From Pseudomonadota bacterium (lineage in GTDB: Bacteria > Myxococcota_A > Polyangia > Fen-1088), in NCBI GenBank assembly GCA_017881315.1, contig JADGRB010000012.1, positions 1 through 40,731 of the forward strand: DNA of 40,731 nt, given 5' to 3'. Within the stretch, counting starts at the first letter, position 1; each line of letters opens with the position of its first letter. Position numbers and translations under genes: made by a program. Below are positions 1 to 40,731 of the stretch, in pieces. A model generated the notes under the pieces. The model was given only the letters and a program-made list of their open reading frames with translations. It was not told where the DNA came from and did no database searches.

Positions 1-308
1 GTTCCGGAGGCGGTGAGCGGTGGGGGATGGAACGGGAACCCGTTCATTATGGTCGGCGCGGCAACATGACGCCTTCTATCTCACCGGCCGAGCTCGGCGA
101 TCGTGCGGTCAGTTGCCCACAGTCAGTGGAACATCGGGACTTCCAGGATGACGGGCCCAAAGTAGCAGCAGCGAGTCGGTGCACCTCACTCGCGTGGGCC
201 GGCCGCATCGGTCTCCTTGTGATGAAGGAAAACTGATCGTTGCGTCGCGGATCGTAGACCCGGCATCAGGTTTCTGAGGGTGGTGGCCCGGTCCGCGCGG
301 GGTCCGGC

Positions 309-325
309 TTGGTCCGAGAGTTGCT
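309..325 (+). promoter_or_regulatory. sigma-54 type promoter (TTGGTCCGAGAGTTGCT)
   Basis: GG-N10-GC, TTGCT -12; upstream of the Cys-rich lipoprotein; UAS not clear. Confidence 0.5.
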
Positions 326-337
326 GCACCGACAGGC

Positions 338-982
338 ATGCGTATGCCTCCCTGGGTTGGCTCCGCGTTGGTCCTGTCGGTCTTGGCCAGCTCGGCCGCG
401 GGTTTCGGGTGCAGCTCGACGTCCGCTGGAAAGGACGGCGGCGGGGCTGCCGGCAATGGCTATGGCGGGAGCGCGGGCGGCGGCGCTGGCGGTGGCCACG
501 ACGGCGGATCGAGCGACGCGCGCTCGGCTCACGACGGCGCCGGAACCTCGAGCGGGCCTTGCTGGAGCGCGTCCGATTGCACCTCGGGTGCGTCCTGTAC
601 CATCCCCGGCCAGCAGGTTTGCGGCGGCGCCTGTATTGGCGTCATGCACCCCTGCTCAGTGGACACCGACTGCGCGAACAGCGACGCGGCGGCGCCTTCG
701 ATCTGCGATCCGGTGCCTTGCGCCTGCCCCGCGGGCAAAGGGTGCCAGCCCGGCTGCAGCGGCGATGGCGACTGCGGCCCCGGCACCAGCTGCGGCAGCG
801 ATCACCGCTGCGCCCCGCGAGCCTGCACGGCCGCCAGCGGATCATGCCCGAGCGATTTCACGTGTGCCTCCAATGGAGCTTGCGCGCGCAAGGGCTGCAC
901 GGCCGACACCGAGTGCTCGAACGCCTGCGTCGAGGGCGCCTGCTATGCCACGCCGGGCACCTGCCGGCTTCCGGTGCCTTGA
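338..982 (+). CDS. Gly/Ser- and Cys-rich exported (putative lipo)protein
   Basis: N-terminal hydrophobic signal followed by Cys, Gly-rich linker, many Cys in repeated C-x-D-C patterns; typical of myxobacterial surface proteins. ATG at 338 or 344. Confidence 0.65.
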   Translation: MRMPPWVGSALVLSVLASSAAGFGCSSTSAGKDGGGAAGNGYGGSAGGGAGGGHDGGSSDARSAHDGAGTSSGPCWSASDCTSGASCTIPGQQVCGGACIGVMHPCSVDTDCANSDAAAPSICDPVPCACPAGKGCQPGCSGDGDCGPGTSCGSDHRCAPRACTAASGSCPSDFTCASNGACARKGCTADTECSNACVEGACYATPGTCRLPVP

Positions 983-1021
983 GCCACCGTCGCCAGACCA
1001 GCGCGACACGGGATGAGGATC

Positions 1022-2317
1022 CTATCGCGCCTCGACCCGCACGCCTTGCTTGACCCGATCTCCCGGATGGACCGCCACGGTGACGTCGGGCGACAGGCCG
1101 GACAGGATCTCGACCTCTGAATCGCCGCGGTGGCCGATCTCGACCGGCACCAAAGATGCCTTGCCGCCGTCGATCCGGAAGGCGGCCCAACCGTCACCGT
1201 GGCGGAACACGGCGCCCAGCGGTGCCTCGAGGACGTCGGGGGCTTGCCAAAGAACCAGCCGCGTCTCGACGCGGTAGCCATCTCCCAGCGCCGCCCATCG
1301 CGCCGGTGGATCGGTGAGCGCGACGACCACGTTCACGCGTTGCTCGTCGACGCCCAGCGCGGACGGCCGGGTGAATCCAGAAGGCTCCACCAAACGGACT
1401 CGGCCGGCCAGCGGACCGTCGCCGCCCCATCCCAGGATCCCGACCTCGGCACCTGATTTCACCTGGACCGCCTCGGTCGTCAGGAGATCCACGACCACCT
1501 CCAGCGCCGCCGGATCGCCGACTTCCACCAGAGGTGTACCCGCCGACACCACCCCTGCGCTCTTCTGAAATACGCGAAACACCCGGCCAGACACCGGAGC
1601 CAGCACGTCGAGGTGGCGATTGCCCGGGGCGCCGTCGCCTCGGCCGAGCGTGACCCGCGCCATCCGAACGTCTTCGGCGGCGACTTTTTCGGCGAAGAGC
1701 GTGGAGGCGTGCTCTTCGGTTCGCATGCGCGCTTCGAACTGGGCCTGCTCGAACGGTTGCCGGGCGATGGCTCCGCGATCGAGCAGCTTTCGGATGCGGG
1801 CCAGCTCTTGTTCGGCCAGGTCCTTGGCGGCTGCCGCGCGCGCCGCCTGCGATCGTGCTTGGCCGAGCGCCGAGACGGCCGCCCCCAGGCGAGCCTGGGC
1901 CTCGGCGCGCGTCCGCTGGTCGAGCAAAGGCGACAGCGCCGGCGCGATCTCGGCCAGCGTGTCCCCTTCTTTCACGTTGTCTCCGGGCTCGAGCATGAGG
2001 CGCGACAGGCGACCAGTGGCCGGTGCGGACACGACGTAGCGATCCTTGACGCGGGTCTTCCCGCTCTCCTCGACCGCGACGACGAGCGACCCGCGGGTGG
2101 TGCGCGCGACGTCGACCGGCACCGGTCGAGGGCGCAGCGCCAGGACGGCGCCAGCAGTCGCGGCCACCAGCACTGCCACCAGCAAACCCCGGCGGAGGCG
2201 TCGAGCGAACCCCCGGTGTCGATCCCGCGCCTGATGGCGCCCCGGTTCGGTATCGGCGCCCAGCAGACGCGCCGGCGGCCCGACCTGCGGTGCCGCAGCT
2301 GTTGCTTCGATTGTCAT
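1022..2317 (-). CDS. HlyD/MacA-type periplasmic adaptor (membrane fusion protein)
   Basis: One N-terminal TM, lipoyl-like/hairpin/barrel layout (VSAPATGRLSRLMLEPGDNVKEGDTLAEI...LAPVSGRVFRVFQKSAGVVSAGTPLVEVG); start taken as MTIEATAA; 10 nt after the permease stop. Confidence 0.85.
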   Translation of the reverse strand: MTIEATAAAPQVGPPARLLGADTEPGRHQARDRHRGFARRLRRGLLVAVLVAATAGAVLALRPRPVPVDVARTTRGSLVVAVEESGKTRVKDRYVVSAPATGRLSRLMLEPGDNVKEGDTLAEIAPALSPLLDQRTRAEAQARLGAAVSALGQARSQAARAAAAKDLAEQELARIRKLLDRGAIARQPFEQAQFEARMRTEEHASTLFAEKVAAEDVRMARVTLGRGDGAPGNRHLDVLAPVSGRVFRVFQKSAGVVSAGTPLVEVGDPAALEVVVDLLTTEAVQVKSGAEVGILGWGGDGPLAGRVRLVEPSGFTRPSALGVDEQRVNVVVALTDPPARWAALGDGYRVETRLVLWQAPDVLEAPLGAVFRHGDGWAAFRIDGGKASLVPVEIGHRGDSEVEILSGLSPDVTVAVHPGDRVKQGVRVEAR

Positions 2318-2327
2318 GTTTTCACCC

Positions 2328-4703
2328 TCACTCCCTGGTCTTGAGAACGCCGATGAGATCGAGGCGATCGAGGCTGCGACGGACCCACAGGGCGCTCGCC
2401 GCGGCGGCCAGCAGCGCAACCAGCGCGGCCAGCAAGTAGGTCCGGCTCTCGATCAACACCTGGAATCGAAAGGTTTCCTGATCGACGGCGCGGGTGAAGA
2501 ACAGCTCGGCCCAGCCCCGCCCCAGGAACAGGCCGACGGGGATGGCCAGCACCACCTCGATGGCCAGTCCGGCGATCAAGATCGAGGAGATCTCCGCCCG
2601 CGACAGGCCGAGGACGCGTAAGGTCGCCAGCTCGCGGCTCCGCGTCGCCAGCGCGATCCGCGCGTTGTTGTAGACGACCCCGAAGATCACACAGGCCGCC
2701 AGGGTGATTGAAACGAGGGTCCAGATGTCCATCGCGGCGCCGTTCATGTCGCGCAGCCGCTGGACGTCGGCCGCGACGTCGGAGACGTCGATGACCCGTG
2801 GGGATCGACGGAGCTGATCCTCCACCGAGGTGCGCAGCGACGGGTCGACCCTGAGCAGGGCGGACGAGACGGCGCCCAGATCGCCCTCCAGCGAGGATAC
2901 GACCCCCGTGCGGGCATAGACCTGCAGTCCGACCGATTCGTCGACGAACCCCGCGACGACCGGGCGCACCAGGCGGCGATCGCCTTCCAGGACCTCGATT
3001 TCCAGGCGATCGCCGACCGCGAGTCCCAGGATCTTGCCGAGAGCGGTCGTGACCAGCACGCCGTCATCGGGGATCGGCACCTCGTGGCCCGCGCGCGCGA
3101 CCAGGCGCCGGAGCGTGGCCTGGGACGGGAGGCCCATCAGGACCGAATCGCGCATACGGTGCTCGTGGCGAACCCGGATCGGGACGGCGCGGATTCCTTC
3201 GGCCGTGATGACACCGGGCATGCTCGCGAGCTGAGTGACGACCCGGGGATCTGCGGGTCGCGCAAAGGCGACCGCGAGATCCTGGCGTTGCTCGCGGCGG
3301 AACATCGCCTCGAGATAGTTGTTCAAGGAATCGACGCCGAAATGGCCCAGAATGATGAGCGCGACCGCGCCCCCGATCCCGAACGAGGAGAGCGCCGTTC
3401 GAAGTGGCCGCCGCTCGACCTCGCGCAACACCATCATGCCGCTGGCGCCGGCGATCGGGCCGAGCCCCAACCGCGCCGCCAATCCCCGCCGGTAGCGGGC
3501 CGGCGTCGGCGGTCGCATCGCCTCGGCCGGGGGGAGCTTGGCGGCGGAGCGAACCGCGAAGAGGGCGCCCAGAACGGCCGCCGCGGTGCTGATCAGGACG
3601 GCGGACATGACCAGGCCGGGTGTCAGACGGAATACCAGGTCGGGAAAGCGGAAGATCCCCTCGTAGAGACGGAGCACGATCCGCCCCAGCCACCAGCCAC
3701 CAGCGACGCCGAGGAGAGCCCCGGGCACCATGACGACCGCGACCAGCCCCAGGTAGTGGCGCGCGATCTCGCCGTTGGTGTAGCCGACGGCCTTGAGCGT
3801 GGCGATCTCGGTTCGCTGAAGCGTGATGAGGCGGGCCAGGACCATGTTGATGAGGAACGCCGCCACCCCGAGGAAGACGAGCGGGACCATCCCGGCCAGC
3901 GCGCCCAGCTGGCTCAGCTCGCCGGTCAGGATTCGGTTCGACGTCTGGTTCTTCCGCCCGATGGCCCCGAGGCCGCCGTAGGGCGAGAGGATCCGATCCA
4001 CCGCCGCCAGCGTGCCGGCCTCTGAGGCACCAGGCTGTAGCCTCAAGGAGAGATCGTTGAAGGCGCCCCCGAGCTGAAACGCCGAGGCGACGACCGTGCG
4101 GTCCATCCAGAGCACGGCGTATCGTTTCGGATCGTCGGCCAGCGCACCCGGGCGAATCGCGTAGACGAACTCGGGCGATTGCGCGATCCCGACGACGCGG
4201 AGGTTGCGAAGCGTGCCATTGATGACGACCGGCAACCGGTGGCCGGGGCCAAAGCCGTGCGCGCGTGCGAACGATCCGAGCACCACGACCTCCTCGTCGT
4301 GGCCGGGTTCGGGAAGCCGTCCGCTCTCCAGGTGCAGCGCGTTCGTGGCCGGCTCCCCGTGGGCGGGCAGCGAGATGACCTGACCGTACGCCGCGCGGTC
4401 GAGCCCTTCGATGGGCAAGGATACTTCCTTGGCGACCCGCGTCTGCACCAGCGCCACCCCGGGCAGCGCCTCGATGCGTCGGGCCGTCGATTCAGGTGCC
4501 CGCTCCAGGCGGGCGAAGACCTCGGCGAAGCGGGTGCGATCGTAATACGTCTCGCGCGACCACTCGAGCGAGCTGTAGGTCCCGCGCAGCGCGATGAAGC
4601 AGGTGATTCCGCTCGCCAGCACCAGCGCGATCGTCGCGATCTGACCCTTGAGGTGCGTCACCTCCCGCAACAGCTTGCGGTCGAGCGCCGGAAGCCAGGT
4701 CAT
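2328..4703 (-). CDS. FtsX-like ABC transporter permease (two FtsX domains)
   Basis: 791 aa, two MacB-PCD/FtsX halves; [53 protein letters not shown]. Confidence 0.9.
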
Positions 4704-4713
4704 GCTCGCCGCC

Positions 4714-5466
4714 TCACCAGCGCAGCTCGCTCGGGCGCGCGCGTCGCTCCACGATCCGCTCGTCGAGGACCCGCCCGTCGGCGAGCGTGACCACGCGATC
4801 CGCGATCTCGGCGATCGGCGCGTTGTGGGTGATGAGAGCGGTGGCGGTGCCGAGCTCCCGGTTGATGCGTTCGATGAGCTCGAGCACCAGGATGCCGGTG
4901 CGAAAATCGAGCGCGCCGGTCGGCTCGTCGCAGAGCAGGATGGGCGGCCGCTTGGCCACGGCGCGGGCGATCGCTACCCGTTGCTGCTCGCCCCCCGACA
5001 GCTGGGCCGGGAAGTGATCGAGCCGGTCGCCGAGCCCGACCAGCGCCAGCGCCTCCTCCGGCTCCAGCGGATCGTCGGCGATGTCCGTCACGAGCGCGAC
5101 GTTCTCGCGCGCCGTGAGGCTGGGGATGAGGTTGTAGAACTGAAAGACGAACCCGACGCTGTGCCGGCGGTACTGCGTCAGCTCGTCCTCGTCGGCCGCG
5201 GTGAGGTCGCGGCCTTCGAAGAAGACCTGACCCGACGAGGCGACGTCCAGACCACCCAGGATGTTGAGCAGGGTCGACTTGCCACTGCCGGAGACGCCCA
5301 GCAGCACCAAGAGCTCGCCCGCGCGCAGGGTGAAGTCCACGCCGTCCAGGGCGTGAACGTCGACCTCGCCCATCCGGTAGACCTTGCGAAGGTCGTGGCA
5401 GGCGAGGATCGGGCGAGCGGCCTGGGGTTGCCGGTCGGGTTCTTGGAGCGGAAGCGCTTGTCGCAT
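4714..5466 (-). CDS. MacB/LolD-type ABC transporter ATP-binding protein
   Basis: Walker [13 protein letters not shown], signature [14 protein letters not shown], Walker [14 protein letters not shown]-loop ITHN. Confidence 0.92.
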
Positions 5467-5478
5467 GGGAACCCGAAA

Positions 5479-7131
5479 CTAGACGTCCTCGGGCACCATT
5501 TGGATGGCGCCGCAGGGGCACTCCTTCGCGCACAGCCCGCAACCCTTACAGAAGTCCAGGTCGACCCGGTAGCGTTCTCCTGGACCGAGCTTGATGACGG
5601 CGTTGTCGGGGCAGACCCCGTAGCAGTTGTCGCACCCGAAGCAGTTGCCGCAGGAGAGGCATCGGCGAGCTTCGAAAGCCGCGCTGGCCTCGTCCAGCCC
5701 ACCGTGCACCTCGTCGAATCCGGCGGTTCGGCGGGCGCGTGCCAGCATCGGCGCGACCGTCTTTGGCGCGTCGCCGTAGTACCAGGGGTTGATGCGTTCG
5801 AAGGTGGCGGGGGCGTGCTTCGTCCCGTCCGCGACGTCGGCGCCGCGTAAATAGGCGTCGATGTGCCGTGCCGCCTTCTTGCCGTGGCCGACCGCCACCG
5901 TCACGGAGCGCTCCCCCGGAACCAGGTCGCCGCCGGCGAAGATTCCAGGGTGGCCAGTCATGAGTGCGCCATCGACGTCGACCGTGCCGTCGCTCTCACA
6001 CTTCGCGCCCGGGACGCGCGCGAACAGGGTCGGATCGACGGACTGACCGAGCGCCAGGATCAGCGTGTCGACGGGGAGCTCCTCGAATTCGCCGGTCGGG
6101 CGCGGACGCCGCTCGGCATCGAGCGCCATCTTCTCCACGACGATCCGATCGGGTCCGGCGAAGCGGCGCACTTCGCGGAGCCAGCGAACCGTCACCCCTT
6201 CGTCGAGCGCTTCGATCACCTCTTCCTCGTGCGCCGGCATTTCGGCCCACGAGCGGCGGTAGAGAATCATGGCGTCGTCGGCCCCGAGCCTCCGCGCCAC
6301 GCGGGCAGCGTCGATCGCGGTGTTCCCCCCGCCCACCACCGCAACCCGCCGTCCCAGCTGTATCGGGCCGCTCCCGGACGCTGCCTGAGCCAGCAGCGTG
6401 ACGGCATCGATGATGCGCGCGGCGTCGGGGGCGGGCATTTCGATCCGGCGCCCGATCTGCGCGCCCACCGCCACGAAGCAGGCGTCGAAACCATCTTGCG
6501 CCATGGTCTTGGGGATGTCGTCGACCTTCTCGGAGAGTCTCAAGGTGACGCCGAGCGCGATGATGCGGGCGATCTCGGCATCCAGCACCTCGCGCGGAAG
6601 CCGGTATTTCGGGATCCCGTAGCGCATCATCCCGCCCGCGGCCGGCGCCGCTTCGCGGATCTCGACAGCGTGGCCCAGGCGGCGCAGGTGATAAGCGGCG
6701 GCCAGACCGCTCGGACCCGCGCCTACCACCAGGACCCGCTTGCCGACCGCGTCGCCGACCGGCGGCGCGGGAAGCGCCCAGCCCTTGCTCACCGCGAGAT
6801 CTCCGAGGAACCGTTCGACCGAGTGGATCCCGACCGCTTCGTCCAGCTGGGCGCGGTTACACGCGCCTTCACACGGGTGGTAGCAGACTCGGCCCATGAT
6901 GGCGGGGAAGGGGTTGTGGACCACCAGACGCTCCCAGGCGCCGCGGTAATCGCCCTCCTCCGCGCGGTAAAGCCAGCCCTGGATGTCTTCGCCCGCGGGA
7001 CAGGCGGCATTGCAGGGGGGGAGACGATCCACGTAGACCGGGCGTTCGGTGCGCCACGAGCCGGTGTGGTTCACCTTGCTCGATCCCGCGTCCAGGGTCA
7101 CCGCGCTGTCGGATGGTTCGTGGGCCTTCAT
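5479..7131 (-). CDS. GltD-like NAD(P)/FAD oxidoreductase with C-terminal 2x[4Fe-4S] ferredoxin domain (POR delta-like fusion)
   Basis: [18 protein letters not shown] and [17 protein letters not shown] dinucleotide folds; N-terminal [15 protein letters not shown]-terminal [15 protein letters not shown] and [12 protein letters not shown]. Start MKAHEPSD overlaps the porB stop. Confidence 0.9.
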
Positions 7132-8150
7132 GATCTGGTCTCCTCGGCGGCTAGCCCGAAGCGCTCGATATTCGCGTCGGCAATCCCCTGCAAGCGCGCC
7201 AGGCGCGCCCGACTGGCCTCCGACCCATCGAAGAGGTGCGCGAAGCGTCGCTGAAGGCGCAGGCACGCGTCGACGGGGACGCGCCGGCGGATTTGGGTGC
7301 GCCCCGTGATTGCGCCGGCCTGCCATTCGAAGAGCGGGAACAGTCCCGATTCGACCGCCAGACGCGCGACCTGGATGGTCTCGTCCCCGGCGTGGCCCCA
7401 GCCGAGTGGGCAGGGCACGTCGACGTGGACGTAGCGGGCGCCGCGCATCGGGATCGCGCGCAAGATCTTGGCTTCGAGGTCGTGCAGATCGGCGACGCTG
7501 GCGGTCGCCACGTACGGGATGCCGTGGGCCATGGCGAGCGCGGGCAGGTTCTTTCCCTGGCCGAAGGTATTGCCGGGCTCAGCCCCGAGCGCGGGCGTGG
7601 TGGCGGTTCGCGCCGTGGGGGGCGTCGCGCTCGAGCGCTGCACGCCCGTGTTCATATACCCCTGGTTGTCGTAGCAGACGTAGAGGACGTCGTCGTTGCG
7701 CTCGAACATCCCCGACAGCGGCCCGAACCCGATATCTGCGGTGCCGCCGTCTCCTCCTTGCGCGAGCACGCGGATGTCTTGCTTGCCCTTGACGGCCAGC
7801 GCCGCCGCCACCCCCGCCGCCACCGGCGCGGCGTTGCCGAACACGGAGTGCATCCAGGGAACCTGCCAAGCACTTTCTGGCGAGGCCGTCGTGAAGACCT
7901 CCAGGCAACCGGTGGCGTTCACCGTGACGAGACGGCCGCCGGTCGCCCGCATGGCGGCGTCGAGCACGTAGCGCGCGCCGAGCGCCTGGCCGCACCCTTG
8001 GCAGGCGCGGTGCCCGCTGGTGAGCGCGTTCGGACGATCGGGCGCCGCCTGGACGGTTCGAAGCGCGGGATCGATGAGTCGGTTTCCGACGGTAAACGTG
8101 CCGGTCTGGTAGAAGCGCACGCGGGCCGCACCGTTTTCGAGATCGCTCAT
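7128..8150 (-). CDS. porB: pyruvate/2-oxoacid:ferredoxin oxidoreductase beta subunit (TPP-binding)
   Basis: HRACQGCGQALGARYVLDAA, NATGCLEVFT, GGDGGTADIGFGPLSG, YDNQGYMNTGVQRSSATP are hallmark PorB motifs. Confidence 0.92.
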   Translation of the reverse strand: MSDLENGAARVRFYQTGTFTVGNRLIDPALRTVQAAPDRPNALTSGHRACQGCGQALGARYVLDAAMRATGGRLVTVNATGCLEVFTTASPESAWQVPWMHSVFGNAAPVAAGVAAALAVKGKQDIRVLAQGGDGGTADIGFGPLSGMFERNDDVLYVCYDNQGYMNTGVQRSSATPPTARTATTPALGAEPGNTFGQGKNLPALAMAHGIPYVATASVADLHDLEAKILRAIPMRGARYVHVDVPCPLGWGHAGDETIQVARLAVESGLFPLFEWQAGAITGRTQIRRRVPVDACLRLQRRFAHLFDGSEASRARLARLQGIADANIERFGLAAEETRS

Positions 8151-9328
8151 GAGATCCTTTCGAGACCGCCATCGGCCAGACGTCGGTCGAGATCGAGGAA
8201 GTGCAGTGGCTCGACCGCGCCTCGAGTGGCTTGCTCGAGGAGCCGCTCGAGCACCGGCCGGGTGATCGCCCGCCCACCGAGACCCGCGATGACGGCACGG
8301 ACTTGCTGGTTCTGATCGGGTAGAGCTGCCCGAACGTCCGTCGCCAGCACGCCGCCACTGCTGGGCGCCAGGTTGCGATCGATGACCAGCACCTGCCGGG
8401 CGCTCTCGAGCGCGGTCCTCACGGCGTCGGCGGGAAACGGGCGGAAGGTGCAGATCCCGAGCGCGCCCACCCGGCGTCCCGCCGCGCGCCAGGCGTCGAC
8501 CACATCTTGAATCGTGCCGTTCACCGACCCGAGCGCCACCAGCACGATTTCGGCGTCGCCGAGACGATAGCCGTGGACCAGCCCCCCGGACCCGCGTCCG
8601 AACCGCTCCTGGAACTCCGCGGCCAGCTGCGGAACGAGCTCCAGGGCGCTCGAGAGCTTACGATGGGCGAGGTAGCGAACCTCGGTGAAAGCCTCCGGGC
8701 CGACCAGCGCACCGATGGTCATCGGCGCATCGGGATCGAGAACCTGGACCGGCTTGAAAGCCGGCAGGAAGGCATCCACCTCGGCTTGCGAGGGGAGGTC
8801 GACGCGCTCGACGGCGTGGGTAAGCACGAATCCGTCCACGCACACCATCACCGGCAGGGAGAGGGTCTCCGCGATCCGGAAGGCTTGCACGTGAAGATCG
8901 ACGGCTTCCTGATTGTCCGCGGCAAAGAGCTGAATCCAACCGGCGTCGCGCAAGGCCATCGCGTCCGAGTGATCGTTCCAGATGTTGATCGGGGCGCCGA
9001 TCGCCCGGTTGGCGAGGGTCATCACGATCGGCAACCCCAGACCGGCCGCGTTGTAGACCACTTCGGCCATGTAGAGCAGACCCTGGCTGGCGGTCGCGGT
9101 GTAGGCACGCGCGCCGGCCACCGACGCGCCCACCGCCACACTCAACGCCGAGAATTCGGAATCGACGTTCATGAACGCGCAGGGCGCCAGCTCTCCGGTC
9201 CGCACCATTTCGCCGAGCGCCTCCACGATGTGGGTCTGCGGTGTGATCGGGTAGGCACAGATCACCTCGGGACGGCAGAGGGCGACCGTCTCGGCGATGG
9301 CCCGCGACCCTTCGATTTGCTTCAGCAT
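8147..9328 (-). CDS. porA: pyruvate/2-oxoacid:ferredoxin oxidoreductase alpha subunit
   Basis: GSRAIAETVALCRPEVICAYPITPQTHIVEALGEMV...FMNVDSEFSALSVAVGASVAGARAYTATASQGLLYM; 4-nt overlap with porB. Confidence 0.92.
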   Translation of the reverse strand: MLKQIEGSRAIAETVALCRPEVICAYPITPQTHIVEALGEMVRTGELAPCAFMNVDSEFSALSVAVGASVAGARAYTATASQGLLYMAEVVYNAAGLGLPIVMTLANRAIGAPINIWNDHSDAMALRDAGWIQLFAADNQEAVDLHVQAFRIAETLSLPVMVCVDGFVLTHAVERVDLPSQAEVDAFLPAFKPVQVLDPDAPMTIGALVGPEAFTEVRYLAHRKLSSALELVPQLAAEFQERFGRGSGGLVHGYRLGDAEIVLVALGSVNGTIQDVVDAWRAAGRRVGALGICTFRPFPADAVRTALESARQVLVIDRNLAPSSGGVLATDVRAALPDQNQQVRAVIAGLGGRAITRPVLERLLEQATRGAVEPLHFLDLDRRLADGGLERIS

Positions 9329-9933
9329 GTTGCCTCCACGGTGCTCGCCGGTCGATTCGTGTCGCTTCCCATCCAAGCGAACGCTTCGGCCGCCGCCGCA
9401 GCGTTCGCCTCGCCGACCGATCCGGAGAAACGGTCTCGGATCGCATCCAGCAGCGGTGCCAATGCAGTGGCACCCGTCAGGGCGGCCAGCGCCCCCAGCA
9501 TCGCAGTATTGGGAAGCGGCCTGCCGAGATGTCGTCGCGCGATCTCCGTCGCCGGGACCGTCCGCAGGGTGATCCCAGGCAGGCGCGCCAGCATGGGTGC
9601 CAGTCCCAGCGCTTGAGGGCCGCGCTGGGAATTCACCAGCGCGAACCCGTTCGGCAATAGCCCCTCGAACACGTTCAAGGCGTGCAGGAGCGTTGGATCC
9701 TGCACCATCACGACATCGGGCGCCGTGATGGGTTCATGGGAGCGAATGGGTCGATCGTCGATTCGGCAGAACGCGACGACCGGCGCCCCCGTTCGTTCGG
9801 AGCCGAAGCTGGGGAATGCCTGCGCGTACCTGCCGCCGTGGTAGGCCGCCACGGAGAGAAGCTCTGCCGCCGTGACCACGCCTTGGCCGCCGCGGCCGTG
9901 GATACGAATGGCGAAAGGTCTCGTCGTTGTCAT
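9322..9933 (-). CDS. porC: pyruvate/2-oxoacid:ferredoxin oxidoreductase gamma subunit
   Basis: IRIHGRGGQGVVTAAELLSVAAYHGGRYAQAFPSFGSERTGAPVVAFCRI; SD gaggaaggg before ATG at 9933. Confidence 0.9.
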   Translation of the reverse strand: MTTTRPFAIRIHGRGGQGVVTAAELLSVAAYHGGRYAQAFPSFGSERTGAPVVAFCRIDDRPIRSHEPITAPDVVMVQDPTLLHALNVFEGLLPNGFALVNSQRGPQALGLAPMLARLPGITLRTVPATEIARRHLGRPLPNTAMLGALAALTGATALAPLLDAIRDRFSGSVGEANAAAAAEAFAWMGSDTNRPASTVEATC

Positions 9934-9991
9934 GGTCACCCTTCCTCGATCCGAGCGCGGCGCTCGCCGTCTCTCCCGTTTCTCGAGACTC

Positions 9992-10008
9992 AGCAAGGGA
10001 TGTGCCGT
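9992..10008 (-). promoter_or_regulatory. sigma-54 type promoter (ACGGCACATCCCTTGCT) for the por operon
   Basis: GG-N10-GC, CGGCACA...CTTGC; 48 nt predicted leader to porC; UAS pair about 77 nt upstream. Confidence 0.75.
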
Positions 10009-10082
10009 CTGCACCCCTCGCCCGCTCGGACGGCCGCTGGGCGTTCGTATCGATGGGCCAGTTGATCTTCGGCAAGCCGCAG

Positions 10083-10127
10083 GCGCAAATCGTGCACCTG
10101 CGCGGAGCGTCGATGCATTGTCTGCGC
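10083..10127. promoter_or_regulatory. paired UAS: GCGCAAATCGTGCAC (10083) and ATGCATTGTCTGCGC (10113), 30 bp apart
   Basis: Matches the dyad consensus RCGCAA-N3-TTGCGY recurring in this window. Confidence 0.6.
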
Positions 10128-10154
10128 CGCTCGCCAATTCCGGAGGACCCCCGC

Positions 10155-10622
10155 ATGCACCTCACCTCGACCGCATTTGGAGCGAACGCCGAGATCCCCA
10201 CCGCCCACACCTGTGAGGGCGCAGACCGCGCGCCGCCGCTCGCCTGGACCGACGCGCCCGCGGGAACCAAGAGCTTCGCGCTCGTCGTCGATGATCCGGA
10301 CGCGCCCGATCCAAAGGCGCCCAAGATGACCTGGGTGCACTGGGTCGTCTACGATCTGCCGTCTACGACGGACGCGCTCCCCGAAGGGGGCGCGTTGCCG
10401 GCCGGCGGCCTCGAGGGAATCAACGATTGGAAGCGAGCGGGGTGGGGAGGTCCGTGCCCACCCGTCGGTCGCCACCGTTACTTCTTCAAGCTCTACGCTC
10501 TCGACAAGGTCCTCCCCGATCTCAAGCGGCCGACCAAGGCGCAGCTCGAAAGGGAGATGGAGGGGCACATCCTCGCCAGGGCCGAGCTCGTCGGCACCTA
10601 TCAGAAGCGGAAGATGCGGTGA
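10155..10622 (+). CDS. YbhB/YbcL family Raf-kinase-inhibitor-like (PEBP) protein
   Basis: LTSTAFGANAEIPTAHTCEGADRAPPLAWTDAPAGTKSFALVVDDPDAPDP...WVHWVVYDLP. Confidence 0.92.
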   Translation: MHLTSTAFGANAEIPTAHTCEGADRAPPLAWTDAPAGTKSFALVVDDPDAPDPKAPKMTWVHWVVYDLPSTTDALPEGGALPAGGLEGINDWKRAGWGGPCPPVGRHRYFFKLYALDKVLPDLKRPTKAQLEREMEGHILARAELVGTYQKRKMR

Positions 10623-10657
10623 GTCCGGTGCGAGCGGATCCGGACGCCTCGCCCGAC

Positions 10658-10674
10658 TGGCACACGCGGTGCAA
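10658..10674 (+). promoter_or_regulatory. sigma-54 type promoter (TGGCACACGCGGTGCAA)
   Basis: TGGCAC-N6-TGCA with GG-N10-GC; upstream of the GyrI-like gene; no clear UAS pair. Confidence 0.55.
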
Positions 10675-10784
10675 CGACCCAGCATATGCCTTCCACATCC
10701 GTTGTCTCACGCTCCCGCACGACGCATCCCGCGCAGAAAGCGCACGCTCCACGCAACCCGAGCGTCACGAAACCTCCGCTCCCG

Positions 10785-11381
10785 ATGCCGAGCCAGCTCC
10801 TCGACGCCACCACGCGCGCCGACGTCGTGACGATTCCGGCCCGCAAGGTGCTCGCGATCGAAGGTGCGGGTGCGCCGGAGGGCGAATCTTTCCAGAGGGC
10901 GGTGGGCGCGCTCTACGGCGTCGCGTACACGCTCAAGTTCGCGCGCAAGAAGGCCGGTGGCTCCGAATTCAAGATCGGGCCGCTCGAAGGGCGCTGGTGG
11001 GCCACCCTCGAAGGCAGCGTCTTCGTGAAGGCCCCGCGCGACAGTTGGCGCTGGCGACTGCGCCTCGCGATGCCGGAAGACGTCGGTGAGGCCGAGATCG
11101 CCGCCGCGATAGCCGCGGCCACCCACAAGAAGGGGGGTAAGCTGGAGGGAAGCACCGAGGCGAAGACCGTGAGCCTCGAGCGCGTTCCCGCCGAGCGCGT
11201 GGGTCGAGCCCTGCACGTCGGGCCCTACGCCGAGGAAGGCCGAACGTTCGACGTCATCGACCAGGCGCTCGCCGATGCGGGCGTCAAGCCCGCATTTTCC
11301 CACCTCGAAATCTACCTGGGGGATCCCAGGCGAACGCCGCCCGCGCGCCTTCGGACCGTCCTCATGCGCGAGACGCGCTGA
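10785..11381 (+). CDS. GyrI-like small-molecule-binding domain protein
   Basis: ATTRADVVTIPARKVLAIEGAGAPEG...GPYAEEGRTFDVIDQALADAGVKPAFSHLEIYLGDPRRTPPARLRTVLMRE; in-frame upstream ATG at 10686 also possible. Confidence 0.75.
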   Translation: MPSQLLDATTRADVVTIPARKVLAIEGAGAPEGESFQRAVGALYGVAYTLKFARKKAGGSEFKIGPLEGRWWATLEGSVFVKAPRDSWRWRLRLAMPEDVGEAEIAAAIAAATHKKGGKLEGSTEAKTVSLERVPAERVGRALHVGPYAEEGRTFDVIDQALADAGVKPAFSHLEIYLGDPRRTPPARLRTVLMRETR

Positions 11382-11498
11382 GCGAAATGAGGAGTTGCTG
11401 CTGAAGAAAGGCGAAGCGATTTTTCGGTTCGGCTTGACGAAACGGTGCGCGCTCGGTCCGAAGAAGGCCTTGGACGCTGTCGTGTCAGCAGCTCAGAA

Positions 11499-11717
11499 TT
11501 AAGGAGTGGGTGGCGGCGGAGTGGGTGCGCGGGGGATAGCCATGGCGGCTGCGCTTCGCGAAACTTCGCGGCCGCGGAATCCAGCCCCCACGACGCCAAT
11601 CACCCCGGCCACGACGACGAGAGCGGCGACCAGGATGAGATCCCGCCTCCCGCGGCCCACCTTCGCGATCTTCTTGAGATCCTCTTCGACACCGCTCGAT
11701 GTCTGAATGTCGTCCAT
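11499..11717 (-). CDS. small single-TM protein of unknown function
   Basis: MDDIQTSSGVEEDLKKIAKVGRGRRDLILVAALVVVAGVIGVVGAGF..., Pro-rich C-terminus; strong sigma-54-like promoter directly upstream. Confidence 0.55.
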   Translation of the reverse strand: MDDIQTSSGVEEDLKKIAKVGRGRRDLILVAALVVVAGVIGVVGAGFRGREVSRSAAAMAIPRAPTPPPPTP

Positions 11718-11730
11718 GCGAGGCAAAACA

Positions 11731-11747
11731 AGCACGCTTTGTGCCAA
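11731..11747 (-). promoter_or_regulatory. sigma-54 type promoter (TTGGCACAAAGCGTGCT)
   Basis: TTGGCAC-N5-GTGCT, GG-N10-GC; divergent from 11900 with a shared UAS pair. Confidence 0.75.
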
Positions 11748-11821
11748 GGAACCGGCCAACGATCTTGGTGCGGAAGGAACCGAACGTGGTCTGCTGGCGG
11801 ACCGACGAACCCGCTCGAAAC

Positions 11822-11866
11822 CCGTAATGGATGCGCCCAATCGGGCCTCTCGCGCAAGAGCTGCGG
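11822..11866. promoter_or_regulatory. paired UAS: CCGTAATGGATGCGC (11822) and GCGCAAGAGCTGCGG (11852), 30 bp apart
   Basis: Dyad consensus, exact 30-bp spacing, between divergent sigma-54-like promoters. Confidence 0.7.
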
Positions 11867-11899
11867 AGAATCCTCGGCCGGTTATGAGGGGCCATCCGC

Positions 11900-11916
11900 T
11901 GGCACGACCTCTGCAG
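11900..11916 (+). promoter_or_regulatory. sigma-54 type promoter (TGGCACGACCTCTGCAG)
   Basis: TGGCACG-N4-CTGCA, nearly consensus. Confidence 0.8.
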
Positions 11917-11941
11917 TAAGAGACGCAGAAATGAGGCTCCC

Positions 11942-12301
11942 GTGAATCAATCGACGGCCAGCAGAGTGCGAATGATTCAACCTGAGATCGCCGCGGGCGT
12001 TACGCGGCTACCGCTGGCGTCGGTTCCGCCGACGCGAAGCGCAGGGATCGACCTCTTGCGCGGGATGCTGACACGGCTGGAGGACGTGACGCCAGCCGGG
12101 CAGCCCTACTTGATGGCGAAGGTTCTACCGCTGCTTCGCCGAGAGGCGCTCGATCCGACCAGGCGCTTTCGGTCCCGTGACCTGCACGTGATCACGCGGT
12201 CCTTGGACGAACTGGAACACGAGGCCTCGCGTGTGGCACCCAATCCGCTCACCTTCAGAAAGAAGGCTCAGATCTTGGTCGACGTCTTCGCCCTCGCCTG
12301 A
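11942..12301 (+). CDS. conserved-looking small protein of unknown function
   Basis: 119 aa (GTG start, or ATG at 11972), directly downstream of a near-consensus sigma-54 promoter. Confidence 0.5.
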   Translation: MNQSTASRVRMIQPEIAAGVTRLPLASVPPTRSAGIDLLRGMLTRLEDVTPAGQPYLMAKVLPLLRREALDPTRRFRSRDLHVITRSLDELEHEASRVAPNPLTFRKKAQILVDVFALA

Positions 12302-12375
12302 CATACGCCTCAACCAATGCTATCCACGCCGCTTTGAATTCGAGACGGTCACGTTACGGAGGTGGCGCGTGCTCG

Positions 12376-12816
12376 CTATCCGATGCGGGGCGCGCGGACG
12401 GCGACCACCGGGCAATGAGCGTGGCGCAATACGTGCTCGGCCACGCTGCCGAGGAGGAGACGTTTCACGCCTGTGCGGCCGTGGGTTCCCATCACGATCA
12501 GATCGGCGCCTCCGCTTCGAGCGGCATCGAGGATGATGTCGCCCACCGCGCTCGGTGCGAAGACGACCTTGGCCGACGCTGTCGCGTCATACCGGCGTGC
12601 CGCTTCGACCATGGCTCTTTCGAGCGCGGCGATCTCGTCGTCGGTTGGAACTATGAGAGCGAGGTCGGTCTCGATGGTTCCGGGCGGGATGGAGTTGATG
12701 GCGTGAACCATCTGGATCGGCCCGGTGCCTGTCGTCTTCTGCAGGTCACCCGCCCAGCGTAGCGCCTCTTCAGCCGTGGCGCTGAAATCGAAAGGTACGG
12801 TGATTGTGGGTTTCAT
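12376..12816 (-). CDS. UspA-type universal stress protein
   Basis: MKPTITVPFDFSATAEEALRWAGDLQ...ADLIVMGTHGRTGVKRLLLGSVAEHVLRHAHCPVVAVR. Confidence 0.93.
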   Translation of the reverse strand: MKPTITVPFDFSATAEEALRWAGDLQKTTGTGPIQMVHAINSIPPGTIETDLALIVPTDDEIAALERAMVEAARRYDATASAKVVFAPSAVGDIILDAARSGGADLIVMGTHGRTGVKRLLLGSVAEHVLRHAHCPVVAVRAPRIG

Positions 12817-12830
12817 GGCATCGCTTTGCA

Positions 12831-12847
12831 TTGCGAGGTTCATGCCA
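12831..12847 (-). promoter_or_regulatory. sigma-54 type promoter (TGGCATGAACCTCGCAA) for USP
   Basis: GG-N10-GC; TGGCATG-N4-TCGCA. Confidence 0.65.
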
Positions 12848-12893
12848 CGATGCCGTGAGAGACGACCCGTCAGCGCTCGGCCTGACGACTTAA

Positions 12894-12938
12894 CGGCGAA
12901 TTCTGCGCCCCGAGGCGGGCGGCGCGCAGAACTTGCGT
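12894..12938. promoter_or_regulatory. paired UAS: CGGCGAATTCTGCGC (12894) and GCGCAGAACTTGCGT (12924), 30 bp apart
   Basis: Dyad consensus with 30-bp spacing between divergent promoters. Confidence 0.65.
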
Positions 12939-12993
12939 AGGAGACTGGTGGCGGCGCTCCCGCTCTCGAGCTCGAAGAGGGTCTCCGAAGGTG

Positions 12994-13010
12994 TGGCATC
13001 GCCCATGCAA
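12994..13010 (+). promoter_or_regulatory. sigma-54 type promoter (TGGCATCGCCCATGCAA)
   Basis: TGGCATC-N4-ATGCAA, GG-N10-GC; 25 nt leader with SD ggagagg before ATG 13045. Confidence 0.7.
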
Positions 13011-13044
13011 ATGGGTTCGGCATCGATCAACCGGAGAGGACGCC

Positions 13045-13320
13045 ATGCAGACCAAACACGAAATCTCGACCACCCCAACACTCGGCGAAGCTGTCGCGGC
13101 GTCCTATGAGCTCGGCAGCGCGGTGGCGTCGGATCGCGCCACGGCCGCGAATCTGGCGGCCCGCCATCTCGAGCGCGTGCTCGGACGCGGGAGCAACGCG
13201 CGCGTTGCTATTGCGCTGGCAGACCTCGCCCGCGACCTAGCGCCGGCCCGACCGCGCGCCATACGGGCCAGGAACCCAAATATTCTGTTTGTCTCCGTAC
13301 AGCAGATCCCCGCGTGGTGA
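13045..13320 (+). CDS. small protein of unknown function
   Basis: 91 aa MQTKHEISTTPTLGEAVAASYELGSAVASDRATAANLAARHLERVLGRG...; good SD and sigma-54 promoter. Confidence 0.6.
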   Translation: MQTKHEISTTPTLGEAVAASYELGSAVASDRATAANLAARHLERVLGRGSNARVAIALADLARDLAPARPRAIRARNPNILFVSVQQIPAW

Positions 13321-13426
13321 CGGCGTCGCGTAGCGCGCTGATTGGCATCGGGATCATGTAGGGAGCCGAGCGTCTCCCAAGCCGGCGCGTGCCAATGCAG
13401 TCCCGGCTAGCGCTATTCTGTCGCTC

Positions 13427-14665
13427 GTGACGACCTCGAAGGTGTCGCCGTCCGCCGCATCACGGTCAATTGGCGTGCCGCCCGGGGTGATCGTGCTCGG
13501 CATCGTGAGCTTCCTGACGGACCTGAGCTCGGAGGCAATCTTCGCCGTCATGCCTCTCTTTCTGACGGGCGTCATGGGCGCGAGCACCCTGTTCCTCGGG
13601 ACGATGGAGGGCGTCGCCGATTTTGCCGCCTCATCCCTCGACCTGCTCTCGGGGTTCGCTTCGGACCGGCTCGGAAAGCGAAAAGGTCTCGCCGTTCTGG
13701 GCTATTCGCTCTCGTCGACCGCGAAGATCGTGCTCATCTTCGCGGTCACCAAGGGCCAGGTCTTCGCCTTCCGCGTCGCCGAGCGGCTCGGCAAATCCAT
13801 CCGCGGCGCGCCTCGAGACGCCCTGCTAGCCGGTGTCGCTCCCAGGGAGACGCGCGGCGCTTCATTTGGGGTACAGAAGGCCTTCGACAAGTCGGGAGCG
13901 ATCCTGGGTCCGCTCCTGGCGTTCGCGCTTCTCGACCGCTTCGGCCAGTCCCTGGGCTCGTTTCGCAGGCTCTACCTCGTGGCACTCATACCGGCGTGGG
14001 CCTCGGTCGCCGTGCTGGTCTTCTTCGTCCCCGAGCGCAAGCGTGCAGCTTCGCGGCGGGTTCCGTTCCGCGAGGCGATCCACACCTTGGGCCCCGGCTT
14101 CCGGCATTACTTGATTTCGGCCGGCCTCTTCTCCGGAGCCTACTTCAGCTACGCCTTCCTTTTGCTCGCCGCTGCCCGCGCTCAGTTCGCGAGCAAGCAC
14201 GTGGCGTTGCTATACGCGCTCTTCAACGTTTCGTTCACCGTCTTGTCGGTGCCGATTGGACGGCTCGGCGACCGCGTCGGACGTCGCACGATCATCGCCT
14301 TTTCGTACGGATTGTACGGGCTCATGGCGATCGGGTTCGCGGTGACGACATCCAAGGCAGCGATGATCCCTCTCTTCCTCGTCTACGGGGTCTTCTACGC
14401 CATCGACGAGGGCCAAACGAAGGCGTATATCGCTGATCTCGTGCCAGACACGACGCGCGCGACGGCCATCGGTGCGTATGGTTTCGTTACGGCCCTCTTC
14501 TATCTGCCCGCCTCGCTCCTCGCTGGGGGACTCTGGAAGAGTTTCGGTCCCCAGGCGACCTTCGGTGCAGCAGCCGCGATCGCATTTGTCGCGCTCGCGT
14601 ACTTCCTAGCGTTCCAGCCCCGTCGCCCGAACGAGAGCTCCGGGCAAGCGCGCTTGCTGGCGTGA
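13427..14665 (+). CDS. MFS transporter
   Basis: 12-TM protein; LTDLSSEAIFAVMPLFLTGVMGAS..., FASDRLGKRKGLAVLGY, RLGDRVGRRTIIAFSYGLYGL. Confidence 0.9.
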   Translation: MTTSKVSPSAASRSIGVPPGVIVLGIVSFLTDLSSEAIFAVMPLFLTGVMGASTLFLGTMEGVADFAASSLDLLSGFASDRLGKRKGLAVLGYSLSSTAKIVLIFAVTKGQVFAFRVAERLGKSIRGAPRDALLAGVAPRETRGASFGVQKAFDKSGAILGPLLAFALLDRFGQSLGSFRRLYLVALIPAWASVAVLVFFVPERKRAASRRVPFREAIHTLGPGFRHYLISAGLFSGAYFSYAFLLLAAARAQFASKHVALLYALFNVSFTVLSVPIGRLGDRVGRRTIIAFSYGLYGLMAIGFAVTTSKAAMIPLFLVYGVFYAIDEGQTKAYIADLVPDTTRATAIGAYGFVTALFYLPASLLAGGLWKSFGPQATFGAAAAIAFVALAYFLAFQPRRPNESSGQARLLA

Positions 14666-14676
14666 CTCGGGTGGCG

Positions 14677-14722
14677 ACGCACTCGCTGCGCGCGGGAGCT
14701 TCAATCGGCGCATCCTGTGCGC
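14677..14722. promoter_or_regulatory. paired UAS: ACGCACTCGCTGCGC (14677) and GCGCATCCTGTGCGC (14708), 31 bp apart
   Basis: Both are palindromic RCGCA-N5-TGCGC. Confidence 0.65.
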
Positions 14723-14807
14723 GCTCTTGAAGGGCACCCCTGCGCCAACGCCCGAGATCGCGTTCCCTCGAAGCAGACATAGCCCGAACACCCGGGATTC
14801 TCACCGC

Positions 14808-14824
14808 TGGCACAGCGGGTGCAG
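14808..14824 (+). promoter_or_regulatory. sigma-54 type promoter (TGGCACAGCGGGTGCAG) for the Ser/Thr kinase
   Basis: TGGCACA-N4-GTGCA, GG-N10-GC. Confidence 0.75.
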
Positions 14825-14839
14825 CCGGTGAGACCCGCA

Positions 14840-16075
14840 ATGACACAGCTTCATGAAGAGGCTCGAACCGGTCGAGAGACGCACGCCGCGCGAACCCTAC
14901 CGTTTGGTCCTTCATACGTTCGGAACCAGGACGGAAAGGACCGCATCTTCCGCGAGGGGAGCTTGCTCGCGGGCAAGTATCAAATCGAAGAGGTGGTGGG
15001 CGAGGGCGCCATGGGTGTCGTGGTGGCCGCGCGTCACCTGCGGCTCGGGTACCGGGTGGCGATCAAGTACCTTCGCCCGGGAGCCGCGCGAAGGCCCGAT
15101 GTCGTCAATCGGTTCGTCCAGGAGGCGCGCGCCGGCGTTCAGCTCGGCGGGGAGCATGTGGTGCGCGTCATCGACATGGACGGGCTCGAAGCGGGAACGC
15201 CGTACATCGTGATGGAGTACCTGCAGGGCTCGGACCTCGAGCAGATCATGGCGCAGCGAAAGCGACCGTTCGAGGTTCGGGAAGCCGTCGACTACATCAT
15301 TCAAGCGTGCCAGGCGCTCGCGGTGGCCCACGAGCTCGGCATCGTGCACCGCGATCTGAAACCCGGGAACCTCTTCCTCACGCAGGGGAGGGACGGTTCG
15401 CCGCTGATCAAGGTGCTCGACTTCGGCATCTCGAAATTCACCCTTCCGGACGAGGCGGGCGCACCGTCGACGCTGCAGAAGATCGATCTGCTGGGGTCAC
15501 CGGCGTACATGTCTCCCGAGCAGGTTCAGAATCCGGGAGGGGTCGACGGGCGCACCGATGTCTGGTCGCTGGGCGTGACGCTCTACGAGCTGCTGACCCT
15601 GACGCCGGTCTATCAAGACGATTCGGTGCTCTCCATGCTGAAACGGATCCGGTCGGAGTCTCCCATTTCCGCCCGAACCCGACGGCCCGACCTTCCGCAA
15701 GCGCTCGACGAGGTGATCCTGAGCTGCCTCGAGAAAGATCCGAATCGGCGCATGCCGAGTATACCTGCGCTGGTGTCGGCGCTACTGCCCTTCGCCAGCG
15801 ATGGCTCACGGGCATCAGAACGCCGGCAATCGCTCCCTGAGGAACGAAGGACAAACGAGGAGGGTCACCAATGCTCGCCAAACGACAGGTCGGGAACAAG
15901 AAAGAGCTCAGTTACGGACGATTCGTGCGCCTATCCGATACAGCCGCCGCTATTGCGCTCGAGCGCGCCAAGAACGCCTTTGGCCGCGAGGGATTCGCAG
16001 TGGTGGCCGAGATCGATTTTCGGGGCGCCCTCCAGAGGAACCTCGACAAGGACGTCGGGCCGTACTGGACGATAG
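14840..16075 (+). CDS. Hanks-type Ser/Thr protein kinase (soluble; C-terminal end uncertain)
   Basis: GEGAMGVVVAA, VAIKYL, HRDLKPGN, DFGISK, SPEQ motifs intact. ORF continues past the kinase domain and overlaps the DUF302 gene by 205 nt. Confidence 0.9.
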   Translation: MTQLHEEARTGRETHAARTLPFGPSYVRNQDGKDRIFREGSLLAGKYQIEEVVGEGAMGVVVAARHLRLGYRVAIKYLRPGAARRPDVVNRFVQEARAGVQLGGEHVVRVIDMDGLEAGTPYIVMEYLQGSDLEQIMAQRKRPFEVREAVDYIIQACQALAVAHELGIVHRDLKPGNLFLTQGRDGSPLIKVLDFGISKFTLPDEAGAPSTLQKIDLLGSPAYMSPEQVQNPGGVDGRTDVWSLGVTLYELLTLTPVYQDDSVLSMLKRIRSESPISARTRRPDLPQALDEVILSCLEKDPNRRMPSIPALVSALLPFASDGSRASERRQSLPEERRTNEEGHQCSPNDRSGTRKSSVTDDSCAYPIQPPLLRSSAPRTPLAARDSQWWPRSIFGAPSRGTSTRTSGRTGR

Positions 16076-16317
16076 AGATCTGCAATCCCAACCTCGCCGA
16101 TCGCGTGCTCGCCATCGACCGAGCCGCAGGTCTCCTGATGCCCTGCAGGGTCGCCGTCTGGCAGGAAGGCAGAGATTCGGTCGTCGCGGCCCTACGTCCC
16201 GAAGCCGTGGTCACCCTCGCGCCGGACGAGAGGCTGTCGGCGATCGCCCGCGAAGCGGAACAGCACATCGAGCGGGCGCTGCTCCGTCTCGAGGGACTGG
16301 AGCCTCCGATGGAGTGA
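15871..16317 (+). CDS. DUF302 family protein
   Basis: LSDTAAAIALERAKNAFGREGFAVVAEIDFRGALQRNLDKDVGPYWTIEICNPNLADRVLAIDRAAGLLMPCRVAVWQ. Confidence 0.88.
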   Translation: MLAKRQVGNKKELSYGRFVRLSDTAAAIALERAKNAFGREGFAVVAEIDFRGALQRNLDKDVGPYWTIEICNPNLADRVLAIDRAAGLLMPCRVAVWQEGRDSVVAALRPEAVVTLAPDERLSAIAREAEQHIERALLRLEGLEPPME

Positions 16318-16322
16318 TCGTC

Positions 16323-18749
16323 CTAGCGGTGCCGACGGCCGAAGCGGCGTGCCAGCTTGGCGACCTCCAGAAAGGTGATCGGTGCTAACGCACAAAGCGC
16401 GGCGATTCCCAGAGAGCCCGGAGACAAATCGGCTATCTGGAACAATCGCCGGCCGACCGAGGTCAGCATGATGCTGGCTTGAGCGACGGTCGAGAGCGCG
16501 ACCACGGCCACGAGCCGGAGATTGGTCAGAGGGCCGATCTCCCACAAGGTTCGGTCCTTGCTGCGGAAGGCGAGCGACATGACGACGTGCCCGAAGACGA
16601 GCGTCGCGAAGGTGAGGGTCCGCGCCTCCTGAACACTCCGATGTGCCCGCGCCCAGGCGAACACGCCGAAGGTCGTCGCCGCGAGCGCGAGCCCCGTTTG
16701 TACGATCAGGGCCCACTCCGACCGTCCCAGCATCGGCTCGTCCGGTCGACGGGGAGGCCGGACGAGCGTGTCGCGGTCGGGCGGATCCATCACCAGGGCC
16801 AGCGCAGGAAAGCCGTCCGTGACCAGGTTGATCCAGAGAATCTGAAGCGGGAGCAGCGGCGCGGGCAGGCCGACAATCGCGGCGCCCAGCATGAGGGCGA
16901 GCTCGCCCGCGTTGCCGCCCAAGAGGTAGAGCAGGCTCTTGCGGATGTTGTCGAAGATCCCACGGCCTTCACGAATTCCCGCGACGATGCTGGCGAAGTT
17001 GTCGTCGGCCAGCACGATGTCGGCGGCCTCTCGGGTGACGGCCGTTCCGCTGCGTCCCATGGCGATCCCGATGTGCGCCTCGCGCAACGCGGGCGCATCG
17101 TTGACGCCGTCGCCTGTCATGGCGACGATCTCACCGCGCGATTTCCAGGCGCGTACGACCTTCAGCTTGTCTTCCGGCGTGGCGCGGGCGTGAACGACCT
17201 CGACGTCATCGCCTTCGCCTTGGTCGAGGATTCCCATCTCCCGTGCGATCGCCGAGGCCGTCGCCGGGTGATCGCCGGTGATCATCACCGTGCGGATCCC
17301 CGCCTGTCGCGCCGCCGCGATTGCTTCGATGGCCTCGGGACGGGGTGGGTCGGCGATGCCGATCAGCCCCAACGTGTGCAGCCGCTCTTCGGCGGGACCG
17401 TCTCCCACCGCGACGGCCAGGACCCGGAGCCCTCGCGCGGCCATCTGGTGAGCGGCTTCCGTGGCGCCTGCCGTGCCGTCAACCGAGAGGGCGACGATGA
17501 CCTCGAGCGCTCCTTTGACGTACAAGGCGCCGTCGTGGCGCTGGATCGACATCCTCTTTCTCTGGGAGTCAAAGGGCGTGACGGCGACGCGTGGATTCGA
17601 CGTCTCGATCTGCTCGCGCAGGATTCCATGCTCGGCCGCGGCGCGCAGGATGGCGAGCTCGGTGGGATCACCGCTGCCGCCTTGTTCGTCGGGACCGAGC
17701 TGGGCGTCGCAGCAAGCGGCCGCCGCGGCGATCAGCGCCTCCTGGTCGGGACCCCACAGCTCGCGCACCGCCATGCGGCCGCTGGTGAGCGTGCCGGTCT
17801 TGTCCGTGCAGATGACCGTCGCGCAGCCGAGTGTCTCGACGGCGGGGAGCTTGCGGACCAGGACGTTTTGGGACGCCATGCGCCGAACGCCGATCGCGAG
17901 GGCGATGGTCACGATGGCCGGTAATCCCTCTGGAACGGCCGCAACCGCCAACGAGACGGCCGAGAGGAAGACCTCCATGAGCGGTACGCCACGGACCAGG
18001 CCCAGCAGGGCGACGAGGCCGACGATCGCGCCGCAGAGAACGAGCAGGCTCCGGCCGAGCCGGCGTAGGCGTCCCTGCAGAGGGGTCTCGGTCTCTTTCG
18101 TCGTGGCCAGGAGGTGCGCGACCCGCCCGAGCTCGGTGGACATGCCCGTGGCGAAGACCAGGGCGCGCGCCACGCCCGTCGAGACCGAGGTTCCCATGAA
18201 GACGCGGTCGTGCCGATCGGCCAAGGGCGCGTCGGCGGGCACCGGGGCCGTGCTCTTCTCGACGGAGAGGCTCTCGCCGGTCAGCGGCGCTTCATTGGTC
18301 GTGAGGGCGTGTGCCTCGAGCAAGCGCGCATCCGCGGCCACGACGTCTCCGGCTTCCAGCAAGAGGAGGTCGCCGGGGACCACCTCCAGGGCCGGAACCA
18401 TGAGAGCCCGACCGTCGCGCTCCACGCGGGCGCGCGGAGCCGTCATCGATCGGAGCGCCGCGATCGCTCGGCCGGCCCGGAACTCTTGAAAGAATCCGAC
18501 CAGCGCGTTGATCACCAGGATGACGGCGATGGCGATCGCGTCGATGAGGTCACCCAGGAACCCCGAAATGGCGGAGGCGGCGAGCAAGAGCCAGACGAGC
18601 GGGCTGGCGAACTGGGAGGCCAACAGGACCCAGCGCGACGTTTCCTTCTCGCGAGCAATCTCGTTCGGGCCGACCTCGAGGAGGCGCTGCCGCGCGACCG
18701 TCGTCGTCAGCCCTCCCGGGTTCGAGGGCTGGAGGGCCGTTGTGCTCAT
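16323..18749 (-). CDS. cation-translocating P-type ATPase (P2A-like)
   Basis: ICTDKTGTLTSGRMAV, TGESLSVEK, AAVPEGLPAIVTIALAIGVRRMA, MTGDGVNDAPALREAHIGIAMG. Confidence 0.95.
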   Translation of the reverse strand: MSTTALQPSNPGGLTTTVARQRLLEVGPNEIAREKETSRWVLLASQFASPLVWLLLAASAISGFLGDLIDAIAIAVILVINALVGFFQEFRAGRAIAALRSMTAPRARVERDGRALMVPALEVVPGDLLLLEAGDVVAADARLLEAHALTTNEAPLTGESLSVEKSTAPVPADAPLADRHDRVFMGTSVSTGVARALVFATGMSTELGRVAHLLATTKETETPLQGRLRRLGRSLLVLCGAIVGLVALLGLVRGVPLMEVFLSAVSLAVAAVPEGLPAIVTIALAIGVRRMASQNVLVRKLPAVETLGCATVICTDKTGTLTSGRMAVRELWGPDQEALIAAAAACCDAQLGPDEQGGSGDPTELAILRAAAEHGILREQIETSNPRVAVTPFDSQRKRMSIQRHDGALYVKGALEVIVALSVDGTAGATEAAHQMAARGLRVLAVAVGDGPAEERLHTLGLIGIADPPRPEAIEAIAAARQAGIRTVMITGDHPATASAIAREMGILDQGEGDDVEVVHARATPEDKLKVVRAWKSRGEIVAMTGDGVNDAPALREAHIGIAMGRSGTAVTREAADIVLADDNFASIVAGIREGRGIFDNIRKSLLYLLGGNAGELALMLGAAIVGLPAPLLPLQILWINLVTDGFPALALVMDPPDRDTLVRPPRRPDEPMLGRSEWALIVQTGLALAATTFGVFAWARAHRSVQEARTLTFATLVFGHVVMSLAFRSKDRTLWEIGPLTNLRLVAVVALSTVAQASIMLTSVGRRLFQIADLSPGSLGIAALCALAPITFLEVAKLARRFGRRHR

Positions 18750-18779
18750 GTCTTCAGCTCCGCTTCTAGCGCCGGAAGA

Positions 18780-18796
18780 AGCAGATCCCGAGCCAT
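18780..18796 (-). promoter_or_regulatory. sigma-54 type promoter (ATGGCTCGGGATCTGCT) for the P-type ATPase
   Basis: GG-N10-GC; TGGCTCG-N4-CTGCT; 20 nt predicted leader. Confidence 0.65.
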
Positions 18797-18814
18797 TTGC
18801 GCGAGGTGACCGCC

Positions 18815-18831
18815 TTGGATCGCTCTTTGCT
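18815..18831 (+). promoter_or_regulatory. sigma-54 type promoter (TTGGATCGCTCTTTGCT)
   Basis: GG-N10-GC; TTGGATC-N4-TTTGCT; divergent from 18780. Confidence 0.65.
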
Positions 18832-18859
18832 CATAGTCTGGAAGGGGGACCTTCAAAGA

Positions 18860-19099
18860 ATGACGATGAAGCGGTCTTTGCAGATGATCCTGACTATCGC
18901 GCTCTTCAGCCCACCGTTGACTGGTTATCTGATGCTTCACGACCTCTTTATTACCTCGATCGGTGGGCGGCTCCCGCCTATCGAGCGTTTCGTTTCGGCG
19001 CTGCGCGAGCCGGCGTTCGTGTTTGGGATCGGGGCGTACCTGGCCATCTGTGCGATCGCGGTGCTCGGGCTCCGCGGGCGCGGGGCCGCGCAAAGTTGA
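18860..19099 (+). CDS. small two-TM membrane protein of unknown function
   Basis: MTMKRSLQMILTIALFSPPLTGYLMLHDLFITSIGG...FVFGIGAYLAICAIAVLGLRGRG. Confidence 0.6.
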   Translation: MTMKRSLQMILTIALFSPPLTGYLMLHDLFITSIGGRLPPIERFVSALREPAFVFGIGAYLAICAIAVLGLRGRGAAQS

Positions 19100-19132
19100 C
19101 GCTCCCGGGGGCCGAGCGCGCAAATCTTGCGA
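19088..19132. promoter_or_regulatory. paired UAS: GCGCAAAGTTGACGC (19088) and GCGCAAATCTTGCGA (19118), 30 bp apart
   Basis: Dyad consensus; exact 30-bp spacing. Confidence 0.65.
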
Positions 19133-19174
19133 GATCTCGCCCGGGTCTGGAACGCAACGTCGCCGTCTCGCGGG

Positions 19175-19191
19175 GGGCATGTGCCTTGCTG
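19175..19191 (+). promoter_or_regulatory. sigma-54 type promoter (GGGCATGTGCCTTGCTG)
   Basis: GG-N10-GC; GGCATG-N4-CTTGCT. Confidence 0.65.
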
Positions 19192-19278
19192 GGATGATCT
19201 CCGTGCTCAAGTCCACCTACGAGCGAGAGGTAGAGCGGCACCTGGTCCGGGCCACGCCCGTCTCGACGGTTGCTGAAG

Positions 19279-20331
19279 ATGGAAGACGATCGTAGGGCGC
19301 GCCGTTTCTTCTTGCTCCTGCTCGCGGTCGCGACGCTGCTCGTGGCGATCGTCATTCGCCCGCTCGGCGGGGCGCTGCTGGTGGCCGCCGTTGTCGCCGG
19401 GGTGATCGGGCCCCTGCATGCGCGGCTCGCGGCCAGAATGGGAGGACGACGGGCCTTTTCGGCCGGTCTTTTGGTGTTCGCGCTGGCTCTCACCCTTCTG
19501 GGGCCGCTCGTCGCCTTGGCCACCTTCTTTCTCAAGGTGGGGGACGAAGGGCTGAAGTTCGTCTCACAGATCGCGCGAGGCGACAGCATGAATCACCTCC
19601 TATCGAGGCTCCCCCGATCTCTCGGGTCGGTGGCCCGGGAGGCTCTGGCGCGGCTCTCGGACATCGATCGGGTGGCGGAAAACGTCCTTCGAGCCGGGGG
19701 CGGAAAGGCCGCTGCAACGATCTGGGCCGCTGCATCGGCGACTGGGTCCCTGCTGTTTCAAGCGACGATGATGCTGATCGCTTTGTACTTTTTTCTCGTG
19801 GAAGGCGAGCAACTCCTGTCCTGGCTGGACGACGCTTTGCCGCTGCGAACAGGCCAGACACGCGAGCTGGTCGCTGAGTTCAAGAAGGTGTCGTTTTCGG
19901 TCATCGTGTCGGAGATCATCACCGCAGCCGCACAAGCCCTCGCGGCGCTCGCTGGCTACCTCATCGGCCACGTCCCTCATCCGGTCTTCTTCGCCGCCGT
20001 AACCTTCCTGGTGGCCTTCGTCCCAGCCATCGGCGCCGCTAGCGTGTGTCTCTTCGCGGCGGCGATCCTCTACCTCACGGGTCACCCTTCGTGGAGCCTG
20101 TTCCTGGCGCTCTGGGGGATCTTCGTGGTGGGCCTCGTGGACAACGTCCTCAAGCCCTTCCTCGTGAAGGCAGGAATGGAGATGCGGATCGGAGTCGTGT
20201 TCTTCTCCCTCATCGGCGGGCTCGCCGCCTTTGGCGCGATCGGTTTGGTCATCGGCCCAATCGTCGTCGCGCTCTTCCTGACGCTCGTGCGCATCTACCG
20301 GCGCGACTTCGCCGCGCCGTCGGTCCCATGA
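19279..20331 (+). CDS. AI-2E/PerM family transporter
   Basis: Multi-TM; ALYFFLVEGEQLLSWLDDALPL..., GHPSWSLFLALWGIFVVGLVDNVLKPFLVKAG, GPIVVALFLTLVRIYRRDF. Confidence 0.9.
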   Translation: MEDDRRARRFFLLLLAVATLLVAIVIRPLGGALLVAAVVAGVIGPLHARLAARMGGRRAFSAGLLVFALALTLLGPLVALATFFLKVGDEGLKFVSQIARGDSMNHLLSRLPRSLGSVAREALARLSDIDRVAENVLRAGGGKAAATIWAAASATGSLLFQATMMLIALYFFLVEGEQLLSWLDDALPLRTGQTRELVAEFKKVSFSVIVSEIITAAAQALAALAGYLIGHVPHPVFFAAVTFLVAFVPAIGAASVCLFAAAILYLTGHPSWSLFLALWGIFVVGLVDNVLKPFLVKAGMEMRIGVVFFSLIGGLAAFGAIGLVIGPIVVALFLTLVRIYRRDFAAPSVP

Positions 20332-20810
20332 CGGTGAAGGAGCTCCCGACCGGCGCCACGGCCCACCTTCTCGAGCTTCCAGGCGAGCGCGAGGACAAGG
20401 GCGCCGCCGATAGCCGTGGCGGGTTGCATCCAGGACACGTGCCCGATGATCGCGACCTCTACGGCGAGCCAACCGAGGACGATCGCGGCCGCGGCGATCG
20501 CCAGGAGGCGGTCGTGCCGCCAACGCGCGAACACCGCGACGGCTGCCAAGACGAAGCTCCCCCCTACAACCCCGACGAGGATCAGGCTCGGCACGAAGTA
20601 GTCCGGGAACGGGCTGCCGCGGAGCCACTCCTTGGGAACTCCCTTCGCACCAGCGAGGCCATAGTAGCCGCCTGCGAGCGCGTTGAGCGCGGCGAACGTG
20701 AGCAGCGATCCGAGAATGTAACGGAGCGCAGCAGTCCCGCGGTGCCGGCGCGGCTCGAGCCGGCCGGTGCAGTCTGCCGACGACGCGGCTCGGACGCTGG
20801 GTCTCATCAC
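20295..20810 (-). CDS. 4-TM membrane protein of unknown function
   Basis: Several hydrophobic helices; last gene of a minus-strand operon; overlaps the AI-2E gene 3' end by 37 nt. Confidence 0.6.
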   Translation of the reverse strand: MMRPSVRAASSADCTGRLEPRRHRGTAALRYILGSLLTFAALNALAGGYYGLAGAKGVPKEWLRGSPFPDYFVPSLILVGVVGGSFVLAAVAVFARWRHDRLLAIAAAAIVLGWLAVEVAIIGHVSWMQPATAIGGALVLALAWKLEKVGRGAGRELLHRHGTDGAAKSRR

Positions 20811-20869
20811 TCATTCTCCAGAGGCAACATCCGCGCCAGTGGGAAGCTTTCGGCCCGCAAGCCACGCCC

Positions 20870-22237
20870 CTATGACGCGCGCCGGTCCAGCAGCGGTTCG
20901 GCCATGACGTCCAGCGCGTGCTGAGCGCTGCGGCGCTGGTGCTCCCTGCCGATCAGCAGGACGAACCCGATCCAGATGGCCGCGAGGCCGACGTTGATCG
21001 CGGCGAACGTGCTCGTCGACCAGCCAAGCCGCGTACCGACGAAGACCATGAGCCCCGACATGATCGCGCCCATCCTCACCGCGATCGTGTCGACCGCGGT
21101 CTTGCCGACGAACTTCTCGACCCGCGAGCTGACGAGGAAGAGAGCGTGCCGGGTGGTGTCCTGCAGCGAATACTGGAGCGCGTTCTCCCCGATCTTCACC
21201 ACGCGCATTACCGCGAGCGCGGGAAAGAAGGCCGCGGCTCCGTAGGCCGCCAGCGCGAAGCTGGGCATGACCATCAGCGCGCGTCGCACCCCGACCAGCT
21301 TGAGGATGCGCGCCACCGCGAACAGCTGCAGCCCGACGCCGATCGAGTTGTACCAGACGAAGTAGTCGGCCTTGAAAGTGCCCACGAACGTGCGCGCGCT
21401 CGCGCCGTGCGCGGCTGCGTCCTTGGCGGCGGCCAGCAACGTGCGGTCGAGCAGGTATTCGCCGGAGCTGTTCACCCAGTTGAGGAAGATCGCCATTCCC
21501 GCGATGAACCACAGGTACTTGTCTCGCGACAGCAGGCGCCACGCGCTCTGCTCGGCGAGCGGCTCGTCGGGGTGAGCCTCATCGCGGGTCACCTTGACCG
21601 ATTGCGCGCGCCGCTCGATGACCCCGATCAGGGAGACGCATACCAGCAGGATGGCCACCGCGGTCCCCATCAAGACGTGCGGGCCAAACGGCACCAGCGC
21701 TCGGGCGAAGAGCCCGCCGACCACCGCGCCGATCGAGCTGCCCGCGCCGATGATGGGGAACAGCCGCTTCCCCTGCTCTTCGTTGTAGATGTCGGCGGCG
21801 AGGCCCCAGAACTGGGCCACCACGGTGTAGCTGAAGACGCCGACCCACAAGAAGAACGGCAATCCGATCGGAAGATCGAGCTTCGCGAGGACGGTGAACA
21901 CGGCGAGGTTCGCGATGAAGAACAGGAATACGATCGCGAGCAGCTTCATCCGCCCGACCCGGCGCGCCAGCTCGCCGTAGAGGTGCACCACGCCGACCAT
22001 CAGCACGGCCTGCCCCGCGCGCGCATAGAGCTTCACCTCCGCGCCGCCCTGCAGGAGGATCAGCGGCTCGCGGACGGTCTTGAGCAGGTAGTAGGCGGTG
22101 AGGAGCAGGAACGCCGAAAGCGCCATCAAACCCGCGGTCACCGCCTCATCCGGGTGCACCTTGCTGAAGGGCCGAAATACCGTCGCGAGGGCGCGCCGCA
22201 ATCGGATCGTGATGATCATAGGATTGATCGGCACCAC
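20870..22237 (-). CDS. Npt1/Npt2 (Tlc-like) nucleotide translocase / MFS-like homolog
   Basis: LLTAYYLLKTVREPLILLQGGAEVKLYARAGQAVLM...; 12-TM-like; paralog of 27107..28474. Confidence 0.7.
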   Translation of the reverse strand: MVPINPMIITIRLRRALATVFRPFSKVHPDEAVTAGLMALSAFLLLTAYYLLKTVREPLILLQGGAEVKLYARAGQAVLMVGVVHLYGELARRVGRMKLLAIVFLFFIANLAVFTVLAKLDLPIGLPFFLWVGVFSYTVVAQFWGLAADIYNEEQGKRLFPIIGAGSSIGAVVGGLFARALVPFGPHVLMGTAVAILLVCVSLIGVIERRAQSVKVTRDEAHPDEPLAEQSAWRLLSRDKYLWFIAGMAIFLNWVNSSGEYLLDRTLLAAAKDAAAHGASARTFVGTFKADYFVWYNSIGVGLQLFAVARILKLVGVRRALMVMPSFALAAYGAAAFFPALAVMRVVKIGENALQYSLQDTTRHALFLVSSRVEKFVGKTAVDTIAVRMGAIMSGLMVFVGTRLGWSTSTFAAINVGLAAIWIGFVLLIGREHQRRSAQHALDVMAEPLLDRRAS

Positions 22238-22252
22238 TATGGGGGTCGCATC

Positions 22253-22741
22253 TCAGCCTGCGGCTGCAGCTGCGCAAGCACCACAGCGATCGGTCTCCGG
22301 GACGGCGCGCAGTCGCTCTTCCTCGATTTTGGAGCGGCACGCCGCGCAATATCCGTAGCTCCCGCGCTCGATCCGGTCGAGCGCCCCCTGAATCCGGCCC
22401 AGCGCGATCCGCTCGGCCTCACTCAGGCTCTCCAGCACTGTCGCTGCCGTTTTGGCGGCGGCGACGTCCTCCCAATCCGGCTCGCGCTCGGCGAGCAGCT
22501 CCTGCTCGTCGGCGAGCACCCTCTGCCGGCGCTGGAGCAGGGAGAATCGGCGGCCCAGGAGTCGACGGCGAAAGGTCTCGAGCGTTTCGGCGAGCATGTC
22601 TTCGAGCAGAGCAGGATCGATGCCACGCGCCGCAGAGCCTCGGTGCCGGACAGACGGCGCAGATGCTGCCGGGTGGGACGCAAACGCCTGCAGTTTCTGC
22701 GCGTTTCCGGCGATGCGAAGGCCGGCGTCGATGGTCGACAA
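22253..22741 (-). CDS. TraR/DksA-type C4 zinc-finger protein
   Basis: GRIQGALDRIERGSYGYCAACRSKIEEERLRAVPETDRCGAC. Confidence 0.85.
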   Translation of the reverse strand: MSTIDAGLRIAGNAQKLQAFASHPAASAPSVRHRGSAARGIDPALLEDMLAETLETFRRRLLGRRFSLLQRRQRVLADEQELLAEREPDWEDVAAAKTAATVLESLSEAERIALGRIQGALDRIERGSYGYCAACRSKIEEERLRAVPETDRCGACAAAAAG

Positions 22742-22753
22742 TCTGGCTACTGG

Positions 22754-23374
22754 CTAGGAGCGGAGGCAGACGATGTCGAAGGTGAGCGTCACCTCGTCCT
22801 GCACGGTGAGGGTTCCGCCGACCAATGAGGCCGGCGTGATCCCGAAGTCGGTCTGCCGGAGCCGGAGGCTTCCTTTCGCGCGCACCATGTCGGCCCGAAG
22901 GAAGACCTGGGCCGGCACCGTCACTGGCTTGCGACGACCGTGCAGGAAAAGCTCCCCGGAGATCTGGACCTCGAAGAGTCTGTCTCCGAGCGGTTCCGCG
23001 CTGATGCGCGTGCTCCGAAACAGAATCTCACCGTACCTGTCGGCGCCCAGCGCTCGCCGAATCCACGCTTCGATCTGTCGTCGGTCCTTGTCGGCGACGC
23101 CGGCATCCGTCAGACGGAGAGAGTCGGCGCGGACCTTCATTTCGAGCGCGGCGGTGTCGGGAAAGTTGGGGGTGAAGGTCATCGAACCGGTGATTCCCCG
23201 CGCTTCGATGCGATGATCGTGTGCGAAGGTCGAGGTTGCGCCGTCGGTCCGGGTCTCGACGATGAGACGGCTCTGGCGGGCGTCGATTCTGTAGGCCACC
23301 CGGGTCGAAGGGGGCGCCTCCGTCGCGGCGAGGCACGCCATGGCGGCGACGAGGAACGGATGGTTTGAAATCAT
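22754..23374 (-). CDS. YceI family protein (paralog 1)
   Basis: YRIDARQSRLIVETRTDGATSTFAHDHRIEARGITGSMTF...GSLRLRQTDFGITPASLVGGTLTVQDEVTLTFDI. Confidence 0.88.
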   Translation of the reverse strand: MISNHPFLVAAMACLAATEAPPSTRVAYRIDARQSRLIVETRTDGATSTFAHDHRIEARGITGSMTFTPNFPDTAALEMKVRADSLRLTDAGVADKDRRQIEAWIRRALGADRYGEILFRSTRISAEPLGDRLFEVQISGELFLHGRRKPVTVPAQVFLRADMVRAKGSLRLRQTDFGITPASLVGGTLTVQDEVTLTFDIVCLRS

Positions 23375-23979
23375 CCTCGCGCTAGGTGCTGTTGGCCCTC
23401 GGGGCCGGCCGCGAGCGATTCCTTGAGCGACGGATAACGCTCCACCAGCGAGAGGTGGTAGGCGATCATTCGGAATTGGACCCGGAGAGTCAGGGTCAGG
23501 AAGTCGGCCAGCGCGGCCGGCATCCGCTCGGTCGCGAGGACGAACGCCGCGGCGACCAGCCACGCGAGCGCGGCCACCAGCGACAGGACCCACACCAGCA
23601 ATAGGGCGGGCAAGCTGGTGAGGAGCCTGAGCAGCGACGAGCCCACCGTCGGGGTCCCTTCGATCTCGATCTGGAGATCGACGTGGCTACCTTCGCTCGT
23701 CGGCAGGTCGTTGGTCAGCAGCCAGAGATAGCCGTACGCGACGGCGAACCAGCGGAGAACACGCACGACTTTGGGCGCGTTGTCCGCGAGATAACGCGGG
23801 CCGCCCTTCTGGCTGACCATGGCCGCCACCATGGCGGGGAGCGCCAGATAGAGGAACCAGTAGATCGACGAGCAGCCGAGCGTTCCCAGCGCCAGCAGCA
23901 GGACCAACCGGATCACGACGTGGATCCGCGGAATCCGGGCCGCGCGTTCGATGTTGAGCTGAACCGGATGACGGGACAT
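23371..23979 (-). CDS. DUF4389 domain membrane protein
   Basis: MSRHPVQLNIERAARIPRIHVVIRLVLL...VLRWFAVAYGYLWLLTNDLP...RVQFRMIAYHLSLVERYPSL. Confidence 0.75.
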   Translation of the reverse strand: MSRHPVQLNIERAARIPRIHVVIRLVLLLALGTLGCSSIYWFLYLALPAMVAAMVSQKGGPRYLADNAPKVVRVLRWFAVAYGYLWLLTNDLPTSEGSHVDLQIEIEGTPTVGSSLLRLLTSLPALLLVWVLSLVAALAWLVAAAFVLATERMPAALADFLTLTLRVQFRMIAYHLSLVERYPSLKESLAAGPEGQQHLARG

Positions 23980-23991
23980 GCCCCGATGGAA

Positions 23992-24008
23992 TGCACGACC
24001 CGCGCCAG
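23992..24008 (-). promoter_or_regulatory. sigma-54 type promoter (CTGGCGCGGGTCGTGCA) for the DUF4389-YceI-DksA-Npt operon
   Basis: TGGCGCG-N4-GTGCA, GG-N10-GC. Confidence 0.7.
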
Positions 24009-24094
24009 GGCCCTACATGACCTACCTCCATCGCTTGTCTCCGAGGCGATGTCGTCGGCAGCATCCCGAACACCGCCCGACCGTCGCGGGAGAT

Positions 24095-24139
24095 GCGCAG
24101 ATCTTGCGGTAGTTCGGAGTAGGCCCGCAGGGTTTTCGC
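24095..24139. promoter_or_regulatory. paired UAS: GCGCAGATCTTGCGG (24095) and CCGCAGGGTTTTCGC (24125), 30 bp apart
   Basis: Dyad consensus, 30-bp spacing between divergent promoters. Confidence 0.65.
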
Positions 24140-24180
24140 CGGGCACCAAGGCTCCCCTCTCCGGCCCGCCCGACCGACGC

Positions 24181-24197
24181 TGGCACGGGGCTCGCAA
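24181..24197 (+). promoter_or_regulatory. sigma-54 type promoter (TGGCACGGGGCTCGCAA)
   Basis: Perfect -24 TGGCACG; -12 TCGCA; GG-N10-GC. Confidence 0.8.
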
Positions 24198-24220
24198 TCA
24201 ATACAGTCGGTAGGCTAGAG

Positions 24221-24925
24221 ATGAACAGTCTCCCGAATATGCCAAGGGGCCCCAGACGATCGCACCCCAGTTGGCCCGCCAAGTGGATCCTGTGTCTGGC
24301 CTCCAGCCTCGCCTGGGTCGGACCGGCTCGCGACGCCGTGCCGAAGGAATCGGCCCCGCCCGACACCTCGCGCCTGCACTATCGCATCGATGCCGCAAAG
24401 AGCAGATTCAGTATCGAGACCGAGACCAGCGGGCTCTCCGCGATGTTCGGGCACGATCACAAGATCGCGGTGCGCGATTTCGGAGGGGTGGTGAGCTTCA
24501 ATCCGGGCGCGCCCGAAACGGCCTCGCTTGAGCTGACGGTCCAGACGGACTCGTTGCGCCTTCTCGACGCGGAGGTGAGACCCGCAGACCGCCGGGACAT
24601 CGAGGCGACGATTCTGAATGTCTTGAAGGCGTCGGTGTATAGCAAGATCGTTTTCTCGAGCACCGCCGTCACCGCCGAGACCATCGGCGACGGGATCTTC
24701 GACGTGCGGGTTGCCGGGGAGCTGACCATGCGCGGCGTCCGTCGCGCCGTGACGATTCCCACCCAGGTGATCGTTCGACCGGATCTCTTGCGCGCCACCG
24801 GCAGCCTGAAGCTCCGCCAGACGGACTACAAGATCGAGCCCTTCTCTTTTGCGGGTGGGACGGTCAAGGTGAAGGATGCCGTGACGCTGAGCTTCGACCT
24901 CATCGCGACCCGATTCAGAAGCTGA
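24221..24925 (+). CDS. YceI family protein (paralog 2)
   Basis: YRIDAAKSRFSIETETSGLSAMFGHDHKIAVRDFGGVVSF...LKLRQTDYKIEPFSFAGGTVKVKDAVTLSFDL. Confidence 0.88.
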   Translation: MNSLPNMPRGPRRSHPSWPAKWILCLASSLAWVGPARDAVPKESAPPDTSRLHYRIDAAKSRFSIETETSGLSAMFGHDHKIAVRDFGGVVSFNPGAPETASLELTVQTDSLRLLDAEVRPADRRDIEATILNVLKASVYSKIVFSSTAVTAETIGDGIFDVRVAGELTMRGVRRAVTIPTQVIVRPDLLRATGSLKLRQTDYKIEPFSFAGGTVKVKDAVTLSFDLIATRFRS

Positions 24926-24962
24926 CGACCGAGCCCCGGCAATCGAGCGCCGATCGTCTCAA

Positions 24963-26219
24963 TCATCGAGGTGGCGTCGAGCGCATGAGCATCCCGGAAC
25001 AGGTAGCAAGCGACGGGTCGGCGATGATCGGCTGGCCGGCGGCGATCCCGGGACCTTCCACCTCGACAAATGAACGGTCCATCGATCCCACGTCGATCGC
25101 GACTGGCCTGACCGAGTGGTTGCTCTCTGCAAACCAGACCGTGCCCGCCCCGGATCGGGGTCCGGCCGTCGGATCCGCAAATCTGATCGCGCTCATTGGA
25201 ACGCGCAAAGCCTGGCGGGAGCCACTCACGGGAAGGTCGACGTTTGCGGCCATTCCGGGCGCCAGGGCGCCGAATTCGTTCTCGACAGCGACCGAGACCT
25301 GATAGCGCGCGGGCGTGCTCGGGGAGAGCTCCGCTGGAACCACCTGGCGGACCGTTGCTTCGAAGGGCGATCCGGACAGCGCCGGTACGCGGACGACCGC
25401 GGGGCCGGGCTGGACCCGACTGGCGTAGCGCGCATCGATGTCGACGGTCATTCGCAACCGCTGGCTCGGATCGGCGCCGATGACGAAGAGCGGCGGACCC
25501 GGGGGACTGGCGACGATCGATTCACCGGCCGCGATCGATCTCGAAAGGACGGTTCCATCGATCGGCGAACGAATCACCCGCCGGTTGAGCAGGGCTCGGG
25601 TGTAGCCGAGTTGAAGTCGGCGCCTGGCAATCTGTGTCTTCGCGGCGAGCAGATCGATCGCGGCGTAGCCCGCCTCGCCGGGCAGCGTCGCGTCGGGTGA
25701 TAAGCGAGCATCGACGACGTCCGCGAGCCTGTTCTCGGCCCGAAGGCCGGCCAGCTCGGCAGACTCGGCGGCAAGCCGCGCCTGCCCCAGTTCCGTACGC
25801 TGCTCGAGATCGTCGAGGCGCGCGAGGATCTCGCCCTTCTTCACCCGATCGCCCGGCGATGCGACGACCGCCACGACTTGCCCGGAGAGGGGCGAACCGA
25901 CGCGTACCGTGTCGGCCAGAGTCAACACGCCGCGGGCAGGCAAGACGCCCTCGATCGCACCGAGGGTCACGAACGAAGTCGGGCACTGGGTCCAATCGGG
26001 TCTCGCCTTTCTTTCGGTTCGCAAGCCGATCGCTCCGTCGAGGGCGGCCACCAGACCCAGGACCAAGAGCAGCGCCAGCAGGCGTCTTCGTCTTGGCGTT
26101 CGCTTCGCGCCGAGGGGGGTGGGTGGCGAAGGGAAGGGCGGCAGGCCGGCCAGCGAGGCTTTTCGCTCCTCTCGCGATACGAGGGTTCTTGTGGACGCGC
26201 GATCGACCGAAGCACTCAT
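24963..26219 (-). CDS. HlyD-like periplasmic adaptor (orphan, paralog of 31800..33065)
   Basis: TVRVGSPLSGQVVAVVASPGDRVKKGEILARLDDLEQR...GVIRSPIDGTVLSRSIAAGESIVASPPGPPLFVIG. Confidence 0.85.
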   Translation of the reverse strand: MSASVDRASTRTLVSREERKASLAGLPPFPSPPTPLGAKRTPRRRRLLALLLVLGLVAALDGAIGLRTERKARPDWTQCPTSFVTLGAIEGVLPARGVLTLADTVRVGSPLSGQVVAVVASPGDRVKKGEILARLDDLEQRTELGQARLAAESAELAGLRAENRLADVVDARLSPDATLPGEAGYAAIDLLAAKTQIARRRLQLGYTRALLNRRVIRSPIDGTVLSRSIAAGESIVASPPGPPLFVIGADPSQRLRMTVDIDARYASRVQPGPAVVRVPALSGSPFEATVRQVVPAELSPSTPARYQVSVAVENEFGALAPGMAANVDLPVSGSRQALRVPMSAIRFADPTAGPRSGAGTVWFAESNHSVRPVAIDVGSMDRSFVEVEGPGIAAGQPIIADPSLATCSGMLMRSTPPR

Positions 26220-26266
26220 TGAAACGCCTCCGTGGAAATACCTCCCGTGGAAATGCCTCCCGTTGC

Positions 26267-26938
26267 CTACGGCTGCGTCGCGACGATGTCGAACGAGAGG
26301 GTCACCATGTCCTTGATGGTGACGGTGCCGTTGGTGAACGAAAATGGCGTGATCTTGAAGTCGGTCTGGCGAATCTCGAAGATTCCGATCGCGTGGAGCG
26401 CACCGTCCTTCAATGAGACCCGCGCGGGAACGGTCATCTGGCGGCGCACCCCGTGGAGGCGCAGCTCGCCGACCAGCCGAACGTCGTAGGTGCCATCGCC
26501 CCGCCGCTCCGAGGTCACGCTCCGGGTCTTGAAGGTGATTTCGGGAAACTTGGCCGTCTCGAGCACCTCCTCGCGCAAGGCGGATTCGATTCCCTGGCGC
26601 GCACCGATGTTCTTCTCTTCCAAGAGGTAGAGAGAATTGGCTTTGACGGTCAGGTCCAAGGCGCTCCTACCCGAACCGCTCTCGAAGGTCGCCGTCCCAG
26701 AGAAATCGCGAATCTCGATCTTGTGATCATGGGCGAACATCGAGGAGAGCCCGCCCGTTTCGGTCTCCACGATGAAGCGGCTCTTCTTGGCGTCGATCTG
26801 GTAAGGCCCGCGGGCGGATTGCGAGGGCGACTTGTTGCCGCTGGGTTGCCCATGCCCCGTGGCTCCGATGCTTCCGACGACGCAGGTGAGGGCGACCATG
26901 AATCGCCGACGGTTGTCGTTCATGAACTTGCTCTTCAT
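26267..26938 (-). CDS. YceI family protein (paralog 3)
   Basis: YQIDAKKSRFIVETETGGLSSMFAHDHKIEIRDFSGTATF...; start 26938 or 26923. Confidence 0.88.
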   Translation of the reverse strand: MKSKFMNDNRRRFMVALTCVVGSIGATGHGQPSGNKSPSQSARGPYQIDAKKSRFIVETETGGLSSMFAHDHKIEIRDFSGTATFESGSGRSALDLTVKANSLYLLEEKNIGARQGIESALREEVLETAKFPEITFKTRSVTSERRGDGTYDVRLVGELRLHGVRRQMTVPARVSLKDGALHAIGIFEIRQTDFKITPFSFTNGTVTIKDMVTLSFDIVATQP

Positions 26939-26951
26939 GAGCGCTCGAACT

Positions 26952-26968
26952 TGCAGCTCTGGTGCCAA
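26952..26968 (-). promoter_or_regulatory. sigma-54 type promoter (TTGGCACCAGAGCTGCA) for YceI3-HlyD
   Basis: TTGGCACC-N4-CTGCA, GG-N10-GC. Confidence 0.75.
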
Positions 26969-26998
26969 GCGATTCCATCGAGAGGTGCCGCGTAGTCC

Positions 26999-27043
26999 AC
27001 GTAATTCCTGCGCTCGAGAGGGAGCTCCGCGCAAATCCTGCGA
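26999..27043. promoter_or_regulatory. paired UAS: ACGTAATTCCTGCGC (26999) and GCGCAAATCCTGCGA (27029), 30 bp apart
   Basis: Dyad consensus, 30-bp spacing between divergent promoters. Confidence 0.7.
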
Positions 27044-27074
27044 GGGGTTTGCCCAGCCGAAGGCGCCCTCCCGC

Positions 27075-27091
27075 TTGGTTCGTTCCTTGCT
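27075..27091 (+). promoter_or_regulatory. sigma-54 type promoter (TTGGTTCGTTCCTTGCT)
   Basis: TTGGTTC-N4-CTTGCT, GG-N10-GC. Confidence 0.7.
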
Positions 27092-27106
27092 CTTCGAGCC
27101 TGCGGA

Positions 27107-28474
27107 ATGTCCAACGAGAAAGCCACTTTACTCAGAAGGCTGGCGCGCGGAATCGAGAAGGTCGTCGGCTCCGACGTGCATGAGGCCGAATGGCGTCTGG
27201 TCCTGGTCCTCTTCGCCAATCTCTTCCTCCTGCTGGCCGCCTATTACATCCTGAAGGTCATCCGCGAGCCCCTGATCCTGCTCGGCGGAGGCGCCGTGCG
27301 CCGGAGCTACGCGCGCGGGACCCAGGCCGGCCTGTTGGTCTTGCTCATACCGATCTACAGCTGGTTGGCAAACCGGATCGAGCCGGCGCACTTGGTCAAG
27401 TGGATCATGGTGGTCTTCATCGCCAGCCTGGCGGTGTTCTTTTCGATCGGGCGGCTCGGCGTTCCGATCGGGTTCGCGTTCTTTGTCTGGCTCGGCATCT
27501 TCAGCACCCTGTCCATCGCTCAGTTCTGGTCGCTCGCCAACGACATCATGACGGAGGGCGAGGGGAAGCGACTCTTCCCGCTGGTGGCCGTCGGCGGATC
27601 GGCCGGCGGAATCCTGGGCGCCCAGTTCGTGGCGCACGCCCTGGACCGGTTCAGCCCAAATCAAATGATGCTGGTCGCGGCCGGCCTGCTGGTGGTCTGC
27701 CTGGCCCTCACGCACGCCAGCCACAACGCCGGCATCGGTCACCGGATCCGGGTTCCCGATGGACCGCCCCAGGCGCGAGACCTGCGCAGCGGGTTCACGC
27801 TGGTCTTACAGGATCGATACCTGCTGCTCATCGGCCTGTCGGTCATTGCCGTGAACCTGATCACGGCCACCGGCGATTTCCTGTTGGCGCAGATGGTGAG
27901 CGCGAGGGCGCACGCCTTGGCGCCCGCTCTGCGCGGCCACTACATCGGGGCCTTCTACGGCAACCTCCAGACCTGGGTGACGGTGCTGAGCGCGGTCGTG
28001 CAAACGGTGCTGGTCGGGCGCGTCTTCAAGGCGGTAGGCGTCGGGGGCGCGCTCTTCTTCATGCCGCTGGTCGTCGTCACGGGCTACGGTGCGCTCGTCC
28101 TGGCGCCGGTGCTGGCGACGATGGTCGTGGTCAAGGTGGTCGAGGGCACGACCGACTACTCGCTTCAGAACACCCTCCAGCAGGCGCTCTTCCTGCCCAC
28201 CTCGCGCGACGCGAAGTACAAGGCCAAATCCGCGATCGACACCGTCTCCAAACGACTCGGCGATCTCGGTTCTACGGCGCTCATCTTCTTCGGGACCTTG
28301 GCCGGCTTCAGCAAGCTGGGCTTCGCCGCGGCCAACGTCGTGGCCGGCCTCCTCTGGATCTGGATGTGCATCTACGTACGGCGTCGCCAGCTCGCGCTGG
28401 TTGCCGCCGCGACGGACGCTGAGCGGCCAACCGAAGCGGATTCGGGCGCTCCGGCCCTTTCGTCGGTGGTTTGA
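27107..28474 (+). CDS. Npt1/Npt2 (Tlc-like) nucleotide translocase / MFS-like homolog, second copy
   Basis: LAAYYILKVIREPLILLGGGAVRRSYARGTQAGLLVLLIPIYSWL...; aligns end to end with 20870..22237. Confidence 0.7.
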   Translation: MSNEKATLLRRLARGIEKVVGSDVHEAEWRLVLVLFANLFLLLAAYYILKVIREPLILLGGGAVRRSYARGTQAGLLVLLIPIYSWLANRIEPAHLVKWIMVVFIASLAVFFSIGRLGVPIGFAFFVWLGIFSTLSIAQFWSLANDIMTEGEGKRLFPLVAVGGSAGGILGAQFVAHALDRFSPNQMMLVAAGLLVVCLALTHASHNAGIGHRIRVPDGPPQARDLRSGFTLVLQDRYLLLIGLSVIAVNLITATGDFLLAQMVSARAHALAPALRGHYIGAFYGNLQTWVTVLSAVVQTVLVGRVFKAVGVGGALFFMPLVVVTGYGALVLAPVLATMVVVKVVEGTTDYSLQNTLQQALFLPTSRDAKYKAKSAIDTVSKRLGDLGSTALIFFGTLAGFSKLGFAAANVVAGLLWIWMCIYVRRRQLALVAAATDAERPTEADSGAPALSSVV

Positions 28475-28495
28475 GCCGCCACCCTGGCCCGGGAC

Positions 28496-28541
28496 GCGCA
28501 AGGTTTGCGCCGGCTCCAATTGTCGGTGTCGATTCTTGCGT
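28496..28541. promoter_or_regulatory. paired UAS: perfect palindrome GCGCAAGGTTTGCGC (28496) and half-site TGTCGATTCTTGCGT (28527), 31 bp apart
   Basis: First site is a perfect 6-3-6 dyad. Confidence 0.6.
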
Positions 28542-28582
28542 CCGGCGCGCCAGAGTCACGAAGGTCTCGCCCGGCAGAAGGA

Positions 28583-28599
28583 GGGCACGGCTCTTGCGA
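28583..28599 (+). promoter_or_regulatory. sigma-54 type promoter (GGGCACGGCTCTTGCGA)
   Basis: GGGCACG-N4-CTTGC, GG-N10-GC. Confidence 0.75.
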
Positions 28600-28644
28600 G
28601 AAGGTTTTGAGAAATGGGTCGCTATCCCTGACATCGAGACGGAG

Positions 28645-30363
28645 ATGAGGCACATCGGATTCGGCAAGGCTGGAATCGCAGGAACGGCGCTGTTGGTGCT
28701 CGCGGGGGCCGGCCTGGCGTTCGCCGGGCCGGGAATGATCCGCTGGTTCGTCGATCGTCCCATCGCCTGGAACGAACACGACGACGCCAACGTGCCCGCT
28801 CTGCCGGAAGCCAATCACTTGCAAGAGGTTCACGCCACCCTGACGATTCGGGACAACCTCGCCAACGAGGCGGATCGGATTCTGGCTGCCGAGGGACCTC
28901 TGCCGGCTGAGGACGTGAACGCGGTCGATGAGGTTCCCTGCTCCACCTGGTATTGCGCGCGCAATCACCTCCACCCCATGAGCCTCGAGGAGATTGCGAC
29001 AGGCCCGCCCGGGAGCGCGCCCACACCGCCGTTCACCATCGTCAAGGGGAAGGACGAGGGCGCGGCTTCCGGCTTCCAGGTGGTGGACGCCAAGGGCAAG
29101 AAGTTCATGCTCAAGCTCGATCCGCGCGGGCACCTGGGCCTGCAATCGGGCGCCGAGATGATCGGCTATCGGTTGTTTCATGCCGCCGGATACAACGTCC
29201 CGGGCGCCTTTCTGGTCGACATCGACCGCGCGGACTTGAGGCTCGACCCGCACGCGACCTTCAAGCTCCTCGACATCGAAAAGCGCCCGCTGACCGAGGC
29301 GCGGGTCGCGACTCAGCTCTCAGGCGTGGCCCAATTGCCCGGCGGGCGCCTCCGAACGGTCGAGGTCCCCTGGCTCCGCGGCCAGGTTCTTGGCTCGTTC
29401 GACATGCTGGGTGTGCGGCCGGGGGATCCAAACGATCGTATTCCCCACGAGCGCCGTCGGTCGTTGCGCGCGAGCTGGGTGTTGTTCGCCTGGCTCTCGG
29501 TGCTCGATGCCGGTTCGATCAACACGCTCGACACCTACGTCGAAGAAGGTGGACGGCACTTCATCCGACATTACTTCTTTGATTTCGGCTGTTCCTTCGG
29601 ATCCGCGACCGCGTACGCGCAAGGGCCGCAGCAAGACGGCGAGTTTCTGATCGAGGTTGGTCGCTCCCTGGCCGCGCTATTTTCGTTCGGCCTCTATCAG
29701 CGGCCGTTTCAGGCGCGGGAAGAGCGCCAGACCTGGCAGACTCTCGACGCCGAGCATCCGGCCGTCGGCTACTTCCCGGCCGAGGACTTCGATCCCGACA
29801 GCTACCGCGGCAATCGACGGGTTCCCGCCCACATGCGGATCACCGCAGGCGACGCCTATTGGGGCGCCAAGGTCGTGACCGCATTTACCGACGGACAGGT
29901 TCACGCGGTGGTGGCCACCGCACGGTATTCGGAGTCCGACGGCGCCTACGTGGAACATGCCTTGCGGGTGAGGCGGGATATCCTGGGCCGACGTTACCTT
30001 CGCGCGGTGGCGGCGATCGAAAGCCCGGGCATGTCGCCCGACGGCTCGCAGGTCTGTTTCGACGATCTGGCGATCGATCGCGGATACGCGGGGGTGCTCG
30101 AGGCTCGGTATCTGGTCGAGGTCAGCGACGGTCACGGCGTTCGGGTGGCCGGTTACCAGCAGGCCGCTGCGGGCTCACATGCGTGCGTTCCCATCGGTGG
30201 TGTCGGGGCGGGTACCGGATACCGGGTGGTCAGTATCCGAGAACAGCTCGCGGGGGGAGCCGGCCACCCCGACACCCCGATCGGCAAGCCCGCACGAATT
30301 CACCTGCGCTGGCGGGCCGGGGAACGTCGATTCGTGGTCGTCGGTCTCGAGCGTGACGAATGA
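28645..30363 (+). CDS. exported protein with atypical kinase-like fold signature
   Basis: N-terminal signal anchor; KKFMLKLDP (Lys), VLDAGSINTLD (D-x4-N, catalytic-loop-like), HYFFDFG (DFG-like) in correct order. Confidence 0.6.
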   Translation: MRHIGFGKAGIAGTALLVLAGAGLAFAGPGMIRWFVDRPIAWNEHDDANVPALPEANHLQEVHATLTIRDNLANEADRILAAEGPLPAEDVNAVDEVPCSTWYCARNHLHPMSLEEIATGPPGSAPTPPFTIVKGKDEGAASGFQVVDAKGKKFMLKLDPRGHLGLQSGAEMIGYRLFHAAGYNVPGAFLVDIDRADLRLDPHATFKLLDIEKRPLTEARVATQLSGVAQLPGGRLRTVEVPWLRGQVLGSFDMLGVRPGDPNDRIPHERRRSLRASWVLFAWLSVLDAGSINTLDTYVEEGGRHFIRHYFFDFGCSFGSATAYAQGPQQDGEFLIEVGRSLAALFSFGLYQRPFQAREERQTWQTLDAEHPAVGYFPAEDFDPDSYRGNRRVPAHMRITAGDAYWGAKVVTAFTDGQVHAVVATARYSESDGAYVEHALRVRRDILGRRYLRAVAAIESPGMSPDGSQVCFDDLAIDRGYAGVLEARYLVEVSDGHGVRVAGYQQAAAGSHACVPIGGVGAGTGYRVVSIREQLAGGAGHPDTPIGKPARIHLRWRAGERRFVVVGLERDE

Positions 30364-31793
30364 GGTCCCGATCTCTGCGGGCGATGCTCTTGGCCGGCCT
30401 GTGCGCTCTGCCCGAGATCGTGCACGCCGAGCCGACTCCCGGAGACGCGACGGCTTCGGTCCAGGTCGCAGCCGATCCGCCGCCCTGCACGGGCCCGGCC
30501 TCCGATCGCGCGCCCGATCCCCGCTGCGATGAGACCTTGGACGGGCGCGTGACGGCTGGCCCGTCGGCGGATCTGGCCGTGCAGCGGGCGGCGCTGGCGG
30601 TTCCCAGGCTCGTTGTACGCGGACTCTTCTGGCCCGTCGTCGAGACCACCGACGTGGTCGAGCACAACCACCTCATTGACTGGATGCACGTGCTCCTCAC
30701 GACCGACGACGGGCTCGTCGGCGTGCGGCCGGTGATCAACTACTCGACCAGTTTCCTTCCCTCGGGTGGAGCGCGTTTCTTCTATCGGCGCCTACCCGGT
30801 CCCGGCAGCGAGGTCGCCGGGCTGTTCGAGACGGCCGGCCCGGCCGTCATGCTCGGCCGGCTGGAGCTGCGTAGCCCCACCCGCATAGGATTGGTCCTGT
30901 CGGGGATTTTGGATCGGCGCGACGATCGTCTGTTTGCCGGAAATGGGCCGAACAGCATGGCGGACTTGCTCGCGGCGGGACAAGGACTCGCGCGTTATGG
31001 CTCCGACAACTTCGCGGCCCAGCTGCGCTGGTCCCGACCTTTGCCTGGCAAGTTGATCGCCCACGCGCAGGGCGATCTGCAATGGCGGGACTACACCGCC
31101 GCGGACGTGCACAGTGGCTCGTCGGTAGCCGAGCTCTATGGCCTGCCGGCCGACACCTGCGCGGCGCAAGGGATGGCGGCGCCGTGTGTCGACGAGCGCC
31201 AGCTGCCGGGTTTCGAGCGCGGCATGCGAATCGTCCACGAGGGGGGCGGGCTCGGGATCGGGCTTCGTGACTTGGGACGCGAAGGGGCGGGCGCCAGCCT
31301 GATCGTCGACGGAACCTTCGCGGAGGGCTTCGCCGGAGATCCGAGCCGCCACCTCACGCTCTCGGCGGAGACGGTTCTCGCCGTCGGGACTTCCAATCGT
31401 GCGTTCCTCTTGCGGGGCCGCGCCGCCATGGTGGAACGCCTCGGCGACGCGCCGGTGCCGTTCGAGGAGCTGATTTCGCCTTCGGGCGCGGCCGGCATGC
31501 GGGGATTTCCTGAGGGACGGTTCCGCGGGGAGAGCGGCCTCGTCGGTACCGCGGAGTACCGCTGGTACGTCGCGTCCTACCTGGACGCGTCGGTATTCAC
31601 GGACCTGGGGACCGTCGCGGGGCGGCAGTTCGCGGGGATTGCCTGGGACCGTTGGTTCCCCACCTTCGGGATCGGTTTCCGCCGGTTCATGACGGAGGGC
31701 CCGTACTGGGAGGCAAAGGTTCTGGATGGTATCCAGCTCGCCTACGCGCCCGACAACGGGTTCCGGATCCTGCTCTCGATGGCCGGCTTCTGA
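30360..31793 (+). CDS. Omp85/BamA-type surface-antigen outer-membrane barrel protein
   Basis: Signal peptide; GAAGMRGFPEGRFRGESGLVGTAEYRWYV (RGF motif region), terminal aromatic ...LLSMAGF; 4-nt overlap with the upstream gene. Confidence 0.75.
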   Translation: MRSRSLRAMLLAGLCALPEIVHAEPTPGDATASVQVAADPPPCTGPASDRAPDPRCDETLDGRVTAGPSADLAVQRAALAVPRLVVRGLFWPVVETTDVVEHNHLIDWMHVLLTTDDGLVGVRPVINYSTSFLPSGGARFFYRRLPGPGSEVAGLFETAGPAVMLGRLELRSPTRIGLVLSGILDRRDDRLFAGNGPNSMADLLAAGQGLARYGSDNFAAQLRWSRPLPGKLIAHAQGDLQWRDYTAADVHSGSSVAELYGLPADTCAAQGMAAPCVDERQLPGFERGMRIVHEGGGLGIGLRDLGREGAGASLIVDGTFAEGFAGDPSRHLTLSAETVLAVGTSNRAFLLRGRAAMVERLGDAPVPFEELISPSGAAGMRGFPEGRFRGESGLVGTAEYRWYVASYLDASVFTDLGTVAGRQFAGIAWDRWFPTFGIGFRRFMTEGPYWEAKVLDGIQLAYAPDNGFRILLSMAGF

Positions 31794-31799
31794 CCGCCG

Positions 31800-33065
31800 T
31801 TACGGTTCGCCGGAGCCGAACGGGGAGGTGGGCGCCGGGACCCGACAGCTCGCGGGCTCACGATCGGTGACCACCACCTGTCCGGCGCCGAGTCCCGGCG
31901 CGCGCACCTCTACGACGTCGGTCTCGGTGACGCCAACGTCAACGGCGCGCGCCGTCGGTTGCCCTTGGTCGTTGGAGAGCCAAAGCAATTTCCCCTCGAA
32001 CCCGGCAGGTTCGCCTGCGCCGAACGAGGCGGACCGGACGGCGATCGCGGGAACCTGGAGCGCATCCAGCGAGGTGTGCGCGGGCAGATCGACGGTCGTC
32101 GATGCGCCGGGCGCCAGGGTCCCCTCGCGATTGGGGACGGCGAGCACGACGGTATAGCGGCCCGGGCTGCGCACCGCCCCCTCGACTGGAACGATCTGAC
32201 GGACGAAGGCCGAGAACTCTTGGTGTCCATGCCCGGGGGTGGTGAAGGTGACGGTGCCGGGCTGGATGCCGCTCGCGTATTCTTCGTCGATTTCGACTTC
32301 CATCTTCAGCTCGCTCGGATCGGATCCGATCACGAACAGGGGCGGTGCGGGCGGACTGGCGGGGATGGATTCGCCCGCCTCGATGGTCCGAGACAGGACC
32401 ACGCCGGCCATGGGCGCTCGGATGGTTCGGGCCGCGAGCAGGCTCCTCGCCAGGCCCAGCGAAGCCCGCTGTCTCGCGATCTGCGAGGTCGCGTGCAGGA
32501 GCTCGAGCTGGGCCTCGCCGGCTGCCCCTTCGAGCAGATCGTCGGGCGAAAGATCCTGCGGCAGTTGTCCCTGGGCGCGGAGCGATCCGATGGTCTCGTC
32601 CAACTGTCGTTCGGCGCGAAGGCCGAGCAACTCGGCGGAGGTGAGCTGCGCTTCGGCCCCGCTCACGGCCGTTCGCTGTTCGACCGCCTCGAGGCGGGCC
32701 AGGATCTGCCCCGCCTTCACGCTGTCGCCAGGCTTCGCCGCAACGGCGACGACCCGTCCCGGCTGTCCGGATCCGACGCGAACCGTGCTCCCGGGAAGCA
32801 GGCGTCCGCGCGCGCGCAAGAGCCCGCTGACCGTCCCATGGGTCACGACCGCGGTCTGGCAGGCGCGAACGGTGGCGACGGCACGCAGGTGCGCTCCGCG
32901 GATCAGGAATCCGGCGGTCAAGCCGGCGGCGGTCAGGGTCAGGGCCGCAACCGCGCGCCAGGGCGAGCTGCGCGGGAGCCGCGGAGGCGATCCCCTCAGC
33001 GGGGGCAATGACTTCAAGACCGATGACGATTTCTGGGACACCGCGTGAGCGCGATTGGTTTCCAT
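31800..33065 (-). CDS. HlyD-like periplasmic adaptor (orphan)
   Basis: TVRVGSGQPGRVVAVAAKPGDSVKAGQILARLEAVEQR...TIRAPMAGVVLSRTIEAGESIPASPPAPPLFVIG; start 33065 or 33080. Confidence 0.85.
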   Translation of the reverse strand: METNRAHAVSQKSSSVLKSLPPLRGSPPRLPRSSPWRAVAALTLTAAGLTAGFLIRGAHLRAVATVRACQTAVVTHGTVSGLLRARGRLLPGSTVRVGSGQPGRVVAVAAKPGDSVKAGQILARLEAVEQRTAVSGAEAQLTSAELLGLRAERQLDETIGSLRAQGQLPQDLSPDDLLEGAAGEAQLELLHATSQIARQRASLGLARSLLAARTIRAPMAGVVLSRTIEAGESIPASPPAPPLFVIGSDPSELKMEVEIDEEYASGIQPGTVTFTTPGHGHQEFSAFVRQIVPVEGAVRSPGRYTVVLAVPNREGTLAPGASTTVDLPAHTSLDALQVPAIAVRSASFGAGEPAGFEGKLLWLSNDQGQPTARAVDVGVTETDVVEVRAPGLGAGQVVVTDREPASCRVPAPTSPFGSGEP

Positions 33066-33180
33066 ACCCTCACAGGCCATCACGAACCGTGCCGGCCGGG
33101 CGGCATATATCGTTGCGCCCGTTCGATCCCGTTCGTTTTCTGGAATCGACTGCTCAACGCCCGCGTCGCCCAAACAAACG

Positions 33181-33225
33181 ACGCAAGACTTGCGTTGATT
33201 GCGCCAAGCAGCGCATTCGTTGCGC
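33181..33225. promoter_or_regulatory. paired UAS: perfect palindrome ACGCAAGACTTGCGT (33181) and GCGCATTCGTTGCGC (33211), 30 bp apart
   Basis: Two strong dyads with exact 30-bp spacing between divergent genes. Confidence 0.7.
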
Positions 33226-33318
33226 CGTGGCCTGCGCGACGGAATATCGCGTCGCGAATCGCATCGCGCTCGACGGAATTCGGCTTGTCGTCGACCGGCG
33301 GGTGCGCACGTAGGTCAC

Positions 33319-34287
33319 ATGCGAAGCCCCACGACGCTGATCCTCTCCGCGGTCGCGACCGCCGCTCTCGCGGCCGGCGGCTGCAGCCCCAACAACTCCG
33401 GCAGCACGCAGGTGGCCTGTCGCCCGCTCACCGCTACCGCGGCCACGCGACCGGCAGCCTTTACCGGCACCGTGTTCACGGTGGTCATGGAGAATCACGG
33501 TCGCGGCGAGATCATCGGCAACGCCGCGGCCCCTTTCATCAACGGGCTCGTCGCGCAGGGGGCCGAGGCGGCCGGCTATCACGATTCCTACGTTCATCCG
33601 AGCGAGCCGAACTACCTCTGGATGGTGGCCGGCGAGAACTTCGGGATCTTGAACGATGACGATCCGAACTCGGGCAACACCCAGAGCTCGCAGTCTCACC
33701 TGGCCGATCAGATCGAGAACGCCGGGCTGACCTGGAAGGCCTACCAGGAGAGCATGGGAAGCCCGTGCGGTTTGAGCTCGCACGGAGGCTACGCCGCCAA
33801 ACACAATCCGTTCGTCTACTTCAGCGACATCAACGGCTGGGACGGAACGGCCTTCCAGCCTTCCGCGCGCTGCACGGATCACGTGGTGGACTATTCCCAG
33901 CTCGACGCGGATCTGGCGGCAGGGCAAGTGCCGGACTACGTCTTCATCACCCCCGACTTGGACAACGACATGCACGACGGCTCGGTCGCCCAGGGAGATG
34001 CCTGGCTCGCCGCCCAGGTCCCCAAGATCCTGGGCTCCGATCGCTTCAAGAATGGAGGGGTGCTGTTCCTCCTGTGGGACGAGGGGAGCAGCAACGGCGA
34101 CGATCCCCCCTTCATCGTGATGTCACCGAACGCGAAGGTCGGCTTCGTCTCTCAGACCGACTACGACACGAGCGCGTTCCTGAAGACCGTGGAGACGATG
34201 CTCGGCGTCGAGACGTTGCCTTGCAACGCCCAGCCCGACGCGGTGCCGACGATGACCGATCTTTTCGCGGTGCCGCTGGCGCCGTAA
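33319..34287 (+). CDS. lipoprotein phosphoesterase (PLC/acid phosphatase-like)
   Basis: Lipobox LAAGGC; VFTVVMENHGRGEIIGNAAAPFINGL..., YHDSYVHPSEPNYLWMVAG, WDEGSSNGDDPPFIVMSP. Confidence 0.85.
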   Translation: MRSPTTLILSAVATAALAAGGCSPNNSGSTQVACRPLTATAATRPAAFTGTVFTVVMENHGRGEIIGNAAAPFINGLVAQGAEAAGYHDSYVHPSEPNYLWMVAGENFGILNDDDPNSGNTQSSQSHLADQIENAGLTWKAYQESMGSPCGLSSHGGYAAKHNPFVYFSDINGWDGTAFQPSARCTDHVVDYSQLDADLAAGQVPDYVFITPDLDNDMHDGSVAQGDAWLAAQVPKILGSDRFKNGGVLFLLWDEGSSNGDDPPFIVMSPNAKVGFVSQTDYDTSAFLKTVETMLGVETLPCNAQPDAVPTMTDLFAVPLAP

Positions 34288-34299
34288 CCAGCCAGACCC

Positions 34300-34321
34300 G
34301 TGCGCGCCCGCCTGCGCGCAC
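34300..34321. other. GC-rich inverted repeat GTGCGCGC-CCGCCT-GCGCGCAC between phosphoesterase and pstS
   Basis: Perfect 8-bp stem, 6-nt loop, no U-tract. Confidence 0.55.
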
Positions 34322-34345
34322 GCCGCTTGCATAGCCTGAAAGCAA

Positions 34346-35149
34346 ATGATCAGGCTGAGGGTCTTGGCGGTCGCGGTCGCGCTGCAGCTGGTCGCAGTGG
34401 GGTGTGGCCGCGCCGCCAGGAGGGGTCTCACGCTGGCGGGTTCCACGTCGCTGCAACCGTTCGCAGAGAAATGGGCCGATGCTTACCAGGCGCGGCACCC
34501 GGGCCTGCCCATCTACGTGCAGGGCGGGGGCTCGACGGCCGGCGTCGAGGCAGCCCTGTCGGGCGCGGCCGAGATTGGGATGGCGTCTCGCCTTCTCGTT
34601 CCGGTTGAAAGCGCCCGCCTCATGGCCATCCCCGTGGCCCGCGATGGCATCGCCGTCGTCGTCAATCCGACAAATCCGGTGAGGGATCTCCGGCTCGATC
34701 AAGTGCGCGCGATCTACGCGGGCCAGATCCGAAACTGGCGCTTCGTCGGCGGCCGGAACGCGTCGATCGCCGTGATCACGCGTGAGGAGGGCTCCGGGAC
34801 CCGCAGCGCGTTCGAGGCGATGGTCACCGACCCCCTGCGGATCGCGGCGTCTGCGCTGGTCCAGGATTCGACCGGCGCGGTGCGACAGATGGTAGCCAGC
34901 GATCCGGCGGCCATCGGCTATGTGTCCTTCGGGCTGGTCGACGCATCCGTCAAGGCGTTGAGCCTTCGCGGCGTCGAACCGAACGAGCTCAACATCGACG
35001 CGGGAACCTATCCACTGGTTCGCCCATTTCTCTTCGTCGTCACACCCGCGCGATTGAAAGGAGTGCCGAGAGACTTCATCGACTGGATCGTCGGACCGGA
35101 GGGGCGTGAGCTCACGCGCCGCGAGGGCTTGTTACCGCCGCGTGCTTGA
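34346..35149 (+). CDS. pstS: phosphate ABC transporter substrate-binding protein
   Basis: LAGSTSLQPFAEKWADAYQARHPGLPIYVQGGGSTAGVEAALSGAAEIGMASR...REEGSGTRSAFEAM. Confidence 0.93.
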   Translation: MIRLRVLAVAVALQLVAVGCGRAARRGLTLAGSTSLQPFAEKWADAYQARHPGLPIYVQGGGSTAGVEAALSGAAEIGMASRLLVPVESARLMAIPVARDGIAVVVNPTNPVRDLRLDQVRAIYAGQIRNWRFVGGRNASIAVITREEGSGTRSAFEAMVTDPLRIAASALVQDSTGAVRQMVASDPAAIGYVSFGLVDASVKALSLRGVEPNELNIDAGTYPLVRPFLFVVTPARLKGVPRDFIDWIVGPEGRELTRREGLLPPRA

Positions 35150-36084
35150 GGCCTTCGATGCGTCTACCGGACAAAGTCGTCGAGCGCGCGCTTCTGTTGC
35201 TGGCGCTCAGCAGCGTGGCTGTTCTGGCGTCGATCGCCTTCTTCATCGTTCGCGAGGGGGCGCCGCTCATCTACCGGGTCGGCCTCTCGAACTTCTTCTC
35301 CACCGACTGGCACCCGACCGCTGGCCGGTTCGGGATCCTGTTCATGCTGGTGGGGTCGCTGGCGGTGACGGTCGGCGCGTTGGCCCTGGGTGTCCCCCTC
35401 GGGATCTCATGCGCCATCGTGCTCGGCGAGATGGCGCCGCCGCGCGCCCGCCGAATTCTCAAGCCGGCCATCGAGATCCTGGCCGGCATTCCGTCCGTGG
35501 TCTATGGCTTCATGGGGATCGTGGTCGTGCTGCCCTGGATCCGAGAGCACCTCGGTGGCCCGGGAGCTTCCGGCCTGGCCGCGGCGGTGATCCTCGGCAT
35601 CATGATCCTGCCCACGATCATCGCCATCTCGCTGGACGCGCTGGAGGCTGTCCCGATGTCCTACCGCGACGGCTCACTGGCCATGGGCGCGACCGAATGG
35701 CAAACCGTCCGGCGCGTCGTCCTTCCCGCCGCGCGTTCGGGGATCGTGGCCGCGGTGATTCTCGGGACCGGCCGCGCGGTCGGGGAGACCATGGCGGTCG
35801 TCATGGTGGCCGGAAACGCCGTCCAGTTGCCACATTCGCCGCTCGATCCCTTGCGGACGCTCACGGCGAATCTGGCGCTCGAGATGGGATACGCGACGGG
35901 CGATCACCGAGCGGCGCTCTTCGCGACCGGGATTGTGCTGTTCCTGATCGTCCTGTCGCTCAACGGCGCGGCTGGACTGGCACGCCGCCGCCGCCGCCCG
36001 AGGCCTCGTCCGCGGCGAACCGCCTCGGTGGCGGGTGTACCCGCCAGCGAGCGGATCCCCCCGAGCCCGGTGTCCGACCCATGA
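35146..36084 (+). CDS. pstC: phosphate ABC transporter permease PstC
   Basis: LKPAIEILAGIPSVVYGFMGIVVV...GATEWQTVRRVVLPAARSGIVAAVILGTGRAVGETMAV. Confidence 0.95.
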   Translation: MRPSMRLPDKVVERALLLLALSSVAVLASIAFFIVREGAPLIYRVGLSNFFSTDWHPTAGRFGILFMLVGSLAVTVGALALGVPLGISCAIVLGEMAPPRARRILKPAIEILAGIPSVVYGFMGIVVVLPWIREHLGGPGASGLAAAVILGIMILPTIIAISLDALEAVPMSYRDGSLAMGATEWQTVRRVVLPAARSGIVAAVILGTGRAVGETMAVVMVAGNAVQLPHSPLDPLRTLTANLALEMGYATGDHRAALFATGIVLFLIVLSLNGAAGLARRRRRPRPRPRRTASVAGVPASERIPPSPVSDP

Positions 36085-36941
36085 ACGCGCGCGCCCAGCG
36101 CTGGCTCGCGCCGCGGCGGGCGCAGGCCTTGGCGCGTTTCGTCCTCTGGAGCCTGATGGCCGTGGCGATCGGAATCCTGATCCTGATCCTGGCGTTCGTG
36201 CTCGGGCGGGGGCTCCGGCACGTGACCTGGACGTTCCTGACAGCGATGCCCCTCGACAGCGGACGGGCCGGCGGCGTCCTGCCCATCGTCGTGGGGACGC
36301 TCGAAGTGACGGCGCTGGGGGTCGCGGCAGCCACACCGCTCGGTGTCGGTACGGCCATCTATCTGGTCGAGTACACGCGTGAGGGCAGGCTGACGCGGAT
36401 CATCCGATTCGGTGCCGAATGTCTGGCCGGCGTTCCCTCGATCATCTTCGGGCTCTTCGGGTTCGTGCTCTTCGTTCTCACGCTCGGACTCGGCTGGTCC
36501 ATCCTCGCCGCCGGTCTGACGCTCGCGTTCATGACGTTGCCCACGCTCATTCGGACCTCCGAGGAGGCCCTGCGGGCGGTCCCGGCCCGTTACCTCGACG
36601 TCTCCCTCTCGCTGGGCGCGACCAAGTGGCAATCGATCAGAAAGGTGCTCCTGCCGGCGGCGTTCCCCGGCATCCTGACCGGGCTCATCTTGGGGATCGG
36701 GCGCGCCATCGGCGAAACCGCGGCCGTCATCTTCACGGCCGGATCGAGCCTTCCCCACCGCATTCCGAGATCGCTCTCCGAGGGGACGCGGACGCTGTCG
36801 GTGCACTTCTACCAGCTGGCCCGCGAGGGGATCTCGGCGGACAACGCCTACGCGACGGCCGCCGTGCTGGTCCTGGCGATCTCGCTCATCAACCTGGGCG
36901 CTTACGTCACCTTGAACCGGTTCATGCGGAGGTACCGGTGA
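36081..36941 (+). CDS. pstA: phosphate ABC transporter permease PstA
   Basis: AECLAGVPSIIFGLFGFVLFV...GATKWQSIRKVLLPAAFPGILTGLILGIGRAIGETAAVIFTAG; ATG at 36081. Confidence 0.95.
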   Translation: MNARAQRWLAPRRAQALARFVLWSLMAVAIGILILILAFVLGRGLRHVTWTFLTAMPLDSGRAGGVLPIVVGTLEVTALGVAAATPLGVGTAIYLVEYTREGRLTRIIRFGAECLAGVPSIIFGLFGFVLFVLTLGLGWSILAAGLTLAFMTLPTLIRTSEEALRAVPARYLDVSLSLGATKWQSIRKVLLPAAFPGILTGLILGIGRAIGETAAVIFTAGSSLPHRIPRSLSEGTRTLSVHFYQLAREGISADNAYATAAVLVLAISLINLGAYVTLNRFMRRYR

Positions 36942-37696
36942 GCGCGCCCAAGGTGTCGATCCGCCAGCTCGGGATCTGCTACGCCGGCGCGCCGGCGGTT
37001 CGCGACGTCGACCTCGACATTCCCAAGAATGCGATCACCGCCGTCATCGGTCCCGCCGGCAGCGGCAAGACCTCGATCTTGCGCACCATCAACCTCCTTT
37101 CGGTCGATGTCGATCGGGCCGAGGTCAAAGGCCAGATCAGGGTCGACGACCGAGACATCCTGGCCGGGGGCGTCGATCGGGTCGATCTGCGGAGGCGGGT
37201 CGGGATGGTCTTCGCCACGCCGCAACCGCTCCCCGGATCGGTTTATGACAACTTGGTCTACGGCCCGCGACTGGCCGGCACCCGCCGGCGGGCCGACCTC
37301 GACGCACTGGTCGAGTCCAGCTTGCGAGCGGCCGAGCTCTGGGACGAGGTCAAGGACCGACTGCGGCGATCGGCCTTCCTGCTGTCGGGGGGGCAGCAAC
37401 AGCGCCTTTGTATCGCCCGCACCTTGGCGCTCGGGCCCGAGGTGGTCCTGCTGGACGAGCCTTGCTCGGGCCTCGACCCGATCTCCACCTTCAAAATCGA
37501 GGAGATGATGCGTTCCCTGCGCGACCGCTTCACCTGGGTCCTGGTCACGAACAACACCAAGCAAGCGGCGCGGGTGAGTCAGAGGACCGCCTTTGTCTTG
37601 CTCGGCCAGATGATCGAGCAAGGTCCCACCGGTCAGCTCTTCACCGCGCCCAAAGATCCGAGGACGGGTGATTACGTCGAGGGACGATTTGGCTGA
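36938..37696 (+). CDS. pstB: PstB-like phosphate ABC ATPase, copy 1 (Q-loop Q->A, H-loop H->N; LSGGQ intact)
   Basis: [83 protein letters not shown] start. Confidence 0.93.
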
Positions 37697-37697
37697 C

Positions 37698-38459
37698 GTG
37701 CCAAGAGCGGCCAAGCTCCGAACGGACGGTCTCAACGTCCACTACGGAGACTTCCACGCCCTCAAGAATGTCACCGCCGTCATCGGTGAGCGGCGCCTGA
37801 CGGCCCTCATCGGCCCGTCCGGCTGCGGCAAAAGCACGTTCCTCCGCGTATTCAACCGCATGAACGACCGCGTGGCCGGCTGCCGCGTCGAGGGGATCGT
37901 CGAGCTCGACGGCCAGCCCCTCTACCGACGCGGCGTCGACATCGAGGCGCTGCGCAGGCAAGTGGGGATGGTGTTCCAGCGCCCAAACCCGTTCCCGCTC
38001 TCGATCTTCGAGAACGTGGTCTTCGGACCCAGGATTCACGCCCTGGCCGCCGGCGCCGAGCTCGAGGCGGTGGCCGAGCGCTGCCTGGGCGCGGTGGGGC
38101 TGTGGGATGATCTCAAGGACCGCCTCGACGACAGCGCGTTGACGATCACCCCCGAACAGATGCAGCGCCTCTGCATCGCGCGCGCGATCGCGGTGGAACC
38201 GGACGTGCTGCTGATGGACGAGCCCTGCTCCTCCCTGGATCCGATCGCCACGCTTCGGATCGAATCTCTCATGCGGGAGCTCTCGCACCGCTACACTATT
38301 CTGGTCGTGACCCACAACATGCAGCAGGCGGCCCGGATCTCCGACGATACGGGATTCCTCTTGCTGGGCGAGCTCGTCGAGCTGGGCCCGACTGCGACCG
38401 TATTCACCCGTCCGCGCGACCGGCGCACCGAGGACTACGTAACGGGAGGGTTTGGATAG
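37698..38459 (+). CDS. pstB: PstB-like phosphate ABC ATPase, copy 2 (signature LSGGQ->ITPEQ; Walker A/B, Q- and H-loops intact)
   Basis: [89 protein letters not shown] start at 37698. Confidence 0.93.
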
Positions 38460-38463
38460 AACC

Positions 38464-39165
38464 ATGACCACACGAAGACACATCAACGCGCAGTTCGACG
38501 TGGAGCTCCGCTCGCTCAAGGATCAGATCTCGGCGATGGGGAGCCTGGTCGATCGACACGTCGGCGAGGCGGTCGCCGCCCTGATCGAGCGCGACCGAGA
38601 ACGGGCCAGGCGGGTGATCGAAGCCGATCGGGCCGTCAACCAGAGCGAGCTCGCCATCGACGAACAGTGCATACGGGTGCTGGCCTTGCAACAGCCAGCG
38701 GCATCGGATCTCCGCTTCATCGCCGCCGCTTTGAAGATGGTTACCGACCTCGAACGAATCGGAGATCTGGCCGTGAACATGGCCGAGCGCGTTCCGGCGC
38801 TCTGCGAAGAGCCCGCTCTGCGGGCGGTGGAGGAGCTTCCGCAGATGGCCGCCGCCGCTCAGACGATGCTCCGCGACGTGCTGGAAGCATTCGTGAATGG
38901 CGATCCGGTCAAGGCCGAGGCCGTGCTGGCCGCTGATCCGGCGATCGATGCCTGGTCCGTCCGTATCTTCGACGAAGTCCAGTCGGTCATGGGTCGCGAC
39001 CCGAGCTCGGTGCCGCGGGGTCTCGCCACGATCTTCTTCGCCAAACACATCGAGCGGATGGCCGACCACACCACCAACGTGGCGGAGATGGTGATCTATC
39101 TGGTCCGAGGACAAGACGTCAGACACGCCAAAGCGAGCTCGTCGCCCCAGCAGTCGCCGACCTGA
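38464..39165 (+). CDS. phoU: phosphate signaling protein PhoU
   Basis: FDVELRSLKDQISAMGSLVDRHVGEAVAAL...LRFIAAALKMVTDLERIGDLAVNMAE...KHIERMADHTTNVAEMVIYLVRG. Confidence 0.95.
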   Translation: MTTRRHINAQFDVELRSLKDQISAMGSLVDRHVGEAVAALIERDRERARRVIEADRAVNQSELAIDEQCIRVLALQQPAASDLRFIAAALKMVTDLERIGDLAVNMAERVPALCEEPALRAVEELPQMAAAAQTMLRDVLEAFVNGDPVKAEAVLAADPAIDAWSVRIFDEVQSVMGRDPSSVPRGLATIFFAKHIERMADHTTNVAEMVIYLVRGQDVRHAKASSSPQQSPT

Positions 39166-39186
39166 GCCACGTCCGATCGCTCACGG

Positions 39187-40119
39187 CTATTTGTAGGGGG
39201 GCATCGAGGTGGTGCCCAGCGCCTGAACCCATCTTCGGATGTTTGCGGCGGCCTCCTCGCTGAGAAATCCCAGGGGGGGCATCATGAGCCCGATCTCGGC
39301 GGCGTTGGTCGGCTTGTAGGCGATGTTGTGGTACAGGTTTGCCGCGGAGTCTTGGTAGCCCGACATGGGCGCCGAATTGACGAAATCCCATCCGAACGTC
39401 GCGCCCACCTCGCGGGCGCCATGGCAGAACTGGCAGCTCTGACGGAAGAGCGCCAGGCCCGCTCGAACCGAGGCGTCACCGCCCACGTCGAACTGGGCAT
39501 AGTAGGCGGCGGCCGCGACCAGCTCGACGCCCACCAGAGTATCGGCGTGAGCCCAGGGCGAGAATCCGGGTTCAGTCGTGGAGGAGACTTCTGGGTGCCA
39601 GCGGTCCGCCACCACGATCTTGTTGCCGGAGAACTGGATCGGCCGCCGATCGACGGGTGAATCCTTCTTCACGATGTCGGGGAACGTCCCCGGCGCAGCC
39701 GTCGCCCGGGACCCCGCCCTCAGCGCCGTTGCGATGAAAGGATCGAGGCGGCTCATCGCGACGCTGTCGCGGAACGGGACTGGGATAGCCATCCCGTTCG
39801 CAAAATGGAGGATCGCGAGATCGACCGATGCCTCCGGCTTGAAGCGACGCAAGAGGTCCCGCAACGTGATGCCCCGGTACTGCCCCTTGCGATCGTATTG
39901 GACGTCGAAACGATCGACGGTCACGAGCCGCAGCCGATCGAGGTTCACCTGCCGCGATCGCTCGTGGGGTGCGCCTTGCTCTCCCGGCAGGCTCTTGCCC
40001 CGCACCCAGATCTCGATCACGGCGCCGGTTGCCGGACTGGCGGTCGCTCGATGCCATGGCACGCCGAGGACCAAGGCGACGAGCCCGAGCCCGAGCCCGA
40101 TCCCGCGTAGGCCGTTCAT
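39187..40119 (-). CDS. exported c-type cytochrome with N-terminal oxidoreductase-like domain
   Basis: Signal peptide; one CQFCH heme motif with downstream MPPLGF; N-terminal region YRGITLRDLLRRF resembles molybdopterin-domain proteins. Confidence 0.75.
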   Translation of the reverse strand: MNGLRGIGLGLGLVALVLGVPWHRATASPATGAVIEIWVRGKSLPGEQGAPHERSRQVNLDRLRLVTVDRFDVQYDRKGQYRGITLRDLLRRFKPEASVDLAILHFANGMAIPVPFRDSVAMSRLDPFIATALRAGSRATAAPGTFPDIVKKDSPVDRRPIQFSGNKIVVADRWHPEVSSTTEPGFSPWAHADTLVGVELVAAAAYYAQFDVGGDASVRAGLALFRQSCQFCHGAREVGATFGWDFVNSAPMSGYQDSAANLYHNIAYKPTNAAEIGLMMPPLGFLSEEAAANIRRWVQALGTTSMPPYK

Positions 40120-40166
40120 TGCTCCCGGCCGGTTTCTTTGGCGGTTGTCCTCACGCAGCTAGCTGA

Positions 40167-40183
40167 TGCAAGCGTGCCGCCAG
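40167..40183 (-). promoter_or_regulatory. sigma-54 type promoter (CTGGCGGCACGCTTGCA) for the cytochrome gene
   Basis: TGGCGGC-N4-TTGCA, GG-N10-GC; 37 nt leader with SD. Confidence 0.7.
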
Positions 40184-40233
40184 CCGTTGCTTGGGCCGCG
40201 TGACACCCGCGCTGAGATCTCGGGGTCCCGCCC

Positions 40234-40278
40234 CGGTAAATCGTGCGCGGCAGGTGAAGAAAGACGCACCATCTGCGT
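40234..40278. promoter_or_regulatory. paired UAS: CGGTAAATCGTGCGC (40234) and ACGCACCATCTGCGT (40264), 30 bp apart
   Basis: Dyad consensus, exact 30-bp spacing between divergent genes. Confidence 0.65.
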
Positions 40279-40396
40279 CGGGGAGCCAGCCACAAGTGGC
40301 CTGGCAGATGGCGGTGGTTCCGTTCGCAGGGGCCAAGGAAGTCGGACTCGGGCTCGTCGGCGCCCTGTGAGCCGTCGATGGTAAATTGGCGGCGCC

Positions 40397-40731
40397 ATGC
40401 AGAACCTGACCTTCCAGGAAAACGTCAAGGCGTACGTCGGGTTCGACGATCTCGCCAGCGCGGCCCTGCGCCAGGCGCATCCCCTGGTGGCGCCTCACTT
40501 CGGCGCGATCATCGATGACTTCTACGCCGCCATCGAAACCCACCCCGGAGCGCGAGCCGCCATCACCGGGGGCGCGGCGCAGATCGCGCGCCTCAAGCAG
40601 TCGCTGGTCCAGTGGATCGACGAGCTCTTTCGCGGCCCGCACGACGACGCCTACTTTGCCCGTCGGGCGCGCATCGGTCGCGTTCACGTGCGGATCAACC
40701 TACCGCAGATGTACATGTTCACCGCGATGGA
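40397..40731 (+). CDS. globin-coupled-sensor/protoglobin-like protein, truncated by window end
   Basis: MQNLTFQENVKAYVGFDDLASAALRQAHPLVAPHFGAIIDDFYAAIETHPGARAAI...RRARIGRVHVRINLPQMYMFTAM; open to the window end. Confidence 0.8.
   Translation, partial: MQNLTFQENVKAYVGFDDLASAALRQAHPLVAPHFGAIIDDFYAAIETHPGARAAITGGAAQIARLKQSLVQWIDELFRGPHDDAYFARRARIGRVHVRINLPQMYMFTAM

Follow-up and report, generated by a model that had tools for sequence, protein, structure and literature searches.

Along the stretch of DNA considered here (the window, 40,731 nucleotides of an uncultured myxobacterial genome), a pair of short inverted repeats recurs in front of one gene after another, raising the question of which regulator reads these sites, from which promoters, and in answer to which signal. 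Judging from the sequence, each dyad pair is very probably an enhancer for an NmpR-type response regulator of the NtrC family acting on sigma54 promoters.

Paired dyads in the window

The initial annotation listed ten pairs of 15-bp dyads, and all 20 dyads are found exactly where it placed them, spaced 30 or 31 bp from start to start. The core that it proposed, CGCA-N5-TGCG, is upheld as the conserved part in 94 sites. Of its longer form, RCGCAA-N3-TTGCGY, the inner CGCA/TGCG stands, while the outer R/Y and the A/T at the sixth position are weak in the same sites, the consensus being (G)CGCA(A)-N3-(T)TGCG(C). The ten pairs are real, but the list was incomplete, an eleventh pair (22657/22688, 31 bp apart) having been overlooked.

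The comparison with shuffled sequence, suggested along with the list, was made with a symmetric dyad model, a pair being defined by a spacing of 30/31 bp and a summed score of ≥18. The window held 10 pairs, whereas 300 dinucleotide-preserving shuffles averaged 0.067 and never exceeded 2; other spacings of 20–44 bp gave 0 or 1 pair each. The genome scan, also suggested there, pointed the same way: with ≤1 mismatch, 9 pairs versus 1 in the reversed-pattern control were found at 30 bp and 4 versus 1 at 31 bp, and the exact two-dyad core had 4 matches genome-wide, all at 30 or 31 bp, versus 0 in the control. The gap between the dyads of a pair amounts to 15–16 bp.

Many copies of fixed size, clustered on four contigs, could also represent a dispersed repeat or mobile element with no regulatory role. 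This reading was rejected because the copies have unrelated spacers and flanks; it is also at odds with the siting of the pairs, which lie in promoter regions and keep phased distances to sigma54 elements, and with their reappearance ahead of orthologues of the regulators in other genera, so it is extremely unlikely.

The pairs (predicted NmpR-type enhancers), their predicted targets and the adjoining sigma54 elements are as follows.

10083..10127, pair 1, 30 bp, with a sigma54 element on the left; putative promoter of pyruvate:ferredoxin oxidoreductase genes 9322-9933, 8147-9376 and 7128-8150 (minus strand)
9992..10007, minus strand, sigma54 element CGGCACATCCCTTGCT, 76 bp from pair 1
11822..11866, pair 2, 30 bp, divergent sigma54 elements; plus-strand target, 119-aa ORF 11942-12301
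11900..11915, plus strand, sigma54 element TGGCACGACCTCTGCA, 34 bp from pair 2
11731..11746, minus strand, sigma54 element TGGCACAAAGCGTGCT, 76 bp from pair 2
12894..12938, pair 3, 30 bp, divergent; targets, universal stress protein 12376-12816 (minus) and 91-aa ORF 13045-13320 (plus)
12994..13009, plus strand, sigma54 element TGGCATCGCCCATGCA, 56 bp from pair 3
12832..12847, minus strand, sigma54 element TGGCATGAACCTCGCA, 47 bp from pair 3
14677..14722, pair 4, 31 bp, in front of a Ser/Thr protein kinase gene (plus, end at 16075)
14808..14823, plus strand, sigma54 element TGGCACAGCGGGTGCA, 86 bp from pair 4
19088..19132, pair 5, 30 bp, in front of an AI-2E family transporter gene (plus, end at 20331)
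19175..19190, plus strand, sigma54 element GGGCATGTGCCTTGCT, 43 bp from pair 5
22657..22702, eleventh pair, 31 bp, in front of a DksA-like gene (22253.., minus)
22610..22625, minus strand, sigma54 element TGGCATCGATCCTGCT, 32 bp from the eleventh pair
24095..24139, pair 6, 30 bp, divergent; targets, YceI-like 24221-24925 (plus) and DUF4389 protein 23371-23979 (minus)
24181..24196, plus strand, sigma54 element TGGCACGGGGCTCGCA, 42 bp from pair 6
23992..24007, minus strand, sigma54 element TGGCGCGGGTCGTGCA, 88 bp from pair 6
26999..27043, pair 7, 30 bp, divergent; targets, YceI-like 26267.. (minus) and TLC-type ATP/ADP transporter 27107-28474 (plus)
26952..26967, minus strand, sigma54 element TGGCACCAGAGCTGCA, 32 bp from pair 7
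27076..27091, plus strand, sigma54 element TGGTTCGTTCCTTGCT, 33 bp from pair 7
28496..28541, pair 8, 31 bp, upstream of ORF 28645-30363 and an Omp85-like gene 30360-31793 (plus)
28583..28598, plus strand, sigma54 element GGGCACGGCTCTTGCG, 42 bp from pair 8
33181..33225, pair 9, 30 bp, with the dyads that match best in the window, flanked by an HlyD-like gene (minus) and a phosphoesterase gene (plus)
40234..40278, pair 10, 30 bp, flanked by a cytochrome c-like gene 39187-40119 (minus) and the start of an nmpU-like gene (plus)
40167..40182, minus strand, sigma54 element TGGCGGCACGCTTGCA, 52 bp from pair 10
40397..40731, plus strand, 5' portion of an NmpU/AfGcHK-like gene for a protoglobin sensor histidine kinase; the gene is cut at the contig end and continues on G000:C133

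Some pairs overlap the 5' extension of mechanically called ORFs, the true starts of which likely lie downstream of the promoters.

Sigma54 elements and proposed enhancer geometry

Sigma54 -24/-12 elements adjoin nine of the ten listed window pairs, often on both sides; near pair 9 (33181), the best match of the window, a convincing element was searched for and none was found. Across the pairs assessed, an element pointing away from the pair lies within ≤110 bp in 25 of 27 cases versus 7.2% of random positions, and elements on both sides, i.e., divergent promoters, occur at 9 of 27 pairs versus 0.5%. An independent set from relatives gave 22 of 28 pairs (versus 7.2%) and, for both sides, 7 of 28 (versus 0.2%). 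Over 63 pair–promoter distances, helical phasing was pronounced (Rayleigh p = 9e-9, with the period preset at 10.5 bp), the distances grouping at about 31, 42, 52, 75 and 87 bp, and the phasing was seen again in relatives. RpoN is encoded in the genome. The better-matching dyad is usually the promoter-distal one (19 versus 6, p = 0.015).

Because sigma54 elements adjoin the pairs, the regulator is taken to be an NtrC-type AAA+ activator and not a generic dimeric regulator. The initial annotation had read the pairs as sites bound cooperatively by two dimers of one regulator, a reading in line with tandem operators of a one-component dimeric repressor or activator at ordinary sigma70 promoters. 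Its idea of a single dimeric regulator serving many promoters holds, but the sigma54 enhancers and the NtrC-type AAA+ nature of the protein were overlooked. Cooperative tandem dyads three turns apart are, as is generally known, common for one-component regulators; against this, two independent data sets show a strong, helically phased coupling of sigma54 elements to the pairs, and in Myxococcus xanthus this site has been proven to act as a sigma54 enhancer. The generic tandem-operator reading, now very unlikely, was dropped on account of the sigma54 elements tied to the pairs.

In enteric bacteria, the NtrC enhancer of glnA has two sites for dimers, set about three helical turns apart, and serves sigma54 RNA polymerase. 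The pairs described here share this architecture, whereas the glnA enhancer differs in its site sequence, responds to a nitrogen signal and is not a many-copy island element. By the proposed mechanism, two regulator dimers would bind one face of the DNA about three helical turns apart, as the initial annotation had supposed and the spacing supports. The bound dimers would seed an oligomer, the ATPase of which would activate the sigma54-holding RNA polymerase at a -24/-12 promoter situated a whole number of helical turns from the pair, on one side or both.

Candidate regulators, oxygen sensors and relatives

The genome encodes about 34 bEBPs; of the 30 bEBP loci examined, only two carry a pair at their own gene, namely the NmpR-like paralogues on contigs C40 and C78, which are 86% identical. 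The regulator was said to act in trans, in keeping with the presence of these DNA-binding protein genes on other contigs; the pathway is nonetheless not absent from the window, as the NmpU-like protoglobin sensor kinase gene starts at 40397 and runs into contig C133 via an exact 99-bp overlap. On C40, the NmpR-like gene adjoins NmpU-like and NmpS-like kinase genes (439-1803, 1800-3188 and 3200-4642; nmpR with a protoglobin kinase and a receiver-HisKA kinase). The kinases match the architectures of NmpU (protoglobin-HisKA-HATPase) and NmpS (receiver-HisKA-HATPase), and the best PDB match for the globin of the C40 NmpU-like protein is AfGcHK (5ohe, E = 2e-41). The regulator consists of a receiver, an AAA+ sigma54-interaction domain (PF00158, 247.9 bits) and a Fis-type HTH, and matches NtrC1-type structures over its full length (PDB 4l4u, residues 21-465); its scores with the named equivalogs AtoC, NtrC and ZraR were all under the cut-off. 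On C133, a 154-aa single-receiver protein follows the second nmpU, and a double-receiver (NmpT-type) protein was not seen.

Myxococcus xanthus NmpR binds two GCGCA-N5-TGCGC sites with a preferred spacing of 14–15 bp; its sites adjoin sigma54 promoters of oxygen-utilisation genes, and its targets include USP, CBS, P-type ATPase and hemerythrin (PMC11841059). From synteny, architecture and the identical site, the two regulators are best explained as NmpR counterparts, and the pairs at both paralogue genes suggest that nmpR would be autoregulated through the same sites. By extension from the M. xanthus work, a drop in oxygen would silence the protoglobin kinase, NmpS would then phosphorylate NmpR, and phosphorylated NmpR would switch the regulon on.

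A different sigma54 activator, from among the ~32 other bEBPs, might instead use the pairs as its enhancers, with the NmpR-like paralogues as mere targets. The number of bEBPs leaves room for this, the DNA-binding assignment is itself inferential, and in genome G039 a perfect pair (C74:3102-3144) lies beside a different bEBP. Such a regulator is nevertheless quite unlikely, given that the motif and spacing equal those measured for M. xanthus NmpR, that only the two NmpR-like genes carry pairs among the 30 bEBP loci examined, and that upstream conservation tracks protoglobin-linked orthologues. A Desulfovibrio paper on bEBP motifs was also considered as a match and set aside, the CGCA/TTGCG motif being absent from its text.

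Conservation, another check proposed at the outset, bore out the regulatory reading: a pair lies upstream in 10 of 17 nmpR orthologues linked to a protoglobin kinase versus 1 of 12 unlinked ones (Fisher p = 0.008), with no detectable pair just upstream in the other 7 of 17. In relatives, the spacing histogram peaks at 30, and 26 of 32 pairs fall at 29–31. Within the family, six genomes with the linked system averaged 5.3 matches versus 1.0 in twelve without it (p = 3.5e-4). The same-genus genome G001 has no orthologue, no protoglobin and no convincing pair; genus g6 of the family, handled as a separate group, has orthologues with neither a protoglobin kinase nor an upstream pair. Among the matches listed, the close named ones to the regulator come from Polyangiaceae ACE_MYX3 (67%), where a pair with a spacing of 28/30 lies just upstream of the regulator, and from a Myxococcales MAG (59%), where no pair was found in the DNA examined. 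The class-wide pattern count is a weak test because high-GC genomes of the class carry a high background (98 versus 58 in the control).

The gene island and known oxygen-linked systems

Counted from patterns with ≤2 mismatches plus scored scans of a set of contigs, the whole predicted enhancer set comprises about 28 members, 24 of which lie within 104 kb on four contigs. In the comparison with other contigs, those four, namely C356 (the window), C40, C78 and C133, had 23 pairs, as opposed to 2 on 257 kb elsewhere. A 37-bp match near the contig ends of C133 and C78 is only suggestive of their joining. The gene island with most of the enhancers looks fitted for survival without oxygen: the predicted regulon includes pyruvate:ferredoxin oxidoreductase, pyruvate phosphate dikinase, hemerythrins, universal stress proteins and CBS proteins, along with YceI, the ATP/ADP transporter, cytochromes and a sigma factor.

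The kind of system is already known; what is new is its size, gene content, duplicated regulators and strict geometry. In common with M. xanthus NmpRSTU (PMC11841059, PMC6211767) are the GCGCA-N5-TGCGC dyads paired at ~15 bp, the use of sigma54 promoters, an nmpR operon that regulates itself (predicted here), the protoglobin kinase NmpU, the receiver-kinase NmpS, and USP, CBS and hemerythrin protein targets. In M. xanthus, in contrast, the known promoters number 7 and the genes 23, and their loci are scattered. The clustered set here features two NmpR and two NmpU paralogues and at least 9 pairs of divergent promoters, and its predicted targets include genes of pyruvate and acyl-CoA metabolism. 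The proximal site is essential in M. xanthus (mxan_4236), whereas the better dyad here is mostly distal. AfGcHK of Anaeromyxobacter sp. Fw109-5 is a globin-coupled oxygen-sensor kinase, a protoglobin sensor kinase as here; its target genes are given as unknown (PMC11841059), whereas here a regulon can be read from the sequence.

Low-oxygen systems with universal stress proteins also include the Burkholderia lxa locus and the Mycobacterium DosR regulon (PMC11841059). Both resemble the island in being large USP-rich gene sets tied to low oxygen, but their regulators and promoters are different, and the likeness is one of function only.

A more general view, for which belief and doubt are about evenly balanced, is that of a large oxygen-response island, in a lineage of the phylum Myxococcota, built on strict enhancer rules. 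In it, one two-dimer NmpR platform would serve a single sigma54 promoter or a divergent pair of them, always placed at whole helical turns, and the ~28 enhancers would be shared out among sensors and activators that have been duplicated. If true, no NmpR-type regulon known so far would be as large, and the island would be a separate answer to the task that DosR and lxa handle elsewhere. The NmpR oxygen circuit, with 7 promoters known in M. xanthus, probably controls a much larger island in other myxobacteria. From sequence alone, the analysis gives the ~28 enhancers of an uncultured myxobacterium a candidate regulator, a class of promoter and a probable signal, and places several genes with no assigned function in a probable low-oxygen survival programme. 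It also yields a quantitative, directly testable rule on enhancer–promoter distance and divergent use.

Dyad pairs and their counterpart in Myxococcus xanthus

The initial annotation of the window listed ten pairs of CGCA-N5-TGCG dyads with starts 30 or 31 bp apart and regarded them as a repeated regulatory unit; all ten coordinates (10/10) proved correct. Counted by a symmetric dyad score in the window and the shuffles alike, the ten pairs at these spacings stand against a mean of 0.067 and a maximum of 2 in 300 dinucleotide shuffles, and other spacings yield 0–1 pair each. A joint scan with sigma54 elements revealed an eleventh unit (22657–22702); it precedes a gene for a DksA-like protein, and a -24/-12 element lies at a distance of 32 bp. 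The same scan of the reversed window sequence returned zero units.

The M. xanthus response regulator NmpR binds two GCGCA-N5-TGCGC sites, with a preferred spacing of 14–15 bp, by sigma54 promoters, as documented by gel-shift and reporter assays; its regulon comprises 23 genes at 7 promoters, including genes for universal stress proteins (USPs), CBS proteins, P-type ATPase/cbb3 oxidase, HemN, and hemerythrin (McAllister et al. 2025, PMC11841059). The protoglobin kinase NmpU is active with oxygen, and its activity holds the receiver-kinase NmpS, and hence NmpR, off (PMC6211767). Since the two systems agree in site, spacing, sigma factor, kinase set, and types of target, the predicted pair system of the source genome (G000) is, judging from its sequence, a new, much larger instance of this kind.

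Predicted regulators and sigma54 promoters

The source genome harbors about 34 NtrC-type sigma54 activators (bEBPs), and the pair was found at only two of the 30 loci examined, those of the paralogues on contigs C40 and C78. The paralogues are 86% identical, with identical DNA-recognition helices, and each lies 3′ of a USP gene preceded by the pair. Among the matches listed, the closest named records of the regulator come from a member of the Polyangiaceae (67%) and from a Myxococcales MAG (59%), which places the source organism almost certainly within the Myxococcota. The C40 regulator neighbors a receiver-PAS-HisKA-HATPase kinase and a protoglobin-HisKA-HATPase kinase, the globin domain of which matches AfGcHK (PDB 5ohe, E = 2e-41). 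A second protoglobin kinase gene starts at 40397 of the window and runs into contig C133, where a single-receiver protein gene follows.

The RpoN gene is present in the source genome. The window contains 32 sigma54-type elements where 11.9 would be expected, and such elements adjoin 9/10 of the listed pairs; the search of the flanks of the pair at 33181 gave no clear sigma54 promoter. An outward element (score of at least 12.5, 20–110 bp from the pair) accompanies 25/27 pairs of the genome vs. 7.2% of positions drawn at random from the same DNA, and elements on both sides were recorded for 9/27 vs. 0.5%. At the same threshold, the loci of four relatives gave 22/28 vs. 7.2% and, for both-sided elements, 7/28 vs. 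0.2%. Distances between pair and element (n = 63) group around 31, 42, 52, 75, and 87 bp; a Rayleigh test with the period preset to 10.5 bp gives p = 9e-9, and the best-fitting period is 11.2 bp. Most candidate start codons lie 12–60 bases downstream of the -12 element. In 30 one-sided units, the better-matching dyad is promoter-distal in 19 and proximal in 6, with 5 ties (p = 0.015), whereas the proximal site is essential at mxan_4236 of M. xanthus.

Probable genomic island and its gene content

In the assembly (5.47 Mb, 541 contigs, 91% complete; the window is contig C356), a genome-wide pattern scan allowing at most one mismatch gave 9 matches at 30 bp vs. 1 in the control and 4 vs. 1 at 31 bp. 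Four contigs, C356, C40, C78, and C133 (104 kb, 1.9% of the assembly), carry 23 scored pairs, or 24 with the eleventh window unit, as compared to 2 pairs in 257 kb of other contigs; C73, C221, C461, and C443 bear one further good unit each. C133 is the next contig after the window, overlapping it exactly by 99 bp (40633–40731 = C133:1–99), and the break falls within the second protoglobin kinase gene. In the relative G004, one 58-kb contig bears counterparts of genes located on each of the four, which makes a single island likely. A 37-bp match between the last 43 bp of C133 and the end of C78 suggests that C133 may continue into C78 reversed. In another relative, G003, a 12-kb stretch surrounding nmpR contains all five 30-bp matches, although the contig measures 1.8 Mb.

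Genes beside the pairs
Window: pyruvate:ferredoxin oxidoreductase, USPs, Ser/Thr kinase, AI-2E transporter, YceI proteins, DUF4389, TLC-type ATP/ADP transporter, Omp85-like protein, cytochrome c, DksA-like protein
C40: ADP-forming acyl-CoA synthetase, GAF kinase, hemerythrin, possibly pyruvate kinase
C78: CBS protein, hemerythrin-YceI fusion
C133: RpoD-like sigma factor (2511–3710), 126-aa protein then diguanylate cyclase (9002–9841), cytochrome c′, triple USP, pyruvate phosphate dikinase

From this gene content and the M. xanthus system, we infer a role of the predicted regulon in low-oxygen energy saving. At the RpoD-like gene, the enhancer pair is accompanied by a sigma54 element at a distance of 46 bp; this arrangement may allow a sigma54-to-sigma70 cascade when oxygen is low. 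The diguanylate cyclase gene, 3′ of a pair and in a row with the 126-aa gene, suggests a link from oxygen to cyclic-di-GMP. At 28645–31793 of the window, genes for an uncharacterised 572-aa protein and the Omp85-like protein follow one another; their products show 72% and 69% identity to homologues near nmpU in G004 (C398). TLC-type ATP/ADP transporters are known chiefly from intracellular bacteria and from plastids; the window contains two genes for transporters like these (20870–22237 and 27107–28474), one adjoining an enhancer pair.

Conservation in related genomes

In relatives, a pair occurs at most 260 bp upstream in 10/17 protoglobin-kinase-linked orthologues vs. 1/12 unlinked homologues (p = 0.008), and most pair-bearing linked orthologues display a sigma54 element 30–31, 42, or 51–53 bp past the pair on the gene side. 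Within the family, pattern matches per genome average 5.3 with the linked system (n = 6) vs. 1.0 without it (n = 12; p = 3.5e-4). In the same-genus genome G001, neither an orthologue nor a protoglobin nor a convincing pair was found. Genus g6 (G007, G011, G013–G016) possesses NmpR-like bEBPs (58–63% identity) without a protoglobin kinase or upstream pairs, representing either a rewired or a separate group. In G039, which is devoid of a protoglobin kinase, a perfect pair (C74:3102–3144) adjoins a different bEBP, and a different sensor possibly feeds the same type of site there.
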